The translations under genes were made by a program, and so were the position numbers. A DNA stretch of 64,000 bases from Chloroflexota bacterium (GTDB lineage Bacteria; Chloroflexota; Anaerolineae; Anaerolineales; Villigracilaceae): assembly GCA_019873655.1 (NCBI GenBank), contig JAIOAU010000009.1:1-64000 (forward strand). The letters are read 5' to 3'. Below are positions 1-64,000 of the stretch, one piece after another; within the stretch, counting starts at the first letter, position 1; every line of letters begins with the position of its first letter. The notes beneath the pieces were generated by a model. That model ran no database searches, was not told where the DNA came from, and saw nothing but the letters and a program-made list of their open reading frames with translations.

Positions 1-213
1 GCTCTGCTACCGTCAATGGTCGCCGATGCGTTGACATTTCTCCTCCAAAACCAAAGGTTTGGAGGTACGATTTTATGAGATTGTAAAGGTACGAATTAAC
101 GAGACACTACACACAGGGCAGTTTATATTAAATTCAAGCCGTCTGCGCCAAGACCCTCGCCGCGACGAGGGGACTTTTGTGTTTCCATGCACGGGCGGCG
201 CTAAAGGAAAATC
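1..213 (+). promoter_or_regulatory. Leader region of the RNase J gene with two hairpins
   Basis: No complete gene is visible here. Two dyads can be read. The first spans 42-65, with CCTCC-A-rich arms around a short loop and one bulged A. The second is CCCTCG (154-159) pairing with CGAGGG (166-171), followed by a T-rich stretch from 175. A TATATT hexamer at 124-129 could be a -10 element, but its -35 is poor. An AAAGGA ribosome site lies just before the ATG at 214. The second hairpin plus T-rich tract resembles an attenuator. That role is inference only. Confidence 0.4.
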
Positions 214-1857
214 ATGAGTAAGGACCAAAAATTACGCATCATCCCCCTGGGCGGCCTCGGCGAGGTCGGCAAGAACATGATGGCCTACGAATTCGGCGGC
301 CGCATCCTGGTCGTGGACGCCGGCCTGATGTTCCCGGAGAACGACATGCTCGGGGTGGACTACATCATCCCCGATTACCAATACCTGATCGATAACGCCC
401 GGCGCGTCGAGGCCATCGTCATCACCCACGGCCACGAGGACCACATCGGCGCCATCCGCCATCTGCTGACCGACATCTCGGCCCCCGTTTACGCCACGCC
501 GCTGACGCGCGGCCTGATCGAGGTCAAACTGGCCCGCAACGGCCTGGCCGGCAGGGCCGTCCTGAACACCATCCAGGCCGGAGATACGCTCCGCCTCGGC
601 CCCTTCCAGGTGGAGACTTTTCACGTCTGTCATTCCATCCCCGACGCCATTGGCCTGGGAATCACCACCCCGGCCGGTCTGGTCGTTCATTCGGGCGACT
701 ACAAATTCGACCAGACCCCGGTGGACAACTGGCCGACCGACTTCGCCAAACTGGCCGAGTTCTCGGCGCGCGGCGTGGACGTGCTGCTGGCCGACTCGAC
801 CAACGCCGAACGCCCCGGCTGGACGCCCTCCGAGCGCGTCATCGGCCCGGCCCTGGACGAGGTCTTCCGCGAAGCGCCCGGCCGCATCATCGTCGCCACC
901 TTCGCCTCGCTGATCGCCCGCATGCAGCAGGTGGCCGACGCCGCCGTGCGCCACGGCCGCAAGATGGCCTTCGTGGGCGCGAGCATGGTGGACAACGCCA
1001 AAATTGCCCGCAAGATGGGCTACCTCGAAATCCCCGATGCCACCATCGTCAGCCTGGAAGAGGCGCTTCACCTGCCCAAGAAGGAAGTGGTGCTGATGTG
1101 CACCGGCTCCCAGGGCGAGCCGTCGTCCATCATCGGACGCCTCTCGACCGGCACCAACCGTCAGTTCGACGTCGAACCGGGCGACACGGTTGTGCTTTCC
1201 TCGCACCCGATTCCGGGCAACGAAGAGGCCGTGAACAAGACCATCAACCGTCTCTTCCGGCGCGGGGCAAATGTCATCTACGAAGCGGTGGCGGCCGTCC
1301 ACGTTTCGGGACACGCCAGTTCGGAGGAGCAAAAATTGCTGCTCAATCTGGTGCGCCCCCGATTCTTCGTCCCCATCCATGGGGAATTGCACCAATTGAA
1401 ACGCCACGCCGTGCTGGCCCGTCAGGTGGGCATCCCCGCCGAAAACATCCAGGTGGTCGAAAACGGCCAGGTGCTCGAACTGGCCGACGGCCGCCTGACG
1501 CTGGCCGAGCGCATGCCGGGCGGATACATCTTCGTCGAGGGCGAAAGCGTCGGCGAGATCGACATGGACGTGATGCAGGAGCGTGAACAACTCGCCCGCT
1601 CGGGCATCGTCCTCATCACCGTCCCCCTGGACAAATATTCCAGCCGCCTTCTCAAAGAACCCGAAGTGATCACCCGCGGCTTCGTCTCCCCCGAAGACGC
1701 CGAGGCGCTCGTCCCGCTCATCCGCCAGAAAGTGACCGACCTGGTCCACGGCGGCGGGCTGGACGATGAGAAACTCATCGCCGACGCCGTCCGGTCGCTG
1801 CTCTATCACGAGACCAAACGCCGGCCGATGGTGTTCGTGAGCATCACCAAAGCCTGA
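214..1857 (+). CDS. rnj: Ribonuclease J
   Basis: Metallo-beta-lactamase/beta-CASP ribonuclease of 547 aa, the usual RNase J length. The family does 5'-to-3' exonuclease and endonuclease work in mRNA decay and rRNA maturation in bacteria that lack an RNase E-centred system. The metal motif HGHEDHIG is near residue 72, with further metal ligands in HSGDYKFD (about residue 150). The beta-CASP motifs follow, including SGHAS and the HGELHQLKRHA stretch (about residues 365-400), and there is a C-terminal dimerisation domain. The ATG is preceded by AAAGGA. It is transcribed alone, convergent with pcm. A two-zinc cytoplasmic enzyme is expected. Confidence 0.95.
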   Translation: MSKDQKLRIIPLGGLGEVGKNMMAYEFGGRILVVDAGLMFPENDMLGVDYIIPDYQYLIDNARRVEAIVITHGHEDHIGAIRHLLTDISAPVYATPLTRGLIEVKLARNGLAGRAVLNTIQAGDTLRLGPFQVETFHVCHSIPDAIGLGITTPAGLVVHSGDYKFDQTPVDNWPTDFAKLAEFSARGVDVLLADSTNAERPGWTPSERVIGPALDEVFREAPGRIIVATFASLIARMQQVADAAVRHGRKMAFVGASMVDNAKIARKMGYLEIPDATIVSLEEALHLPKKEVVLMCTGSQGEPSSIIGRLSTGTNRQFDVEPGDTVVLSSHPIPGNEEAVNKTINRLFRRGANVIYEAVAAVHVSGHASSEEQKLLLNLVRPRFFVPIHGELHQLKRHAVLARQVGIPAENIQVVENGQVLELADGRLTLAERMPGGYIFVEGESVGEIDMDVMQEREQLARSGIVLITVPLDKYSSRLLKEPEVITRGFVSPEDAEALVPLIRQKVTDLVHGGGLDDEKLIADAVRSLLYHETKRRPMVFVSITKA

Positions 1858-1886
1858 GACGAAACTCCGGCTTTCCGCTTGCCCCT

Positions 1887-2537
1887 CTATCTCCACCCAT
1901 GTTCGCCGCGCAGCGGGACGAAGGCCACCGGGATGCCGCGCTCGCAGTGCAACTTTCCGCCGCGCCGCTCCCAGACCTGCAATTCCTGGAAACCGCGGCT
2001 GCCCACCGGCAGCACCAGCCGTCCGCCCTCGGCCAGTTGATCGAGCAGCGGCGGGGGGACGTCCGGCGCGGCGGCGGCGACCAGAATGCCGTCGTAGGGA
2101 GCCGCCTCCGGCCAGCCTAGCGAACCGTCGCCCAGGTGGACCTGAACGTTGGTGAAGCCCAACTCGGCCAGCGTCTTCTCGGCCTGGCGCGCCAGTTCGG
2201 GAATCACCTCGATGGTGTGCACCTCGGCCGCCATCTTGCCCAGAATGGCCGCCTGATAGCCAGACCCGGTTCCCACCTCCAAGACGCGGGAGGTGGGAAG
2301 CAGATGCAGCAAATCGGTCATGAGAGCCACGATGTAGGGCTGGGAAATGGTCTGCCCGTGACCGATGGGCAGCGGGCCGTCGGAGTAGGCCCAATCCAAC
2401 TCCTCGGGCGGGACGAAACGGTGGCGCGGCACCGTCCGCAGGGCGGCCAGCAGGCGCGGGTCGCGCAGGCCGCGGCGGGCGATCTGCTCCTCCACCATGC
2501 GCAGGCGCTCGCGTTCGTAAGAGTCCATCTCTTTCAT
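1887..2537 (-). CDS. pcm: Protein-L-isoaspartate O-methyltransferase
   Basis: 216 aa SAM-dependent methyltransferase that repairs isoaspartyl residues in aged proteins. The PCMT signatures are clear: VPRHRFVPPE (about residue 38), the substrate-loop segment GHGQTISQPYIVA (about residue 58), and the SAM motif VLEVGTGSGYQAA (about residue 85). It is the last gene of a leftward group with mutY just upstream (6-bp gap), so co-transcription is likely. The N-terminal 20 residues are charged and may be a helical extension. Cytoplasmic. Confidence 0.93.
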   Translation of the reverse strand: MKEMDSYERERLRMVEEQIARRGLRDPRLLAALRTVPRHRFVPPEELDWAYSDGPLPIGHGQTISQPYIVALMTDLLHLLPTSRVLEVGTGSGYQAAILGKMAAEVHTIEVIPELARQAEKTLAELGFTNVQVHLGDGSLGWPEAAPYDGILVAAAAPDVPPPLLDQLAEGGRLVLPVGSRGFQELQVWERRGGKLHCERGIPVAFVPLRGEHGWR

Positions 2538-2543
2538 TTTACA

Positions 2544-3617
2544 CTATTCGGCCGACAGAAACTCGGCCTTCAAACGGCGCGCGATCTGACGATCCACCTT
2601 TCCCATCGGATAATCCTCCAAAGCCGAGGGAGCGACCCAGGCCAGGTCGGCCGCGGCCAGCGGACGCGGTTCGCCGTCCGTCAGTTCGCACAAAAAGGCG
2701 TGCAGGGTGATACGGAAGTGAGTGTAAGCGTGCCGGTAGACGCCGAGTTCCTCCCCAACGCGGATGTCCGCCCCCAATTCTTCGCGGATTTCGCGCCGCA
2801 GGCCGTCGGCCAGCGACTCGCCCGGCTGAACCTTGCCGCCGGGGAATTCCCACAGCCCTCCCAGCAGACCCGACCGCGGGCGTTGAGCCAGGAGAACCTT
2901 CCCGTCCCGCCGCAGAACGGCCGCCGTGACGAGATAATGCGGCGTCTCCTTCTTCGGCTTCAGCACCGGACGGGCCTCCTGCGTCCCGGCGGCGCGCGCC
3001 CGGCAGAGACCGGCCAGCGGACAGGCCGGACAACGCGGCTTGCGCGGCAGGCAGATGGTCGCGCCCAAGTCCATCAGCGCCTGGTTGTAGTCGCCTGCCC
3101 GTCCGGGCGGCAAATTCTCCTCGGCCAGCGACCAGAGAATGGCCTCGCCGGCCGGCAAATCGGCCGGGGCGTCTACGTCGAACAGGCGCGCAAAGACCCG
3201 TCGCAGGTTGCCGTCCAGGGTGGGGACGTCGCGGCCGAAGGCAATGGAGGCAATCGCCGCCGCCGTGTAGCGCCCGATGCCGGGCAGTTTCTGCAAGGCC
3301 GCCGGGTCTTCCGGCAGCCGCCCGCCATATTCGGCGACCACCTGACGGGCGGCCCGCCACAAATTGCGCGCCCGGCTGTAATACCCCAGGCCCTCCCAGG
3401 CCGAAAGCACCTCCTGTTCAGAGGCCTCTGCCAGGGCAGAAAGGGTCGGGAAGCGCTTCATCCAGCGCTCGAAATAAGGGATGACCGCCTCGACCCGCGT
3501 CTGCTGGAGCATGATTTCCGACACCCAGACGGCGTAGGGATCATCCACCCCGCGCCAGGGCAGACGGCGCCCCTGACGCTCGTACCACTCCAGCAATCGG
3601 CGGGAGAGTTCGCCCAT
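2544..3617 (-). CDS. mutY: A/G-specific adenine glycosylase with an intact NUDIX box
   Basis: 357 aa. MutY removes adenine mispaired with 8-oxoguanine. Visible features are the catalytic glutamate in MLQQTRVEAVIPYF, the helix-hairpin-helix LPGIGRYTAAAI, the catalytic Asp in PTLDGNLRRV, and a [4Fe-4S] ligand set C-x6-C-x2-C-x5-C (CLPRKPRCPACPLAGLC). The C-terminal domain, which in most MutY proteins is a degenerate MutT fold, carries an apparently complete NUDIX box (G-x5-E-x7-RE-I-x-EE-x-G, within GGKVQPGES and RREIREELG). Start chosen at ATG 3617. Longer in-frame extensions lack family similarity and overlap the next gene. Confidence 0.93.
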   Translation of the reverse strand: MGELSRRLLEWYERQGRRLPWRGVDDPYAVWVSEIMLQQTRVEAVIPYFERWMKRFPTLSALAEASEQEVLSAWEGLGYYSRARNLWRAARQVVAEYGGRLPEDPAALQKLPGIGRYTAAAIASIAFGRDVPTLDGNLRRVFARLFDVDAPADLPAGEAILWSLAEENLPPGRAGDYNQALMDLGATICLPRKPRCPACPLAGLCRARAAGTQEARPVLKPKKETPHYLVTAAVLRRDGKVLLAQRPRSGLLGGLWEFPGGKVQPGESLADGLRREIREELGADIRVGEELGVYRHAYTHFRITLHAFLCELTDGEPRPLAAADLAWVAPSALEDYPMGKVDRQIARRLKAEFLSAE

Positions 3618-3633
3618 CGGGCGCGGCCGGCTC

Positions 3634-3936
3634 CTAGAACTGAAATCCGCCGCGGGCGCGGATAATCTTATAGGAAAGGTTTTCGACGAATTCCCCCAGT
3701 TTGGCGCGCAACTGCGCCCAGCCATCCGACTGCAAAACGCGCTGCAAACCGCTCAGACTATCGGCCAGCATGGCCACCTGGATCTGCGGATAGTCCCCAT
3801 AGGTGGTGACCCAGGCCTCGACCGGCTGCAATCCCATCCGCTGCACGCCAGGGATGAATTCCCCGATCACGAACTCGAAATATTCGCGTTCGCGCTCGGC
3901 AATGATGTCCCAGGTCATAATCAATTTGATTGGCAT
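3634..3936 (-). CDS. Small conserved protein of unknown function
   Basis: 100 aa, not confidently assigned. It begins MPIKLIMTWDI and has an alternating hydrophobic/charged pattern with WD and EYFEFV segments that suggest a ferredoxin-like alpha-beta barrel (dimeric alpha-beta barrel or NIPSNAP-like). There is no signal peptide, cysteine or membrane segment. It lies 9 bp downstream of the metallo-hydrolase gene and 16 bp upstream of mutY on the same strand, so it is very likely part of that operon. The fold call is inference from pattern only. Confidence 0.75.
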   Translation of the reverse strand: MPIKLIMTWDIIAEREREYFEFVIGEFIPGVQRMGLQPVEAWVTTYGDYPQIQVAMLADSLSGLQRVLQSDGWAQLRAKLGEFVENLSYKIIRARGGFQF

Positions 3937-3945
3937 GAATCCGCC

Positions 3946-4593
3946 TCACTCGCCCTGATAGCGCAGCACGATCACTTTCGTCTCTTCGGGCAAGGACGAT
4001 TTGCCGACCTTGAGGGTGGGCAGCGTCTCGACCTCGTGCAATCCCATTTCCTTCAGGAATTTGTCCAATCGATCCAGGTGTAATTTGGCGGCGGGAGTCT
4101 GGTAGTGCATCGGGATCACCAGATTCGGCTCCAGCAGGCTGACGACCTCCGCGGCTTTGGCGGCGTTCATCCCCTCGCCGCCGCCGACCGGCACCAGGGC
4201 AATGTTGACCGTCCCGAGGGCCTCGATCTCGGCCTGGGTGGGAACGGTGCGCAAATCGCCCAGGTGGGCAACGGTCAAGCCGTCGAAATCGAACACGTAG
4301 AGGGTGTTGCGCGGCCGCTCGGCGGCCTTCTTCCCCTGACCGTCCGTCTGGACGCCGGTGATGAAAACGCCGCCGATTTCATACTCGCCCGGGCCGGTGA
4401 TAGCATGGCTGTAGCCCTTGACGGCGGCCAGATGGTTGTGGCCCGGCGCTTCGTGGCTGACCGTGACGATGTCGGCCTTCAGTTTGAGCGCCTCGTAGCC
4501 GACCACTTCCGAGTCGAAGGGGTCGGTGACGACCGTCGCCAGGCCGCGCTCGCTCAGGCGAAAGCAGGAATGACCATACCAGACAATCTCCAT
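3946..4593 (-). CDS. Metallo-beta-lactamase-fold hydrolase with an altered metal motif
   Basis: 215 aa, related to the short L-ascorbate-6-phosphate-lactonase-like/UPF0173 MBL proteins: opening MEIVWYGHSCFRL, central AHLGD and late VIPMHYQT. The usual HxHxDH zinc motif reads H47-E-A-P-G-H52, so the second His and the Asp are missing while the later His and Asp positions remain. It may bind one metal or be non-catalytic. Start ATG 4593 has GGAGG upstream and a TATAAT (minus strand, 4616-4621) in front. It is first of a leftward group with the 100-aa protein, mutY and pcm. Substrate unknown. Confidence 0.8.
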   Translation of the reverse strand: MEIVWYGHSCFRLSERGLATVVTDPFDSEVVGYEALKLKADIVTVSHEAPGHNHLAAVKGYSHAITGPGEYEIGGVFITGVQTDGQGKKAAERPRNTLYVFDFDGLTVAHLGDLRTVPTQAEIEALGTVNIALVPVGGGEGMNAAKAAEVVSLLEPNLVIPMHYQTPAAKLHLDRLDKFLKEMGLHEVETLPTLKVGKSSLPEETKVIVLRYQGE

Positions 4594-4615
4594 GAAACCT
4601 CCGTTGCTGGCGACT

Positions 4616-4631
4616 ATTATACACGTATAAT
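4616..4631. promoter_or_regulatory. Divergent back-to-back -10 boxes
   Basis: A consensus TATAAT occurs on the minus strand (4621 to 4616), facing the MBL gene, and another on the plus strand (4626-4631), facing the unknown gene at 4639. The two are four bases apart. The plus-strand box ends 7 bases before GTG 4639, so that transcript would have essentially no leader. The minus-strand transcript has a short leader with GGAGG. The -35 elements are not obvious. Confidence 0.6.
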
Positions 4632-4638
4632 TAGGGGC

Positions 4639-5403
4639 GTGAACCCTGAACTGGCTCCCCGTCTGGCTGGGGGCGGCCGCGTTGAGAAGCAAGAGGGAAT
4701 TTGGCGGCTGGACATCCCCGCCGGGCCGCGCCGGACCTATCGGCTGGCCCAACTGGACGATTACCTCTCCCTGCCGCGCCGCCGCTTCCCCCACCGTCCG
4801 CCCCTGACCCTGAGCCTGCGCGCCCGCGTCTCGGCGGCCGACTTGCCCGGCACCTGGGGCTTCGGGCTGTGGAACGACCCCTTCGGCCTCTCGCTCGGCT
4901 TCGGCGGCGCGGTCGGACGTCTGCCCGCCCTGCCCAACGCGGCCTGGTTCTTTCACGCCTCGCCGCCCAATCATCTTGCTTTTCATGACGACGTTCCCGC
5001 CCAGGGATTTTTCGCCGGGACGCTGCGCTCGCCGGCCATCCCCGCGCTTCTTTTCGCGCCGCTCGCTCCCCTTTTGCCGCTGCTGGCCATCCGGCCCCTC
5101 TCCAGCCTTGTCCGCCGCCTGATCGGCCGCCTCGTCCGTCAAGACGGCGCGCCGCTCCAGACCGAGGTATGCCAATGGCATACGTACACTCTCCAATGGA
5201 CAGAGACGGACGTCCGCTTCTTTCTCGATGACGATGAAGCACTGCGCAGCCGCGTCTCGCCGCGCCCGCCGCTGGCGCTGGTCATCTGGATCGACAATCA
5301 ATTCGCGGCCTGGACGCCGGAAGGACGCATCCAATGGGGCCTGCTGGAAACGCCGGCGGCCCGGCTGGAAATCGCCGACCTGCGCGTCGAACCGTGTCTC
5401 TGA
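4639..5403 (+). CDS. Conserved protein of unknown function, lectin/glucanase-like pattern
   Basis: 254 aa from GTG 4639. A long upstream extension in frame overlaps the opposite gene and is rejected. The middle (LSLRARVSAADLPGTWGFGLW, then a Gly/Phe-rich run) and the end (WTETDVRFFLDDD) resemble the beta-sandwich pattern of concanavalin-like or GH16-type domains. I see no catalytic ExDxE motif, so enzyme activity is doubtful. A hydrophobic stretch near residues 130-155 could be one membrane segment. The TATAAT lies 7 bases before the GTG and no ribosome site is present, which points to leaderless expression. Confidence 0.6.
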   Translation: MNPELAPRLAGGGRVEKQEGIWRLDIPAGPRRTYRLAQLDDYLSLPRRRFPHRPPLTLSLRARVSAADLPGTWGFGLWNDPFGLSLGFGGAVGRLPALPNAAWFFHASPPNHLAFHDDVPAQGFFAGTLRSPAIPALLFAPLAPLLPLLAIRPLSSLVRRLIGRLVRQDGAPLQTEVCQWHTYTLQWTETDVRFFLDDDEALRSRVSPRPPLALVIWIDNQFAAWTPEGRIQWGLLETPAARLEIADLRVEPCL

Positions 5404-5427
5404 TGGAAGCATCCGTCCCAAAACAAA

Positions 5428-5447
5428 AGCGGGCCTCGCGGCCCGCT
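5428..5447 (-). terminator. Intrinsic terminator of the dCMP deaminase gene
   Basis: An 8-bp GC-rich hairpin (AGCGGGCC / GGCCCGCT, loop TCGC) lies between two converging genes. On the minus strand it is followed by TTTTGTTTT, so it best serves the deaminase gene ending at 5465. On the plus strand the tail is weak, but the hairpin could also help stop the gene ending at 5403. Confidence 0.8.
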
Positions 5448-5464
5448 TCGTCCTGTAGCGGCGG

Positions 5465-5893
5465 CTAAGGAGTATATTCCTTGCAGACGATCTCGATGCC
5501 GGCGGTTTGCAAGAAATTCAGCGCGTGTTCGTCCACGCGATAGGCCACGCTATAGACCAGCCGGACGATGCCGGCATTGATGAGAGCCTTCGTACAATTG
5601 ATGCAGGGAAAATGGGTGACATAACAGGTAGCGCCTTTGGTGGAAACCCCGTGCAGCGCGGCCTGGATGATGGCATTCGTCTCGGCGTGAATGGTGCGGA
5701 CGCAGTGTCCCTCGACCATGAGATGACCGACCTCGTCGCAGTGCGGCTGGCCGACCGGCGAGCCGTTGAAGCCGGTGGTCAGGATGCGCTTGTCACGGAC
5801 CAGCACACAGCCCACGAAAGCGCGGTCGCAGGTCGAGCGTTCCGAGACGGCGTAAGCAATCTTCATGAAGTAAGTATCCCAGTCGGGGCGCAT
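5465..5893 (-). CDS. Deoxycytidylate (dCMP) deaminase family protein
   Basis: 142 aa zinc deaminase, likely converting dCMP to dUMP for thymidylate synthesis (ComEB-like). The family motifs are HAETNAI (zinc His and catalytic Glu) and a PCINC zinc pair, with RDWD-like start MRPDWDTYFM and FVGCVLV. The usual second histidine/cysteine zinc site appears in HCDEVGH. Start at ATG 5893 is set by AGGAGG-like bases just upstream and family length. The terminator at 5428-5447 follows. The UbiA gene lies upstream on the same strand with a 60-bp gap. Confidence 0.9.
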   Translation of the reverse strand: MRPDWDTYFMKIAYAVSERSTCDRAFVGCVLVRDKRILTTGFNGSPVGQPHCDEVGHLMVEGHCVRTIHAETNAIIQAALHGVSTKGATCYVTHFPCINCTKALINAGIVRLVYSVAYRVDEHALNFLQTAGIEIVCKEYTP

Positions 5894-5953
5894 TTGAGTT
5901 CCTCCTAAAATGGATGTGCGACGCACTTTCCCGGGTGCGTCGCACATGCATGT

Positions 5954-6982
5954 TCAGGCCCAAAAGGTTGGCAGCAAGAGCCGCAGAACGATGTCCGCAA
6001 TCAAGCCCAGCATGAACCACAGGCCGAAGGCGCGGTTGTTGATAAAGGCCTGGGGCGCGAAGTAGAGCGGCCAGCCGCCCTGTCCCTGTGGAAAGCCCTC
6101 CGGGCAAGTCTCCGGCTTGGGCTTGAGAAATTGCGGGTAGATTTTCAGGAATTGCGGCACGGCCAGAAAGACCAACAGCATCGCCGGGGTGAAATAGCGG
6201 ACGGCAATCAAGTAGAGAACCAGCAAGTACGGCAAGACCATCATCGTCAAGACAGCGTAGCGGGCCGCTTTCTCGCCGATCACCACCGGCAGGGTGTAAA
6301 TCTTCTTTTGGAGGTCGATGGCGCGCTTGTCGATGTGCTTCCCGAAAATGACCGTCGTCACGCCCAGGACATACGGCAAACTGGCCAGGATCACATTCCA
6401 GACCCACTCGCCGGTCAGCACGTAGTAGCCGCCGCCGATCATCAGCGGCCCCCAGACAATCAAAACGGCCAGTTCGCCCAGCGCCCAGCCCTTCATCGGC
6501 CAGGTGTAGAAGAGGACGAACACCGCTCCCAGCCCGAGCAGCAGCCAGATGACCGGGTCCCAGCCGTTGAGGATGAGCAGAAACAGGCCGCAGGCCAGGG
6601 CCAGGAGTCCGGTGACGGCGAAGTACGTCAGGTGCTGGCGCTTCGTCAGCAAGCCGTGCGCCACCGGCTGAGGGCCGTACATGGTGCGGAAGTAGTTATC
6701 CTTGTCCACGCCGCGCACGTAGTCGGTGAAGTCGTTGAAGATATTATTGGCGGCGTGAGCGAGCACCAGGCCGAGGGCCAGCACAAACCAGGCCAGCGGG
6801 TTGACCGAATGCCCATCGTGCAGGGCAAACAGCCCGGCCAGCACCGCGGAGAGGAAGGTCATCACCAGCACTGCAGCGCGGGTCGAGATCAACCACTTGG
6901 AGATGAGGTCCAGCCGCTGCCATTCCTCTTTGGAAACCTCGGGGATCACGTTGAGGGCCTTTTTCCACATGGCAAAGTTCAT
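5954..6982 (-). CDS. UbiA-family prenyltransferase
   Basis: 342 aa integral membrane prenyltransferase with about eight or nine hydrophobic helices. The first Asp-rich Mg-diphosphate motif is NDFTDYVRGVD (about residue 96). The second site is HIDKRAIDLQKK (about residue 210), close to the DxxxD pattern. The likely role is transfer of a polyprenyl chain to an aromatic quinone precursor (MenA-type, menaquinone) or to a related acceptor. The exact substrate cannot be read from sequence. ATG 6982 has AGGAGGTAAT upstream. A menaquinone role would fit the quinone-linked EtfD protein encoded nearby, but that is inference. Confidence 0.82.
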   Translation of the reverse strand: MNFAMWKKALNVIPEVSKEEWQRLDLISKWLISTRAAVLVMTFLSAVLAGLFALHDGHSVNPLAWFVLALGLVLAHAANNIFNDFTDYVRGVDKDNYFRTMYGPQPVAHGLLTKRQHLTYFAVTGLLALACGLFLLILNGWDPVIWLLLGLGAVFVLFYTWPMKGWALGELAVLIVWGPLMIGGGYYVLTGEWVWNVILASLPYVLGVTTVIFGKHIDKRAIDLQKKIYTLPVVIGEKAARYAVLTMMVLPYLLVLYLIAVRYFTPAMLLVFLAVPQFLKIYPQFLKPKPETCPEGFPQGQGGWPLYFAPQAFINNRAFGLWFMLGLIADIVLRLLLPTFWA

Positions 6983-7108
6983 GAGATTACCTCCTGAAAC
7001 GAAAATCAGCCCATCATTATTATACCAGCGTTGCTTTCCCCTTCCTCGGAAAAAGTCCATTGAATCGCGTGTCGACTTTGGAAAGATGATCTAAAATCTA
7101 CGCAGGAT

Positions 7109-7135
7109 GTTAATCACAACAAAGCGGTGACTAAC
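7109..7135. promoter_or_regulatory. Candidate operator dyad before the Etf/Hdr/hydrogenase run
   Basis: GTTAATCAC and GTGACTAAC form 9-bp arms (one mismatch) around a 9-bp spacer. The site lies about 95 bp before the first gene of the 7.2-23.4 kb run, in the 247-bp gap between it and the divergent UbiA gene. The arrangement suits a dimeric regulator, but the regulator is unknown. Apart from this dyad I see no convincing consensus promoter in the gap. Confidence 0.35.
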
Positions 7136-7229
7136 TGTACTGGTGTTTTTGGCTCAAAAATAACATACTAATGCCAGTCAGGCGCAAACGCGCCATTTGT
7201 CGCCGGCTGAAAATTCAAGGAGGTGTGCC

Positions 7230-8435
7230 TTGGAGATTACGCTTTCCCCGCTGTCCCCCTCTGTCACCAAGACCTTCTACACCAGTTTGTTCGACCTCCA
7301 AGACGGAGAGCGAGTGCGCACTTGCCTGCAATGCGGCACGTGCAGCGGCATTTGTCCCTTTGGCTACATCATGAAATTCCCGCCGGGGAAAATCATCGGC
7401 GCGATCCGCGCCGAAATCTTCGACCACGTCCTGAAAACCGACTCGGTCTGGATGTGCGTCTCGTGCAACGCCTGCGCTTCTTTCTGCCCGTCGAACATCC
7501 CCATCACCCGCGTGCTCATGACCCGTACCAAGGAGGAGATGATTCTGGCAGGCAATGTGCCCAGCGAACTGCAGGCCGCCCTGGAAAACACCCAGCGTTA
7601 CGGCAACCCGCTAGGCGAGTCGCCGCGCAAACGCGCCGACTGGACCCTCGGCCTGCAGCCGGAGGTAAACATCCTCGGCAAAACGCGCCAACCGGTTGAC
7701 GTTCTTTGGTACGTTGGGGACTATGCCTCTTACCATTCCCGCATGCAACCGGCCACACGGGCGCTGGCCAAAATTTTGAACGCCTTGGGAGTCAATTTCG
7801 GGATTCTCGGGCCGGAAGAATACAGCGACGGCGATTCGCAGCGCCTGGCCGGCGAACGCGGCCTGTTCGAAATGATGGCGCAGAAGAACGGACAGGTATT
7901 CCGAAAGTACAAATTCAATCAGATCATCACCACCGACCCCCACGCCTACAACGCCCTGAAGAACGAATATCCGGCGCTGGGCGTCGAATATCCGGTGCAA
8001 CACTACACGCAATTCCTGTTCGAACGCATCGAACAAATCAAGCCCTTGCTGAAGAATGAAATCAAGGCCAAGGTCGCCTATCATGACCCCTGCTATCTGG
8101 GGCGAGTCAACGGCATTTTCGATGAACCTCGCGCTTTACTGAGCGCCATCCCCGGCGTCGAACTGGTGGAGATGTCGCACCAGCGCATCAACAGCCTGTG
8201 CTGCGGAGGCGGGGGCGGCGGTATGTGGCTGGATGGCTTCCAGTGGGAAAAGGCGCACACCCGCCTGTCGGAATGGCGCGTCCGCGAGGCGGTGGCAGTC
8301 AACACCCAAATCCTGGCGGTTGCCTGTCCTTATGAGCCGCCGCGCTTCGAGGACGCCACCAAGACCATCCAGGCCGCCAGTCAATTGAAAGTGCGAGAAA
8401 TCGCCGAACTCTTGGCCGAATCGATGGATCTCTAG
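7230..8435 (+). CDS. HdrD/GlpC-like soluble iron-sulfur protein, Etf-associated
   Basis: 401 aa from TTG 7230, which has AAGGAGG six bases upstream. Two ferredoxin-type [4Fe-4S] sites come first (CLQCGTCSGICP near residue 35, CVSCNACASFCP near 80). A CCG-domain region follows. The first CCG copy has lost its cysteines: WYVGDYAS where family members have GC, then YSDGD, then TTDPHAYN where CPHCFN is usual. The second keeps HDPCYLGR and LCCGGGG, but ends ACPYE, lacking the last Cys. No membrane segment. It is followed 11 bp later by etfB and is a soluble paralogue of the membrane protein at 10199. Probably passes electrons to or from EtfAB; partner unknown. Confidence 0.85.
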   Translation: MEITLSPLSPSVTKTFYTSLFDLQDGERVRTCLQCGTCSGICPFGYIMKFPPGKIIGAIRAEIFDHVLKTDSVWMCVSCNACASFCPSNIPITRVLMTRTKEEMILAGNVPSELQAALENTQRYGNPLGESPRKRADWTLGLQPEVNILGKTRQPVDVLWYVGDYASYHSRMQPATRALAKILNALGVNFGILGPEEYSDGDSQRLAGERGLFEMMAQKNGQVFRKYKFNQIITTDPHAYNALKNEYPALGVEYPVQHYTQFLFERIEQIKPLLKNEIKAKVAYHDPCYLGRVNGIFDEPRALLSAIPGVELVEMSHQRINSLCCGGGGGGMWLDGFQWEKAHTRLSEWRVREAVAVNTQILAVACPYEPPRFEDATKTIQAASQLKVREIAELLAESMDL

Positions 8436-8446
8436 GAGGAGAAACG

Positions 8447-9208
8447 ATGAAAATTGCTGTGCCCATCAAGTTTGTGCCCGATCTGGTCGAAGAATTGACC
8501 ATTGACCCATCGGGAACCGCTCTGGACACCACCTGGCTGCGCCTCATCATCAACGAACTCGACGACCACGCCGTCGAGCAAGCCATCTTATTGAAAGAAC
8601 GCTCTGGCGGAGAAGTAACGGTGCTCTCCGCCGAGGCCGACGGCGTGGACGATTTCCTCTTCACAGCCGCCGCCAAAGGCGCCGACCGCCTCATCAAACT
8701 GACAGGAGATTTCAGCGCCGCCGACAACCATGCCCTCGGACGCGCCTTCGCCGATGTGATCAAAGAACTGCAACCCGACCTGATCCTGACCGGCGTGCAG
8801 GCCCACAACGATCTGGACGGTTCCGTCGGCCCGCTGCTGGCGGAATACCTGGGACTTCCTTATGTAGGCTATGTGGCTGGCATTGCGCTCGATGGCAACA
8901 AAGTGGTCGCCCGCAAAGAGTACGCCGGCGGGTTGGTCGCCGAAGTAGAAGTCAAACTGCCCGCCGTTTTGGGCATCCAGGCTGCCGAACAACCGCCGCG
9001 CTACGTCGCCTACAGCAAGATTCGCCAGGTCATGGGAACGGCCAAAATCGAAGAGCGGCCCGTCAGCAATCTGGAAAGCAGCGGCGGCGTCGTGGTCGGC
9101 CGTCTGTTCCAGCCAGAAGTCGCCGAACGGGCAACCATGCTCGAGGGCAGCCCCGAAGATGTAGCCGACAAACTGGTCGGACTCTTCAAAGAATTGGGTA
9201 CGCTTTAA
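8447..9208 (+). CDS. etfB: Electron transfer flavoprotein subunit beta
   Basis: 253 aa, normal EtfB length. It starts MKIAVPIKFVPD and contains the nucleotide-binding segment in the form GVQAHNDLDGSVGPLLAE, where common EtfB has GKQAxDxDxxQVGPxLAE. With EtfA it forms a FAD/AMP (or two-FAD) heterodimer that carries electrons between acyl-CoA dehydrogenases or similar enzymes and an Fe-S acceptor. AGGAGGAG precedes the ATG. It sits between two Fe-S oxidoreductases of one family. Whether this Etf bifurcates cannot be settled from motifs alone. Confidence 0.92.
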   Translation: MKIAVPIKFVPDLVEELTIDPSGTALDTTWLRLIINELDDHAVEQAILLKERSGGEVTVLSAEADGVDDFLFTAAAKGADRLIKLTGDFSAADNHALGRAFADVIKELQPDLILTGVQAHNDLDGSVGPLLAEYLGLPYVGYVAGIALDGNKVVARKEYAGGLVAEVEVKLPAVLGIQAAEQPPRYVAYSKIRQVMGTAKIEERPVSNLESSGGVVVGRLFQPEVAERATMLEGSPEDVADKLVGLFKELGTL

Positions 9209-9220
9209 GCAGGAGGCGCT

Positions 9221-10177
9221 ATGAGTCAGGATATTTTCGTCGTCATCGAACATCTGCGCGGACAGGTTGCGGATGTTTCCTATGCCATGCTGGCCGGGGC
9301 GCGTCAGTTGTCTAAGGCCAGCGGCGGCGAGGTGGTCGCCGTCCTCCTTGGCCACAACGCCCAGGGACTGGCCAGCAATCTGGCGGCCGATCGCGTCCTC
9401 TACGTGGATCATCCCGCCCTGGCCGAATTCACCTCGGACGCCTACCAAATCGTACTGGCCGGCCTGATTCAGGAACACGCCCCGCGCGCCGTTCTGTTCG
9501 GCCATAGTTCGATCGGCATGGACTTGGCCAGCAGTCTCTCGGCCAGACTGGGAATCCCGGTTGTCAACTCCTGCCGCACCTTCACCGACGACGGCAAGTT
9601 CGTCAGCCAGATTTGCGGCGGCAAAATCATGGCCGAGGGCAACCTCCCCTCCCCCGCCCTGGCAACCATGATCCCCGGCGGCTACAAAGCCGAAGAGGGA
9701 CAAAGCGCCCAGACGCCTCCGCTGACGGCGGTCTCTGCCCCCGCCCTGGACAATCTGCGCGTCGCCGTCAAGCAATACATCGAACCAGACACCTCCGATG
9801 TGGACATCAGCAAAGAAAAAATGCTGGTTTCGATCGGGCGCGGCATCCAAAACAAAGACAACATCGAACTGGCCAATGAACTGGCGGATGCCCTCGGCTG
9901 TGCAGTCAGCGCCTCCCGGCCGGTGGTGGACCAGGGCTGGCTGCCAACCACCCGCCTGGTTGGGAAGTCCGGCAAGCATGTCAAGCCCAAAATCTATCTG
10001 GCGCTGGGCATCAGCGGCGCGCCCGAACACGTCGAAGGCATGGGCGAGAGCGAGGTCATCGTCGCCGTCAATACCGACCCCAACGCTCCCATCTTCAACA
10101 TCGCCAAGTACGGCACCACGATCGACATGTTCGACCTGCTCCCCGTGTTGATCGAAAAGGTCAAGCAAGCCAAATAA
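9221..10177 (+). CDS. etfA: Electron transfer flavoprotein subunit alpha
   Basis: 318 aa, typical for EtfA. The C-terminal FAD domain is clear: VGKSGKHVKPKIYLALGISG (about residue 247), HVEGM, then VNTDPNAPIF and a closing LLPVLIEKV. The N-terminal domain is more divergent. AGGAGG precedes ATG 9221, 12 bp after etfB. Together with EtfB and the membrane protein at 10199 it should link flavoprotein dehydrogenases to the quinone pool. Confidence 0.93.
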   Translation: MSQDIFVVIEHLRGQVADVSYAMLAGARQLSKASGGEVVAVLLGHNAQGLASNLAADRVLYVDHPALAEFTSDAYQIVLAGLIQEHAPRAVLFGHSSIGMDLASSLSARLGIPVVNSCRTFTDDGKFVSQICGGKIMAEGNLPSPALATMIPGGYKAEEGQSAQTPPLTAVSAPALDNLRVAVKQYIEPDTSDVDISKEKMLVSIGRGIQNKDNIELANELADALGCAVSASRPVVDQGWLPTTRLVGKSGKHVKPKIYLALGISGAPEHVEGMGESEVIVAVNTDPNAPIFNIAKYGTTIDMFDLLPVLIEKVKQAK

Positions 10178-10198
10178 CTTCACAGGAGCGCGTGGGAT

Positions 10199-12181
10199 AT
10201 GCCTATCCGAGAGACCTTCTGGAACATCCCGCACTGGGCAGAAATTGCCCAGTATATTGCGGCTTTAGTCACGGCGATCATTTTCATTGCCGGTATTACC
10301 CGCCGCGTTTTGCGCTGGCGCAAAGGCCGGCCCGAAAAACGCTCCGGCCATTTTTGGAAACGGATCGGCGCTCTCATCACGCAAGTCTTCGGCCAGCAGC
10401 GCACCCTGGATGAAAAATTCCCCGGCATCATGCACTTCTCGATCTTCTGGGGAATGCTGGTGCTGGCGGCCGGCACAGCCCTGGCGACCATCGACTGGGA
10501 CGTCACGCACCTGTTCTTTGGATTTCAAATTCTGAAAGGCGGCGTTTACATTGCCTTCGAACTGATGCTCGACGTCCTCGGCCTGCTGGTCGTCCTGGGC
10601 CTGGGCATGGCCATCTACCGTCGCTACATCGCCCGGCCAGCGCGGCTGCAAAACTTCCCGGTGAAGAAACTGGCCGGCGACGACACCTACGTCCTGGTCA
10701 TGCTGGCCTTCATCACGCTCAGCGGCTACCTGACGGAGGGCCTGCGCCTGGCCGTCACCCAGCCGGATTGGGCCCCCTGGTCGCCGGTCGGAAACGCCAT
10801 CGCAGCCCTCTTCCTCTCTCTCGGCGATCCCACCAACCAGACCCTGCACCTGATCATTTGGGGCATGCACATCGCCACCGCCTTTGGCGTGTTGATCAGC
10901 CTGCCCTTTACCAAACTGTTCCACATCTTCTCGGTGCCGCTCAACATCTACTTCCGCTCGCTGGAGCCGGCCGGCGCGCTGCGGGCGGCCAACATGGACG
11001 GCGGCATGGGCGTCAAAGAGTGGACGCAGTTTACCTGGAAGCAACTGCTGGACTTCGAGTCCTGCACGCGTTGCGGCCGCTGCCAGGACGTTTGTCCGGC
11101 CTACGCCAGCGCCCAGGTCCTCTCGCCGCGCAACATGATGGTCAAACTGGACGATCATCTGTGGGAGAAAAAACCGCGCGCCCTGCACGGCGAGGTCGTC
11201 TCGGTAGACGAACTGTGGGCCTGCACCACCTGCCGCGCCTGCGTTCAGGTCTGCCCGGCCTTCATCGACCACGTCACCACCTTCGTTGACCTGCGCCGCC
11301 ATCTGGTCGATCAAGGAAAAATGGACCAGATGCTCCAGGACGCCCTCAGCAACCTGGGCCGTTATGGCAATTCCTTCGGCCAGTCGGACCGCATGCGCGC
11401 CAAGTGGACGATGGGCTTGCAACCGCCGGTCAAAGACGCCCGCCGAGAGCAAGTCGAATACCTGTGGTTTGTAGGCGATTACGCCTCCTACAACGCCACG
11501 CTGACCGACGTCACCCGCAAGACCGCCGAAGTCTTCCACAAACTGGGGTTGAATTTTGGCATCCTCTACGAGAGCGAACGTAACTCCGGCAACGACGTGC
11601 GGCGGGTAGGCGAGGAGGGCCTGTTCGAGATGCTGGTCGACAAGAACAGCCAGGTGTTGAGCAAATGCAAATTCCAGGCGATCGTGACCACCGACCCGCA
11701 TTCGTACAACACGCTGAAGAACGAGTACCCCGCCAATGGCAACGGCCGCTATCCGGTGTTGCACTACAGCGAATTGCTCGATCAACTGATCGCCGCCGGG
11801 AAACTCAAATTCAGCAAAAAACTGGGCTACAAAGTCACCTACCACGACCCCTGCTACCTGGGACGCTACAACGGCGTCTACGACGCCCCGCGGCGGGTGA
11901 TCGAAGCAACCGGCTGCGAGTTGGTCGAGATGCCCCGCCATCGTGAGCGCGGTTTCTGCTGCGGCGCAGGCGGCGGGAGAATTTGGATGGAAGAAAAAGA
12001 GGTCAAAGAAAGGCCCAGCGAATCCCGCATCCGCGAGGCGGTCGCGCTGGAGGGCGTACAGACCTTCATCGTCGCCTGCCCCAAAGATTTGACCATGTTC
12101 CGAGACGCGGTCAAAACGACCGGCAACGAACAACGGCTGGAGGTCAAGGACCTGATCGATTTGGTGGCAGAGGCCCTCTAG
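10199..12181 (+). CDS. EtfD-like membrane iron-sulfur oxidoreductase (NarI-like domain fused to Fe-S domains)
   Basis: 660 aa. The N-terminal ~260 residues hold about five membrane helices of the NarI/cytochrome-b type with candidate haem histidines (IMHFSIFWG, LHLIIWGMH, KLFHIF). Two ferredoxin sites follow (CTRCGRCQDVCP near 285, CTTCRACVQVCP near 345), then the CCG region. As in the protein at 7230, the first CCG motif is stripped of cysteine (FVGDYAS, RNSGND, TTDPHSYN). The second keeps HDPCYLGR and FCCGAGGG but ends ACPKD. EtfD-type proteins pass Etf electrons to menaquinone. Follows etfA by 21 bp. Confidence 0.87.
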   Translation: MPIRETFWNIPHWAEIAQYIAALVTAIIFIAGITRRVLRWRKGRPEKRSGHFWKRIGALITQVFGQQRTLDEKFPGIMHFSIFWGMLVLAAGTALATIDWDVTHLFFGFQILKGGVYIAFELMLDVLGLLVVLGLGMAIYRRYIARPARLQNFPVKKLAGDDTYVLVMLAFITLSGYLTEGLRLAVTQPDWAPWSPVGNAIAALFLSLGDPTNQTLHLIIWGMHIATAFGVLISLPFTKLFHIFSVPLNIYFRSLEPAGALRAANMDGGMGVKEWTQFTWKQLLDFESCTRCGRCQDVCPAYASAQVLSPRNMMVKLDDHLWEKKPRALHGEVVSVDELWACTTCRACVQVCPAFIDHVTTFVDLRRHLVDQGKMDQMLQDALSNLGRYGNSFGQSDRMRAKWTMGLQPPVKDARREQVEYLWFVGDYASYNATLTDVTRKTAEVFHKLGLNFGILYESERNSGNDVRRVGEEGLFEMLVDKNSQVLSKCKFQAIVTTDPHSYNTLKNEYPANGNGRYPVLHYSELLDQLIAAGKLKFSKKLGYKVTYHDPCYLGRYNGVYDAPRRVIEATGCELVEMPRHRERGFCCGAGGGRIWMEEKEVKERPSESRIREAVALEGVQTFIVACPKDLTMFRDAVKTTGNEQRLEVKDLIDLVAEAL

Positions 12182-12220
12182 TCTGCCCGGCTGGCGGTTC
12201 TGTACCGCTATCAGAAAACC

Positions 12221-14218
12221 ATGAATGGGTTGAAAGGGATCGCCAAGAGATTGAATTTTCTGAATGGGCGTTTTGTTCGACTGCCCATTGCCGCCAGACT
12301 GACCCTAAGTTTTCTCTCGGTCATCCTGCTCAGCAGCCTCATTTTCACTCTGGTCGGCACTCAGATCATTACCAACCTCATCAAGACAGAAGCCGAGGAG
12401 CGCGTCCGTAACGACCTGAACGCGGCTCGCCTGATCTACCTCGATGCGCTCCAAAATGTGCGCGACGCGGCCGAATTCACGGCGGTCCGAAATATCACCC
12501 GGCAAATGATCGGCGGCCGTTATCTGCGCACTTACGTCGACGAGATGATTTGGTTCAAGGTGAGCGAAGGCCTGGACATTCTGACGATCACAGACAGCAA
12601 TGGCATTGTTGTCTTTCGGACGAATGATCCCAACCGGGTGGGCGACGACCAAAGCCATCTCGAACTGGTCGCCGCCGTCATGCGAAGAAGAACACCCGTC
12701 GCGGCGACGGTGATTCTCTCGGCCGATGACCTGCGCGCCGAATCGGAACTCTTGGCCGAACGCGCTTACTTTCGGTTCGTTGACACGCCCATGGCCCGAC
12801 CACGCCCCGAAACCGAAGAGACAGCCGGGATGGTGCTGATGGCCGCCGCGCCCGTCTTCGACGAAGAAGGCAATTTCATCGGCGTCGTGTACACGGGCAA
12901 ACTGCTGAACCGGAATTACGAAATCGTCGACGAAATCAAGCAGACCGTCTTTCAAGGCGTTGTCTACGAAGGCAAAGACATCGGAACCTCGACCATTTTC
13001 CAGGACGACGTGCGAATTTCGACCAACGTCTACAACGAAGACGGCTCGCGGGCGATCGGTACGCGCATCGCCGAAGAGGTATACAATCGAGTCGTCGTTG
13101 AAGGTCAGCCCTGGCTGGGGCGCGCTTATGTCGTCAACAACTGGTACATTTCCGCCTACGAACCCATTTACGGATTCGATGGCAGCATCAAAGGAATTCT
13201 GTACGTTGGCATTCTAGAACAGAAATACCTGGACATTAAAAACCGAGCCATTCTGATCTTCATGGGCATCACGCTGACGGGTGTCCTGGTCTCTATATTC
13301 ATCACCGTCCTGATCTCGCGCCGAATCTCCCAGTCGGTCAATGTCTTGGTCAACGCCTCGCAAAAACTGGCTGGCGGCAACCTGAACGTGAGAGTCGAGA
13401 AAATCTCCAATGATGAATTCGGCGAACTGGCAGAGACCTTCAACTACATGGCCCAGGCGCTACGCGAGCGCGACGAACGATTGAAAGAATATGCCAAAAG
13501 AAAAATCATGGAGTCGGAGCGCCTGGCCTTGATCGGCCAACTGGCTGCCAACGTGGCCCACGACCTGAACAATCCTCTGCAGGGAATTGTCACCTACTCC
13601 TATCTGCTTCTGGAAAGCGAGACCTGCCGGCCGGAAGAGAGAGAAAACGTGCAGAAGATCGTCACCCAGGCCAACCGCTGCCGGGACATCATCCGCGGCT
13701 TGCTCGATTTCTCCCGCCAGAAAAAGCCGGACAAGACCTTGTGCGACGTTAACAGCCTGCTTACCTCGTGCGTCTCGCTGGTCGAACGACAGGCCTTGTT
13801 TCACAACATCAAGGTCAACATGGATTTGGAAGAAAACCTGCCGCGGGTCGTGCTGGACCCGTCCCAAATGGAACGGGTTTTCTTGAATCTCATCATCAAC
13901 GCCGCCGAGGCTATGGACGGCAACGGACAACTCTTCCTGTCGACTCGTCACAACCGCGAGGGCAATTGCGTCGAAATCAAAGTCCAGGATACCGGCCACG
14001 GCATCAGCGAAGAAAACCTGGAAAAGATTTTCGATCCGTTCTTTACCACCAAAGAGACCGGCCACGGCGTTGGCCTAGGACTGGCAATCAGTTTTGGTAT
14101 CATCAAGGAACACAACGGCAACATAACCGTGGAAAGCGCCCCCGGCGAGGGCGCCACATTTACCGTCAGCCTTCCACTGACGATGGAAACGATTGGTCCT
14201 GAAAAACATGGAGAATAG
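12221..14218 (+). CDS. Membrane sensor histidine kinase with Cache domain
   Basis: 665 aa. One membrane helix at about 26-48, a large extracytoplasmic double-Cache-type sensor region (about 50-335, including ILTITDSNGIVVFRTND and a late WYISAYEP segment), a second helix (about 342-366), HAMP, then HisKA with VAHDLNNPLQG (His near residue 447) and an HATPase (NLIINAAEAM, DTGHGISEENL, GVGLGLAISFGII). It probably senses a small ligand outside the membrane. It overlaps the hybrid gene and lies between the etf and hdr genes, so it is likely co-transcribed and may control their products. Confidence 0.92.
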   Translation: MNGLKGIAKRLNFLNGRFVRLPIAARLTLSFLSVILLSSLIFTLVGTQIITNLIKTEAEERVRNDLNAARLIYLDALQNVRDAAEFTAVRNITRQMIGGRYLRTYVDEMIWFKVSEGLDILTITDSNGIVVFRTNDPNRVGDDQSHLELVAAVMRRRTPVAATVILSADDLRAESELLAERAYFRFVDTPMARPRPETEETAGMVLMAAAPVFDEEGNFIGVVYTGKLLNRNYEIVDEIKQTVFQGVVYEGKDIGTSTIFQDDVRISTNVYNEDGSRAIGTRIAEEVYNRVVVEGQPWLGRAYVVNNWYISAYEPIYGFDGSIKGILYVGILEQKYLDIKNRAILIFMGITLTGVLVSIFITVLISRRISQSVNVLVNASQKLAGGNLNVRVEKISNDEFGELAETFNYMAQALRERDERLKEYAKRKIMESERLALIGQLAANVAHDLNNPLQGIVTYSYLLLESETCRPEERENVQKIVTQANRCRDIIRGLLDFSRQKKPDKTLCDVNSLLTSCVSLVERQALFHNIKVNMDLEENLPRVVLDPSQMERVFLNLIINAAEAMDGNGQLFLSTRHNREGNCVEIKVQDTGHGISEENLEKIFDPFFTTKETGHGVGLGLAISFGIIKEHNGNITVESAPGEGATFTVSLPLTMETIGPEKHGE

Positions 14219-15305
14219 AGACAAGATTCTGATCATCGATGACGAAGAAGTCGTGCTGGATTCGTGCGCCCAGATCCTCAAGGGAACGCCGTATCAGTTG
14301 GCGACGGCAAGAGACGGTACGAGCGGGTTGGCGCTCCTGCAAGAGTTCCACCCAGACCTGGTATTTGTCGATCTGAAAATGCCCGGAATCTCCGGCTTCG
14401 AGGTCCTCGAAAAAATCGGCGAAATCGACCCCACCATCGTCATCGTTGTCATCACCGGTTTTGCCACGGTCAGCTCGGCTGTTGAGGCGATGAAGAAAGG
14501 GGCCTACGACTTCCTGCCCAAACCGTTCACGCCGGACGAATTTCGGCTGATCGCCCGCCGCGGAATCGAACGCCGCAAACTGATGCTGGAAGCCATCGCC
14601 CTGCGAAAAGAACGCGACCTGCTGCGCGAACAATTCGCCTCCATCGTCTCTCACGAACTGAAAGCGCCCCTCAGCGCGATCCAGCAGAACATCTTCGCCT
14701 TGGAATTCGAACTCGACAAGGCGCTAACGCCGGAGCAAAAGGAAAAGTTCGGGCGCATCAAGACCCGCATAGACGATTTGCTCAAGATGATCAATTCCTG
14801 GCTGCGGGTCATCGCCGTGGACATCAACCGCCTCAAAGAGAGTTTTGCGCCGCTCTCGATTGCCGACCCGATTGCCATCGCCATCGAACATCTGGCGACG
14901 CTGGCGGCCCGCAAGAACATCGAGGTCGTATCGGAAATCAGCCCGGACCTGCCCCCCATCGCCGGCGACAAGGTCAGCCTCACAGAAGTGTTCGTCAACA
15001 TCATCGGCAACGCCCTCAAATATTCGCCAGATGGGACCAAAGTTCACGTCCGGGCCAGGCAAGATGGAGAAAACATTACCGTCTCGGTGGCAGACGCCGG
15101 CATCGGCATCGCCCCAGAAGACTTGCCTCATATCTTCGACGGTTTCTATCGCGGTAAGAGCGGGCAGTCCGCTGCAACCGGACACGGAATCGGCCTGGCG
15201 GTTGCCCGTCAGATCGTCGAGGCGCACAACGGCTCGATTGCTGTAGAAAGCGAGTTGGGCAAAGGGACGACGTTTTCGGTCAACCTGCCCATTCATAAAC
15301 CATAA
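14208..15305 (+). CDS. Receiver-histidine kinase hybrid, soluble
   Basis: 365 aa from ATG 14208, overlapping the preceding kinase by 11 bp. An N-terminal receiver domain (about 1-120) has LIIDDEE acidic residues, phospho-Asp in FVDLKMPG, Thr in VITG and Lys in LPKPF. A HisKA follows with IVSHELKAPLSA (His near 148), then HATPase (NIIGNALKYSP, DAGIGIAPEDL, GIGLAVARQIV). No membrane segment and no DNA-binding domain. It probably takes phosphate from the upstream kinase and tunes its own kinase activity. Confidence 0.9.
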   Translation: MENRDKILIIDDEEVVLDSCAQILKGTPYQLATARDGTSGLALLQEFHPDLVFVDLKMPGISGFEVLEKIGEIDPTIVIVVITGFATVSSAVEAMKKGAYDFLPKPFTPDEFRLIARRGIERRKLMLEAIALRKERDLLREQFASIVSHELKAPLSAIQQNIFALEFELDKALTPEQKEKFGRIKTRIDDLLKMINSWLRVIAVDINRLKESFAPLSIADPIAIAIEHLATLAARKNIEVVSEISPDLPPIAGDKVSLTEVFVNIIGNALKYSPDGTKVHVRARQDGENITVSVADAGIGIAPEDLPHIFDGFYRGKSGQSAATGHGIGLAVARQIVEAHNGSIAVESELGKGTTFSVNLPIHKP

Positions 15306-15348
15306 TCTATTCAGGAGACTCACCTTTCAACCCGACTGGAGGTAAACC

Positions 15349-15762
15349 ATGACCAAAAAGCTACTCATCATTGACGACGATCCGGACTTCGTTTCGGGGA
15401 TCAAAGCCATCCTCGACACCGGCGGCTATGAAGTCGATGTCGCCTACAACCCCAAAGATGGCCTGCGCGCCTTGCAAGCCAAGAAATACGACTTGCTGCT
15501 GCTCGACATCATGATGGGACGCGGCGCCGAAGGCATCATGATCGCCCGCAAAATGCGCAAAGACGCCAAACTGCGCGAGATACCGGTGCTCATCATCACC
15601 GGCATGCGCGAACAAATTGCTTTCCTGTTCCCCGGCGAACCCGTCCACCCGCGCTTCGTCGACGTAGACGAAATGGTCGAGAAGCCGGTCGAACCCAAAC
15701 TGCTGCTGGACAAGGTACAAAACCTGATCCAGGCGGCCGAAGCCAAGAAAGCCGCGAAATAA
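15349..15762 (+). CDS. Stand-alone response regulator receiver
   Basis: 137 aa, receiver domain only. Acidic cluster IIDDDPD, phospho-acceptor Asp in LLLDIMMG, Thr in IITGM and Lys in VEKPVEP are all present. There is an unusual 25-residue insertion-like segment between the Thr and the Lys strands (around FLFPGEPVHPRF). There is no output domain, so it should act by protein contact or as a phosphate shuttle. The gene is preceded by GGAGGTAAACC. It sits 72 bp before hdrC, which makes the Hdr/hydrogenase proteins possible targets; that is inference. Confidence 0.88.
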   Translation: MTKKLLIIDDDPDFVSGIKAILDTGGYEVDVAYNPKDGLRALQAKKYDLLLLDIMMGRGAEGIMIARKMRKDAKLREIPVLIITGMREQIAFLFPGEPVHPRFVDVDEMVEKPVEPKLLLDKVQNLIQAAEAKKAAK

Positions 15763-15834
15763 GATGATCTCCTGAGCGCCAAAGCAGACCGTCTGTTTCT
15801 CGGTCCTGCTGGCAATCATGAGAGGCTTAACACT

Positions 15835-16398
15835 ATGAGCGAAACCATTTCATTCCGTCAAGAGGTCGCTAATCTCTTGTACGCTTCCGAAGGAGAACCG
15901 CTCAATACCTGTATTCAGTGCGGAACCTGCTCGGGAACCTGCCCCGTGGCGCCTTACATGGATTACACGCCGCGACAAATCATCGCCATGATCAATCAGG
16001 GCATGAAAGAACAGGTTCTGGAGAGCAACACCTTCTGGTACTGCGCTTCCTGCTACCACTGCACCGTGCGTTGTCCTCAAGACATCAATATCACCGACTT
16101 GATGTATGCGCTGAAGCGCTATTCGATCTGGAAGGGACAACACAAAGAGGGCCTGATTGGGCCAACCTTCTCGGAAGCGTTCGTGAAAATGATCGTGCGC
16201 ACCGGACGTTCCTTCGAGCCTGTGCTGGCTCCCTCTTACATCTTTAGTTTTGGGATGCGCGAATTGTTGCTCGAAGTCCAAGGGGCCACCGAACTCCTGC
16301 TAAAAGGCCGGTTGCCTCTCCTGCCGTCGCGCATCAAGCGCCTGGATAATTTCAAGCGCATGCTTGGGCGCATCATCCCGATGGGAGGTCTCGAATGA
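15835..16398 (+). CDS. hdrC: Heterodisulfide reductase-like subunit C
   Basis: 187 aa with two [4Fe-4S] ferredoxin motifs, CIQCGTCSGTCP (near residue 24) and CASCYHCTVRCP (near 66), and the usual helical tail. HdrC wires electrons from HdrA to the HdrB catalytic centre. Its stop overlaps the hdrB start (ATGA), showing translational coupling. The natural substrate in bacteria without CoM/CoB is unknown, so the Hdr name reflects family and not reaction. Confidence 0.93.
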   Translation: MSETISFRQEVANLLYASEGEPLNTCIQCGTCSGTCPVAPYMDYTPRQIIAMINQGMKEQVLESNTFWYCASCYHCTVRCPQDINITDLMYALKRYSIWKGQHKEGLIGPTFSEAFVKMIVRTGRSFEPVLAPSYIFSFGMRELLLEVQGATELLLKGRLPLLPSRIKRLDNFKRMLGRIIPMGGLE

Positions 16399-17303
16399 AA
16401 AAAGAATTCGCCTACTTCCCGGGATGTTCGCTGGAAAAAATGGCCATCAGTTACCACATGTCGGCCATTGAGACGACCAAGAAACTCGGCGTTCACCTGA
16501 AAGAACTCGAGGACTGGAATTGTTGCGGCGCTACCACTTACTCGTACATCGATGAACTGCTGGCTTATACCCTGTCGGCCCGCAACCTTGCCATTGCCGA
16601 ACAGACCGGCCTGGACGTAGTCGCCCCTTGCAGCGCCTGCTACAAAAATATGTACTTCACGGCGGCGCACTTGAAAAAAGACCCCGACCTGGCCGAACAC
16701 ATCAACTTTGCTCTCGAAGAGGACAACCTCCATTTTACTGGAAGCGTTGGCGTCAAGCATCTCATCGAGGTGTTCGCCTATGACATCGGTCCCGAAGAAT
16801 TGAAGAGCAAAGTTGTCAAGCCGCTAACAGGCTTAAGAATAGCGCCCTATTACGGCTGTCAAATCGTCAGGCCGCAAAAAGACCACGAGGACGTGGAACT
16901 GCCTCAGTTCTTCGAAGAGATTCTCTCCGCCATTGGAGCCACGCCGGTCAACTACCCGCTCAAAATGCGCTGTTGCGGAGGATCATTGATTATCTCCAGC
17001 CGCCCAGCCGCCTTGAGTATGGTGCGCAACTTGCTACAATGCGCCGTAGACTCACAAGCAGACGTGGTTGCAACCGCCTGCCCCATGTGCCAAGTCAACC
17101 TGGAGGTCTACCAGCAACAGGTCAACCAAGAATTCGGTACAAACTTCTCCGTGCCGATCATGTACTTCACGCAACTGATCGGCCTGGCGCTGGGAATTCC
17201 ACAGAAAAAACTGGGCATCGGCAAAGAATTCGTCGCCGCGACCCCGGCCCTGCTTCGTCTCGAACAGGCTGGCGCTGCCCCAGATCAAGAGACAAAGGAG
17301 TAA
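16395..17303 (+). CDS. hdrB: Heterodisulfide reductase-like subunit B
   Basis: 302 aa. Both CCG motifs, which in HdrB hold two non-cubane [4Fe-4S] clusters, look complete: FPGCSLEKM, WNCCGATT and CSAC for the first; YYGCQIVRP, MRCCGGSL and CPMCQVN for the second. This contrasts with the two Etf-linked paralogues upstream. Expected role is disulfide reduction or another two-electron step driven by HdrA. Start ATG 16395 overlaps hdrC. A 3-bp gap separates it from hdrA. Confidence 0.93.
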   Translation: MKKEFAYFPGCSLEKMAISYHMSAIETTKKLGVHLKELEDWNCCGATTYSYIDELLAYTLSARNLAIAEQTGLDVVAPCSACYKNMYFTAAHLKKDPDLAEHINFALEEDNLHFTGSVGVKHLIEVFAYDIGPEELKSKVVKPLTGLRIAPYYGCQIVRPQKDHEDVELPQFFEEILSAIGATPVNYPLKMRCCGGSLIISSRPAALSMVRNLLQCAVDSQADVVATACPMCQVNLEVYQQQVNQEFGTNFSVPIMYFTQLIGLALGIPQKKLGIGKEFVAATPALLRLEQAGAAPDQETKE

Positions 17304-17306
17304 CGT

Positions 17307-19316
17307 ATGGAAAAGAAAGAAAGGATTGGCGTATACGTTTGTCACTGCGGCACCAACATTGCGGGCGTCGTCAATGTGGGCGAAGTCAGCACATGGGCCG
17401 CAGAGAATCTGAAAGAACAGGGCGTGGTCATCTCGCGCGATTACAAGTTCATGTGCTCTAGCCTGGGCCAAGAACTCATCCAGAAAGACATCAAGGAGCA
17501 CGGACTGACGCGCGTGGTGGTGGCCGCCTGCTCGCCGCATCTTCACGAACAAACCTTCCGCAACGCCTGCAAAGGCGCAGACCTGAATCCTTATCTATGC
17601 GAATTGGTCTCCATCCGGGAGCAATCCTCCTGGGTGCACACCGACAAGGTCGCAGCGACCGAAAAATCGAAGGCTCTAATTGCCGGAGGCGTGGCGCGCG
17701 TCGTCCATCATGAGCCGCTCGAACCGCTGCGCGTCCCGATCCACCCGGCCACGCTTGTTGTCGGCGGCGGCATCGCCGGCATCCAGGCCGCCCTCGAGAT
17801 TGCCAACGCGGGGTATCCGGTCTACCTGGTCGAGCGCGAACCTTCCATCGGCGGCCACATGGCCCAGTTCGACAAGACCTTCCCCACCCTCGACTGCTCG
17901 GCCTGCATCCTGACCCCCAAGATGGTCGAGGCGGGCAGCCACCCCAACATCACCCTGCTGACCTACTCCGAGGTCGAGAAAGTGGACGGGTACGTGGGCA
18001 ACTTCGTGGTCACCGTCCGCAAGCGCGCCCGCTCGGTCAACGAAGAACTCTGCACCGGCTGCGGCATCTGCTGGGAAAAATGCCCGAAGAAAGTCGTGGA
18101 CAACGTTTTCGAAGCCGGCATGGGCACTCGCAAAGCGATTTACGTTCCTTTCCCACAGGCTGTGCCCAAGTACCCGGTCATCGACCGCGAGAACTGTACC
18201 TATTACATCAAAGGCACCTGCAAAGCCTGCGAGAAATTCTGCCCCACCAACGCCATCGACTTTGCTCAGGAAGACCAAATCCTGAACATCGAAGTGGGCA
18301 ACATCATCCTGGCCACCGGCTACGAACTCTTCGACGCCCGCCGAATCACCCAATACGGCTATGGTCGCCTGGCGAACGTCTTCACCAGCCTGGAGTTCGA
18401 GCGCCTCTCCAACGCGGCCGGGCCGACGGGCGGCAACATCGTCCTGCGGGACGGCAAGACCACGCCCAAAGTGGTAGGCATCGTCCACTGCGTGGGCAGC
18501 CGCGACAAGAACTACAACGAATACTGCTCGGCGATTTGCTGTATGCAGAGTTTGAAGTTCGCCCACCTCGTCCACGAGCGGACGGGCGCGGAAGTCTACA
18601 ACTTCTACATTGACATCCGCACCCCGGCCAAGGGTTACGAAGAGTTCTACCACCGCCTGCTGGAGGAGGGTACGCACTTCATCCGCGGCAAAGTAGCCGA
18701 AATCACCGACGCCGTGCGCCTGCCCGGCGAAGAAGGCAAACTCATCGTCCAGGTCGAAGATACACTGACCGGCAACCAGTTACGCGTCCCAGTGGACATG
18801 GTCATCCTTTCGGCCGGTCTCGAACCCCGCCGCGACGCCAAAGAGGTCGCCAAGAAATTTGGCATCTCCTGCTCGGCCGACGGCTGGCTGATCGAACGTC
18901 ACCCGAAACTGGACCCGGTCGCCACCGTGACCGAGGGCATCTACATCGCCGGCTGCGTGCAAGGGCCGAAGGACATCCCTGCCAGCGTGGCGCAGGGCGC
19001 GGCTGCGGCGGCGCGCATCCTGGGCAAAATCCAGCAAAAGGAAATTGCCCTCGAACCCGTGCGCGCCTCCATCAACCAGGAACAATGCTCCGGCTGCCGC
19101 ATTTGCAACAACCTGTGCCCGTTCAACGCCATCCTCTTCCACGAAGACCGCATGGTCAGCGAGGTCAATCCGGCGCTGTGCCAGGGCTGCGGCACCTGTG
19201 TGGCGGCCTGCCCGGCGGGCGCCATCAGCGGCACCGGCTTCTCCAACGAGCAAATCCTCTCGCAAATCGAGGGCCTCTTGCTCTTGAATATCCCTAAGAA
19301 GGAGACAGTGGCATAA
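17307..19316 (+). CDS. hdrA: Heterodisulfide reductase-like subunit A, bifurcating flavoprotein
   Basis: 669 aa, normal HdrA length. The N-terminal domain has VYVCHCGTNI; then FAD binding VVGGGIAGIQAALE (near residue 150), an inner ferredoxin-like set (CTGCGICWEKCP near 250, plus CKACEKFCP), and a C-terminal 2x[4Fe-4S] insertion (CSGCRICNNLCP, CQGCGTCVAACP near 595-635). HdrA carries the FAD where electrons from hydrogenase are split between ferredoxin and HdrB. No in-frame TGA/selenocysteine is needed. It is followed 30 bp later by mvhD, the usual link to the hydrogenase. Confidence 0.95.
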   Translation: MEKKERIGVYVCHCGTNIAGVVNVGEVSTWAAENLKEQGVVISRDYKFMCSSLGQELIQKDIKEHGLTRVVVAACSPHLHEQTFRNACKGADLNPYLCELVSIREQSSWVHTDKVAATEKSKALIAGGVARVVHHEPLEPLRVPIHPATLVVGGGIAGIQAALEIANAGYPVYLVEREPSIGGHMAQFDKTFPTLDCSACILTPKMVEAGSHPNITLLTYSEVEKVDGYVGNFVVTVRKRARSVNEELCTGCGICWEKCPKKVVDNVFEAGMGTRKAIYVPFPQAVPKYPVIDRENCTYYIKGTCKACEKFCPTNAIDFAQEDQILNIEVGNIILATGYELFDARRITQYGYGRLANVFTSLEFERLSNAAGPTGGNIVLRDGKTTPKVVGIVHCVGSRDKNYNEYCSAICCMQSLKFAHLVHERTGAEVYNFYIDIRTPAKGYEEFYHRLLEEGTHFIRGKVAEITDAVRLPGEEGKLIVQVEDTLTGNQLRVPVDMVILSAGLEPRRDAKEVAKKFGISCSADGWLIERHPKLDPVATVTEGIYIAGCVQGPKDIPASVAQGAAAAARILGKIQQKEIALEPVRASINQEQCSGCRICNNLCPFNAILFHEDRMVSEVNPALCQGCGTCVAACPAGAISGTGFSNEQILSQIEGLLLLNIPKKETVA

Positions 19317-19346
19317 GCATGCTTCGAACATGCCAGGAGAAAACCT

Positions 19347-19847
19347 ATGACAGACACTCCCGAAACCCAACCCTTCGACAAGGCTCAGGGCGAGTCCTTT
19401 GAACCCGTCATCATCGGCTTCACCTGCAACTGGTGCTCCTACCGGGCGGCCGATATGGCAGGCACGGCGCGCATGAAATATGCGCCCAATGTGAGGTTGA
19501 TCCGCCTCATGTGTTCCGGCCGCCTCGACCCGACCTTCGTTCTCAAAGCCTTTGCCGGCGGCGCCGACGCGGTCCTGATCTCCGGCTGCCACCCGGGCGA
19601 CTGCCACTACATCAACCAGAACTACAAGATGCTGCGCCGCTTCCACCTGCTGAAGCGCGTTCTCCAGCAGATGGGCATCGAACCCGAACGCCTCAAACTC
19701 CTGTGGGCCAGCGCAGCCGAAGGCGCAATCTTCGCAGAAGAAATCAATAAATTCGTGGAACAGGTGCGGCCGCTGGGACCGTTGAACTGGAAGCCAGGCA
19801 ACGGCGCCCACGTGGAAGCCCCTGTCCATGAGGAGGTGCCGGCATGA
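19347..19847 (+). CDS. mvhD: MvhD-type hydrogenase iron-sulfur subunit
   Basis: 166 aa with one [2Fe-2S] site built from CNWCSY (near residue 30), MCSGR (near 52) and GCHPGDCHY (near 78). MvhD connects the hydrogenase small subunit to HdrA. The first ~20 residues are a low-similarity extension. Its stop overlaps the mvhG start (ATGA). Context and motifs agree fully with an Hdr-Mvh complex. Confidence 0.93.
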   Translation: MTDTPETQPFDKAQGESFEPVIIGFTCNWCSYRAADMAGTARMKYAPNVRLIRLMCSGRLDPTFVLKAFAGGADAVLISGCHPGDCHYINQNYKMLRRFHLLKRVLQQMGIEPERLKLLWASAAEGAIFAEEINKFVEQVRPLGPLNWKPGNGAHVEAPVHEEVPA

Positions 19848-20830
19848 GCAAACCGAAATTCGCAATGTACTGGGCCGCTTCCTGCGGCGGCTGTGAAATC
19901 GCCGTCCTCAACATCCACGAGAAAATCCTGGATGTGGACGCCAACTTCGAGGTCGTCTTCTGGCCGGTGGCCATGGACGCCAAGTACAAAGACGTGGAGG
20001 CCATGGAAGACGGCGCCATCCTGCTGACCCTCTTCAACGGCGGCATCCGCAACGACGAGAACGAACACATGGCCAAACTCCTGCGCAAGAAGTCGCAGAT
20101 TCTGGTCGCCTTCGGCTCCTGCGCCTGCGAGGGCTGCATCCCCGGCCTGGCAAACTTCTCGCCTATCCAGCAGGTCGTGGACACCGCCTTCGGCACCATC
20201 TCGACCGACAACCCGAATAACGTCCGCCCGCAGACCTCCTACGAGATGCCCGAAGGCGCAATTCACATCCCGACCCTCCTGCCCGTTCTCAAGACCCTCG
20301 ACCAGGTGGTGGACGTGGACTATTACATGCCCGGCTGTCCGCCCGAATCGCATCAGATTGCAGCGGTCATTGACCTGGTCATCCAGGTTCTGCAAGGCAA
20401 GGCGCAACTGCCGCCCAAGGGTTCGGTCATCGGCGCCGGCGGTTCGACCGTCTGCGACGAATGCCCGCGCAAGCGCAATGTCAAGACCATCAAGGAATTC
20501 GGCCGCATTCAATTGACCGAAGCCGACCCGGAACTGTGCCTGCTCGAACAGGGCATCCCGTGCAACGGTCCGGCCACCCGCAGCGGATGCGGCGCGAAAT
20601 GCCCGTCGGCCGGGGCGCAGTGCATCGGCTGCTACGGCCCCGCCGAGGGCGTGGTGGACTACGGCGCTCGTCTGATCGCCGCCTTTGGTTCCGTGATCGA
20701 CGCCGACAAGCCGGAAGACATCGAACGCATCCTCGACGGCCTGGTGGACCCCGCCGGGCAGTTCTATCGCTTCAACCTGGCCGGCTCGCTCCTGCGCGCC
20801 GCCAAACCGGCCTGGAAGTCGGGCGACTAA
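19844..20830 (+). CDS. mvhG: [NiFe] hydrogenase small subunit, MvhG type
   Basis: 328 aa. Proximal-cluster cysteines are in SCGGCEIAVL, GSCACEGC and MPGCPPESH. Medial and distal cluster ligands lie in the C-terminal part (CDECPRKR, CNGPATRSGCGAKCP, CIGCYGP). There is no twin-arginine signal, so the enzyme is cytoplasmic, as for group 3c hydrogenases. It passes electrons from the NiFe site to MvhD. The start overlaps mvhD, and mvhA follows after 15 bp. Confidence 0.94.
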   Translation: MSKPKFAMYWAASCGGCEIAVLNIHEKILDVDANFEVVFWPVAMDAKYKDVEAMEDGAILLTLFNGGIRNDENEHMAKLLRKKSQILVAFGSCACEGCIPGLANFSPIQQVVDTAFGTISTDNPNNVRPQTSYEMPEGAIHIPTLLPVLKTLDQVVDVDYYMPGCPPESHQIAAVIDLVIQVLQGKAQLPPKGSVIGAGGSTVCDECPRKRNVKTIKEFGRIQLTEADPELCLLEQGIPCNGPATRSGCGAKCPSAGAQCIGCYGPAEGVVDYGARLIAAFGSVIDADKPEDIERILDGLVDPAGQFYRFNLAGSLLRAAKPAWKSGD

Positions 20831-20845
20831 TTTGGAGGTAGAGAG

Positions 20846-22318
20846 ATGACACAACGAATTACGATTGACCCCATCACCCGCCTGGAAGGCCATGGCAAGA
20901 TCGAAATCTTCCTCAACGACGAGGGCGAGGTCGCCAACACCTACTTCCAGATTCCCGAACTGCGCGGCTTCGAGCGCTTCGTCGTTGGCCGGCCGGTGGA
21001 GGAAATGCCCCTGCTGACCAACCGCATCTGCGGCGTCTGCCCCGAAGCGCACCACATGGCCGCCGCCAAGGCCGCGGATGCCGTCTATCACGTGGACATC
21101 CCCTCGACGGCCAAGAAACTGCGCGAACTGCTCTACATGGCCTTCTACTGCACCGACCACACCACCCACTTCTACGCTCTGGCCGGCCCCGACTTCATCG
21201 TTGGGCCAGACGCCCCGGTGGCCGAACGCAACATCCTGGGCGTCATCCACAAGGTCGGGCTGGAAATCGGCGGCAAGGTCATCCAGATGCGCAAGTACGG
21301 CCACACCGTGGTCGAGATGATTGGCGGCCGCAAGGTTCACCCCTGCACGTCCATCCCCGGCGGCCTGACCAAGGGCATCACCGAAGAACAGCGCAAGGAA
21401 ATCGAAGAGATGGGCCGCTGGGCCATCGAGTTTGCCCAGTTCAGCCTGAAAGCCTTCAACGACATCGTCCTGAGCAACAAGACCTACCTCGACCTGATTC
21501 TGGGCGACATCTACACCCACCAGACCTACTACATGGGCATGGTGGATGAGAACAACCACCCCAACTTCTACGACGGCAAGGTGCGCGTCGTCGGCCCGGA
21601 CGGCAAGGAACTGGTCAAGTACGCCCCGCACGAGTACACCGAGAACGTCGCCGAGCACGTCGAACCCTGGACGTACCTGAAGTTCCCCTACCTGAAGAAA
21701 GTCGGCTGGAAGGGCTTCGTGGACGGACCCGATTCCGGCGTCTACTGCGCCACGCCGCTCTCGCGTCTCAACGCCGCCGACGGCATGGCTACCCCGCGCG
21801 CCCAGGAAGAATACGAGAAGATGTACAAGACCCTGGGCGGCAAGCCGGTGCATCAGCGTCTGGCCACCCACTGGGCGCGGCTCATCGAACTGCTCTACGC
21901 CGCCGAGCGCTGGGTGGAACTGGCCACCGACCCGGAGATTACCTCGCCGAACTACCACGCCATCCCGACCGAGAAACCGACCGAGGGCGTGGGCATCGTC
22001 GAGGCCCCGCGCGGCACCCTGACGCACCACTACTGGACCGACGAGCGCGGCGTGGTGACGAAAGCGAATCTCATCGTCGGCACGACCAACAACTACGCCC
22101 CCATCACCATGTCCATCCAGAAGGCCGCCAAAAGCCTCATCAAGAAGGGGACGGTTGTCAACGAAGGTCTGCTCAACATGGTCGAAATGGCCTTCCGCGC
22201 CTACGACCCGTGCTTCGGCTGCGCCACCCACTCCCTGCCCGGCCAGATGCCGCTCGAAATCACCATCCGCAACGCCGACGGCGAAATCGTGGACGTGCTG
22301 AAGCAGTTCGTGGATTAG
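20846..22318 (+). CDS. mvhA: [NiFe] hydrogenase large subunit, MvhA type (group 3c-like)
   Basis: 490 aa catalytic subunit. The NiFe ligands are RICGVCPEAHH (L1, near residue 55) and DPCFGCATH (L2, near 453). About 24 residues follow the L2 His and form the removable C-terminal tail, which fits with a maturation protease gene next door. It should oxidise or evolve H2 in the cytoplasm, coupled through MvhG/D to HdrA. TGGAGGTAG precedes the ATG. Confidence 0.95.
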   Translation: MTQRITIDPITRLEGHGKIEIFLNDEGEVANTYFQIPELRGFERFVVGRPVEEMPLLTNRICGVCPEAHHMAAAKAADAVYHVDIPSTAKKLRELLYMAFYCTDHTTHFYALAGPDFIVGPDAPVAERNILGVIHKVGLEIGGKVIQMRKYGHTVVEMIGGRKVHPCTSIPGGLTKGITEEQRKEIEEMGRWAIEFAQFSLKAFNDIVLSNKTYLDLILGDIYTHQTYYMGMVDENNHPNFYDGKVRVVGPDGKELVKYAPHEYTENVAEHVEPWTYLKFPYLKKVGWKGFVDGPDSGVYCATPLSRLNAADGMATPRAQEEYEKMYKTLGGKPVHQRLATHWARLIELLYAAERWVELATDPEITSPNYHAIPTEKPTEGVGIVEAPRGTLTHHYWTDERGVVTKANLIVGTTNNYAPITMSIQKAAKSLIKKGTVVNEGLLNMVEMAFRAYDPCFGCATHSLPGQMPLEITIRNADGEIVDVLKQFVD

Positions 22319-22323
22319 TCGCA

Positions 22324-22388
22324 TAGTCGGATAGTCGGGAGTCGAATAGTCGGACAGACGACTATAAGACTATTCGACTATCCGACTA
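22324..22388. repeat. Inverted repeat built from TAGTCGGA-like units
   Basis: Left arm 22324-22351 and right arm 22368-22388 are complementary over 21 bp, with a 7-base insert (GGAGTCG) in the left arm and a loop of 16 bases. The arms themselves are short direct repeats of ATAGTCG(G/A). It fills the gap between mvhA and the maturation protease gene, inside the operon. It could be a REP-like element, an RNA processing or stabilising hairpin, or a partial terminator; there is no T run. Confidence 0.7.
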
Positions 22389-22399
22389 TTTTGCTTGTC

Positions 22400-22864
22400 A
22401 TGAAAACGTTGGTCATTGGCCTGGGGAATCCCATTCTCGGCGACGACGGCGTCGGCTGGCGCGTGGTGGAGGAGGTCGCCCGGAGAACGGCCGGCCGGCC
22501 CGAGGTCGAGACGGATTGCGTCGCCCTGGGCGGGCTGAGTCTGATGGAGCGACTGACCGGCTACGAGCGCGTCATCCTGGTGGACGCCATCCACACCGGC
22601 CAGAAACCGGCCGGAACGGTCAGCCGCTTCCTCCTGAGCGACCTGCCCGACCTGACGGCCGGCCACTCGGCCTCGGCGCACGACACCTCGCTGCGCAACG
22701 CCCTCAACGTCGGACGGAGCATGGGCATCCCCCTGCCCGAGGATTCGCAGATTCATGTGATCGCCGTCGAGGTCCAGAACGTGTACGATTTTTCCGAGAA
22801 ACTCTCGCCGCCCGTCGAAGCGGCAGTCAGCGTTGCTGTCGAAAGCGTGCTACAATTGCTTTAG
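22400..22864 (+). CDS. Hydrogenase maturation protease
   Basis: 154 aa HyaD/HycI/FrcD-type endopeptidase that clips the C-terminal tail of the NiFe large subunit after metal insertion. Motifs: VIGLGNPILGDDGVGW with the first metal Asp at the N-terminus, VDAIHTG (second Asp, near residue 67), and SAHDTSL (His, near 97). ATG 22400 chosen; an in-frame TTG lies three codons upstream. Only one hydrogenase is in the window, so MvhA is its natural substrate. Confidence 0.92.
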   Translation: MKTLVIGLGNPILGDDGVGWRVVEEVARRTAGRPEVETDCVALGGLSLMERLTGYERVILVDAIHTGQKPAGTVSRFLLSDLPDLTAGHSASAHDTSLRNALNVGRSMGIPLPEDSQIHVIAVEVQNVYDFSEKLSPPVEAAVSVAVESVLQLL

Positions 22865-22879
22865 GAAAAGGAGATTGCC

Positions 22880-23338
22880 ATGGTTTCCCCCGAACTCTTG
22901 CGCCGTTATCCCTTCTTCGCCCTGCTTACCGAAGACCAGTTGAAGGCGATTTCGATGATCGCCGACGAGAAAACCTACCCGAAGGACACGCTGCTGGTCA
23001 AAGAAGACACCGCCGCCGAAAAGTTGATGCTGCTCATCGAAGGCGACGTGGACCTGATTTACAGCGGAGGCGGCGAAGGCGCGATCGTCAACGCCCTGGT
23101 CGGCTCGATTGCCCCGGGCGAGGTGCTGGGCGTCTCCTCGCTCATCGAACCGTATGCTTACATCTCCTCGGCGCGCGCCACGCAGGATGTGCGCGTGGTC
23201 GAGATCGACGGGAAGGCCCTGCGGGCGCTCATGGAAATCGACCCCAAACTGGGCTACCGGGTGATGTGTAACACCGCCGCGGCGGTGCTGGAACGGCTGA
23301 AATATACGCAAGTCGAACTGGCCGCCGCCAGAGCATAA
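22880..23338 (+). CDS. Cyclic-nucleotide-binding-domain protein without DNA-binding domain
   Basis: 152 aa, a single cNMP-binding beta-roll (about residues 10-130) with GEVLGVSSL and a following SARATQDVRVVEI in place of a strong consensus phosphate-binding cassette. It has no helix-turn-helix, unlike Crp/Fnr regulators, so it is likely a protein-level sensor. It is the last gene of the hydrogenase run, 15 bp after the protease gene with AAAAGGAG upstream. Ligand (cAMP, other, or none) cannot be told. Confidence 0.82.
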   Translation: MVSPELLRRYPFFALLTEDQLKAISMIADEKTYPKDTLLVKEDTAAEKLMLLIEGDVDLIYSGGGEGAIVNALVGSIAPGEVLGVSSLIEPYAYISSARATQDVRVVEIDGKALRALMEIDPKLGYRVMCNTAAAVLERLKYTQVELAAARA

Positions 23339-23342
23339 ACAA

Positions 23343-23379
23343 CAGACCGGGCTCCTCGAGGAACCCGGTCTGCTTTTTT
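23343..23379 (+). terminator. Strong intrinsic terminator ending the Etf/Hdr/hydrogenase run
   Basis: Stem CAGACCGGG (23343-23351) pairs with CCCGGTCTG (23364-23372), with extra pairing in the loop (TCCTCGAGGA), and a run of six T follows (23374-23379). It lies four bases after the stop of the cNMP-binding gene and marks a clear 3' end. Confidence 0.92.
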
Positions 23380-23447
23380 CACCGAACTTACACAAAGGCC
23401 ATTCGTTTCACCGCCCGGGCGCAAAAACGCCGATGCTTTCGCGCGTT

Positions 23448-23465
23448 CGCCAAGTATACTTGGCG
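23448..23465. repeat. 18-bp perfect palindrome in intergenic sequence
   Basis: CGCCAAGTATACTTGGCG is a perfect dyad without a loop, in the 190-bp gap between the hydrogenase-run terminator and the converging phosphofructokinase gene. The end motif TTGGCG recurs twice nearby (about 23480 and 23498). It may be a protein-binding site or part of a dispersed repeat. Position downstream of both genes argues against a promoter operator. Confidence 0.5.
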
Positions 23466-23528
23466 TCTCGGGTACAAACGTTGGCGTTCTCCGCGCCTTG
23501 GCGGTTCTGTCTGCGCAAGCCGCGTCTC

Positions 23529-24728
23529 TCAAAGCTCGCTGGTCATGATGAACAGCGGCTTCATCTCGAAGGACTCGTACTTCGGGCGATAGCGCTCGGT
23601 GTTGTAGAACTGCTCCACATCCACCACCTTCTTCGTCCCCGTGACCACATCCAGCGGAACGTTGTCGTAACGGCCGTTCTTGAGGACCACCAGCCGGCCG
23701 TGGATGCCTTTCAGAATCAGGTCGAGGGCCAGGTTGCCGAAAGCCATCGGGACGATCGAGTCGATGGCGTCCGGGTCGCCGCCGCGCACCAGGTAGCCGA
23801 GTTTCTGGTTGATGATGTTGATCGGCACGCCGTTGTTGTACTGCGCCGAGCGGTTCTGGACTTCGGAGGCGACCAGGTCGCCGATGCCGCCCAGTTTGGC
23901 GTGACCATAGGCGTCGGTGGTACGATCCTGGAAGACCATCTCGCCGCCCTCGAACATCGCGCCCTCCGAGACCAGCACAATCGAGTATTTGCTGGGATTG
24001 CGGTTGCGGTCGTAGACCAGCAACTCGGTCAGCCGGTCGATGTTGAACTTCCACTCCGGGATGACGCAGCGGTTGGCCGCGCCCGCCATCGTCGGCAGCA
24101 TGGCAGTGAAGCCGGCATAGCGGCCAAAGACTTCCAGCACCATGATACGCTCGTGCGAGCCGCCGATGGTGCGCAGGTTGTTAGTCAGCGCGATGGTGCG
24201 GGTGACGCAGGTACTGAAACCGATGCAGTAGTCAGTGCCGGGGACGTCGTTGTCCATCGTCTTCGGGATGGCCACGACTTTGAAGCCCTCCTGGTAAAGG
24301 CGCACGGCGTAACTGAGGGTGTCGTCGCCGCCGATCGGAATCAGGTAGTCCACGCCCAGGAAGTCGAGGTTCTTGAGCACCTCCTCGGTCAGGTCGTTGC
24401 GCTCTTCGGTGTACTTGTCGCGCAAATGGGCAGGGACGTTTTCCCGTTTGACCTTGGGCGGGTTGGTGCGCGAGGTGTGCAAGAAGGTCCCGCCCGTGCG
24501 CCCGGCCCGGTTGACGATTTCCTCCGTCAGGACCATGTAGTTGTTGCTGTTGTCGGCATTTTTATCGCGCACGAGGTCGATCAACCCCGCCCAGCCGCGG
24601 CGGATGCCGATGACCTGATAGCCCTCCCGCAAAGCGCGGATGGTGACCGCCCGTATGGCCGGGTTCAGGCCCGGCACGTCGCCGCCGCCGGTCAGAATGC
24701 CGATCACGCCTGGTTTCTTCTTTGACAT
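23529..24728 (-). CDS. pfkA: 6-phosphofructokinase, probably pyrophosphate-dependent
   Basis: 399 aa. Phosphorylates fructose-6-phosphate in glycolysis. Nucleotide/PPi site GILTGGGDVPGLN at the start, then GGDDTLSYA and PKTMDNDVPGTD. Enzymes with Asp at the GGDD position and Lys in PKTxDND commonly use PPi and not ATP, so a reversible PPi-PFK is predicted. Other conserved parts: GGSHERIMVLEVFGRYAG and LGYLVRGGDPDA. ATG 24728 has GAGGCAG upstream. It lies 76 bp after the aldehyde dehydrogenase gene on the same strand. Phosphoryl-donor choice is inference from two residues. Confidence 0.9.
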   Translation of the reverse strand: MSKKKPGVIGILTGGGDVPGLNPAIRAVTIRALREGYQVIGIRRGWAGLIDLVRDKNADNSNNYMVLTEEIVNRAGRTGGTFLHTSRTNPPKVKRENVPAHLRDKYTEERNDLTEEVLKNLDFLGVDYLIPIGGDDTLSYAVRLYQEGFKVVAIPKTMDNDVPGTDYCIGFSTCVTRTIALTNNLRTIGGSHERIMVLEVFGRYAGFTAMLPTMAGAANRCVIPEWKFNIDRLTELLVYDRNRNPSKYSIVLVSEGAMFEGGEMVFQDRTTDAYGHAKLGGIGDLVASEVQNRSAQYNNGVPINIINQKLGYLVRGGDPDAIDSIVPMAFGNLALDLILKGIHGRLVVLKNGRYDNVPLDVVTGTKKVVDVEQFYNTERYRPKYESFEMKPLFIMTSEL

Positions 24729-24804
24729 ATCTGCCTCCTCGAAAAAATTATGAGCGCAAATTAGCGGCAATTATAAACCCGAAAAGGCCCTCGCGCAGAA
24801 ACGC

Positions 24805-26391
24805 TCAACGCAGCGGCGGGAAGATTCGCATGGCCTTCACAATCGCCGTCAGCAGGGCGACGTACCGCTCGATGGAAATTCCCCCGACCGGGCCGATCGG
24901 CATCCCCCGCTGGACGGCGATGGTCTGCGACTCGGTGTACTTCAGGATGCCCTCGTCCCCGTGCCGGCGGCCCAGACCGGAGGCCTTCATCCCGCCCATC
25001 GGAGCGTCCACCGACCCCCAGGCGGCGGCAAAGCCATCGTTGATGTTGACCATCCCGGCGCGGATGCGCTGGGCGAGAGCGCGGCCCAGGCGCAGGTTGC
25101 GCGTCCAGATGCTGGCGTTCAGGCCATAGACCGAGTCGTTGGCCGCCGCGACCGCCTCTTCCACATCGTCGAACGGATAAACGCTCAGCACCGGCCCGAA
25201 GGTCTCCTCGGCGTAGACCTCCATCTCCGGCGTGACCCCACTCAGCAGGGTCGGCTCGAAGAAATACGGCCCGAGGTCCGGCCGCGCCCGGCCGCCCGCC
25301 AGAACGGTCGCGCCCTTCTGGACGGCGTCCTGCACATGCCGGGTCACCTTTTCCAGTTGCGATTGCGACAGCAGCGACCCCATTTGGACCGAAAAATCCA
25401 GGGTGCTGCCCAGTTTCATCGCCTGGACGCGCCGCGCCAGTTCGGGCACGAACCGATCGTAGATTCCGCGCTGCACATACAGGCGCTCCAGATGCACGCA
25501 CAACTGACCGGCGTTCGAGAAGGCCCCGCGCAGGATTCCCGTCGCGGCCTTGTCCAGGTCGGCGTCGTCCAGCACGATGGCCGGATTCTTGCCGCCGAGT
25601 TCCATCGAACACTTGATCAGGCGCTCGCCCGCCTGCGCCGCCAGCAGCCGCCCCGTCGAGGTCCCGCCGGTGAAACAAAGGAAATCAACGCCTTCGAGCA
25701 TGGCCGGGGCGATGACGCGTCCCTTGCCGGTCACCACCTGGACGACGTCCTGCGGCACGCCGGCCTCGTACATCAACTGGACGGCGTAGAGGGTGATGAA
25801 GGGCGTCTCCTCGGCGGGCTTGAGAATGACGCAATTGCCGGTCAGCAGCGCCGGAATGGCGTCCGAGGCCGCCATCACGAGGGGATAGTTCCAGGGCGAA
25901 ATCTGCCCGACCACCCCCACCGGCTGGCGCAGTTCGACCGTGCGGGTCAGCAGCGGAATGGCGCCCTTGCGCCGCCGCGGCCGCAGGTAACGCTCCACGC
26001 GGCTGGCGTAGTGCCGGCTGTTGATGGCGACATCGAAGACCTCGTCGAGCGCGTCCAGGCGGGCCTTGCCGGCTTCCAGTTGCAGGAGATCGAGCAACGC
26101 CTCGCGATGGGCGAGCAGCAGGTCGTGATAGCGCATGAAAATCGCCCGCCGCTCCGAGAGAGGCGTGCGCGCCCAGGCCGGCTGGGCCCGACGCGCCCGC
26201 TCGATGGCCAGACGGACATCCTCGGCCGTGCAGAGCGGGACCTGGCCGAGCGGTTCACCCGTGAAGGGCATCCGCACCGTCGTCTGTTCGCGGCCCCCCT
26301 CGCCGCAGCGCGCCAGGCGCGCCAGTTGAGCCAGATCGGGCAAGCGGGTCTTTGTCGGTGCTTCGGCAGAAAAAGCGGCTGTGTTCTCCAT
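24805..26391 (-). CDS. Aldehyde dehydrogenase, succinate-semialdehyde dehydrogenase-like
   Basis: 528 aa NAD(P)-dependent aldehyde dehydrogenase. Motifs: SPWNYPLVMAASDAIPAL, FTGGTSTGRLLA (cofactor loop), MELGGKNPAIV (catalytic Glu), and FSNAGQLCVH (catalytic Cys, near residue 310). The sequence FAAAWGSVDAPMGGMKASG near the end supports the succinate-semialdehyde type, but substrate is not fixed by motif. GGGAGG precedes the ATG. It sits between rarD and pfkA with short gaps, all leftward. Confidence 0.88.
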   Translation of the reverse strand: MENTAAFSAEAPTKTRLPDLAQLARLARCGEGGREQTTVRMPFTGEPLGQVPLCTAEDVRLAIERARRAQPAWARTPLSERRAIFMRYHDLLLAHREALLDLLQLEAGKARLDALDEVFDVAINSRHYASRVERYLRPRRRKGAIPLLTRTVELRQPVGVVGQISPWNYPLVMAASDAIPALLTGNCVILKPAEETPFITLYAVQLMYEAGVPQDVVQVVTGKGRVIAPAMLEGVDFLCFTGGTSTGRLLAAQAGERLIKCSMELGGKNPAIVLDDADLDKAATGILRGAFSNAGQLCVHLERLYVQRGIYDRFVPELARRVQAMKLGSTLDFSVQMGSLLSQSQLEKVTRHVQDAVQKGATVLAGGRARPDLGPYFFEPTLLSGVTPEMEVYAEETFGPVLSVYPFDDVEEAVAAANDSVYGLNASIWTRNLRLGRALAQRIRAGMVNINDGFAAAWGSVDAPMGGMKASGLGRRHGDEGILKYTESQTIAVQRGMPIGPVGGISIERYVALLTAIVKAMRIFPPLR

Positions 26392-26445
26392 GGAAAAGAG
26401 CCTCCCGAGGTGTGGATTGAGTACGAGAAGTTTCGCAGGGCAGAA

Positions 26446-27339
26446 TCAATCGGCGGAAGCGACCCTCGCGGCCGCCTTTCGGCCGGCAAAAAAGCCCTCC
26501 CCCCAGAAGAAAATCAAGGCCGCCCAGACGATGCCGAATCCGATCAAGCGATGCTGGTCGAACGGCTCGTGATAGACCAGCACGCCCAGCGAAAATTGCA
26601 GCGTCGGGGCGAGGTATTGCATCAGGCCAATCATCGAGAGCGGAATCCGTTGCGCGGCCGAGGCGAACATCAGCAAGGGGATCGTCGTCACCAGGCCGGC
26701 GCCGATCAGCAGACCGTCCGTCAGCGCGCCGAGGCGGAGAAAGGCCCCCGTCCCCGCCGCCTGCTCGAAGGCCAGAAACGCCGCCGCCGGCAGAAACAAC
26801 AGCCCGGTCTCGAGCGTCAGCCCGTAGAGCGCGCCCAGCGGGGCGGTCTTCTTGACCAGGCCGTAGATGGCGAACGAAAAGGCCAGCGTCAGGGCGATCC
26901 AGGGCAGCGAGCCATAACTGACGGTCAAATAAATCACCCCCGCCGCCGCCATCAGAATCGGAATCCATTGCAGAAGGCGCAGCCGCTCCCGCAAGAAGAG
27001 CACCCCCAGCGCCACGCTCAACAAAGGATTGATAAAATATCCCAGGCTGGTCTCGACGATGAAACCGGCGTTGACCGCCCACACATACGTCAGCCAGTTG
27101 ACGCCGATCAGCAGAGCGGCGGCGGTGTAAATCATCAGCACGCGCCGGTTGAGCAGACTGCGGAATTCCCGCCAGCGGCGAGCATATAAGATGAAAGCCA
27201 ACAGGAGCAAAAACGACCAGAGGATGCGGTGACCCAGCAATTGCAGCGCCGGAACCGCCCGAAGCCACTTCCAGTAAATCGGAAACAACCCCCAGGTGAA
27301 ATACGCCCCAAACGCCAGCCAGAGACCCTTTTTATCCAT
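26446..27339 (-). CDS. rarD: RarD-type EamA-family transporter
   Basis: 297 aa with about ten membrane helices and two EamA repeats. The RarD hallmark opening KKGLWLAFGAYFTWGLFPIYWKWL is present in shape, with HRILWSF and YFINPLLSVALG further on. It is probably a drug/metabolite exporter; the substrate of RarD proteins is not known. Divergent from the GH20 gene with overlapping promoters in the 57-bp gap. Confidence 0.9.
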   Translation of the reverse strand: MDKKGLWLAFGAYFTWGLFPIYWKWLRAVPALQLLGHRILWSFLLLLAFILYARRWREFRSLLNRRVLMIYTAAALLIGVNWLTYVWAVNAGFIVETSLGYFINPLLSVALGVLFLRERLRLLQWIPILMAAAGVIYLTVSYGSLPWIALTLAFSFAIYGLVKKTAPLGALYGLTLETGLLFLPAAAFLAFEQAAGTGAFLRLGALTDGLLIGAGLVTTIPLLMFASAAQRIPLSMIGLMQYLAPTLQFSLGVLVYHEPFDQHRLIGFGIVWAALIFFWGEGFFAGRKAAARVASAD

Positions 27340-27363
27340 AAATTATCTCCACAACAAGCGGCA

Positions 27364-27392
27364 AGTATACCCCTCTCTGTTGTATAATGCAA
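27364..27392. promoter_or_regulatory. Overlapping divergent promoters of rarD and the GH20 gene
   Basis: On the minus strand TTGCAT (27392-27387) and TATACT (27369-27364) are separated by 17 bp, a good promoter for rarD. On the plus strand TATAAT (27383-27388) overlaps that -35 and ends 8 bases before ATG 27397, giving a near-leaderless GH20 transcript. Use of one promoter should hinder the other. Confidence 0.65.
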
Positions 27393-27396
27393 AACG

Positions 27397-28830
27397 ATGC
27401 ACACGCTGATTCCTGCCCCCCTCTCGTTTCGCTCCGAATCCGGACAATTCCGCCTGAGCGCGGAAACGTCCCTCTGCGCGCCGGACGACCTGCGCCCCCT
27501 CGCCGAGCGCCTGGCCGCGTCCCTGCGCGCCGCCGCCGGTCTCCCCCTCCCCCTTCGGGAAAAGACGACCGGGGCCATCTGCCTGGCCCTGACCGAGGAC
27601 GATTCCGCCCTGGGCGACGAGGGCTACCGCCTCGAGGTCCGGCCAGAGACGGTGAAACTGACCGCCGCCCGCCCGGCCGGCCTCTTCTACGGAATCCAGA
27701 CCCTGCGCCAGTTGCTCCCGCCCGACCCGCGGTCTGTCCCCCCGGCGATCGACGCCTGCACCCTCCTCGACGTCCCCCGTTTCCCCTGGCGCGGCGCGAT
27801 GCTCGATGTGGCCCGTCACTTCTTCCCGGTCGAGGCGGTCAAGCGGCTGATCGACCAGATGGCGTTCTACAAATTCAACATCCTGCACCTGCACCTGACC
27901 GACGATCAGGGCTGGCGGCTGGAAATCAAGTCCTGGCCCAAACTGGCCGAGGTGGGCGGCTCCAGCGCGACGCGCGGCGACCCGGGCGGTTACTACACGC
28001 AAGAAGAATACGCCGAAATCGTGCGCTACGCCGCCGAACGGTTCATTACCATCGTCCCCGAAATCGACATGCCCAGCCACACCCAGGCCGCCATCGCCGC
28101 CTGCCCGGAACTGAAGGGCATCAGCAAATATTCCGGCCTCTACACCGGCACCGAGGTCGGCTTCTGCACGCTCAACATCCACGAAGAGATCACCTACCGC
28201 TTCATCGAAGACGTCTTCGGCGAACTGGCCGCCCTGACCCCCGGCCCCTACCTACACATCGGCGGCGACGAAGCCCATTCCACGCCGGAGGCCGATTACC
28301 AGAACTTCATCGCACGCGCCCAGCAAATCGTCCGCCAGACGGGCAAGCAAATCATCGCCTGGGAAGAAGCGGCCAAGGGTCAACTGCTGCCCGATACCAT
28401 CGCCCAATACTGGTGGCAGGCAGACCTGGCGCGCCGCGCCGCCGCCAGCGGCAACCGCCTGATCATGTCCCCGGCCACGCAGGTTTACCTGGACATCAAA
28501 TACAACGCCTCCACCCCTCTCGGCCAGGACTGGACGCAAAAATATATCGAAGTGCAGGACGCCTACGACTGGGATCCGGCCGCCGCGCTGGAAGGCGTGG
28601 ACGCGGCGCTCATCCTGGGCGTGGAAGCCCCGCTGTGGACGGAGACCATCGCCACGCCGCAGGAAGCCGACTTCATGTACTTCCCGCGCCTGTGCGCGGT
28701 GGCCGAGGTCGGCTGGACGCCGCAAGAGGGCCGCGCCTGGGAGGATTTCCGCCGCCGTCTGGCCGCCCACGGGCCGCGGCTGGAAGCGCTGGGAATCAAC
28801 TACTACCGCTCGCCGCAAATTCCCTGGTGA
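27397..28830 (+). CDS. Beta-N-acetylhexosaminidase, GH20
   Basis: 477 aa. Releases terminal GlcNAc/GalNAc from glycans or cell-wall fragments. An N-terminal GH20b-like domain (about 1-120) precedes the barrel (about 125-460). The barrel begins FPWRGAMLDVARHFFP. The catalytic Asp-Glu pair is in HIGGDEAH (near residue 288). A conserved WxGGE-like tail segment appears as LGVEAPLWTE. No signal peptide, so it is probably cytoplasmic and acts on imported chitobiose or muropeptides. The start lies right after the -10 box without a ribosome site. Confidence 0.93.
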   Translation: MHTLIPAPLSFRSESGQFRLSAETSLCAPDDLRPLAERLAASLRAAAGLPLPLREKTTGAICLALTEDDSALGDEGYRLEVRPETVKLTAARPAGLFYGIQTLRQLLPPDPRSVPPAIDACTLLDVPRFPWRGAMLDVARHFFPVEAVKRLIDQMAFYKFNILHLHLTDDQGWRLEIKSWPKLAEVGGSSATRGDPGGYYTQEEYAEIVRYAAERFITIVPEIDMPSHTQAAIAACPELKGISKYSGLYTGTEVGFCTLNIHEEITYRFIEDVFGELAALTPGPYLHIGGDEAHSTPEADYQNFIARAQQIVRQTGKQIIAWEEAAKGQLLPDTIAQYWWQADLARRAAASGNRLIMSPATQVYLDIKYNASTPLGQDWTQKYIEVQDAYDWDPAAALEGVDAALILGVEAPLWTETIATPQEADFMYFPRLCAVAEVGWTPQEGRAWEDFRRRLAAHGPRLEALGINYYRSPQIPW

Positions 28831-28874
28831 AAATCATGATTCTCTAACCGACCCAAAACAGCAGGAGAATTGAC

Positions 28875-30317
28875 ATGAAGGGCTTTGGCAATCTCTTTCT
28901 TCTTGCGCTGTTGATTATCGTTTCGCCAAACATCTCCGTCCAGGCCGCATCCCCCGACTTCGCCGCCATAGACGCCTACGTCGCCGCGCAGGCCGAGGCC
29001 GCCAACATCCCCGGCCTGGCCATCGGCATCGTCCGGGACGGGGAGGTCGTCCACACGGCCGGGTTCGGGGTCGCCGGGCCGTCCGGCGCGCCGGTCACGC
29101 CGGGGACGCCCTTCGTCATCGGCTCGGTCAGCAAGGGATTCACCGCCCTGGCGATTATGCAATTGGTGGAACAAGGCAAGATAGACCTCGACGCCCCCGT
29201 GCAAACCTACCTGCCCTGGTTCACCCTGGCGGACCCGCAGGCGGCGTCGCAAATCACCCTTCGCCACCTGCTCAACCAGAACAGCGGACTGGGCTACAAC
29301 GACGGCACGCGCCCGATGTGGGACCGCCCCGGCGAGTTCACTCTGGAGGCGCGCCTGCGTCAACTCTCCGACCTGTCCCTGCGCCGCGCCCCCGGAACTG
29401 ATTTTGAATACTCGAATTTCAACTACATGCTCCTCGGCGCGGTAGTGGAGGCCGTCTCCGGTCAGACCTACGGCGAGTATGTCGCAGACCACATCTTCGC
29501 CCCGCTGGGGATGAGCGCCGCGGCCCAGGCCGCGGGTCTGGCCGCGCCGCATCGCTGGTGGTTCGGCTTTCCCGCCTCCGTAGACGCGCCCTACCTCGCC
29601 GACGCCCTGCCGGCCGGTTTCCTCATCGCCAGCGCCGAGGACATGGCGCGCTACCTTTCCTTCCAGCAGAGCGGCAGCCCGGCCGTCCTTTCGCCCGAAA
29701 GCCTGGCCGCCCTGCACGAGTCCTGCATCCCCTCCGGCGGAGGGAACGAGTACTGCTTCGGCTGGGTGCGCGGCCCGTTCGGGGGGCGAACCGCCCTCTA
29801 CCACGAGGGCGCGGCGGAGGGCTATTACTCGGTCGTCGCCCTCGACCCCGCCAGCGGCTGGGGCGTGGTCGTCCTGTCCAACGTCAACGGGATGATTGCC
29901 GCGCCCGCCAAAGACATTGCCGTCGCCCTGCTCGACCACCTCGCCGACGGGACCCCGCTCACGGTCTCGCGCCGCTTCGGGCTGACCTACGCGGTGGTGG
30001 ACGCCGTCCTCCTCGCCCTGACCGGCCTGATGGTCTTCTCTCTCGTCCGCCTGCCGCGCTGGGGGGAGAAACTGCGCGCCGGGCGGCCGCGCGGCGTCGG
30101 CGGCTGGACCGGCAAGGTCGTCCTGCCCATCCTGAGCGAGTTCATCCTGCCCTATGTGGCCTGGGTTTTCCTGCCGCAGGGGGCGGGCTTCCCGATGTGG
30201 AAAGTCTTTTTCGTCTTCCAGCCCGACCTGGTCGCCTGGCTCTTCCTGATGGCCGGGCTGTTCGTCCTGCGCGGCCTGCTGCGCGCCGGGCTGGCCTTTG
30301 CCGCGCTGAAACCGTAG
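28875..30317 (+). CDS. Serine beta-lactamase-fold hydrolase with C-terminal membrane region
   Basis: 480 aa. A signal peptide (about 1-24) is followed by a class C beta-lactamase/DD-peptidase-like domain with SVSK (Ser-x-x-Lys, near residue 92) and YSN (near 178), and HEGAAEGYYS taking the place of the third motif. The last ~120 residues hold three hydrophobic helices, so the catalytic domain faces outside and is anchored. Likely a peptidase or esterase, not a true drug resistance enzyme. AGGAG precedes the ATG. Its stop codon TAG is supplied by the first unit of the repeat array. Confidence 0.87.
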   Translation: MKGFGNLFLLALLIIVSPNISVQAASPDFAAIDAYVAAQAEAANIPGLAIGIVRDGEVVHTAGFGVAGPSGAPVTPGTPFVIGSVSKGFTALAIMQLVEQGKIDLDAPVQTYLPWFTLADPQAASQITLRHLLNQNSGLGYNDGTRPMWDRPGEFTLEARLRQLSDLSLRRAPGTDFEYSNFNYMLLGAVVEAVSGQTYGEYVADHIFAPLGMSAAAQAAGLAAPHRWWFGFPASVDAPYLADALPAGFLIASAEDMARYLSFQQSGSPAVLSPESLAALHESCIPSGGGNEYCFGWVRGPFGGRTALYHEGAAEGYYSVVALDPASGWGVVVLSNVNGMIAAPAKDIAVALLDHLADGTPLTVSRRFGLTYAVVDAVLLALTGLMVFSLVRLPRWGEKLRAGRPRGVGGWTGKVVLPILSEFILPYVAWVFLPQGAGFPMWKVFFVFQPDLVAWLFLMAGLFVLRGLLRAGLAFAALKP

Positions 30318-30685
30318 GACAGGCTTTCAGCCTGTCCGGCAGGTCAGAGACCTGCTCCACATGTAGGACGGGCTTTCAGCCTGTCCGAGCAAGTCAGAGA
30401 CCTGCTCCACATTTGTAGGACAGGCTTTCAGCCTGTCCGGCAGGTCAGAGACCTGCTCCACATGTAGGACGGGCTTTCAGCCTGTCCGAGCAAGTCAGAG
30501 ACCTGCTCCACATTTGTAGGACAGGCTTTCGGCCTGTCCGGCAGGTCAGAGACCTGCCCCACATGTAGGACGGGCTTTCAGCCTGTCCGGCAGGTCAGAG
30601 ACCTGCCCCACATGTAGGACGGGCTTTCAGCCTGTCCGGCAGGTCAGAGACCTGCCCCACATGTAGGACGGGCTTTCAGCCTGTC
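30314..30685. repeat. Tandem repeat array of 49/52-bp units with paired hairpins
   Basis: Seven full units begin at 30314, 30363, 30415, 30464, 30516, 30565 and 30614, and a partial one at 30663. Each has two small inverted repeats: GACAGGCTTTCAGCCTGTC and GCAGGTCAGAGACCTGC. Lengths run 49, 52, 49, 52, 49, 49, 49; units 1-2 and 3-4 form near-identical pairs, so growth has been by a ~101-bp duplication. The array fills the gap between the beta-lactamase-fold gene and cutA. It has no spacers of unique sequence. Confidence 0.95.
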
Positions 30686-30706
30686 AAAATTAAGGAGGCG
30701 TCTTTG

Positions 30707-31048
30707 ATGGACAGCGACTTTCTGGTCATCCTGATGACCGCTCCAGGTCTCGAAAGCGCGCGCCAGATAGCCCGCGCCCTGGTCGAAAAGCGCCTCGCCG
30801 CCTGCGTCAACCTCCTGCCGGGCGTGACATCCATCTACCGCTGGGAAGGTCAGGTGCAGGAGGACGCCGAAGTCCTGCTGATTTGCAAAACGCGCCGCGC
30901 CCGCCTGGCCGCGCTCCAGGAGGAAGTCAAAGCCATTCACCCCTATCAGGTGCCGGAAATCCTCGCCCTGCCGGTCGCCGCCGGGTCGGAGGCTTACCTG
31001 AACTGGGTTGGGGAAAGTGTGCAGACTTCCAACCCGGCCCAATCGTGA
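30707..31048 (+). CDS. cutA: CutA family divalent-cation tolerance protein
   Basis: 113 aa, typical CutA1 length; these proteins form trimers with a ferredoxin-like fold resembling P-II proteins. Signatures: LVEKRLAACVNLLPGVTSIYRW and the late HPYQVPEILALPV. The start ATG 30707 has TAAGGAGG upstream, right after the repeat array. Metal tolerance is the classic annotation, though the molecular role is unsettled. Cytoplasmic. Confidence 0.93.
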   Translation: MDSDFLVILMTAPGLESARQIARALVEKRLAACVNLLPGVTSIYRWEGQVQEDAEVLLICKTRRARLAALQEEVKAIHPYQVPEILALPVAAGSEAYLNWVGESVQTSNPAQS

Positions 31049-31099
31049 AAAGCAATGCGCCTGGTCGAGTCCACGTTCTTTCTTTCAGGATAACAACCC

Positions 31100-31546
31100 A
31101 TGGACAATCCCATCGAACATGCCGCCGCCCGCTTCGCCGAAGGCTTCAACTGCGCCCAGGCGGTCTTTTCGGCCTTTGCCCCCGCCCTCGGCCTGGACGA
31201 GACGACCGCCCTTCGCATCGCCTCGCCCCTCGGCGGCGGGATAGGGCGCAGCGGCAACGTCTGCGGGGCGGTGACCGGCGCGCTGATGGCCCTCGGCCTG
31301 GGGCGCGGCGCCTCCACGCCCGAAGGCAAGGAACCGACCTATCTGATCGCCAAAGAGTTCATCCGCCGCTTTCAGGAAAAGCATGGAACGATTCTGTGCA
31401 ACGCGCTGACCGGCTACGACATCAGCACACCGGAGGGCATCGCCGCGGCGCGGGAGAGCGGGCGCTTCAAGGAAGTCTGTCCGTTCGTCGTGCGCGACGC
31501 GGCCCAAATCGCTGCTGCCATGTTGGCGGAGAAAGAAGGACAGTGA
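31100..31546 (+). CDS. C_GCAxxG_C_C family protein
   Basis: 148 aa. The family is named for its Cys pattern, seen here as FNCAQAVF (near 16), GNVCGAVTGAL (near 53), ILCNALTGYD (near 99) and VCPFVVRDA (near 127). Members are probably redox or metal-binding proteins common in anaerobes; activity is unproven. It follows cutA by 51 bp, and its stop overlaps the GTG start of the phosphatase gene. Confidence 0.85.
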   Translation: MDNPIEHAAARFAEGFNCAQAVFSAFAPALGLDETTALRIASPLGGGIGRSGNVCGAVTGALMALGLGRGASTPEGKEPTYLIAKEFIRRFQEKHGTILCNALTGYDISTPEGIAAARESGRFKEVCPFVVRDAAQIAAAMLAEKEGQ

Positions 31547-32100
31547 ACCAGACCGAGCAAGAACGCGCCCCGAAAGCGCTCCCCACCCCCCTGCCAGAAA
31601 GTTACTGGGTGATTCCCGGCCGCTTCCTGGCGGGAGAGTATCCCGGCCTGGGCAGCGACTTCCAGATTCGCAAGCGTCTCACCGCCCTCCTGCTGGCCGG
31701 AATAGACACCTTCATCAACCTGACCTGGCCGGGGGAACTGCCGCCCTACGAAGACATCCTGCGCGAAGAAGCCCGCCTGCTCGACAAAACCGTCACCTGC
31801 CTGCGCTTCCCCATCCCCGACTTCGGCCTGCCCACGCCGCCGGAGATGACCCGCATCCTCGACGCCATCGACGCCGCCCTCGCCGATGGGCGCAGCCTTT
31901 ACCTGCACTGCTGGGGCGGCGTGGGGCGCACCGGCACGACCGTCGGCTGTTACCTCGTCCGTCACGGCCTGAGCGGCGAGCAGGCCCTGGCGCGGCTGGC
32001 AGCGTGGTGGCGCGGCGTCCCCAAGAGCGCCCGCCACCCCCGCTCGCCGGAGACCGAGGCGCAGGTGCAGTTTGTGCTTAACTGGAGGAATGGAACATGA
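31543..32100 (+). CDS. Dual-specificity/tyrosine phosphatase-like protein
   Basis: 185 aa from GTG 31543, which overlaps the previous stop (GTGA). The P-loop LHCWGGVGRTGTT near residue 125 matches HCxxGxxR, with general-acid Asp probably in PIPDFG. The short length and the conserved ERFLAGEYPG-type opening resemble bacterial dual-specificity phosphatases. The substrate could be a phosphoprotein or a phosphorylated small molecule. Overlaps the next gene by ATGA. Confidence 0.82.
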   Translation: MNQTEQERAPKALPTPLPESYWVIPGRFLAGEYPGLGSDFQIRKRLTALLLAGIDTFINLTWPGELPPYEDILREEARLLDKTVTCLRFPIPDFGLPTPPEMTRILDAIDAALADGRSLYLHCWGGVGRTGTTVGCYLVRHGLSGEQALARLAAWWRGVPKSARHPRSPETEAQVQFVLNWRNGT

Positions 32101-32483
32101 CAAAGCGGCAACTGACCCTGCTGATGGCTCTGCTTGTCCCCCTCCTGCTCTGCGGGCTTTGCCTGATGCTCGAAACTCAGACGCACATGCTCCGCCGCGC
32201 CTATGACAACTACATCCTGGATAACGAAAACCATTACCTGCCCTGCCGCCGCCTGCCCACGCCCGAAGAGGTGGAACGGGTGGTCGCCGAGCATCAGGAC
32301 GTCATCCGGCAAATCGAAGCGGTCAACCCTGGCTTTGTGGGCGTCGAAATAGATACAGCCACCTGTCCCGGCCATGCCGACCTGCTCATCTGGTACGCCA
32401 GCCACGCCGACCGCCTGGCCATCAAGGCCATCATCGGCGCGGAGACCTTCTTTGGCGTCCCCTACCGCCTGCAAAACCGTTGA
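32097..32483 (+). CDS. Small membrane-anchored protein of unknown function
   Basis: 128 aa with one N-terminal hydrophobic helix (about 7-25) that may be a signal anchor, followed by a soluble domain with LPTPEEVERVVAEH and a LLIWYASHADR segment. Two cysteines in the soluble part (PCRRL, TATCPGH) could pair if exported. No family recognised. It is translationally coupled to the phosphatase gene, so a shared role is possible. Confidence 0.7.
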   Translation: MTKRQLTLLMALLVPLLLCGLCLMLETQTHMLRRAYDNYILDNENHYLPCRRLPTPEEVERVVAEHQDVIRQIEAVNPGFVGVEIDTATCPGHADLLIWYASHADRLAIKAIIGAETFFGVPYRLQNR

Positions 32484-32553
32484 CATGGACTGGCATGCGC
32501 GCTTTGTGCAACAGATAGATTAGGAAACTTCCTGTGACCGAAAGAGAGGAAAT

Positions 32554-33183
32554 ATGAAGAAAAGACCTCGCCTGTTTTCGATCGGCCTGCTGTTGAGCGT
32601 TGCCTTCTTGCTGGCCTGCACCTGCAGCGGCCCAGGATTCCCGTTCACCCTTTTTGCCACAGCCACGCCCACCCCCACGCCCACCGCCACGCCGACGCCA
32701 ACGCCCCCGCCAACTCCCACCTCTTCCGTCGAACTCGATAACCCTGTGACCGTCCAAAATGGCGGCTTCTCTTTCCGACCCGTGCGCGGTTACCAGGTCG
32801 AAATCGAAAACGACGCGGCTTACATCAATAGCCCCAATCTGCGCACCCTGGCGTTCATGGCCGGCACGTATGACGCTTCCGAAAGCGAAGACCTCCAGCA
32901 ATTGTCTCAAGACTTCCTGGACGAAATCCGCTCCGACATGCCCGACCTGGTCGTCAGCGCCCCCTGGACCCTGTCCGTGGGCGGGGTCGAAGGACAGGCG
33001 ACCGATCTGAGCGGCACATTGAGCGGCACCGAGACGGTTGGCCGCCTCGTGGTTGCCGTCCCTTACAGCCATCAGTTCTTCGTTGCCGTCTGCCTCACCA
33101 ACGGCGCGGACGAATGGGAACGCGAAGGCCGCCAGGCCTTCGAAGCCATGCTGGGATCGGTGACTTTCTTCCCCCTGCGGTGA
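32554..33183 (+). CDS. Lipoprotein with Thr-Pro-rich linker, unknown function
   Basis: 209 aa. A type II signal peptide ends in a lipobox-like LLAC (Cys near residue 23). A repeated Thr-Pro linker (about 36-60) then spaces a C-terminal domain of about 145 residues from the membrane. The domain has VQNGGFSFRPVRGY and WEREGRQAFEAMLGSVTFF, reminiscent of PsbP/DUF-type beta-alpha domains, but no confident family. The linker sequence is common in secreted proteins of this phylum. Stop overlaps the methyltransferase start. Confidence 0.8.
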   Translation: MKKRPRLFSIGLLLSVAFLLACTCSGPGFPFTLFATATPTPTPTATPTPTPPPTPTSSVELDNPVTVQNGGFSFRPVRGYQVEIENDAAYINSPNLRTLAFMAGTYDASESEDLQQLSQDFLDEIRSDMPDLVVSAPWTLSVGGVEGQATDLSGTLSGTETVGRLVVAVPYSHQFFVAVCLTNGADEWEREGRQAFEAMLGSVTFFPLR

Positions 33184-33920
33184 GCGTCGACTGGCATCTC
33201 CGTTTCAGCCAACAGGCCGGCTGGACGCGCGACCTGCGCGCCTACCTCTTCGGGCGCGCCGGAATCGAGCGGGCGCGGCGCGTCCTGGAAGTCGGCTGCG
33301 GGACCGGGGCCGTGCTGGCCGAAGTCCCCGGCCCGGCGGCCCGCTTCGGGCTGGACCTCGAGCCTGCCCGTCTGGCCGAGGCGCGGATTCACGCCCCAGG
33401 GGCGCGCCTCCTCTGCGCCGACGCCCACGCCCTGCCCTTCCCCGACCGCGCTTTCGACGTCACCTTTTGCCATTTCCTCCTGCTGTGGACGCGCGACCCG
33501 TTGCAAGTCCTGCAGGAAATGAAACGCGTCACCCGTCCGGGCGGGGCGGTGCTGGCGCTGGCCGAACCCGATTACAGCCGCCGCGTCGACGAGCCCGCCG
33601 CCCTGGCCCCTCTCGGCCGCTGGCAGACCGAGGCCCTGCGCCGTCAGGGCGCGGATCCCTGCCTGGGGGCGCGCCTGGCCGACCTGTTCGACCGGGCCGG
33701 CATCCGGCTGATCGAAACGGGAACCCTGCGCGGGGGCGGCGGCGATCCGCCCTCGCCCCAGGAGCGCGACCTGGAATGGGCTGTGCTGGAAGCCGATCTG
33801 GCCGGTCTCGTCCCGGAGGCAGACCTCCAACGTCTCAAACAACTCGATGAACAGGCCTGGCAGGCAGGCGCGCGCCTCCTGCACGTGCCGACCCATTTTG
33901 CCTGGGGCGAGAGGGCATGA
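33180..33920 (+). CDS. Class I SAM-dependent methyltransferase (type 11)
   Basis: 246 aa from GTG 33180, which overlaps the preceding stop (GTGA); the longer ATG frame would run into the lipoprotein gene. Motif I is RVLEVGCGTGAVLAEV (near residue 37). Post-I acid is in GLDLEPARL, then FDVTFCHFLLLW and a helix LQEMKRVTRPGG. The substrate cannot be deduced. Cytoplasmic. Confidence 0.85.
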   Translation: MSVDWHLRFSQQAGWTRDLRAYLFGRAGIERARRVLEVGCGTGAVLAEVPGPAARFGLDLEPARLAEARIHAPGARLLCADAHALPFPDRAFDVTFCHFLLLWTRDPLQVLQEMKRVTRPGGAVLALAEPDYSRRVDEPAALAPLGRWQTEALRRQGADPCLGARLADLFDRAGIRLIETGTLRGGGGDPPSPQERDLEWAVLEADLAGLVPEADLQRLKQLDEQAWQAGARLLHVPTHFAWGERA

Positions 33921-33930
33921 CATTTTTCCC

Positions 33931-33959
33931 TTGCCGCTCTTTGCAAGGGGCTTTATAAT
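33931..33959 (+). promoter_or_regulatory. Consensus promoter before signal peptidase I
   Basis: TTGCCG (33931-33936) and TATAAT (33954-33959) with a 17-bp spacer. The -10 box overlaps the first possible ATG (33958) of the signal peptidase gene. A transcript starting about 33966 would begin at GGAGG (33966-33970) and use TTG 33976. Confidence 0.65.
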
Positions 33960-34608
33960 GACTCCGGAGGCTCGCTTGAACGCAGAAATAATCGCCGACG
34001 AGAATCCGCAGCCGCCGGAGAACGGGAAAATCCATTGGAAAGGCGTCCTGCGCGACATCCTAGAGACGCTGGGATTGGCGTTGGTGCTTTTCCTGGCGAT
34101 CAATTTGGTCTCGGCGCGGGTGCGGGTGGACGGCTTCTCGATGCACCCAACGCTCGAGGACGATCAGTTCGTCCTGGTTTCGCGTCTGGCCTATCTGGAC
34201 GGCAAATTCGAGCGCGGCGACGTCATCGTCTTTCGCCCGCCGATGTATCCGGAGGAAGCCCGCTGGCGGCACTTCGTGGGCCTGCCGGGCTTCAGCGCTT
34301 ACGAGGACTACATCAAGCGCATCATCGGCCTGCCCGGCGAAACCGTGCGCATCGAGAACGGGCAAGTCTTCATCAACGATGTGCCGCTTCAAGAGCCTTA
34401 CATCGCCGCGCCGCCGCAATACTCCGGCGTCTGGCAAGTGCCCGAAGGATATTTGTTCGTCCTGGGCGATAACCGCAACAACTCATCCGATTCGCACAGT
34501 TGGGGGCCGCTGCCGGTCGAAAATGTCATCGGCAAGGCGGTCCTGGTTTATTGGCCGTTCCGCGATTGGATGGTCATCCGCAATCAAAGTGTCCTGGCTG
34601 CGCCATGA
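33958..34608 (+). CDS. lepB: Signal peptidase I
   Basis: 216 aa membrane protease that removes signal peptides from secreted proteins. One N-terminal membrane helix (about 41-58), then the catalytic Ser in DGFSMHPTL (near 63) and Lys in YIKRIIGLPGE (near 120), and the C-terminal box VLGDNRNNSSDSHSWG. The start is uncertain. ATG 33958 has AAGGGG upstream but lies inside a consensus -10 box. TTG 33976 has GGAGG five bases upstream. The choice changes only six residues. Overlaps the next gene by ATGA. Confidence 0.93.
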   Translation: MTPEARLNAEIIADENPQPPENGKIHWKGVLRDILETLGLALVLFLAINLVSARVRVDGFSMHPTLEDDQFVLVSRLAYLDGKFERGDVIVFRPPMYPEEARWRHFVGLPGFSAYEDYIKRIIGLPGETVRIENGQVFINDVPLQEPYIAAPPQYSGVWQVPEGYLFVLGDNRNNSSDSHSWGPLPVENVIGKAVLVYWPFRDWMVIRNQSVLAAP

Positions 34609-34904
34609 ACGACATGAACGATAACCATCTTCCACCCCAGTCCTTTCCTTGCAAGGAATGTCAGGCCGGCGTGCTTCGGCCCACGTACGTCACCTATTTC
34701 ACCTGGTTGGACGAGGAACTGATCACCGTGCCGAACTTCCCGGCCTGGGTGTGCGACGTCTGCGGGCGGCGCGAGTACGATGAACGCGCCGTCTCGTGGC
34801 TGGCGACGCTGCTCAACCCCGAAACCGGCCGGCCGACGCGCCGTCCGCCCCGTCCCCATCCGCAGGCGACCAAACGCGACTCTTCCCATCCGCTGACGAA
34901 ATGA
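34605..34904 (+). CDS. Small YgiT-type zinc-finger protein
   Basis: 99 aa with two CxxC pairs (FPCKECQAG near 15, VCDVCGRREYDE near 50) that should bind one zinc. The finger resembles the N-terminal domain of MqsA/YgiT antitoxins. The DNA-binding HTH of MqsA is missing, and no toxin gene is adjacent. The tail is basic and Pro-rich. Translationally coupled to lepB. Function unknown. Confidence 0.75.
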   Translation: MNDMNDNHLPPQSFPCKECQAGVLRPTYVTYFTWLDEELITVPNFPAWVCDVCGRREYDERAVSWLATLLNPETGRPTRRPPRPHPQATKRDSSHPLTK

Positions 34905-34919
34905 CCCCGGAGCCCGCCC

Positions 34920-35456
34920 ATGCCCACTGAACCAACCGTAACCCATCGCCTGATCGCCGCCGATTTTCTGACGACGAGTTACCGCGTCGTGGGCAAAGTG
35001 ATGACGCCGAATACCGGCATGGTCGGCCTGCTCAACGACACCACCACATCCTTCATGGAAGTGCTGGACGCCAAACTGGCCCGCCTGCACATGCCCACCA
35101 AACTGGTCGGCGAATACAAGGTCATCGACCTGGTGAAAACGAACGTCTTTGCCGTCTGCCTGACCCGCCGCGAGGACATCGGCCCGCAAGCGCTGGCGCG
35201 CGGCGGATACCAGAACCTGGCAAAGTATCCCCTGCGAGTCACCACCCAGGTTTACGAACTGGAAGGGACGCTCGAATGGGCAGGGCGGTTCGACTTTGCC
35301 ACCGTCATGGTCGAGGGCATCCGCGACTTCGTCCCGCTCTACGACACCACCCTGACCGCGATTCTCATCCCCGCCCTGCGCATCGAATCGCCGGCCGTGC
35401 TGTTCAACCGGCGCATGGTCGATCTGCTGGCGCTCATCTCGGACAAACAGGCTTGA
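34920..35456 (+). CDS. Conserved protein of unknown function
   Basis: 178 aa, not recognised. The sequence is of even alpha/beta composition with ITDFLTTSYRVVGKV-like opening and long beta-prone stretches (KYPLRVTTQVYELEGTLEW). There is no signal, membrane helix, cysteine cluster or nucleotide motif. It is the last gene before tRNA-Glu and follows the zinc-finger gene by 15 bp. Likely co-transcribed with lepB. Confidence 0.7.
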   Translation: MPTEPTVTHRLIAADFLTTSYRVVGKVMTPNTGMVGLLNDTTTSFMEVLDAKLARLHMPTKLVGEYKVIDLVKTNVFAVCLTRREDIGPQALARGGYQNLAKYPLRVTTQVYELEGTLEWAGRFDFATVMVEGIRDFVPLYDTTLTAILIPALRIESPAVLFNRRMVDLLALISDKQA

Positions 35457-35471
35457 TTCGCGCTCATTCGC

Positions 35472-35500
35472 TTGACCCCCGGCGGGGGGAATGGTAAAAT
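35472..35500 (+). promoter_or_regulatory. Promoter of tRNA-Glu
   Basis: TTGACC (35472-35477) and TAAAAT (35495-35500) separated by 17 bp, 24 bases before the mature tRNA 5' end. Confidence 0.75.
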
Positions 35501-35524
35501 CCGTCCGCTTTCAAACCCGCAGAC

Positions 35525-35597
35525 GCCCCCATCGTCTAGAGGACCAGGACGCAGCCCTTTCAAGGCTAAAACCGGGGTTCGAATCCCCGTGGGGGCA
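35525..35597 (+). tRNA. tRNA-Glu (anticodon UUC)
   Basis: 73-base cloverleaf. The acceptor GCCCCCA pairs with TGGGGGC, the D arm is GTCTAGAGGACCAGGAC, the anticodon loop is CTTTCAA giving UUC, and the T arm is CGGGG/TTCGAAT/CCCCG. The outermost anticodon-stem pair is a C-A mismatch. CCA is not encoded. It has its own promoter and terminator. Confidence 0.95.
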
Positions 35598-35607
35598 CTC
35601 CTCGAGA

Positions 35608-35638
35608 GAGGCCGTCTCAATACTGGACGGCCTCTTTT
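35608..35638 (+). terminator. Intrinsic terminator after tRNA-Glu
   Basis: GAGGCCGTC (35608-35616) pairs with GACGGCCTC (35626-35634), followed by TTTT, ten bases after the tRNA. Confidence 0.88.
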
Positions 35639-35817
35639 GATTTCCCGGCGTTTTTCGCGAGGGCGCGGGGCGAAGAGCGCATTGCTCGATCCCCTGCCGC
35701 TTTGTGTCGCCGCGGCAATTTAACACGCCATTGTTATCCGCTTTTTGCAAATTCATGATATTCTTGAGGCGCGGTCCTGCCTCTACACGATCGCAGACCC
35801 CACTCACGAGGAACATC

Positions 35818-36765
35818 ATGAATCCAATCCAGGAATTTGCCGCCAAAATCATCGCCAATGTCGAAAAGGTGATCATCGGCAAACGCGAGACGATCGAACT
35901 GCTGCTGGTCGCTTTGCTATGCGAAGGGCATGTCTTGATCGAAGACGTGCCGGGGGTCGGCAAGACGATGCTGGCGCGCGCCCTGGCCGTCAGCCTGGGC
36001 GGACAATTCAAGCGCCTGCAGTGTACGCCCGACCTGTTGCCGAACGACGTCAGCGGCATCTCGGTTTACAATCAGAAGAGCGGCGAGTTCGAGTTCCGCC
36101 CCGGTCCGATTTTCGTCAACATCCTGCTGGCCGACGAAATCAACCGCGCCACGCCGCGCACGCAGTCGGCGCTGCTGGAGGCCATGCAAGAAGCCCAGGT
36201 GACGGTGGACGGCGTCACGCGGCCGCTGCCGCGGCCCTTCCTGGTGCTGGCCACCCAGAACCCCATCGAATACGAAGGCACGTTCCCGCTTCCCGAAGCG
36301 CAACTCGACCGCTTCCTGATGCGCCTGGCCGTGGGCTACCCGGCCTTCGCCGACGAGAAATTCCTGCTCACCCATCTGCAGCGCGAACACCCCATCAACA
36401 CCCTCGGCCAGGCGGTCGACGGCCGACAACTGCTCGACCTCCAGCGCCAGGTCTGGGAAATCCACGTGGACGACACCCTGCAGGATTACATCATCCGTCT
36501 GGTGGCCGCCACCCGCGACCATCCCGACCTGGCCCTGGGCGCCAGTCCGCGCGCCAGCCTGGCCCTCTTCAAGACGGCCCAAGCGCTGGCCGCCCTGCGC
36601 GGCCGCGACCACGTCCTGCCGGACGACATCAAATACCTTGCACCCTGCACCCTGACCCACCGCCTGATCGTCAAGCCCGAATCCGAACTGCGCGGCCGGA
36701 CGGCAGAGGCCATCCTGGCCGATTTGCTCAAGAGCGTTCCGCTCGACCTGGGGCGCGTCCAGTAA
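35818..36765 (+). CDS. MoxR-family AAA+ ATPase
   Basis: 315 aa from ATG 35818. Walker A GVGKTMLARAL (near 45), Walker B LLADEINRA (near 104), sensor 1 in LATQNPIEYEGTFPLPEAQLD, and the MoxR-specific lid domain. MoxR ATPases act as chaperones that mature or activate partner proteins, often with VWA proteins. It heads a three-gene group with a DUF58 and a DUF4129 protein. Cytoplasmic. The 180 bp before it hold no gene. Confidence 0.94.
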   Translation: MNPIQEFAAKIIANVEKVIIGKRETIELLLVALLCEGHVLIEDVPGVGKTMLARALAVSLGGQFKRLQCTPDLLPNDVSGISVYNQKSGEFEFRPGPIFVNILLADEINRATPRTQSALLEAMQEAQVTVDGVTRPLPRPFLVLATQNPIEYEGTFPLPEAQLDRFLMRLAVGYPAFADEKFLLTHLQREHPINTLGQAVDGRQLLDLQRQVWEIHVDDTLQDYIIRLVAATRDHPDLALGASPRASLALFKTAQALAALRGRDHVLPDDIKYLAPCTLTHRLIVKPESELRGRTAEAILADLLKSVPLDLGRVQ

Positions 36766-36774
36766 CCCTTTGCT

Positions 36775-37956
36775 GTGCTGACCGAATACGTCCTCTTCTT
36801 TTTCCTTTTGCTGCTCATCGCCGCCCTGCTCAACGGCGAATTTGCCTTCACGCTTTTGTATCTGGTGTTTGGGGCCGTCCTCTTGGGCTGGGTGTGGAGC
36901 CGCCAGGCCGGGAAAGCCATGCGCTACAGCCGCAAATTCGACGGGCGCGTCTTCTGGGGCGAAGAAATTCCCATCCGCATCGAAGTCGAAAACACTGGCT
37001 GGCTGCCGGTCCCCTGGCTCTATTTGCACGAGAGTCTGCCGGTCGAACTTGCCCCCGGCGGCCCCGTCAAACACGTCGTCAGCCTGGGACCAAACGGCCG
37101 GACCGAAATCGTCTATCACCTGCAAGGCCGCAAGCGCGGCTGTTATCCGATCGGCCCGCTCTTTGCCGCCTGCGGCGATCCGATCGGGCTGGCGCGTCCG
37201 CAAGAATACAGCGCCGCCCCCGACCACATCACCGTCTTTCCCAAAATCATCCCCCTGACCAGCCTGCGCCTGCCCTCGCGCTCGCCGCAAGGGACGCTGC
37301 GCCACCATCAGCCCATCTTCGAAGACCCGGCCCGCCTGCTCAACAAACGGGACTACGTGGCCGGCGATTCGCTGCGCCGCATCGACTGGAAGTCGAGCGC
37401 CGCCGTCGGCCGGCTGCAGGTCAAGCAATTCGAACCCTCGATTGCGCTGGAGACGTCCATCTTCCTCAACCTGAATTCCGCCGAATACGAATCCCAGCAC
37501 CGCATCGACGCCGTCGAACTGGCCATCATCGTTGCCGCCTCCATCGCCAATTGGGTCGCGGGGCAACGACAGGCGGTCGGCCTGGTCACCAACGGCCTGG
37601 ATTCGGGCCGCGGCGTGCCGCCCATCCCGCCCCGCAAGGGACGCGGCCACCTGATGCGCCTCCTGGAAGTTCTGGCCCGCCTGCAAAACGCCCCCGCCGT
37701 CAGCCTGCCGGCCCTCCTGCGCAAAGAATCGCCGCAATTGCCCTGGGGAACGACCGTCATCGTCATCACCGGCCGGGCGGATGAAGCCCTGTTCGACGAA
37801 TTGATTCAGGTGCAGCGCCGGGGGCAAAACGTCGTCCTCATCCTGGTCGGTCGGGCCATCAACGTCCAGAAAGCCGCCGAACGAGCGCGCAACTTCGGCT
37901 TTCCGTTCTACGCTTTCCAAAACGAAACCGGTCTCGACATCTGGAGGCGGTCATGA
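36775..37956 (+). CDS. DUF58 domain protein
   Basis: 393 aa from GTG 36775. Two N-terminal membrane helices (about 5-22 and 25-42) precede a cytoplasmic VWA-like DUF58 domain with the hallmark DYVAGDSLRRIDWKSSA (near residue 200). It is the common partner of MoxR ATPases in cell-envelope clusters. Its 3' end overlaps the next gene by ATGA. The biochemical role is unproven. Confidence 0.9.
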   Translation: MLTEYVLFFFLLLLIAALLNGEFAFTLLYLVFGAVLLGWVWSRQAGKAMRYSRKFDGRVFWGEEIPIRIEVENTGWLPVPWLYLHESLPVELAPGGPVKHVVSLGPNGRTEIVYHLQGRKRGCYPIGPLFAACGDPIGLARPQEYSAAPDHITVFPKIIPLTSLRLPSRSPQGTLRHHQPIFEDPARLLNKRDYVAGDSLRRIDWKSSAAVGRLQVKQFEPSIALETSIFLNLNSAEYESQHRIDAVELAIIVAASIANWVAGQRQAVGLVTNGLDSGRGVPPIPPRKGRGHLMRLLEVLARLQNAPAVSLPALLRKESPQLPWGTTVIVITGRADEALFDELIQVQRRGQNVVLILVGRAINVQKAAERARNFGFPFYAFQNETGLDIWRRS

Positions 37957-39566
37957 GCGGCGAACCGGCTCTATCGCGGCAAAATGAACGCCTCACGGTC
38001 GCCCTGGCCCATCTGATCGTCGGCCTGATGACGCTCTGTTTCGCCCTGGTCTGTCTGACGCTGGCCGAGACGGCCGTCGCCAGTTGGGACGGCCGCGGCG
38101 TCATCCTGATCTGCGCCCTGATCATCGTCGAGGCCAGCCTGACCACCTGGCTGTTGAAGAAACGCGAAATGTCGCCCGCGCAGGTCCTTGCCTACCGCCT
38201 GGCCGAATGGATGATTCTCCTGCTCCTCTTGAAAGTCTTTGCCGAGGCCAGGTTCGGATTCGCCTCCCTGCTCGAAAATCTGCGCGCCGCGGGTCAGAAT
38301 TTCTGGGGGGCCGTCTTCAGCGCAGATTTCGTCATCGTCTCGGTCATCGCCTTTGCGGTCTGGCAGGTTTGTGTCCTGTTCAACGGCGCAATCGCAGAAA
38401 TGGAAATCACCTACCTGACCTTCGGGAGCGACTCGCCGCCGCCCATCGCCCCCGAAACGCGCCAGCCCTTCCAAGAGACTCTCGGGCGCCACTTCCTCCT
38501 GACCGGCGGCCTGATCGCGCTCCTGGGCGGACTCGGCCTCCAGACCGACGCCTCCCGCCCCTTCCTCCAGGCGCAGACGACGGCCGTCATCGTGACCTAT
38601 TTCGCCCTCGGCCTGATTCTGCTCGGACTGACCAACTTCACTTCCCTGGCCACCTTCTGGCGCTACAACCGCGTCAAAGTGGCTCCCAACCTGTCCACCC
38701 GCTGGGTGATCTATAGCCTCGTCTTCCTGTCGGTTCTGGTCGGCGCGGCGCTCTGGCTGCCCTCCCATTACAAACTCGGACTGCTCGATACGCTCCGGAT
38801 TCTCGTTGGCTTTTTCGTGGCCTTCATGGCCGCTATTTATTATCTCATCCTGGTAGTCCTGGCCGGTCTGCAGCGGCTGGCAACGCGGCTGTTTGGCGTC
38901 TCCAGCGCCTCGACTCCGCCCCCGCCTCCGCCGCCGTTCGAACCGGAGCAATACCTGCAACAAAGTGGGCGGGAAATCGGCAAGGGAGACATCGTCAACT
39001 CGCTGTTCTTCTGGGCCATTTTCATCGCCGTCCTGGTCTTTGCCTTCCGCCAATTCCTCATCGCCAACCCCCAACTGGCCGCCATCCTGCGCCGCTTCGG
39101 GCCGATTCGCTTCCTGGCGAGTTTATGGGGATGGATGAAGACCGCCCTCGGCCAGACGAGCGAGGGGGCCGCGGCCCTCCTCCGCCGCGGCCTGAACCGC
39201 CTGCGCCGCCCAGACCGTCGTCTGGCCGCGGCCGCCGGACGGGGCTACCTCAACCCGCGCCGCCTGCCGCCTCGTCAAAGAGTTTTCTTCTATTATATGG
39301 CCCTGATCCGGCGGGCTGGCGAGAGCGGCGCGCCGCGGCAGGACTGGCAAACCCCCTACGAGTATGAAACCACGCTCCTGCCAACCCTGCCCGAGGCAGG
39401 CGAGAGCCTGGACGGTCTGACTGAGGACTTCATCCGCGCCCGCTACAGCCGCGACGAGGTCACCGCCGCCCAGGCCGAACACAGCCGCTCGGCCTGGGAA
39501 CGCCTGCGCCAGGCCCTGCGCGCCCGCCAGAAGAGCCAGGCCTCGGACGAGCAAGCCGGGCGCTAG
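37953..39566 (+). CDS. Membrane protein with C-terminal DUF4129 domain
   Basis: 537 aa. Six or seven membrane helices in the first 320 residues and another near 345, a Pro-rich patch after about residue 310, and a C-terminal cytoplasmic DUF4129-like domain (YYMALIRRAGESG, TPYEYETTLLP, then TEDFIRARYSRDEVT). DUF4129 often sits at the end of transglutaminase (TgpA-like) proteins, but no transglutaminase domain is seen here. Overlaps the converging epimerase gene by 4 bp. Confidence 0.82.
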   Translation: MSGEPALSRQNERLTVALAHLIVGLMTLCFALVCLTLAETAVASWDGRGVILICALIIVEASLTTWLLKKREMSPAQVLAYRLAEWMILLLLLKVFAEARFGFASLLENLRAAGQNFWGAVFSADFVIVSVIAFAVWQVCVLFNGAIAEMEITYLTFGSDSPPPIAPETRQPFQETLGRHFLLTGGLIALLGGLGLQTDASRPFLQAQTTAVIVTYFALGLILLGLTNFTSLATFWRYNRVKVAPNLSTRWVIYSLVFLSVLVGAALWLPSHYKLGLLDTLRILVGFFVAFMAAIYYLILVVLAGLQRLATRLFGVSSASTPPPPPPPFEPEQYLQQSGREIGKGDIVNSLFFWAIFIAVLVFAFRQFLIANPQLAAILRRFGPIRFLASLWGWMKTALGQTSEGAAALLRRGLNRLRRPDRRLAAAAGRGYLNPRRLPPRQRVFFYYMALIRRAGESGAPRQDWQTPYEYETTLLPTLPEAGESLDGLTEDFIRARYSRDEVTAAQAEHSRSAWERLRQALRARQKSQASDEQAGR

Positions 39567-40462
39567 AGCGCCTCCTGCAGGGCCGTTTCCAGATCGCCGT
39601 ACCCGAATTGGAATCCCATTTCTTGCAAGCGCCTGGGCTGGGCGGCGCGTCCCTCCAGCACCAGGACCGCCATCTCGCCAAGCGCCAGGCGCAGCAAAAA
39701 GGCCGGCGTGGGGAACCAGTAAGGGCGCTTCAACTGGCGGCACAGGATTCGGTAGAACGCCTCATTCGTGACCGCTTGCGGGGCGACCACGTTGAAGGGT
39801 CCGCGCCCCGTTTCCTCGGCCAGGAGGAAACGAATGGCCGCGACCACATCATGGACATGCACCCAGGGGACGAACTGGCGTCCATTTCCCAGCCGCCCGC
39901 CCACGAAGAGACGCGCCGGCAAAGCCATCAACGGCAGCAGCCCATCGCCGCGAGCGAGGACCACCCCCAGGCGAATCACCGCCCGGCGCACGCCCGCCGC
40001 CTCGACCGGTTCGGTGGACGCCTCCCAGGCGACGGTCAGGCGGGCCAGGAAGTCGTCGCCGGGGGGCGTTGTCTCGTCGGCCGTCTCGCCGCGCAAGCCG
40101 TAATGATTGATGCCCGAAGCCTGAATCAACACCCGCGGCCGCTTGCTGGCCGCCGCGATCGCCTCGCTCAACGCCCGGCCGGCGTTCACCCGGCTGTCCC
40201 AGAACTTTTGTTTTTGGGCCGCCGTCCAGGGCCAGCGGGCCAGCGGCTCGCCGGCCAGATTGACGACCGCGTCCATTTCGTTTACCAATTCGCCCCAGCC
40301 GGCGGGACTGCGTCCATCCCAGGGGACGGCTTGGGCGCCAGCGGGCAAGCGCGCCCGTTGCGGGTTGCGGCTCAACACCCACACCCGATGCCCCTCGTCC
40401 AGCAAGGAAGGCGTCAGATGGGAACCGATCATTCCTGTACCGCCAGTCAATAAAATGTTCAT
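39563..40462 (-). CDS. TIGR01777-type NAD(P)-dependent epimerase
   Basis: 299 aa SDR-fold protein. It has nucleotide-binding ILLTGGTGMIGSHL at the N-terminus, then DAVVNLAGEPLA, LIQASGINHYG and the closing DUF1731 part (FPTPAFLLRLALGEMAVLVLEG). The family (YfcH/SULA-like) has an unclear substrate. GGAGC precedes the ATG. It is divergent from the HNH gene. Confidence 0.9.
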   Translation of the reverse strand: MNILLTGGTGMIGSHLTPSLLDEGHRVWVLSRNPQRARLPAGAQAVPWDGRSPAGWGELVNEMDAVVNLAGEPLARWPWTAAQKQKFWDSRVNAGRALSEAIAAASKRPRVLIQASGINHYGLRGETADETTPPGDDFLARLTVAWEASTEPVEAAGVRRAVIRLGVVLARGDGLLPLMALPARLFVGGRLGNGRQFVPWVHVHDVVAAIRFLLAEETGRGPFNVVAPQAVTNEAFYRILCRQLKRPYWFPTPAFLLRLALGEMAVLVLEGRAAQPRRLQEMGFQFGYGDLETALQEAL

Positions 40463-40498
40463 GCTTTGCTCCTTTTCTCACACATGCTCGGGTTGGAG

Positions 40499-40504
40499 TA
40501 TAAT
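40499..40504 (+). promoter_or_regulatory. -10 element of the HNH gene
   Basis: TATAAT lies 21 bases before ATG 40526 in the short gap after the divergent epimerase start. The leader contains GAGG as ribosome site. The -35 is not clear. Confidence 0.5.
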
Positions 40505-40525
40505 ACACGCCATTGTAGAGGCTGT

Positions 40526-41029
40526 ATGCAAGAGCCGGTTCTGGTCCTCAACGCCAATTTCGAGCCGATCAACGTCTGCAACACCCGGCGGGCGATTGGA
40601 TTGATTCTCTCGGGCAAGGCCGACATGGTCATGAACGGCCGCGGATACATTCATACCGTATCGCTGGCCATCCCGCGCCCGTCGGTCATCCGCCTAGAGC
40701 AGATGGTGCACAAACCGCGTCTGCGCGTCAAACTCACGCGGCGGGAGGTGTTCCGCCGCGATAATTATACCTGCCAGTATTGCGGCCGGCGCACCGCGGA
40801 ATTGACTCTGGACCACGTTTTGCCCAAACATCTAGGAGGCGAACACGTCTGGGAGAACGTCGTCGCCGCCTGCCCGGCCTGCAATCACCGCAAAGGGGGG
40901 CGGCGGTTGGAAGAGGCTCACATGACCCTCTTGCGTCCTCCCAAAGAACCGCCCGCCAGCGCCGCCTACATCCTCGGCCATCACCTGGAGAAAAACGAGG
41001 AGTGGGCGCAATTCATCCTGGGCTGGTAA
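40526..41029 (+). CDS. HNH endonuclease domain protein
   Basis: 167 aa. An N-terminal part (VLVLNANFEPINVCNTRRAI) common to a bacterial HNH family, then CQYCGRR, LTLDHVLPKHLGGEH and NVVAACPACNHRKGGR forming the zinc-bound HNH site (about 88-133). Such chromosomal HNH proteins are widespread and poorly characterised. No restriction or mobile partner is adjacent. ATG 40526 follows GAGG. Confidence 0.9.
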   Translation: MQEPVLVLNANFEPINVCNTRRAIGLILSGKADMVMNGRGYIHTVSLAIPRPSVIRLEQMVHKPRLRVKLTRREVFRRDNYTCQYCGRRTAELTLDHVLPKHLGGEHVWENVVAACPACNHRKGGRRLEEAHMTLLRPPKEPPASAAYILGHHLEKNEEWAQFILGW

Positions 41030-41053
41030 AGCCCGCGAGAATCTTGGCTGTAA

Positions 41054-41089
41054 AACATCATGGCCGCCAAATCTGGCGGTCATGATGTT
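41054..41089 (-). terminator. Long hairpin between converging genes
   Basis: 16-bp stem (AACATCATGGCCGCCA with TGGCGGTCATGATGTT, one G-T pair) and 4-base loop. On the minus strand it is followed by TTTTACAG, so it may terminate the leftward run ending at 41223; on the plus strand the tail is not U-rich. The remaining ~130 bp up to 41222 show no gene. Confidence 0.6.
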
Positions 41090-41222
41090 CTTATCAGGGC
41101 AATTGTAGCGGCAAGTCGGGACGACGGCGATTCGAGGCGGGTCAAGGCCGCCAATTTCGGGGCCAAGCCCCTCGAAAGCGGTAAATGACTGCTCGTGATC
41201 GAAGTCTCGCCTCTTCGTCGGC

Positions 41223-41981
41223 TTATTCGAACGAAAGGGTCATGAAGTCCTCGGCCAGGCGCACCGGGCCGGGGAAACGCGTCTTGGCCTCGGCGACCAG
41301 ATCGCCGGAAGCGTACGAGCCGGTGGGATAATGGATTAGGTACAACGCCCCCACCTCCGCCTGGCGAGCCACGTCCCCCGCCTGCGCAGCCGACGAGTGG
41401 CCGCGGAACGCCCCCGAACTTTCGTGAATCAACACATCTGCGCCTTGCGCCAGGCGCACCACCTCCGCGCAAGGCTCAGTGTCACACGAATAAGCCAGCG
41501 ACTTCTGCGTCTTCTTGAACTCGAAGCGCAGGCCAATCGTCGGAATCATGTGCTTTACCGGCGAGGCAAAGATTTTCATTTCCTCGTTTTCCAAGACCAC
41601 GGTCATTTCCTGCGCCGGCAGGCGATAGAAAGCCACCGGGAAGAAATTCGGCCACTCCGCCCAGGAATAGAATCCCATCAGGTCTTCCATGCGGTCTACG
41701 GTGTGATGCAAGCCGTAAATGTTGAGCGCGTTCTTGCGCCCCATTAACCACATGTCCATCAACAATTGCGGGACGCCGGCGACATGGTCGGGATGGAAAT
41801 GCGTGAGAATCAAATCCGTCAGGCTGTGAAAATCCACCCCGGCCTGTTCCAGGCGCAGAATGGGGCTGGCGACGCAGTCAACCAGGACGGTCGTCTTTTC
41901 CCCGACCACGACCATGTGGGTGTTTTCATGTTCGCGGTCAGGGATGGCATTCGAGGAACCCAAAATGATCAATTTCGGCAT
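41223..41981 (-). CDS. RNase Z-like metallo-beta-lactamase-fold hydrolase
   Basis: 252 aa. LTHFHPDHVAG (near 70) gives the full HxHxDH motif, with further ligands in PVKHMIP (near 147), YSCDTEPC (near 170) and SSAAQAGDVA near the end. It is closest in style to RNase Z/phosphodiesterase-type MBL proteins, but the exosite arm of true tRNase Z is not evident. It lies 20 bp after the ABC permease gene on the same strand. Start ATG 41979-41981. Confidence 0.85.
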   Translation of the reverse strand: MPKLIILGSSNAIPDREHENTHMVVVGEKTTVLVDCVASPILRLEQAGVDFHSLTDLILTHFHPDHVAGVPQLLMDMWLMGRKNALNIYGLHHTVDRMEDLMGFYSWAEWPNFFPVAFYRLPAQEMTVVLENEEMKIFASPVKHMIPTIGLRFEFKKTQKSLAYSCDTEPCAEVVRLAQGADVLIHESSGAFRGHSSAAQAGDVARQAEVGALYLIHYPTGSYASGDLVAEAKTRFPGPVRLAEDFMTLSFE

Positions 41982-42001
41982 CTTGAACTCCGAAACGCCT
42001 C

Positions 42002-43438
42002 TCACAGACCTCCCAGAGTCTTCAAGAGAAGAGGCAAAGACACGTACGTCTCGATCACGGCAGCCACGGCAAGCAAAGGGATGACCAAACCAAGCGTGAT
42101 TTTCATCCAATCGGCGATGGCCTCGATCAATACCTCGCCCAAGGTTCGTTGCGGATTGGGCGTTACCAGAACGGCGCCGAGATGCAGCACCGCCGCGCTG
42201 GAGAGAATCAGGGCCGGCAATTCGAAGATGGCGTGAGGCAGAAGGCCGGAGAGAGAGGCCAGCAGGGGCGGAATCCCCACCAGGGGCAAAGCGGCCACCA
42301 CCACACCAATCAGGCTGAGATTGATGATATACGCCAGAACCCCCAATACCCCAAAGGAAAAGACGCCCAGAATGAAGATGAAAAACGTCGCCCGGACGTT
42401 GTTGCCAAAGATGTATGGGGCGCTGATTCGGTCGAAGGTCGGCACCCCCATGCCGCTCTCGAGGAAATTGATGAAATCCGGCGAGCGCGAAGCCGATGTC
42501 AGGTCCGCAGCGTGACTGGAAAGCCAGGCGTACCCCCCAACCACGGCAAAGACGCCAATCACAACCAACCCGAGAATGGCTACACGCTGTCGGCGCAGCG
42601 CCGAGCCAATGACGAGCCGATACCATTCCCAGACCGTTCTGGCCTCGCCCCGGAAGGAACGCCAGAACGTGCGCCACATCCAGCGAAAGTCGAGCACGTC
42701 AATTTCGCGCCCCAGCAGTGCCTCGCGTTGAAAGTGCGAGACTCCCAGGCGGACCAACAAACCAGCCAAAATGCTCACGGCTAAGACCGCCAGCCAGAGC
42801 ACCTGATTGTTGCCCCAGAACATCAAGATGCTCTCGCCCTGAATCAACAAGGCCATGGGAATCACGATGAACGAGGACATCAGATTGGCCGCCCGCACCG
42901 AGGTCGCCTGGGTCGAAATCACAATGGCGCCGCTGACCATGAGAATGCCCTGGGCGGAGGTCAAAACAATCGTTTGGGCCAGGATGTTTGGATCGGGGAA
43001 AGGAATGCGGCGAGCGTACAACGAAATCAAATACACGGCGATCCCCAGGTAGGCCGTCACAATCGGCACCGTCGAAGCGGCCACCAGTTTGCCAAGATAC
43101 AACTGCCAGTCCTTGAGCGGACTGCTCAACAGCGGCTCGATCGTGCCGCGTTCCTTTTCGCCCACAAAGGCTTCGAGGGCAATCACCAAAGAAACCGTAA
43201 TGGGGAAGAACCCCACCACCATCATGAAGAACGGCACCAATCGTTCGGCGACCAGGGGCGTGCCATACTGGGCGGCAAAATCGAGGGCCGCCTTGGCGGT
43301 GGCATTCATGAGAAATGGAAAGAAGAGCGTCAGGAAGACCATCGGTACGATGACGCGCCAATCGCGAAACTGGTCACGCAACTCGCGCTGCGCCACCAGC
43401 CAGGCCATCCTCAACCCGTCCAGCCGAGACTCATCCAT
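42002..43438 (-). CDS. ABC-2 type permease fused to a SpoIIM-like membrane domain
   Basis: 478 aa. The N-terminal ~240 residues are an ABC-2 (NatB-like) permease with about six helices and the motif VGEKERGTIEPLLSSPL. After a cytoplasmic linker, the C-terminal ~220 residues match the Stage II sporulation protein M family (FINFLESGMG, NNVRATFFIFILGVFSFG, GLLPHAIFELPALI). Its start overlaps the ATPase stop by 8 bp, so the two form one exporter. No sporulation genes are visible. Substrate unknown. Confidence 0.87.
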   Translation of the reverse strand: MDESRLDGLRMAWLVAQRELRDQFRDWRVIVPMVFLTLFFPFLMNATAKAALDFAAQYGTPLVAERLVPFFMMVVGFFPITVSLVIALEAFVGEKERGTIEPLLSSPLKDWQLYLGKLVAASTVPIVTAYLGIAVYLISLYARRIPFPDPNILAQTIVLTSAQGILMVSGAIVISTQATSVRAANLMSSFIVIPMALLIQGESILMFWGNNQVLWLAVLAVSILAGLLVRLGVSHFQREALLGREIDVLDFRWMWRTFWRSFRGEARTVWEWYRLVIGSALRRQRVAILGLVVIGVFAVVGGYAWLSSHAADLTSASRSPDFINFLESGMGVPTFDRISAPYIFGNNVRATFFIFILGVFSFGVLGVLAYIINLSLIGVVVAALPLVGIPPLLASLSGLLPHAIFELPALILSSAAVLHLGAVLVTPNPQRTLGEVLIEAIADWMKITLGLVIPLLAVAAVIETYVSLPLLLKTLGGL

Positions 43439-44354
43439 AGCGCACCTGCTGCATGGCGGCTAGATAGACCTGCTCGAGGGGACGCGGCACCTCCTGGAAG
43501 GAGACCACCTCGAGACCGGCCTCCAACAGCCGGCGGAGAAGAAGCGGATTGGCCATCGGCGGATCCTCGACCCGGAAACGCAGACGGCCGTCGGTTTCAT
43601 CCACCAGCGAAACGCCGGCCGGCAAGTCGAAAGAGACGCCCCGACGCGGCCTCTGGAGACAGGCTTCGTACTCGGGCGGCCCGAGCAAATCGCGCTTGAG
43701 GGCATCCGCTGTCCCGCTGATGACGATTCGGCCGCGATAAATGATAGCGATGTGGTCGGCCAGCATTTCGGCCTCGATCAAATTGTGGGTGCAGATAATG
43801 ATTGTGCGATTCTCGGCCCGCAGCCCCGCGATGGACTGGCGCACCAGATGGGCGCTCTCGGGGTCCATGGCCGAGGTGGGTTCGTCCAGCAACAGCACCT
43901 GCGGCGAATGAATCAGCGCCCGCGCAATCGCCAGTTTCTGCCGCATGCCCTTCGAATACTGACCAATGGGCTGACGGGCGGCCTCGGCCAGGCCGAAATA
44001 GTCAAGCAACTCGTCGCAGCGTTGGCGGCGGACAGCATCGGGCAGACGATAGACTCTGCCAAAATACTCCAAATATTCCAGGCCGCTCATGCGCAAGTAC
44101 AGGCCGTGTTGCTCGGTCAGGACGCCAACCGCGGCGCGCACCCGCTCGGGCTGGGCGACCACGTCGTAGCCTGCCACGCGGGCCGAGCCGCGCGTCGGGC
44201 GCAGCACCGAGGTCAACATGCGGACGGTGGTGGTCTTGCCGGCGCCGTTCTGGCCCAGCAGAGCCAAAACCTGCCCCGGACGAACATCCAAATTGACGCC
44301 GTCCACGGCCCAAAAATCGCCGAATTGCTTGCTCAAATCCTCGGTGTGAATCAT
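43431..44354 (-). CDS. ABC transporter ATP-binding protein
   Basis: 307 aa, NatA/CcmA-like ATPase. Walker A GQNGAGKTTTVRML (near 38), Q-loop TEQHGLY, a signature region that reads GQYSKGMRQKLAIARAL, Walker B VLLLDEPTSAMDPES and switch His in CTHNL. The C-terminal ~80 residues form the usual extra domain of ABC-2 exporters. Start at ATG 44354. Works with the overlapping permease gene. Confidence 0.94.
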   Translation of the reverse strand: MIHTEDLSKQFGDFWAVDGVNLDVRPGQVLALLGQNGAGKTTTVRMLTSVLRPTRGSARVAGYDVVAQPERVRAAVGVLTEQHGLYLRMSGLEYLEYFGRVYRLPDAVRRQRCDELLDYFGLAEAARQPIGQYSKGMRQKLAIARALIHSPQVLLLDEPTSAMDPESAHLVRQSIAGLRAENRTIIICTHNLIEAEMLADHIAIIYRGRIVISGTADALKRDLLGPPEYEACLQRPRRGVSFDLPAGVSLVDETDGRLRFRVEDPPMANPLLLRRLLEAGLEVVSFQEVPRPLEQVYLAAMQQVRYG

Positions 44355-44405
44355 GCAAAAATCACCACTAAGAAAGATGGGGGCGGCGCGCCGCCCCGTC
44401 ACGAC

Positions 44406-45608
44406 CTACTCTTTGCTGGGCGGCTTGCGGGAAGCCGACCTGGACTTCTTGGCGGCCGTCCCATCTTCGGTGGACGTCTGTCCGCTGCGGGAGGCGTCCT
44501 CCGATTCGGCCGTGGACTCTTCGGCGGCCTCTTCCGCCTCGGGCGAAGAGATTTTGGCTGTCCTGCGAGCGGAAGTGGAGCGGCGTTTTTTGTCCGCGCC
44601 CTGGCGGTGGTTCCACAGGAACAAGATGACGGCTGCCACGCCCACCACCGCGATGAACGCCTGATTGAAATTGATGCCGCCTACCTGAGCCGCGTCCAGG
44701 CGCAGGAATTCGAGGCCGAAGCGGCCAACCGAATAAATGAACATGTAAGCATACAGAATGTCGCCCGCTTTCAGCCACTTCTCGAACCGGCGCGCCAGCC
44801 AGAGAAGGATAGCCATGTTGAGCAGATTCCAGATGGATTCATACATGAAGAGCGGATGGAAGTAATCGTAGGCCTCGTAGCCTTCGGCGCGGTGGGCAGG
44901 GTCGATGTACACCTTCCACGGCAGGTTGGTCGGCAGTCCATAGACTTCCTGATTGAAGAAGTTGCCCCAGCGGCCGATCGCCTGGGCCAGCGCCACGCCC
45001 GGGGCGGCGACGTCCGTCCAGGTCAGGAAGGGAATTTTCTTGACGCGGCTGTAGATATAGAGCGCAATCGCCCCGCCGATGATCGCCCCCGGAATGCCCA
45101 GGCCGCCCTGGCGCAAGTTGAGGATTTGCCGCCAGTGAATGGTCCCGCCGACAAAGTAGGGGTTGGCCAGTTCGCCGGTCGCCGGGTCGGTGACCAAGGC
45201 GCTCGGCGTGGGGGTGAAAATGTGCCACAGGCGCGCCCCAATCACGCCGGCGATGACCAGCCAGAGAAGCACATCCCAGACCAAATCGGCGTTGAGGCCG
45301 CGCCGCTTCGCCTCCACCTGAGAAAGCAGGGCCGCCCCAAGAATGCCCAGGATAATCATGATGGCGTAGAAATAGATGTGCACTTCCTGACCGCTGTAAT
45401 ACGGCAGAAAAGCCGCCCACAGCGCAACGCCGAACAAACCCGACAGCACGACCCAGTACCAGATGCTGGGCATCTTCCGCTTCGGGTTCCGGCGGGCGAC
45501 CTCGTCATAGATCATGAGAACAACGGTGATCAGGATCGCCGGAATGGCAAACAACATGATCCAGGAAAGAGAAATATCGAAGCCGTTGGGAATGGAGCGA
45601 GAAGTCAT
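44406..45608 (-). CDS. lgt: Prolipoprotein diacylglyceryl transferase with charged C-terminal tail
   Basis: 400 aa, longer than the common 260-300. Lgt transfers diacylglycerol from phosphatidylglycerol to the lipobox Cys. About seven membrane helices, the signature GRWGNFFNQEVYG (near 185), and GGLGIPGAIIGG where the E. coli enzyme has a His in this loop. After the last helix there is a ~60-residue Ser/Glu/Lys/Arg-rich tail predicted to be disordered and cytoplasmic. Several lipoproteins in the window are natural substrates. Confidence 0.93.
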   Translation of the reverse strand: MTSRSIPNGFDISLSWIMLFAIPAILITVVLMIYDEVARRNPKRKMPSIWYWVVLSGLFGVALWAAFLPYYSGQEVHIYFYAIMIILGILGAALLSQVEAKRRGLNADLVWDVLLWLVIAGVIGARLWHIFTPTPSALVTDPATGELANPYFVGGTIHWRQILNLRQGGLGIPGAIIGGAIALYIYSRVKKIPFLTWTDVAAPGVALAQAIGRWGNFFNQEVYGLPTNLPWKVYIDPAHRAEGYEAYDYFHPLFMYESIWNLLNMAILLWLARRFEKWLKAGDILYAYMFIYSVGRFGLEFLRLDAAQVGGINFNQAFIAVVGVAAVILFLWNHRQGADKKRRSTSARRTAKISSPEAEEAAEESTAESEDASRSGQTSTEDGTAAKKSRSASRKPPSKE

Positions 45609-45612
45609 ATCG

Positions 45613-46251
45613 TCATTCTCTCCTAAATTGAGAATAGCGGCGGTGGGCGTCGCGCCGCACGCGCCAGATGCGCTGCAAGGCGGTGAAATTGGCAAAAATG
45701 GCAATGATCATCAAGAGCGCCAGCGGCTGATTGAAGATCAACAGCGGAATCATGACCAGATAACGCTCGACGCGGGTCAGCAGGCCGACGTTGGCGTCCA
45801 GGCGGGAGGCGTCGGCCCGCGCCTTGACGTACGAGACCAGAACCGAGCCGGCCGCGGCCAGATAGGCCAGCATCACGCCGACGGGATTCTCTTGCGCCAA
45901 ATAGTAAACGACAAAGCCGAAAAAGATGAACAACTCGGAATAACGGTCGGTGACCGAATCGACGAACGCCCCCCAGTCGCTGGCCTCGCCTCGAAAGCGC
46001 GCCAGCGCCCCGTCGAGGGCGTCCACCGGACCCATGACCAGCAGCAGCAGCCCGGCCCACGTCATCTTCCCCGAGGCGATCAGCGCCGCGCAGGCGATCG
46101 TGCCGAGCAACCCCGCCAGGGTGACGGTGTTCGGCCGAATCCCCAGCCGGCTCAAGAAAGCCGCCGTCGGCTCGAGCAGCCAGCGAAACCAGAAACGCAT
46201 TTTCTCGGCAAAGGTCTGTTTCTTCTCTTCAGATTCCAAAGCGACCTCCAT
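45613..46251 (-). CDS. CDP-alcohol phosphatidyltransferase
   Basis: 212 aa membrane enzyme of phospholipid synthesis. The full CDP-OH-P motif D-G-x2-A-R-x8-G-x3-D-x3-D is present in DALDGALARFRGEASDWG and VDSVTDRY (near residues 78-105). It could make phosphatidylglycerol-phosphate, phosphatidylinositol-phosphate or an archaetidyl-type lipid; the motif does not decide. Start uncertain: ATG 46251 or 46269, neither with a good ribosome site. It lies 4 bp before lgt, so co-expression is likely. Confidence 0.88.
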   Translation of the reverse strand: MEVALESEEKKQTFAEKMRFWFRWLLEPTAAFLSRLGIRPNTVTLAGLLGTIACAALIASGKMTWAGLLLLVMGPVDALDGALARFRGEASDWGAFVDSVTDRYSELFIFFGFVVYYLAQENPVGVMLAYLAAAGSVLVSYVKARADASRLDANVGLLTRVERYLVMIPLLIFNQPLALLMIIAIFANFTALQRIWRVRRDAHRRYSQFRRE

Positions 46252-46307
46252 CCTCGTTGACGTCAGCATAAGCGCTTAACGGCGCAATCATACCACAAGT
46301 GCTTTCC

Positions 46308-48551
46308 TCAATCTTCGTCTTCTGCCTCGCCGTTATCGAGCAGCACTTCGCGGTCGCGGCCGCCGCCCAGCGAAGGGCCGACCACCCCCCTCTCTTCCAA
46401 CTGATCCAACAGGCGGGCGGCGCGCGGGTAGCCGATGTTCAACCGGCGCTGAAGAAGCGAAGCGCTGGCCCGCCGTTCCTGTTTCAAGATGGTAATCGCC
46501 CGCTCGAGGAGGATGTCGTCCCCGTCGCGCTCCTCGGCCTCGCTCAAGAAGGATTCCCAGGGCGGCTGAACAGCCTGGCGCTTATCCTGCCAGAAAGCAA
46601 TCAGCCGCTCGATCTCCTGGTCGCTGACGATGACGCCCTGGGCGCGCACCGGGTGCCCCACTTCGGGGTTCAGGAAGAGCATATCGCCGCGCCCCAGCAG
46701 AGTCTCGGCGCCGGGCAAATCGAGGATGACGCGCGAATCGACCTGCGACGCCACGGCAAACGAGATGCGGGCCGGAAAATTGGCCTTGATCAGCCCGGTG
46801 ACGACATCCGTGCTCGGACGCTGGGTGGCCACCACCAGATGGATGCCGGTGGCGCGCGCCATCTGCGCCAGGCGCACCAGGTTGTGCTCGGTCTGGTCGG
46901 GGGCCGACATCATCAGGTCGGCCATTTCGTCGATCCACACCACGATGCGCGGCAGCGGACGGGCGTCCTTGCGGCGCTGCAGGCGGCGGTTGTACGCCTC
47001 GATATCGCGCGCCTGGGCCGCCTCCAGCAGTTTGTAGCGATGTTCCATCTCTGCCACCACCCAGCGCAGCACCCCCAGAATGCGCTGGATGTCCGTCTCG
47101 ACCTTTCCATACAAATGCGCCAGGCCGTTGAAACGAATCAATTCCACCATCTTGGAATCGATCATCACCATGCGCAGATCGTCGGGCGTGTTGTTCATCG
47201 CCAGGCAGGTCGCCAGAGCGGCAATGCAAACCGACTTGCCCGAACCGGTCGTGCCGGCGATGAGCAAATGCGGCATACGCGCCAGATCGGCCACCACCGG
47301 ATTGCCCGACACATCCCGTCCCAGGGCCAGGGCCAGCGGCGCAGCCATCTTCTGGAACGCCTCGCTTTCGAGCAGCGGCCGCAGGCGCACCAACGCGGCG
47401 CGCGGATTGGGGACTTCGATCCCCACATAGGCACGGCCCGGCACCGGCGCTTCGATGCGCAAGCGCTCGGCTGAAAGGGCCAGCGCCAGATCGCGCTGCA
47501 AGGCGGCGATCTGCGCCACCCGCACCTTTTGCTGCTCCTCGTCTTCCCCGTTCCCCTTGCGGATAAAGCCCGGCTGGACGGCAAACTGGGTCACAGTCGG
47601 CCCGATGCGGAAGCCGACCACCTTGGCCGGAATGCCGAACTCGGCCAGGGTTTTCTCGATCAAACCGGCCGTCTGATTGATGGTGCGTTCGTCGGGGCGC
47701 ACCCCCTGTTCGGCCGACAGCAAATTGAACGGCGGCAACTCTTTGCTCCGTTCGAGCGGCCGCGCCGGCGACTCCTCCTGCTTCTCGGGAATCTTGAACG
47801 ATTTGCGATATTCCGGAGGAAGGGGCCTCTTGCGAGACCTGACGGTTTCGGAAACCGGCGGCTCGACCGGCAGCGGGGAAACGACCGGGCCTTCCTCGAC
47901 CGTCGCCTCGCTCGCGGCCGGGACAGGCGACTCGCCCGCCTGCCGAAACAGCCAGACCTCCAGCCGGTACCACAGGCCGAAGCCGGTCATCACCGACAGA
48001 ATCCACAGCGCCCCAATCAAGACGCCGCCGCCGACCGGCCCCAACGCGCTGCCCGCCAGCATGGCCAGTCCCCAGCCGACCCGGCCGCCCCAGCCCCCCG
48101 CCTCGGCCTGCGACAGGGCGTTTCCGCTCGCGATCGACAGCAAGGCCAGCGACAAGAAAGCCGCCAATTCGACGGCAATCAACCGTCCCCACGAGAGACG
48201 AAACGCCGAGCGGCCGCGCAGAAATGCCCACACCCCCCCAAATCCCAGTCCCAGGACGAACAGGAAACTCCCCCATCCAAACCAGACCCGCAGGAGGCCG
48301 ACGTACCAGCCAAGCACGAGTCCGCTGGAAAGGCCCAGCAACCCCAACAGAGTCAACAAAGCCAGGGCCAGCAAGAGAACGCCGATGAAATCCCAGGCAA
48401 AACGCCCAAAGTGGGCGCGCAAAGCCGCCAGCCGGTCGAGAAAATCGGGGCGCGGGGAGGGCCGCTTGTCTTCCTCGGCGGCCGGAGAGGCGCGCTTCGC
48501 CGGGCGCGAAGACGGAGCAGAGCGGGAGGGCGGACGGGAGGAAATCGGCAT
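46308..48551 (-). CDS. ftsK: FtsK/SpoIIIE DNA translocase
   Basis: 747 aa. Four membrane helices in the first ~190 residues, a linker, the alpha/beta motor with Walker A AGTTGSGKSVCIAAL (near 433) and Walker B IVVWIDEMADLMM (near 535), and a C-terminal gamma winged-helix domain (RRLNIGYPRAARLLDQLEE). It pumps chromosome DNA at the division septum and helps dimer resolution. The gamma domain reads KOPS-type sequences. Confidence 0.94.
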   Translation of the reverse strand: MPISSRPPSRSAPSSRPAKRASPAAEEDKRPSPRPDFLDRLAALRAHFGRFAWDFIGVLLLALALLTLLGLLGLSSGLVLGWYVGLLRVWFGWGSFLFVLGLGFGGVWAFLRGRSAFRLSWGRLIAVELAAFLSLALLSIASGNALSQAEAGGWGGRVGWGLAMLAGSALGPVGGGVLIGALWILSVMTGFGLWYRLEVWLFRQAGESPVPAASEATVEEGPVVSPLPVEPPVSETVRSRKRPLPPEYRKSFKIPEKQEESPARPLERSKELPPFNLLSAEQGVRPDERTINQTAGLIEKTLAEFGIPAKVVGFRIGPTVTQFAVQPGFIRKGNGEDEEQQKVRVAQIAALQRDLALALSAERLRIEAPVPGRAYVGIEVPNPRAALVRLRPLLESEAFQKMAAPLALALGRDVSGNPVVADLARMPHLLIAGTTGSGKSVCIAALATCLAMNNTPDDLRMVMIDSKMVELIRFNGLAHLYGKVETDIQRILGVLRWVVAEMEHRYKLLEAAQARDIEAYNRRLQRRKDARPLPRIVVWIDEMADLMMSAPDQTEHNLVRLAQMARATGIHLVVATQRPSTDVVTGLIKANFPARISFAVASQVDSRVILDLPGAETLLGRGDMLFLNPEVGHPVRAQGVIVSDQEIERLIAFWQDKRQAVQPPWESFLSEAEERDGDDILLERAITILKQERRASASLLQRRLNIGYPRAARLLDQLEERGVVGPSLGGGRDREVLLDNGEAEDED

Positions 48552-48560
48552 GTCAGACTG

Positions 48561-49478
48561 TCACAGACGCATGCTCAATCCCAGGCGCTGGCGGGCGGCA
48601 TCCACTTGCAGAATGCGCACCTGAACGACCTGACCGGGGGTGAGGAAATCCTTTGTCTGGGTATCGGGCGGCAGGGGAATCTCGGAGGTGTGAATCAGCC
48701 CTTCGACCCCCTCTTCCAGGCGAGCGAAAGCGCCGAAGGGAACGATGGCCGTGATTCTGGCCGGCACGACTCGATTGAGAGGATAACGTTCATGAATGGT
48801 TTCCCAAGGATTGTCGAACAATCGCTTGAGGCTCAGGGCGATGCGGCAGCGTTCGGGCGCGACCTCCAGGACAAGCACCTCCACCCGCTGCCCCACGCTC
48901 AGAATATCGGCGGGGTGAGCGACCCGCCCCCAGGAAAGTTCCGAGATGTGAATCAGCCCTTCCACGCCGCCCAAATCGACGAACGCGCCGAAATCGGTCA
49001 CGTTGGTGACTTCTCCCCAGACCCGCTGGCCGGCCTGCAGACTTTCGAGCAGTTCGGTCCGCCGGCCGGGCTCGGCGCGGGCGGCGCGCTCCGAAAAGAC
49101 GATGCGATTCTCCTCCGGATCGCATTCGATGATTTTCAAGCGCAGAACCCGCCCCACATACGCGGCCAGGCAATCCTCCCGCTGCCTGGCCTCCTGCGAG
49201 GGAGACAAATCCACCAGGTGAGAACAGGGCACGAATCCACTCAGCCCCTTGCCCGAGACGAGCAAACCGCCCCGGTTGTAACCGTTTACGGTCAGGGCGA
49301 CGATTTCATCCCGACGATAGAGCATCATGGCAAGCGCCCAGTCCGTGAGCGGTTCGGGCTGCGTCTCGGCCTCGACCGGCAGCGCGACGCCGCCAATCTC
49401 CTCGTCGGCCAAAATGGACGCCCACCAGCCCTCATCTAGAGCCGGCGGCTCTTTGTGTTGAGCGCGATCTCTCATCAT
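48561..49478 (-). CDS. S1 RNA-binding domain protein (ribosomal protein S1-like)
   Basis: 305 aa with three S1 repeats: about 60-140, 145-215 (VWGEVTNVTDFGAFVDLGG) and 230-300 (ARITAIVPFGAFARLEEG). The first repeat is more divergent. The N-terminal 45 residues are acidic. It likely binds mRNA and supports translation initiation, as in short bacterial S1 proteins; a different RNA role cannot be excluded. Its start overlaps the stop of the membrane-GAF-HTH gene by ATGA, an odd pairing. Confidence 0.88.
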   Translation of the reverse strand: MMRDRAQHKEPPALDEGWWASILADEEIGGVALPVEAETQPEPLTDWALAMMLYRRDEIVALTVNGYNRGGLLVSGKGLSGFVPCSHLVDLSPSQEARQREDCLAAYVGRVLRLKIIECDPEENRIVFSERAARAEPGRRTELLESLQAGQRVWGEVTNVTDFGAFVDLGGVEGLIHISELSWGRVAHPADILSVGQRVEVLVLEVAPERCRIALSLKRLFDNPWETIHERYPLNRVVPARITAIVPFGAFARLEEGVEGLIHTSEIPLPPDTQTKDFLTPGQVVQVRILQVDAARQRLGLSMRL

Positions 49479-51421
49479 CCAGGATTGACCTCCTTCCCAT
49501 TTCCCTTCGAACCTGCCCGCTGCTCCATGGCCAGAATGGCGCGCGCCACCTCTTCGATGGCAACACGCTGCTTGCGATACAAATCTGCTTCCGACATCGC
49601 CAGCCTGCCGGCCACTTCGCGCACTTTGCGGCCTTCGATGAACTTCATTTCCAGGATATTATATAAGATCCACTCGCCGGTGAAACGCCGCTCTCCTGCA
49701 GGCCGAATCGTGTCGACTGCGGCCCGCAAAATGGCGCGCAGCGCATTGGCCAGATTGCCGTCATACTGCTGTGAAGTCTGCTGCACCACCTGGAATTGCA
49801 GCAAAGGATTTTGGGTCAACTTCGGGCCGCCCCAGTAATGCGTCAGGGCGTCTTTGACCCATGTCGCAATGTCGGCCTCCGGCGGCAGCGTTTCTTGCAA
49901 AAGACCGGCTTTGCTGTCATAGCGGCCAACCGCCCGCAGGCGCTGGAACATATCCATTTGGGGACGCAAATCTTCCAACGAGCGGAAGAGACGCTGCTGC
50001 AAGCGGCGGTCGCGCAGGGCTTGAGAAGCGCGCCGCAAGAGAATATCCAGCGCCTGGCGCTGCTCGCGCATCAGGGTCTGCTGTTGATGGCGCGCCACGC
50101 CCAGGATGCCGAGCAGCGTCGGCGGGGCGTCCTCGGTCTCGGCCGGCTGGGTGAGGGGGAACAACCAGTAATCGCCCCAGATATAGGCTTCCTGGTGAGC
50201 GTTCCCGTTCCCATTGTTATGATGGATGACCTGCAAAGCCTCTGACAAATTGGCGTCCGGCGAGAGAGGCGAGGGACCCGTCGCGACCACCAGCGACAAC
50301 TCGCCGTCATCCAGGGCGGCCACAAAAGCCGAGGAGGATTGCAGGTGATCGCGGACAGCCGCCAATACCGCCTCCAGGAACTGGCGCAAGTCGCCCTGCG
50401 TGATCAAACGGTCTTGCAGACTCTGCAACAGGGCCAAATCCGTCCGGTCGCGGCCGTAGAAAATCAAACGCTCCCAAAGAGGAGAGGCCAACGTAATGGT
50501 GTGTTCTATCAAAAGGACGGTTGCAACCATCGCTGCGGGCACCGCGCCGGAATAGACGACGCCAAAGTATTCGCCGACCCGGCGGACGATGGTCATCACG
50601 CCCAGGGCCACCGAGGCGGTCACCGGTCCGCGCAGAATCCATTTGAAGAGGCGGCTGCGCACCACCCGGTCGGGCCAGGAGACGCCGAAAAAGGCCACTG
50701 CGTACGCCATGACGACCAGCAGCGCCCCGACCACCACATTGCTCAACACCGCCGTCCCCCAGAATAAGAAAGGATGCCGGGCCGCCAGGCTGGAACCGTA
50801 CAACAGGTAAGGAAAAGAACCCAAGGCCGGGGCGGTCGCGCCGGCGAGCAGATAGGCCATCCGGCGGCGGCCGGAACGCGTCAGCGTCCGGCGGTAGGCG
50901 CGGCCGAAGTTGATCCACGCCCAAATCATGGTCAAGGCGTAACACAGGGTGAACGCTTCCGTCCACGGCGTGCGCTGCAAGTGCGGTACGGGCTGGGCGT
51001 CGGCCTTGAGCGGACCCAGCAAGTAACCAAAAGCAAAAAGCAGCAAAAAGCCCGCCGCCAGGACATACATCAAACGAACGGCCAGCCGGCGGCGGCCGCG
51101 CGAGGGCTGGCCGGTCGTCACCAGGAGCGCATCCGAGAAATGTAAATAGGCCGCCGGCAGGAAAATGATCCCCACCCACTCCAAACGGAGAAACAAATCG
51201 ATGAACTGGGGGGAGCGCGACGAACTTTCCAGGGCCTCGGCCGTGAAGACCACCACCACGCACAGAAGAATAATGGCAAACGACCGCGCCACCCGGTCGC
51301 GCAAATTGAAGGACAGGGCATAGAGGAAAAGGGAAAAGGCCAGAATGGCAATGCCAGCCGTCAGAATCTGGTTGACTGTCACGATCCCCGCTAGCACCTG
51401 TTGACTCCAGCCGCTTACCAT
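49475..51421 (-). CDS. Multi-pass membrane sensor with GAF region and C-terminal HTH-like segment, no kinase
   Basis: 648 aa. The first ~320 residues have seven to nine helices like the 7TM module of histidine kinases. A GAF-like region follows (about 335-470), then a helical linker and a C-terminal domain (about 530-635) that includes EGRKVREVAGRLAMSEADL and YRKQRVAIEEVARAIL. That segment looks like a helix-turn-helix followed by a recognition/stabilising helix. No HisKA or HATPase motif is present. It may be a one-component membrane-bound regulator. GAGGAC precedes the ATG. Confidence 0.78.
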   Translation of the reverse strand: MVSGWSQQVLAGIVTVNQILTAGIAILAFSLFLYALSFNLRDRVARSFAIILLCVVVVFTAEALESSSRSPQFIDLFLRLEWVGIIFLPAAYLHFSDALLVTTGQPSRGRRRLAVRLMYVLAAGFLLLFAFGYLLGPLKADAQPVPHLQRTPWTEAFTLCYALTMIWAWINFGRAYRRTLTRSGRRRMAYLLAGATAPALGSFPYLLYGSSLAARHPFLFWGTAVLSNVVVGALLVVMAYAVAFFGVSWPDRVVRSRLFKWILRGPVTASVALGVMTIVRRVGEYFGVVYSGAVPAAMVATVLLIEHTITLASPLWERLIFYGRDRTDLALLQSLQDRLITQGDLRQFLEAVLAAVRDHLQSSSAFVAALDDGELSLVVATGPSPLSPDANLSEALQVIHHNNGNGNAHQEAYIWGDYWLFPLTQPAETEDAPPTLLGILGVARHQQQTLMREQRQALDILLRRASQALRDRRLQQRLFRSLEDLRPQMDMFQRLRAVGRYDSKAGLLQETLPPEADIATWVKDALTHYWGGPKLTQNPLLQFQVVQQTSQQYDGNLANALRAILRAAVDTIRPAGERRFTGEWILYNILEMKFIEGRKVREVAGRLAMSEADLYRKQRVAIEEVARAILAMEQRAGSKGNGKEVNPG

Positions 51422-51473
51422 AAGCGTGTCCTCACCGCTCCGTTAAGACTCACGGACCGCCCAGTTGTCTTCT

Positions 51474-52013
51474 CTAAAGAGGACGGCCAAAGAAAAGGGC
51501 GACATCCCGATTCTCATAATAGTGGTCATTATACCCGCAGAATTCATACCCCAACTTCTGCGCCAGGCGGATGGCCGGCACATTCTTGGAAGACATCTCC
51601 ATAATAAGGTAACGATTTTTACGCTCCAGCGCCCAGGACTGAGACGCCAGCGCCAAAGCCGTGGCAATTCCCTGCCGCCGATAGCGCGGCGCGACGACCA
51701 GGTGCGTCATCCAGGCAGTTTGCGGAATGACTTTATCGGTGAGACGAACATACGCCACCGCCTCCTTGGCCGCGTTGACGGCCACCAGCAGTCCGCTGCG
51801 GCGGCTCCAGTCCTCGCTCAACGCCTCGACCGGCCGCGGCCAGGGAATGGTCACCGTGCGAGGCAGCCGCACCTCGCGGAAGAAAACGCCCACCTGACCC
51901 TCTTCTGTTCGAATTTCCATCTGCCAGACATAATCAGTGCTGCTGCTGTGATCTATCCCCATCAAGACGGGTAAATCAGCAGCCACGGCTGGCCGAATTT
52001 GCACTTGCAGCAT
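51474..52013 (-). CDS. GNAT-family N-acetyltransferase
   Basis: 179 aa. Acetyl-CoA binding loop VAPRYRRQGIATALALASQSW (split over residues 106-126) and the late RLAQKLGYEFCGYNDHYY segment match the GNAT fold. The acceptor is unknown; side-chain or N-terminal acetylation are both possible. Preceded by GAGGTG. It lies between the membrane regulator gene and a membrane protein gene, all leftward. Confidence 0.88.
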   Translation of the reverse strand: MLQVQIRPAVAADLPVLMGIDHSSSTDYVWQMEIRTEEGQVGVFFREVRLPRTVTIPWPRPVEALSEDWSRRSGLLVAVNAAKEAVAYVRLTDKVIPQTAWMTHLVVAPRYRRQGIATALALASQSWALERKNRYLIMEMSSKNVPAIRLAQKLGYEFCGYNDHYYENRDVALFFGRPL

Positions 52014-52022
52014 TGTTACACC

Positions 52023-52697
52023 TCATGGAGCCAAAACCCGCACGGCAATGACGCAGGGCGGGAAAGCATTTCCCTGATTGTCAGTGACCACCAGGCGCAG
52101 AAGATAATCTCCCGGAGTCAATTGACGGGTATCCCAACGACCAAGTTCGGCGTCGCGCACCACCGTGTTGCCGGCGGAAATCGTCGTCCATTGTTCTGCT
52201 CCCAACGGAGAGACTTCGTACTTATAGAAACCAAAACTGGGAATGTCGGCAGACCCCGATAACGTCACCTGGCCTCGAATCTCCATGCCTGGTTCGGGAA
52301 AGGTGATCATAATCTGGCCGGGAATACAGCCGCTCGCCTCAGGGGCGAGAGGTTCGACAGGAGACGGCGTTTGCGAAGAAATGAACAGCGCCAGAGTCTC
52401 GGTCGGCGTGACCAGCGGATTGGCGGTGGGGGTCGGCAATCGCTCTGCGGCTGGCAGCGCCGGCGCCAGAAAAGAGTCCACCAAAAGTTGGCCCAGGAGC
52501 AGGAGAAGAACAATGGCGAGAGAGGCCGTTCGCTGCATGAGTTTTTGATGGGCCAGCCGACGCTCCAGGCCAAAGACAGCCGTGCTCCTTTCGCGCCACG
52601 CCATCCAAACGCGGCGCGCCGCCAGGAGCGCCCACAACGCCAACACGAAATAAATCAAAGGGGCGTAAACGATAAAAAATCTGAAAAGGCTCGTCAT
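52023..52697 (-). CDS. Membrane-anchored protein of unknown function with extracellular beta domain
   Basis: 224 aa. Two membrane helices (about 8-27 and 58-76), a Thr/Pro-rich linker (LPTPTANPLVTPTETL), and a beta-sandwich-like C-terminal domain with GQVTLSGSADIPSFGFYKYE and GDYLLRLVVTDNQGN, which resembles Ig/cadherin-like domains. Two cysteines (SGCIPG, FPPCVI) may pair. Catalytic motifs are absent. Expected to face outside the cell; partner unknown. Confidence 0.78.
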   Translation of the reverse strand: MTSLFRFFIVYAPLIYFVLALWALLAARRVWMAWRERSTAVFGLERRLAHQKLMQRTASLAIVLLLLLGQLLVDSFLAPALPAAERLPTPTANPLVTPTETLALFISSQTPSPVEPLAPEASGCIPGQIMITFPEPGMEIRGQVTLSGSADIPSFGFYKYEVSPLGAEQWTTISAGNTVVRDAELGRWDTRQLTPGDYLLRLVVTDNQGNAFPPCVIAVRVLAP

Positions 52698-52706
52698 CGC
52701 TTTTTG

Positions 52707-53537
52707 CTAGAGGGCGCGCAACACGCCCCTCACGAGCGCCTCCAGTTTCGGGACCAACACCTTGCCTGCCTCCAGCACTTCTTCGTGAGTGGTCATGGTG
52801 TTGCCGTCCAAATTGGCCTTGTTGCTGATCCCGGAAAGACCGAGGACGCGCGTCCCGCCATGCCGCGCTACAATGACCTCTGGAACCGTGGACATTCCCA
52901 CCGCGTCGGCACCAGCCAGGCGCAAGAAGCGCAAGTCGGCGGGAGTTTCAAACGACGGGCCGCTCAGGCCGACGTAGACCCCCTCTTTCAAGTCAATCCC
53001 CGCTGCGACCGCCGCCTGGCGCGCCAGCGCGCACAACTGGCGGTCATAGGCCTGACTCATATCGGGAAAGCGCGGCCCAAAGGCATCGAGGTTCGGGCCC
53101 ACCAGCGGATTCAGCCCCGCCATACAGGCCAGATTCAAATTGTCCAGAATCAGCATCACATCGCCGGGGTTGAAATCAGGGTTGATGGCCCCGGCCGCAT
53201 TGGTGACAATCAAGATTTCCACCCCCAGGCGCTGCATGACGCGCACCGGCAGAGTCACCTGCGCCATGCTGTACCCCTCGTAGTAGTGAATGCGTCCCTG
53301 CATGACCAGGACCGCCTGGCCCTCCAGAAAACCCGCCACCAGCCGGCCGGCATGACCCTGGACGGTGGACTGCGGCCAATCGGGCAAATCCTGGTAAGGA
53401 AAGACCTTCGGCTTCACCACCGCATCTGCCAGGCCGCCCAACCCCGTCCCCAGGATGATGCCCACGCGCGGCCCAAAGTCGAGGCCGGAACGCAACACAC
53501 CGGCCAGGCGGTCGATGATTTCCATGGTAATCTGCAT
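52707..53537 (-). CDS. Purine nucleoside phosphorylase
   Basis: 276 aa, trimeric type (PNP I, MTAP/PunA family). It splits inosine/guanosine with phosphate. Motifs: GIILGTGLGGLADAV (phosphate loop), QGRIHYYEGY, IVTNAAGAINPDFNPGD and GMSTVPEVIVARH. Start ATG 53537 has AGGAG upstream; the longer in-frame extension crosses the promoter of the divergent gene. First gene of the long leftward run. Confidence 0.93.
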   Translation of the reverse strand: MQITMEIIDRLAGVLRSGLDFGPRVGIILGTGLGGLADAVVKPKVFPYQDLPDWPQSTVQGHAGRLVAGFLEGQAVLVMQGRIHYYEGYSMAQVTLPVRVMQRLGVEILIVTNAAGAINPDFNPGDVMLILDNLNLACMAGLNPLVGPNLDAFGPRFPDMSQAYDRQLCALARQAAVAAGIDLKEGVYVGLSGPSFETPADLRFLRLAGADAVGMSTVPEVIVARHGGTRVLGLSGISNKANLDGNTMTTHEEVLEAGKVLVPKLEALVRGVLRAL

Positions 53538-53642
53538 AACATTGTCTCCTGTCGGCGCAGCGGACCGGAGCAAGAACCGGCTCGAACCGGGCCGCCGACC
53601 ATTTTGCATGCTCGCTGAATTATATCTCAACTCCCCGAAGCA

Positions 53643-53671
53643 TTGAAAATTATACCCTCCTGTGCTATGCT
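53643..53671 (+). promoter_or_regulatory. Extended -10 promoter of the HD-GYP gene
   Basis: TTGAAA (53643-53648) and TATGCT (53666-53671) with a 17-bp spacer and TGC just before the -10 (extended -10). The -10 ends 11 bases before ATG 53683, and no ribosome site is visible, so the message would be nearly leaderless. Confidence 0.6.
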
Positions 53672-53682
53672 TTGAGCAGACC

Positions 53683-55911
53683 ATGAAGGATTCTCATCCA
53701 AGCGCTTTTCCTCCGCCCAAACGCAACCACAGCCGTCTTCGCGAATGGTTGTCTCGTTTTACCCCTTTCTATAAAGAAAGACAAGCCCTGCTCGCCCGCA
53801 TCGCTCTGCAGAACGAGCGCATCGAAGCCCTGACCGCTCTGCTGAGTTCCGACCGCCGCCGCCTGGCGCAAATCGGTCTGCTCAGCGATGTCATCCAGAA
53901 TCTCAAAACCGTCCTCGATCAGCCTGTCGCCGCCCAATTGGTGGCCAATGCCATCCGGCGGGCCTTCGATTGTCCCCTCGTCTCCATCCTGTGCCTCGAC
54001 GAAGAACACAAAGAGTTCGTCGCCCTGGCCATGGCCGGGCCTGCCCGTCACCTGATTCCCCCCTCCTACCGTCAGCCGGTCCAGCGCGGGTTGATCGGCC
54101 GCGTCTGGCGGCTGCGCATGACCCAGGTCGCCAACGACACCCGCCGCGACCCGGATTACATCGGCTTCAGCAGCGAAACGTTTCTTTCCGAACTCGTCGT
54201 TCCGCTCATCCAGCGCGGCGTGATCAAAGGGGTCCTGGTCCTCGACCACTACAATCCGGGCGCTTTCTCGAACACCGACATTGCCACCGTCGAAACCGTC
54301 GCCGAACAACTGGTGGAGGCCTGGGAACGCGCCGAGTATCATCAACGTCTGACCGAATTCATTCAGGCCGGCATCGCCCTCTCGACCATGCAAGACGCCC
54401 AAACGGTCACCGAGCAAATCGCGGCCATCGTCCGGAAAACGCTCGACGCCCGTTTTGCCTTCGTCATCCTCATCGACCAAGAAGGCAGCCTGACCCGTCT
54501 GGCAACCAGCGGACAGGCGCCCGGTCTGGAACGCCTGCTGAGAAAAGCGCCCGAAAAAGACCCTCTCATTCAGGCGGTCATCAATACCCGCCAAATCCTG
54601 CGCCTGCGCGATTTCCAGCAGTCGCCTCTGGCCTCGCATTTGAAACCCGACCACGCGTCCTTGAAAAACCTGCTGGCTTTCCCGATCCGTCTCCAGGAAC
54701 TGAGCATCGGCGTCATCCTGGCCTTTGGAAAGCGCGGCCAGCCGTCCTTCAACGAAAATGACGAGGCCCTCGCCAGCCTCATCGCCGCCCAGGCCGCCGC
54801 CGCCATCGAAAGCATCTGGCTCTACCAGGAACTGCGCAACACCCTCAGCACAACCACCCTCCTGTATCAATTGAGCATCCGCATCATGTTGAGCGAAGAC
54901 ATCTCCAAAGCCGTCGAAGCGATTGCCGAAACCGCCTTGCGGCTGGGCAACGCCTCGATGGCCGGCATCGTCTTGCTCAGCCCCGAAGGCCAGATCGAAA
55001 CCCAGGTGGAAGTAGACCCCGACGGCATCGAAACCGGGACCTCCCATCCAATGGCCCTGATCCGGCAAACGGTACAAACCGGCCAGACGATCATCCTCTC
55101 CGACGACCGCTTCAGCAGCAAAGTGTGCATTCCCTTACAGACACAACGCCGCACCTACGGCGCCCTCTGGCTGGACATCCCCGAAGGACGCTGGTACAAC
55201 TCCCGCTACGCCGCCAACCTGCAAACGCTCACCAACCAGGCAACGATCGCCCTGGAACGCCTGATCCTGCTCACCGAGACCCGCAACCAGGCCCTGCGCC
55301 TCGAGGCCGCCTACACAGACCTGGAAGCCAGTTACGACCAGACCCTGAACGCCCTGGTCTCCGCCCTCGACGCCCGCGATCGCGAAACCGAAGGGCACAG
55401 CGCCCGGGTCGCCCACATTGCCCGTCAACTGGGCCAAGAAATGGGCCTCACCGACGAGCAACTCAAAGTCCTGGAGCGCGGCGCCCTGCTCCACGACATC
55501 GGCAAGATCGGCATCAGCGATACCATCCTGCACAAAGCCGGCCCGCTAAACGCCGAGGAATGGGAGATTATGCGCACCCATCCGGAAATCGGCGCCCGAA
55601 TCGTCGAAAAAGTGCCCGCCCTAAGCGAGACCCTGGACATCATCCGCTTTCACCAAGAGCGTTGGGATGGCAGCGGCTACCCGCTCGGCCTGACCGGCAA
55701 TCGAATTCCCCTCCTGGCGCGCATTTTCGCCGTCGCCGACGCCTTCGACGCCCTGACCAGCGATCGCCCCTACCGCCCAGGCATCTCCGAAATGTACGCC
55801 TTGAACTACATTCGCTCCCAATCTGGAATCCTGTTCGACCCACAAGTCGTCGAAGTGTTCGAAAAACTCCTGCTCAGCGGCAAATTTAACGACTTCATTC
55901 CAGAATCATGA
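53683..55911 (+). CDS. GAF-GAF-GAF-type HD-GYP c-di-GMP phosphodiesterase
   Basis: 742 aa. Soluble, with two to three GAF-like domains (about 60-220, 225-390 and 400-545) and a C-terminal HD-GYP domain. Key residues: HDIGKIGI (near 606) and FHQERWDGSGYP (near 655), where the canonical HHE motif reads HQE. It likely degrades c-di-GMP to GMP in response to ligands or light sensed by the GAFs. Its stop overlaps the start of the GGDEF gene (ATGA), so opposing enzymes are made together. Confidence 0.9.
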   Translation: MKDSHPSAFPPPKRNHSRLREWLSRFTPFYKERQALLARIALQNERIEALTALLSSDRRRLAQIGLLSDVIQNLKTVLDQPVAAQLVANAIRRAFDCPLVSILCLDEEHKEFVALAMAGPARHLIPPSYRQPVQRGLIGRVWRLRMTQVANDTRRDPDYIGFSSETFLSELVVPLIQRGVIKGVLVLDHYNPGAFSNTDIATVETVAEQLVEAWERAEYHQRLTEFIQAGIALSTMQDAQTVTEQIAAIVRKTLDARFAFVILIDQEGSLTRLATSGQAPGLERLLRKAPEKDPLIQAVINTRQILRLRDFQQSPLASHLKPDHASLKNLLAFPIRLQELSIGVILAFGKRGQPSFNENDEALASLIAAQAAAAIESIWLYQELRNTLSTTTLLYQLSIRIMLSEDISKAVEAIAETALRLGNASMAGIVLLSPEGQIETQVEVDPDGIETGTSHPMALIRQTVQTGQTIILSDDRFSSKVCIPLQTQRRTYGALWLDIPEGRWYNSRYAANLQTLTNQATIALERLILLTETRNQALRLEAAYTDLEASYDQTLNALVSALDARDRETEGHSARVAHIARQLGQEMGLTDEQLKVLERGALLHDIGKIGISDTILHKAGPLNAEEWEIMRTHPEIGARIVEKVPALSETLDIIRFHQERWDGSGYPLGLTGNRIPLLARIFAVADAFDALTSDRPYRPGISEMYALNYIRSQSGILFDPQVVEVFEKLLLSGKFNDFIPES

Positions 55912-57500
55912 ACATTCCGACCTCTCCTGGCAAAACCATCTTCGCTACCCGGCAGCGGACAAGCGGACTGTTGGCCGCCCTGGCGCTGGTCGTCCTCTTC
56001 TGGGGATCGCTGATCGCGTTCGGAGTCCTGCGCCAGGGACGAATTTCCCCAGAGGAGTATGGCCTGCTCTCGATCAGCGCAACCGGGATCATGTACGCAG
56101 TTTATCTGCTCTATTTTGTCATCCCGTTTTCTCCGCGCCGCAAATTGTGGGGTTGGCTGGTCGCCCTGGTCAGCAGCCTGAGTATCGGACTGTTGGTTCT
56201 GGTTTATCCCCCGGAACTGACCAGGATTCTTCCCTTGCTCACCATTCTGGCAGCCGTGCTGATCGCCATGGTCTCCGGCCGCCCGCCTGCTCATACAGCG
56301 ATTTTCATCGCCGGAGGAATCGCTCTATGGAATGATCCCTTCCCCGACCTTTCCTGGGGGCAGGCTCTGGCAGTCAGCCCGTACTTGATCGCGCTGGTCC
56401 TCGCAGAGACCATCATCCGCCTGCAAGACGCCAACAAAAAACATATCAACCGCCTGGAGACATTGAATAGTTTCGTGCGGCAGATTAGCGCTTCCATCGA
56501 GATCGAACAGGTCATTTCCTCGCTGCACATTGCCATCCAGCGTTCTCTGAAAGCAGACACCTACTACGTCGCCTTTGTCAGAGGGCCCATGCTCCACTTG
56601 AGCATGCTCTACGATGATGGGGAATACTTTCATAACCTGGAAGTCCCCCTCGAAAACTCGCTGGCAGGAAAAGTGGCTACCGACCAGAAACCGCTTTTTC
56701 TGACCAATTTAGTCAAAGAACAAAAGCGAACAGGCGTCACCTATGTCACGGTCGGCAAAGACAAAATCAACCTTTCCTGGATGGGTGCGCCCATCAAATT
56801 CGGCAACGGGCTGGTCGGCGCCCTGGCAGTCGCTTCCTACCAGGCGGCCGCTTTCGACGAGGCCGATTTCGAACTTCTCCAGAACCTGGCGCGGCAAGCC
56901 TCGATTGCGCTGGATAACGCCCATCACCACGCCGAAAGCGTCCAACAATCCCGGCTGGACAGCCTGACCAAAGCGTACAACCATGGTTACTTCCTGGAAC
57001 TCTTGAATCAACAAGCAGTGGCTGCCCTGAACGGAAACGGCTTGTTGAGTCTCATCATGCTCGATATTGACCAGTTCAAACAATATAATGACCTCTACGG
57101 CCACCTGGTCGGCGACCAGGTCTTGACGGCAATGACCGCATCCATCCAAAAGAATATCAAACAGACCGACGCCATCGGCCGCTGGGGAGGAGAAGAATTC
57201 GCCATCCTGCTGCCCAACGCCGACGGCGCCCAGGCCTGTGAGGTGGCAGTCCGCATCCGCGACACCGTCCGGGCGCTCGAAATCCACGACCGGGACGGGA
57301 ATCCCATTCCATCGCCGACCATCAGCCAGGGAGTCGCGGTCTTCCCCCTCGAAACGGACGACATTTTCAGGCTGATAGACCTGGCCGACCAGCGCTTGTA
57401 CATTGCGAAGGAACACGGCCGCGATCAGATCGAACCGCCCCCCACCCACTGGTCGCGCCTGCAATCGCCTAAGAATCCGCCCCCTTCAGAACCGTCTTGA
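55908..57500 (+). CDS. Membrane GAF-GGDEF diguanylate cyclase
   Basis: 530 aa. About six membrane helices (20-165), a short coiled linker, a GAF domain (about 190-345) and GGDEF (about 360-520) with [12 protein letters not shown], a functional GGEEF signature. The inhibitory RxxD site five residues upstream reads KQTD, so product inhibition is probably absent. Makes c-di-GMP. Coupled to the HD-GYP gene. Its last 32 bp overlap the converging threonine aldolase gene. Confidence 0.92.
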
Positions 57501-58518
57501 ACGCCTCGACCGCCCGGGCGACCCCGGCGTCGTCCACCCAATAGTGAGTGACCAGGCGGAACTGGCGCGCGCCGGTCACGCCGACCAGGACGCCGCGGGC
57601 GCGCAGCCGCTCGGCGACCTCGCGAGTCGAAAGGGGAACCGAGTCCTCCACCGCGACAAAAACCATGTTCGTCGCCGGCATCCCCAGCGGCAGATTCAAG
57701 CCGGGGATGTCCGCCAGGCCCTCCGCCAGCCGCCGGGCGCGGACGTGGTCCTCCGCCAGGCGCTCGACCATCGTTTCGAGCGCGACGATTCCGGCCGCGG
57801 CCAGGATTCCCGCCTGGCGCATTCCCCCGCCCAACACCTTGCGGATGCGATGCGCTTTGCGGATGAAATCGGCCGAACCGCACAACACCGAACCCACCGG
57901 CGCGCACAACCCCTTGCTCAGACAGAACGTCACCGAATCGACCGGCGCAGCCAGGTCGCGGGCCGCCACGCCCAGCGCCGCGGCCGCGTTGAACAGCCGC
58001 GCCCCGTCCAGATGAACGGCCAGGCCGCGGGCGTGGACCAGGTCGGCCACAGCGCGGGTATATTCGACCGTCTGAAACACGCCGCCACAGCGATTGTGGG
58101 TGTTCTCCAGGCAAACCAGCCGGCTGACCGGCGCGTGGACATCGTCCGGGCGGATGGCGGCCTCGATGTCCGCCAGCGCCAGCGAACCGTCGGGCTGATT
58201 GGGCAACTGACAGGAATGCACGCCTCCCAGGGCCGAAATCCCTCCCGCCTCGAACAAGAAAGTGTGCGCCTTGTTGCCCAAAATGACTTCGTCGCCGCGG
58301 CCGCAGTGCGCCAGCACCGCCGCCAGATTGCCCATCGTCCCCGAAGGCACGAACAGGGCCGCCTCCTTGCCGAGCATGGCCGCCGCCATCTCTTGCAGCC
58401 GGTTGACGGTCGGGTCCTCGCCGTAGACGTCATCGCCGACCTCGGCGCGGGCCATCGCCTCGCGCATCGCCGGCGTGGGATGGGTGACGGTATCCGAGCG
58501 CAAATCGACGAATTCCAT
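57469..58518 (-). CDS. ltaE: Low-specificity L-threonine aldolase
   Basis: 349 aa PLP enzyme that splits threonine/allo-threonine to glycine and acetaldehyde. [18 protein letters not shown] opens the protein, [17 protein letters not shown] follows, and the PLP Lys lies in [14 protein letters not shown] (near 200). It is the last gene of the alr-lspA-rluD-ltaE group, 3 bp after rluD. Cytoplasmic. Confidence 0.93.
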
Positions 58519-58521
58519 GGT

Positions 58522-59451
58522 TCACTCCTGAGATTGACGCAATTGCTCTAACACGGCCTGCAATTCGGGCGGAAGCGGAGACTCGAAAGACCGCGCCTGC
58601 TCCTCGCCCGGCAAGCGAATCGTCAGCCGATGGGCGTGCAGGAAGTGGCGCGTCAGCGGCAGGGTGGGTTTGCGCCGCCCATAGACCGTATCCCCGGCCA
58701 CCGGACAGCCCAGAAAGGCCAGATGGACGCGAATCTGATGCGTGCGGCCGGTGCGCGGATGGACCTCCAGCAAGGTGTGACGCTCGAACCTTTCCAGCGT
58801 CCGGTACTCGCTGACTGCCTCGCGCCCCTGCCCGGCCGGAACGACTGCCATCAATTTGCGGTGAACGGTATTCCGCCCGATGGGCGCTTCCACCCGCCCG
58901 ACCGGGGTCGGCGGCGCGCCGTCCACCAGCGCCAGATAGACCTTGTCCACCGTCCGGCTGCGGAACTGGTCCTGCAGCCAGCGGTGAGCGCGTTCGTTCT
59001 TGGCGATGACGATCAGGCCGGAGGTGTCCTTGTCCAGGCGGTGGACGATGCCAGGCCGCTCCTCGCCGCCGACGCCCTCCAGGTCGGGCGCGTGCCCGAG
59101 CGCGGCGTGGACCAGCGTGCCGCGATCATGCCCCGGCGAAGGATGCACGACCATCCCGGCCGGCTTGTCCACAATCAACAAATCCTGATTCTCGAAAACC
59201 ACCGTCAGGGGGATATTCTCCCCCACCAGACCGGTCGGCGCGGGCGGCGGAATGCGCACCTCGACCCGCGCCCCCGGCTCGAGGTCCCGGCCGGCTTTGG
59301 TGACCAGGAGGCCGTCGACGCGCACGAAACCGTCGCGAATCAGCCCTTGCAGGCGCGAGCGCGAAAATTCCGGCAGGCAAGCGGTCAGGAAGACGTCCAA
59401 CCGCTCCGGCTGCGGCCCCGCAAACGTAAACGTCTCCAGCCGATCGCTCAT
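58522..59451 (-). CDS. rluD: RluD-type pseudouridine synthase
   Basis: 309 aa. An N-terminal S4 RNA-binding domain (about 15-75: RLDVFLTACLPEFSRSRLQ) is followed by the catalytic domain with GIVHRLDKDTSGLIVIAK (catalytic Asp near 140) and the later GRTHQIRVHLAFLGCPV. It probably modifies 23S rRNA. Start ATG 59451 overlaps the lspA stop (ATGA). A longer in-frame extension lies over lspA and is rejected. Confidence 0.94.
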   Translation of the reverse strand: MSDRLETFTFAGPQPERLDVFLTACLPEFSRSRLQGLIRDGFVRVDGLLVTKAGRDLEPGARVEVRIPPPAPTGLVGENIPLTVVFENQDLLIVDKPAGMVVHPSPGHDRGTLVHAALGHAPDLEGVGGEERPGIVHRLDKDTSGLIVIAKNERAHRWLQDQFRSRTVDKVYLALVDGAPPTPVGRVEAPIGRNTVHRKLMAVVPAGQGREAVSEYRTLERFERHTLLEVHPRTGRTHQIRVHLAFLGCPVAGDTVYGRRKPTLPLTRHFLHAHRLTIRLPGEEQARSFESPLPPELQAVLEQLRQSQE

Positions 59452-60056
59452 TCTTCCTCGACGATTTCGGCCCAAGACGGTTCGTCCAGCGGCCGACGGG
59501 CCTTCTGCACAGCGCGTTCGCGCAGGTACATGCCCAACACCAGAATTGCCACGCCGAGCGTGATCGAAGAGTCGGCAATGTTGAAGACGGCGAAGTTCCC
59601 AACCGAAATGAAATCCGTCACCCGGCCGTCGAAGCGCAGACGGTCGATCAGGTTGCCGACCGCCCCGCCCAACTGCAGGCTGAGGGCGATCCGCAGGTAC
59701 CACTCCTGCCGCGGCACGCGCCAGAAGAAATAGATAATCGCCGCGGAAACGAAGACGGCCAGAATCATAAAGAGCAGACTGCCATCCTTGAAAAAGCCAA
59801 AGGCCGAGCCGGTATTGTACCAGTGACGGATACGCGCATACGGCAGCAGCCACTCCAGGCCGGGCGGCAGCCAGTCGCCCCCCAGCGGGATGTGGGCGCG
59901 CACCAACTCTTTCGTCCATTGATCGAGGCCCACCGAGGCGCCGGCGACCGAAAAGAGAAACAGATACGCCGTCCCATGCTCTCGCAAGAACAGAACGACC
60001 TTTTTCCAGGCGACCTCGAACCAGGTTGTTTTCACGGGCGAGAATGATTCATTCAT
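59448..60056 (-). CDS. lspA: Signal peptidase II (lipoprotein)
   Basis: 202 aa, four membrane helices, with a ~30-residue N-terminal extension relative to the usual ~165. Conserved parts: DQWTKELV, NTGSAFGFF, GAVGNLIDR (first catalytic Asp in VTDFIS) and FNIADSSI (second Asp). It cuts lipoprotein signal peptides after Lgt acts. Overlaps alr and rluD by 4 bp on each side. Confidence 0.93.
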   Translation of the reverse strand: MNESFSPVKTTWFEVAWKKVVLFLREHGTAYLFLFSVAGASVGLDQWTKELVRAHIPLGGDWLPPGLEWLLPYARIRHWYNTGSAFGFFKDGSLLFMILAVFVSAAIIYFFWRVPRQEWYLRIALSLQLGGAVGNLIDRLRFDGRVTDFISVGNFAVFNIADSSITLGVAILVLGMYLRERAVQKARRPLDEPSWAEIVEEE

Positions 60057-61210
60057 TGAGAATCCTGTATGTAGAGACGCGGGACGCGCGTGTTGATGTT
60101 GGTGAGAATTTCATAGGGGATAGTGCCGGCCCATTCGGCCAGGTCTTCGGCGCTGATCTGTTCGCCGTCGGCCTCGCCCAGCAAAATCACCTCGTCCCCA
60201 TTGTACGCCGAGTCCGATTCGATGTTGACCATCATCTGGTCCATGCAAATCCGCCCGATCTGGGGATAGCGGCGGCCGCGAATCAACACCTGAGCGCGGT
60301 TGGACATGCTGCGGAAGTAGCCGTCTCCGTAGCCGACCGGCACCGTCACGACGCGCACCGGGTGATCAGACTGCCAGGTGGACCCGTAACTGACCGGATG
60401 CCCCGGCTGGACCACCTTGAAATAGACCACCCGCGACTTCCACGCCAGCGCCGGCCGGACCTCGATCCGGCGCGGCGTGTGCGGAGAGGGGTACACCCCG
60501 TAGAGCAAAATCCCCGGGCGGACCATGTCGAAGTGGCTTTCGGGCAGGCTCAGCAGGGCCGCCGAATTGGCCATGTGGCGCAGCGGCGGCATAGGCAGCG
60601 AATGACGCTCGTAGAAATGCAGCACTTCCTGGAAGCGTTCGAGTTGCAGCCGGGCGTGACTCAAGTCCGCCGCGTCGGCGTTGGCGAAGTGAGAAAAAAT
60701 GCCTTCCACCTCCACGTTGCGGCAACAGCGGACGGCCGCCTCCTGCAAAGTGTGGGCATTGTAATAATGAACGCCGATGCGCTCCATGCCGGTGTCGATC
60801 TTGAGATGCACCCTGGCCCGCACGCCCATCTGTTGGGCGGCGGCGTCGATTTGCTCCAGCCGCTCGACCGAGGGCGCGGTCAGAGTCAAATCATATTCCA
60901 GGTACTTTGGAATCTGATTGCCCCAGATTCCGCCCAATACCAGGATGGGAGCGCGCACGCCCAGCCGGCGCAACAAAATCCCCTCCTCCAGCACCGCCAC
61001 GCCGATGTAATCCACCAGCGGCGAGAGGAATTTCGCCACCTCGGCCAGGCCGTGTCCATACGCATTCGCCTTCAGGATGGGCATGATCTTGGCGGGATGC
61101 ACCCAGGCCCGGATGGCCTCCAGATTGGCCCGCAGGCGGCTCAGATTCACCTCGGCCCAGGTGGCGCGCACGCCCTCGTCATTGGCGATGGTCGATTCGT
61201 TGATGCGCAT
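60053..61210 (-). CDS. alr: Alanine racemase
   Basis: 385 aa PLP enzyme that makes D-alanine for peptidoglycan. PLP Lys in LKANAYGHG (near 46), GYGDGYFRSM for the substrate Tyr region and GRICMDQMMVNI late in the chain. A TAGAAT (minus strand, 61223-61218) ends seven bases before the ATG and there is no ribosome site, so the message may be leaderless. First of a four-gene group with lspA, rluD and ltaE. Confidence 0.95.
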   Translation of the reverse strand: MRINESTIANDEGVRATWAEVNLSRLRANLEAIRAWVHPAKIMPILKANAYGHGLAEVAKFLSPLVDYIGVAVLEEGILLRRLGVRAPILVLGGIWGNQIPKYLEYDLTLTAPSVERLEQIDAAAQQMGVRARVHLKIDTGMERIGVHYYNAHTLQEAAVRCCRNVEVEGIFSHFANADAADLSHARLQLERFQEVLHFYERHSLPMPPLRHMANSAALLSLPESHFDMVRPGILLYGVYPSPHTPRRIEVRPALAWKSRVVYFKVVQPGHPVSYGSTWQSDHPVRVVTVPVGYGDGYFRSMSNRAQVLIRGRRYPQIGRICMDQMMVNIESDSAYNGDEVILLGEADGEQISAEDLAEWAGTIPYEILTNINTRVPRLYIQDSQ

Positions 61211-61217
61211 GGACGCT

Positions 61218-61223
61218 ATTCTA
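61218..61223 (-). promoter_or_regulatory. -10 element of alr, apparently leaderless
   Basis: TAGAAT on the minus strand with 7 bases between it and ATG 61210. A weak TGATGA sits at the -35 distance (17-bp spacer). Confidence 0.45.
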
Positions 61224-61293
61224 CCCGATTTGTCGCCTTGTCATCACCCGACTGGCAGGATTGCCGAAGGCAAAAGATTGTCCGCAGAAATGA

Positions 61294-61321
61294 TTGACAC
61301 TTCCTCCCTTTGCGGTATAAT
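61294..61321 (+). promoter_or_regulatory. Consensus promoter of tRNA-Lys
   Basis: Perfect TTGACA (61294-61299) and TATAAT (61316-61321) with a 16-bp spacer, 12 bases before the mature tRNA 5' end. The best sigma-70 match in the window. Confidence 0.88.
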
Positions 61322-61333
61322 CCCAGTCCGCAA

Positions 61334-61407
61334 GGCCGACTAGCTCAATACGGCAGAGCAGCTGACTCTTAATCAGTTGGTTCAGGGTTCGAGTCCCTGG
61401 TCGGTCA
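61334..61407 (+). tRNA. tRNA-Lys (anticodon CUU)
   Basis: 74-base cloverleaf. The acceptor GGCCGAC pairs with GTCGGTC (one G-T), D arm GCTC..GAGC, anticodon stem GCTGA/TCAGT with loop CTCTTAA giving CUU, and T arm CAGGG/TTCGAGT/CCCTG. CCA is not encoded. Own promoter and terminator. Confidence 0.95.
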
Positions 61408-61415
61408 CAGAATCC

Positions 61416-61438
61416 ATCCCCGGCTGACGGGGATTTTT
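61416..61438 (+). terminator. Intrinsic terminator after tRNA-Lys
   Basis: ATCCCCG (61416-61422) pairs with CGGGGAT (61428-61434), then a T run. It starts nine bases after the tRNA. The remaining 220 bp up to the CBS gene show no further gene or clear promoter. Confidence 0.88.
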
Positions 61439-61665
61439 ATTTTCGAGCGTTCCAGGCATGGTTGGAATGAGCGTTTCGCCCATTGGTTTGCATCGAACTG
61501 CACGTCTGCGCAACCCCATTAGAACCATTCGTGCAATTCGATGCTCGATTTTCCTGGATCGAAGGATATTTTGCCCCCAATATCAGATAAAATAACGCTT
61601 GCAGTCGTTCCTCGCCAGGAGATCTGCGCCTCCAGGCAAGGACAGCGCCCGCACGAGGAGACCCC

Positions 61666-62130
61666 ATGATTATCCGCGATTGCATGAAATCGAACGTCGT
61701 TTCGATCCCTTCCACGACCACCATTCTGGAAGCCGCGGCGGTCTTCGTCAAGCGGCGCGTCGGCATCCTGCCGGTGGTGGACGAGAGCGGCAAGCCGATC
61801 GGCGTCATCCGCATAGGCGATCTGCTCACGCTGGAACTGCCCGACTTCGTCCATCTGGTGCAGGACCTGGATTTCGTCCACGACTTCGGCGCGGTGGAGA
61901 CCACCCGCCCCGACCGCCAGTTGCTGCTCCAGCCGGTGACGACGCTCATGAAGCCCATCCAGGCCATCGAAGAGACCAGCGGCCTGCTGCGCGCCTATGC
62001 CCGGATGCTCCAAGATAACTTATACGACTTACCGGTCGTGGACGCCTCCGGCAAACTGGTCGGAATCGTCTCGCGCGTCGACATCGGCGCGGCCGTCCTT
62101 TCCCTGTGGTCTGCCAAAGAGAAGAGATGA
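61666..62130 (+). CDS. CBS-domain pair protein
   Basis: 154 aa made of two CBS motifs: about 7-60 (CMKSNVVSIPSTTTILEAA, GILPVVDESGKPIGVI) and about 88-148 (DLPVVDASGKLVGIVSRVDI). Such pairs bind adenine nucleotides and regulate partner proteins. The stop overlaps the start of the ArsB/NhaD permease gene (ATGA), which suggests that it regulates that transporter. GAGGAG precedes the ATG. Confidence 0.9.
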   Translation: MIIRDCMKSNVVSIPSTTTILEAAAVFVKRRVGILPVVDESGKPIGVIRIGDLLTLELPDFVHLVQDLDFVHDFGAVETTRPDRQLLLQPVTTLMKPIQAIEETSGLLRAYARMLQDNLYDLPVVDASGKLVGIVSRVDIGAAVLSLWSAKEKR

Positions 62131-63419
62131 ATTTAGCCGCCATCCTCGCCGCTATCATCTTCCTTGTCAGCCTGGCGCTGATTTTCACCGAGACTCTTAA
62201 CCGCACCATCGTCGGCGTGGCGGGCGCGGTGCTGATGGTTCTCCTAGGCCGGATTCTTGGCTTTTATTCCGAGAGCGACGCTGTCGCCGCCATTGACTTC
62301 AACACCCTCGGCCTGCTGCTCGGCATGATGATTCTGGTCGCCCTGCTCGAACCGACCGGCTTCTTTCAGTACCTAGCCGTCTGGGCCGGCCGGATGTCGA
62401 AGGGCAAGCCGGTGCGTCTGCTCATCCTGCTCGGCACGGTGACCACCCTCGTCTCGATGTTCCTGGATAACGTCACCACCGTGGTCTTGATTGCGCCGGT
62501 GACCATCCTCATCAGCGAAATCCTGGGCATCAACCCCGCTCCACTATTGATGGCCGAGGCCATCCTCTCGGACACGGGCGGCGTGGCCACGCTGGTAGGC
62601 GACCCGCCCAACATGCTCATCGGTTCGGCGGCGGGACTTTCGTTCCTGGATTTCATCCTGTACGCCATGCCGGTCGTGCTGGTCTCCTGGCTGGTCGCGC
62701 TGCTCCTGCTGCGCTATCTCTTCCGGCGCGAACTGGCCGTCCGGCCAAAGAAAATCAAAGCCGTCCTGCAACTGAACCCGTCCGAGGCGCTCAATGACCC
62801 TAAAACGGCCTTCCGAGTCCTGATTGTCCTGGGCGCGGCCATCCTGTTCTTCTTCATCGAACACCTGCTGGAGATCAGCCCGGCCTTCGTCGCCCTCAGC
62901 GCGGCGGCGCTGGCGCTCGTTTGGGTTCGGCCGGATGTCAAGCAGACGCTGGGGCGCATCGAATGGAGCGTCCTCGTTTTCTTTGCCGCCTTGTTCGTCA
63001 TGGTGGGCGGACTGCAGGCCTCCGGCGCGTTGACCGCCGTGATTCGCCTGATCGAACATGCCGATTCCCTCTCGCCCGCCTTCTTCGGCGTGTTGATCAT
63101 CTGGATCGTGGCCGGACTCTCGGCAGTGGTGGATAACGTCCCCATCACAATTGCCATGATTCCGGTCATTCTCGGGCTGGGCGCAGACGGCATCCCCACC
63201 GCCCCGCTTTGGTGGGCGCTGGCCTTTGGGGCCGGTTTCGGCGGCAACGGCACCATCATCGGCTCAACGGCCAACATCGTCGTCGCCACACTCTCCGAAA
63301 AGACTCACGCCCCCATCACCGCCAAACTGTGGAACAAGCGCGGCCTGCCGGTCATGCTGGCGACCTGCGCCGCGGCTTCCCTGCTGTACATCCTGGCCTA
63401 TCCGCTGTATCTACGCTGA
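62127..63419 (+). CDS. ArsB/NhaD-superfamily ion transporter
   Basis: 430 aa with about eleven membrane helices. It resembles SLC13/P-protein type permeases: LVSMFLDNVTTVVLIAP (near 118), ATLVGDPPNMLIGSAAGL (near 158) and a second repeat with AVVDNVPITIAMIPV and GGNGTIIGSTANIV. The two inverted DN and GD/GG-rich motifs are typical of the superfamily. The ion (Na+/H+, arsenite, other) cannot be told. Coupled to the CBS gene. Confidence 0.9.
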   Translation: MNLAAILAAIIFLVSLALIFTETLNRTIVGVAGAVLMVLLGRILGFYSESDAVAAIDFNTLGLLLGMMILVALLEPTGFFQYLAVWAGRMSKGKPVRLLILLGTVTTLVSMFLDNVTTVVLIAPVTILISEILGINPAPLLMAEAILSDTGGVATLVGDPPNMLIGSAAGLSFLDFILYAMPVVLVSWLVALLLLRYLFRRELAVRPKKIKAVLQLNPSEALNDPKTAFRVLIVLGAAILFFFIEHLLEISPAFVALSAAALALVWVRPDVKQTLGRIEWSVLVFFAALFVMVGGLQASGALTAVIRLIEHADSLSPAFFGVLIIWIVAGLSAVVDNVPITIAMIPVILGLGADGIPTAPLWWALAFGAGFGGNGTIIGSTANIVVATLSEKTHAPITAKLWNKRGLPVMLATCAAASLLYILAYPLYLR

Positions 63420-63435
63420 ACACAAGGAGGAAATC

Positions 63436-63774
63436 ATGTTCATGGTCTTGCTCGTCCTGGATAACCCCGACCACCTCGAAGCCGTCCTGCGCGCCTGGGA
63501 CCAGGCCGGCATCCGCGGGGCGACCATCATCGAAAGCACCGGCATCCACCGGCGTCTCAAACGGCTGATTCCCATGCGCTATCTCTTTCAGGCGCAAGGC
63601 AGCGAAGAGGAAGGCCATCTCACCCTGCTCGCCATCGTCGAGAACCAGGCGCAGGTGGAGGCCTGCCTGCACGCCACTGAAAGCGTGACCGGTGACCTGG
63701 ACGGGCCAAACACGGGCGTCTTTGCCGCCTGGCCGCTGACAACCGTCAAGGGTCTGCCTCCGCAGGAAGGCTGA
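63436..63774 (+). CDS. Small P-II/CutA-like protein of unknown function
   Basis: 112 aa from ATG 63436, which has AAGGAGG upstream. The pattern beta-alpha-beta (MFMVLLVLDNPDHLEAVLRAW, IRGATIIESTG) and the 112-residue length are like the ferredoxin-fold P-II-related proteins found next to transporters. The usual T-loop and ATP motifs of GlnB are absent, so this is a fold-level guess. Placed between two ion transporter genes. Confidence 0.75.
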   Translation: MFMVLLVLDNPDHLEAVLRAWDQAGIRGATIIESTGIHRRLKRLIPMRYLFQAQGSEEEGHLTLLAIVENQAQVEACLHATESVTGDLDGPNTGVFAAWPLTTVKGLPPQEG

Positions 63775-63779
63775 ACGCT

Positions 63780-64000
63780 ATGGTCTGGCTGCAGTTCCTC
63801 GTAACCTCGGCCATCATCGTCTACGCCGCCACCCAACTGGCAAAATTCGGCGACGTGATCGCCATCCGCACGCGGCTGGGCGGGATGTTCATCGGCACGC
63901 TCCTGCTGGCGGGAGTGACCTCCCTGCCGGAGGTGTTGACCACCATCAGCGCCATCTTTCAGGGCGCGCCAGACCTGGCGGCCGGCAACCTGCTCGGCAG
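63780..64000 (+). CDS. Sodium/calcium exchanger family protein, cut by the window edge
   Basis: Only the first 73 codons are inside the window. After two hydrophobic segments they show GVTSLPEVLTTISAIFQG followed by APDLAAGNLLGS, the alpha-1 repeat of the CaCA antiporter superfamily (GTSLPE and GNxxGS elements). The ATG at 63780 follows AGGAAGG by a few bases. Likely co-transcribed with the CBS/ArsB/P-II-like genes. Confidence 0.85.
   Translation, partial: MVWLQFLVTSAIIVYAATQLAKFGDVIAIRTRLGGMFIGTLLLAGVTSLPEVLTTISAIFQGAPDLAAGNLLG

Follow-up and report, generated by a model that had tools for sequence, protein, structure and literature searches.

A run of fifteen genes in the window (the whole 64,000-nucleotide stretch of DNA that we analyzed) joins EtfAB and the membrane protein EtfD to an HdrA-hydrogenase set. 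We consider it fairly probable that this run encodes a reversible bifurcating system for H2, ferredoxin, and quinone, with Etf and EtfD in place of the heterodisulfide branch, all of the electron flow being predicted from sequence. HdrA complexes occur in bacteria without known CoM or CoB. The direct evidence consists of the gene content, the motifs, the recurrent joining of the genes, their co-variation, and a search of the organism's own genome in which no acyl-CoA dehydrogenase was detected. Throughout, papers given by PMC number are cited from excerpts of their text.

The fifteen plus-strand genes of the window's open reading frame list occupy positions 7230 to 23338 (Table 1); some neighbors overlap, by 4 or 26 nt, and the widest gap is 72 nt. 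The TTG start of CCG1 lies 6 nt 3' of an AAGGAGG. Past the last gene, a hairpin with a 9-pair stem, an inner 3-pair stem, and a CTTTTTT tail folds at -22.1 kcal/mol (z, -5.4), and 0 of 200 shuffles were equally good. A preliminary description had reported fifteen rightward genes with short gaps and a strong terminator, and the reading frames, distances, and folding confirm that layout. A simple terminator scan reported the hairpin on the minus strand alone; folding supports the plus strand. Genes were named from Pfam and NCBIfam, with NCBIfam scores for the Hdr, Mvh, and Etf proteins mostly under the models' own cut-offs.

Table 1. Features of the gene run and its divergent neighbor
Feature	Positions	Strand	Basis or remark
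MenA-like UbiA prenyltransferase, divergent neighbor	5954..7060	-	All matches below cut-offs
CCG1 (CCG/Fer4 protein), first gene of run	7230..8435	+	HdrC-like two-[4Fe-4S] domain plus EtfD/HdrB-like CCG domain; soluble; resembles sHdrB3; Pfam/NCBIfam
EtfB	8447..9208	+	PF01012; best solved relatives 1o94_C, 5ol2_B
EtfA with FAD-binding domain	9221..10177	+	PF01012, PF00766
EtfD/EMO-like membrane protein	10199..12181	+	NarI-like domain, two [4Fe-4S], one CCG cluster site; Pfam/NCBIfam; 9ojn match
sCache_3 histidine kinase, part of insert	12221..14218	+	Pfam
Receiver-histidine kinase hybrid	14193..15305 (alternative ATG 14208)	+	Pfam
Stand-alone receiver domain	15349..15762	+	Pfam; no output domain found
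HdrC	15835..16398	+	TIGR03290 E 1.4e-25, below model cut-off
HdrB, two complete CCG motifs	16395..17303	+	TIGR03288 E 3.1e-65, below model cut-off
HdrA, FAD protein, proposed bifurcation site	17307..19316	+	NF040770 E 1.4e-247, below model cut-off
MvhD	19347..19847	+	PF02662 E 5.7e-52
MvhG, hydrogenase small subunit	19844..20830	+	NF045875 E 7.4e-64, below model cut-off
MvhA, group 3c [NiFe] large subunit	20846..22318	+	NF041785 E 7.5e-127, below model cut-off; L1/L2 motifs
Hydrogenase maturation protease	22391..22864	+	PF01750; TIGR00072 above cut-off
Cyclic-nucleotide-binding (cNMP) domain protein	22880..23338	+	PF00027
Intrinsic terminator, hairpin plus T run	23343..23379	+	Folding and shuffle test

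In the mechanism that we favor, the whole run would be one electron transfer system. MvhAGD would oxidize H2 and pass electrons through MvhD to HdrA, a step that is established for homologous complexes and is assigned here by homology. The HdrA flavin would then split each pair, sending one electron to ferredoxin and the other into a higher-potential branch, which in the joined family would not be a coenzyme disulfide. Electrons in that branch may leave HdrA by way of CCG1, through its HdrC-like domain and then its CCG domain, and go on to EtfAB, EtfD, and a membrane quinone; in the window HdrBC may receive HdrA electrons alongside or instead of CCG1. The net reaction would be 2 H2 + Fd(ox) + Q -> Fd(red) + QH2, and at H2 levels close to those in the environment it would be reversible. 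All of these transfers are predictions of the model, as are the physical contacts between the proteins, the identity of the quinone, and the direction of flow.

The Hdr and hydrogenase proteins keep their cofactor motifs. In the type A proteins defined below, the HdrA cluster cysteines, those of the N-terminal domain included, are kept in 33 of 33 (the window's among them) except for three variable cysteines; the N-terminal and inner cysteines are kept in 13/13 direct-type and 4/4 EtfD-CCG1-HdrA-type proteins, one direct-type protein being without the last four. We take the conserved cysteines to be cluster ligands. The window's HdrC has two [4Fe-4S] motifs, and MvhA carries ICGVCPEAH and AYDPCFGCATH, compared with ICGxCxxxH (L1) and AYDPCxxCATH (L2) described for group 3c (PMC6085437). 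The methanogen HdrABC-MvhAGD complex (5odc and relatives) has the same subunits and motifs, with the HdrA flavin as the bifurcation site. The window type differs in being joined to EtfAB-EtfD and CCG1, and HdrBC often lies outside the run.

Next, the neighborhoods of 80 close EtfD relatives, all on named contigs, were compared. In 59 of these loci the run continues downstream from EtfD to HdrA; 11 contigs stop before the informative region past EtfD, so that 59 of the remaining 69 loci keep the order. This recurrence is more than chance, and the joining of the hydrogenase block to the Etf relay is found in many distant bacteria. The other ten loci, labelled Bacteroidota or Calditrichota, have no HdrA downstream of EtfD in the run, and eight of them contain lipoate-ligase genes, as in sHdr loci. 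The linked loci comprise 35 with a kinase and HdrCB insert before HdrA (type A, which includes the window), 20 that are joined directly (type B; 55 together with type A), and 4 with a CCG protein before HdrA in the order EtfD-CCG1-HdrA (type C). Neither HdrBC nor kinases stand between EtfD and HdrA in 24/59, and 23 of those 24 have no HdrB or HdrC anywhere on the examined stretch (L150 has HdrBC divergently upstream). Because HdrBC is absent between the halves in so many loci, the constant core is HdrA with CCG1, EtfAB, and EtfD; HdrBC and the kinases may be an optional add-on, a tentative part of the wider reading given at the end. The earlier claim that the two halves belong together is thus strengthened, the order holding without the intervening genes and HdrA co-varying with the Etf half (below). 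The kinases, which the preliminary description had noted between the halves, are not the joining element.

The donor end of the run is less constant. No Mvh genes follow HdrA in L097, L125, L132, and L133. In L099, HdrCBA-MvhD is followed by a 274-aa protein and then by formate dehydrogenase alpha pieces in place of MvhGA, a putative swap of formate dehydrogenase for hydrogenase as the donor. Formate dehydrogenase can stand in for hydrogenase in HdrABC-MvhAGD systems (PMC6085437).

A different account, which we judge rather unlikely, is that two side-by-side systems have only their regulation in common, with HdrABC-Mvh using its own disulfide-type acceptor, CCG1-EtfAB-EtfD serving another donor, and HdrA borrowing HdrBC from a second set where the run is without it. 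The window's HdrBC is complete (ten motif cysteines of HdrB kept in 34/34) and could itself accept electrons from HdrA, with Etf working apart; two-component genes do part the halves, and the genome carries a second EtfAB. Each of the five directly linked genomes inspected (G015, G039, G080, G110, and G137) has a further HdrB-HdrA-Mvh set, located separately and without Etf, whose HdrBC could serve the Etf-linked HdrA; the pattern also looks as if Etf had replaced HdrBC in one of two sets. Among the matches listed, 84 genomes have this hydrogenase, and in 74 of them its contig shows no EtfD of the subtype, a figure in which broken contigs and partial lists of matches lower the EtfD count. Whether the halves occur apart received a divided answer: HdrA lies downstream in the run in 12 of the 13 genomes listed with the EtfD subtype (the 13th, G125, is on a 3 kb contig and lay outside the 12 checked), but four of the eight genomes of the window's own family that carry the hydrogenase (G027, G202, G179, and G130) have it with HdrCBA and without Etf in the stretches examined. 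Two independent systems fit poorly with the 24 linked loci in which no HdrBC intervenes and with differing gene orders that still put HdrA beside EtfD or CCG1. The HdrC-like domain of CCG1 also argues against them, as does the failure to find PF00441 in three carriers of the joined cassette (G000, G023, and G110).

The CCG1 ferredoxin domain is 40% identical to HdrC over 78 aa in the window (medians of 43 to 44% in the three linked types), and that of EtfD is less alike, at 23% (medians of 21 to 24%). A structure model of CCG1 matches EtfD 9ojn at Z 33.9 and HdrB chains at Z 21.5 to 22.8. From these likenesses, we propose CCG1 as a candidate adaptor between HdrA and Etf. HdrA co-varies more strongly with CCG1 than with MvhA: the partial correlations (n = 21, confounded by descent) were 0.81 for HdrA-CCG1 given MvhA and EtfD, 0.55 for HdrA-MvhA given CCG1 and EtfA, and -0.22 for MvhA-CCG1 given HdrA. 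The likeness of EtfB to 1o94, presumably a plain electron shuttle Etf, fits a relay role and proves nothing.

The window's EtfD matches M. smegmatis EtfD (9ojn) at E 1.9e-85. The haem-histidine positions H79 and H242, kept in 79/79 aligned proteins, align with His78 and His241 of that ETF:menaquinone oxidoreductase, with which the window protein shares the haem-His membrane domain, two [4Fe-4S] clusters, and probably a noncubane-type CCG site (PMC13083937). Of the noncubane D2 ligands, C552, C587, C588, C627, and H501 are kept, and the C712 position is D630. The window's EtfD further differs in adjoining an HdrA set and in having D427, N462, D499, and S502 at the linear [3Fe-4S] D1 cysteine positions, a reference feature known from one solved structure. 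By eye, the C29 paralogue in the same genome has cysteines at the D1 positions.

In mycobacteria, EtfD links Etf to beta-oxidation (PMC13083937), and the preliminary description had suggested that Etf here brings beta-oxidation electrons to the hydrogenase or quinone pool. We regard this as very improbable. Profile searches with working controls gave 0 matches to PF02771 and PF00441 in the window's genome, which is 99.82% complete, so beta-oxidation is an unlikely Etf donor there; the suggestion is contradicted for this organism unless an unrelated acyl-CoA-oxidizing enzyme feeds Etf. G023 and G110 likewise had 0 PF00441 matches. Elsewhere the route has some support, since 9 of 12 carriers of the joined cassette have acyl-CoA dehydrogenase matches; PF00441 was matched in 17/20 genomes of the comparison panel.

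As for the quinone, a search of the same genome for menaquinone markers found no MqnA/D and no MenD, and MenG below the cut-off only. The MenA-like prenyltransferase beside the run, also upstream in 8/80 loci, might supply the quinone.

The same circuit may run mainly in reverse, with electrons from quinol and reduced ferredoxin merging at HdrA to form H2; this confurcation is compatible with the favored mechanism, and we think it unlikely to be the main direction. From reported potentials of -414 mV for H2 and about -500 mV for ferredoxin (PMC9304861), or about -450 mV for ferredoxin and -74 mV for menaquinone (PMC10734219), we calculate a mean acceptor potential of about -262 to -287 mV. That range matches H2 at roughly 1 to 5 Pa; under the H2 pressures of syntrophic settings, the reaction would therefore be able to proceed either way. 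Less in keeping with reversal is a second [NiFe] hydrogenase in the window's genome, the small subunit of which appears Tat-like by eye and suggests another H2-quinone route.

Type II sHdr sulfur oxidation loci also combine a fused, CCG1-like shdrB3 and etfAB with an HdrA-type protein (PMC11582611). EtfD comes next in the sHdr-like loci examined here, and CCG1, which adjoins EtfAB in the window, is 47 to 51% identical to its counterparts there (n = 5). This common CCG1-EtfAB-EtfD set (L143 and L086) raises the improbable alternative that HdrBC/HdrA acts on a sulfane or disulfide carrier, with Etf/EtfD as the outlet. However, HdrA, that of the window included, is full length and in most cases adjoins a hydrogenase, and homologues of LbpA, LipS1, LipS2, lipoate ligase, and H protein occur in 0/55 type A/B loci versus 5 to 8 of 10 sHdr-like loci. 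The shdrC1B1AHB3 plus etfAB pattern was accordingly not seen in those 55 loci, and an LbpA/GcvH-like match occurs in one of four type C loci.

Other systems resemble the run in part. The EtfABCX (Fix) complex is likened to it by proposed function, with low-potential electrons going to ferredoxin and high-potential electrons to menaquinone (PMC10734219); its donor is NADH, in contrast to H2 or formate in the window type, and here the bifurcating flavin is expected in HdrA. For NPL-UPA2, in which hydB-hdrAC lies beside etfAB, the authors suggest an Hdr-like complex cooperating with Etf (PMC6305446). That set replaces Mvh, has HydB for HdrB, and comes with no mention of EtfD in the excerpts, whereas the window has both Mvh and EtfD. 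In Desulfobacterium autotrophicum, a membrane HdrD-like protein, HdrF3, is clustered with etfBA, and electron transfer out of Etf by way of Hdr is proposed; the excerpts mention neither HdrA nor Mvh for that cluster (PMC2702500). For the Hdr-Flox complex, which is related, the electron carrier is called unknown or uncharacterised (PMC6687939, PMC5606693).

Taken more widely, the loci may represent an undescribed, widespread class of HdrA bifurcating systems, a possibility that we advance tentatively. CCG1 would dock on HdrA via its HdrC-like domain and pass electrons to EtfAB and EtfD. The whole would act as an H2 (or formate):ferredoxin:quinone oxidoreductase and could run backwards to make H2 from quinol and ferredoxin, with HdrBC and kinases optional and the same outlet in type II sHdr. 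The cassette offers CCG1, EtfAB, and EtfD as testable candidate acceptors in bacteria without the methanogen coenzymes. If the reading is true, H2, ferredoxin, and the quinone pool would be linked in one reversible step, and hydrogen and sulfur metabolism would have one Etf/EtfD outlet in common. It would then bear on the low-potential electron balance of Anaerolineae and other uncultured anaerobes.

ORF calls and profile matches confirmed the coordinates and gene names that the preliminary description had given for the cassette, a run of 15 forward genes separated by intergenic gaps of no more than 72 nt and followed directly by a strong plus-strand terminator. Its first product, CCG1, is a soluble protein of 401 aa that combines a CCG domain with an HdrC-like domain for two [4Fe-4S] clusters. 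The MvhA of the window contains the group 3c motifs as printed in PMC6085437.

We surveyed 249 genomes of the class, with identity thresholds of 49% or more for the EtfD subtype and 57% or more for MvhA. Among the matches listed, at least 13 genomes carried EtfD of the window subtype, 10 of them with an MvhA orthologue on the same contig. HdrA lies downstream of EtfD in the same run in 12 of the 13 listed genomes, the window's included, the 13th (genome G125, a 3-kb contig) being left out. MvhA itself occurs in at least 84 class genomes, at least 10 of which have this EtfD on its contig; this shared-contig count is a lower bound, as contigs are broken and only the matches listed were counted.

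A scan of named genomes kept the best 80 of 482 EtfD relatives, with genes called by a custom ORF caller and BLAST against the window proteins. Because two peptide patterns selected these 80 loci, the HdrA-linked share holds for close EtfD relatives only, and some loci duplicate genomes that also have a genome handle (e.g., L111/L069 and L142/L070). The window order, with kinases and HdrC/HdrB between EtfD and HdrA, was found in 35 loci (type A; one of HdrC/HdrB was uncalled in 4 of them), HdrA immediately after EtfD in 20 (type B), and the order EtfD-CCG1-HdrA in 4 (type C). In 11 loci the contig stops before the informative stretch, and in 10 HdrA is not next to EtfD. All type A labels are Chloroflexota, for which three less usual names were checked, one of them spelled Brevifilum. 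Types B and C, nearly all from metagenome bins, are also labelled Planctomycetota, Acidimicrobiia, Omnitrophota, Verrucomicrobiota, and Ignavibacteria, and one just "bacterium." A locus labelled Sumerlaeota (L089) holds a cassette start whose EtfD is 95% identical to that of the window; it is probably a mis-binned contig.

Types B and C join EtfD and HdrA with no kinase insert, which rules out the kinases as the link between the two halves. Together with HdrCB, the kinase genes seem to form a single block; this block is placed differently in L150, as are the kinases in L165 (see the table), and the receiver protein of the cassette has no output domain.

Coordinates of the cassette and of related features in other loci
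Feature	Sequence	Coordinates	Strand	Remark
Cassette	Window	7230-23338	+	Terminator directly after the end
CCG1	Window	7230-8435	+	First gene
EtfD	Window	10199-12181	+	Membrane protein
EtfD N-terminal membrane part	Window	10199-10700	+	Compared by eye with L070, L071, L074, L075
Kinase genes and HdrCB	Window	12221-17303	+	Between EtfD and HdrA, as in type A
MenA-like prenyltransferase	Window	5954-7060	-	Divergent upstream of the cassette
Kinase/HdrCB block	L150	1781-6572		Divergently upstream of CCG1
Kinases	L165	8449-11940		After MvhG, running to contig end
EtfD-HdrA-cNMP protein, two ORFs	L104	2269-6700		ORFs match successive parts of Tat-type formate dehydrogenase-N alpha
Two ORFs covering FdhA	L099	20329-21972		Break near residue 136
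Second [NiFe] hydrogenase	L173 (contig C7 of the window's own genome)	5635-10444		Large subunit; small subunit Tat-like by eye

Of the 59 linked loci, 40 showed MvhA (30 of type A, 8 of type B, and 2 of type C), and a contig edge cuts many of the others. Mvh was not seen after HdrA in L097, L125, L132, and L133. In L099, MvhD is followed by a 274-aa protein and then by pieces of formate dehydrogenase alpha, and in L104 formate dehydrogenase pieces come after the cNMP protein. The break between the two L104 ORFs may reflect a selenocysteine TGA taken for a stop codon, and the break in the L099 FdhA may likewise be a selenocysteine codon. Across these loci, the constant part is HdrA with the Etf half, and the donor module is variable.

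A second, separate HdrB-HdrA-Mvh set without Etf was found in 5 of 5 directly linked genomes (G015, G039, G080, G110, and G137), in a check that left out G004, G023, and G116. This second set fits a division of work in which one HdrA operates with HdrBC and another with Etf. The same sets make it possible that HdrBC is borrowed, and the Etf-linked HdrA could thus draw its HdrBC from the second set.

We propose that CCG1 is the adaptor between HdrA and Etf. Its ferredoxin domain shares 40% identity over 78 aa with the window HdrC, and that of EtfD 23% over 94 aa; across types A, B, and C, the medians were 43 to 44% for CCG1-HdrC and 21 to 24% for EtfD-HdrC. The closest solved relatives of CCG1 are an EtfD (9ojn) and an HdrC (5odc). 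Its predicted model (pLDDT, 80.8; weak near residues 78 to 81 and 327 to 342) superposed on 9ojn with a Z score of 33.9 and an rmsd of 2.6 over 367 residues, and residues 156 to 401 matched HdrB chains with Z scores of 21.5 to 22.8. Outside the ferredoxin domain, only cysteines C288, C324, C325, and C366 are conserved (62 of 62). EtfD retains the haem histidines H79 and H242 together with C552, C587, C588, and C627, and D427, N462, D499, and S502 occupy its D1 cysteine positions by the 9ojn ligand assignments of PMC13083937. Because the peptide patterns selected the 80 loci, the conservation of D427, D499, H501, and S/T502 is partly by construction. Judged by eye, the EtfD N-terminal membrane part seems to exist in two dissimilar versions joined to the same C-terminal half, which suggests that this domain has been exchanged.

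Evolutionary distances for 21 sets of six proteins each (20 of the 80 loci plus the window) gave correlations, shared descent still included, of 0.92 for HdrA-CCG1, 0.87 for HdrA-EtfA, 0.77 for HdrA-MvhA, and 0.72 for HdrA-EtfD; the shuffle P value of 0.0005 is the lowest attainable in this test. Because the MvhA-CCG1 correlation of 0.66 falls to -0.22 given HdrA, the comparison, which still contains shared descent, would put HdrA at the joint between the Mvh and Etf halves. In the HdrA tree, cassette HdrAs form no clade against the unlinked ones: five unlinked HdrAs (L082 to L085 and L088) nest among them, and a sixth (L174) pairs with L104 from the same genome. Linked and unlinked loci are also interspersed in the MvhA tree, where up to 18 rows were called unlinked from match lists alone rather than full surroundings, so the hydrogenase seems to be exchanged.

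The 10 loci without an adjoining HdrA are labelled Bacteroidota (9) and Calditrichota (1). In L143, a short HdrA, a family-less 255-aa protein, CCG1, a GcvH-like protein, two radical-SAM proteins, and a lipoate ligase precede EtfB-EtfA-EtfD, and homologues of its marker genes occur in 5 to 8 of the ten. This gene set resembles type II sHdr, which the passages of PMC11582611 that define it describe as shdrC1B1AHB3 with etfAB, without mention of EtfD there. The sHdr markers were found in 0 of 55 type A and B loci, and we therefore rejected full type II sHdr membership for the cassette; the four type C loci gave one LbpA/GcvH-like match. In class member L086, a CCG protein, a short HdrA, and a family-less protein precede CCG1-EtfB-EtfA-EtfD, and L087 has a similar order. 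From these loci, CCG1-EtfAB-EtfD looks like a movable outlet common to two kinds of HdrA complex.

Beta-oxidation, named in the preliminary description as a possible Etf partner, is rejected as the donor in the window's genome (3.04 Mb, 99.82% complete), where a profile search whose controls matched in 10 and 9 of 14 detected no acyl-CoA dehydrogenase domain. We also compared 20 genomes, of which 12 carry the cassette and 8 belong to the window's family but lack it. In this panel PF00441 was missing in 3, all carriers (G000, which is the window's own genome; G023; and G110). Acyl-CoA dehydrogenase matches were present in 9 carriers, with one weak gene each in G015 and G080, and a fatty-acid role is possible in other carriers. 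On the quinone side, no MqnA/D or MenD markers were found in the window's genome, and MenG gave sub-threshold methyltransferase matches only. Across the panel, MqnA/D was found in 0 of 20 genomes, MenD exceeded the cut-off in 3 (G164, G130, and G213), and MenG did so in 17 (all except G000, G111, and G004). A MenA-like prenyltransferase, found divergently upstream in 8 of the 80 loci as well, adjoins the cassette even though its genome has no MenD, MqnA/D, or over-threshold MenG; our guess is that a naphthoquinone precursor is salvaged. Elsewhere the genome encodes another EtfAB and another full-length EtfD-like protein, and a 421-aa EtfD-like Fer4/CCG protein lies between the subunits of its second hydrogenase.

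In the proposed mechanism, electrons from H2 would pass through MvhA, MvhG, and MvhD to HdrA, which would send one to ferredoxin and the other to CCG1 (or HdrBC) and thence through EtfAB and EtfD to quinone. The literature searched, which subscription papers mostly lay outside, gave no account of HdrA-Mvh linked with EtfAB-EtfD; the nearest precedents found are those in passages of PMC6305446 and PMC2702500. The individual parts are already known, and we would place their combination within HdrA-based electron bifurcation. By our own arithmetic from potentials printed in PMC9304861 and PMC10734219, the proposed reaction runs downhill when H2 is high and reaches balance at about 1 to 5 Pa H2, and either direction is therefore possible.
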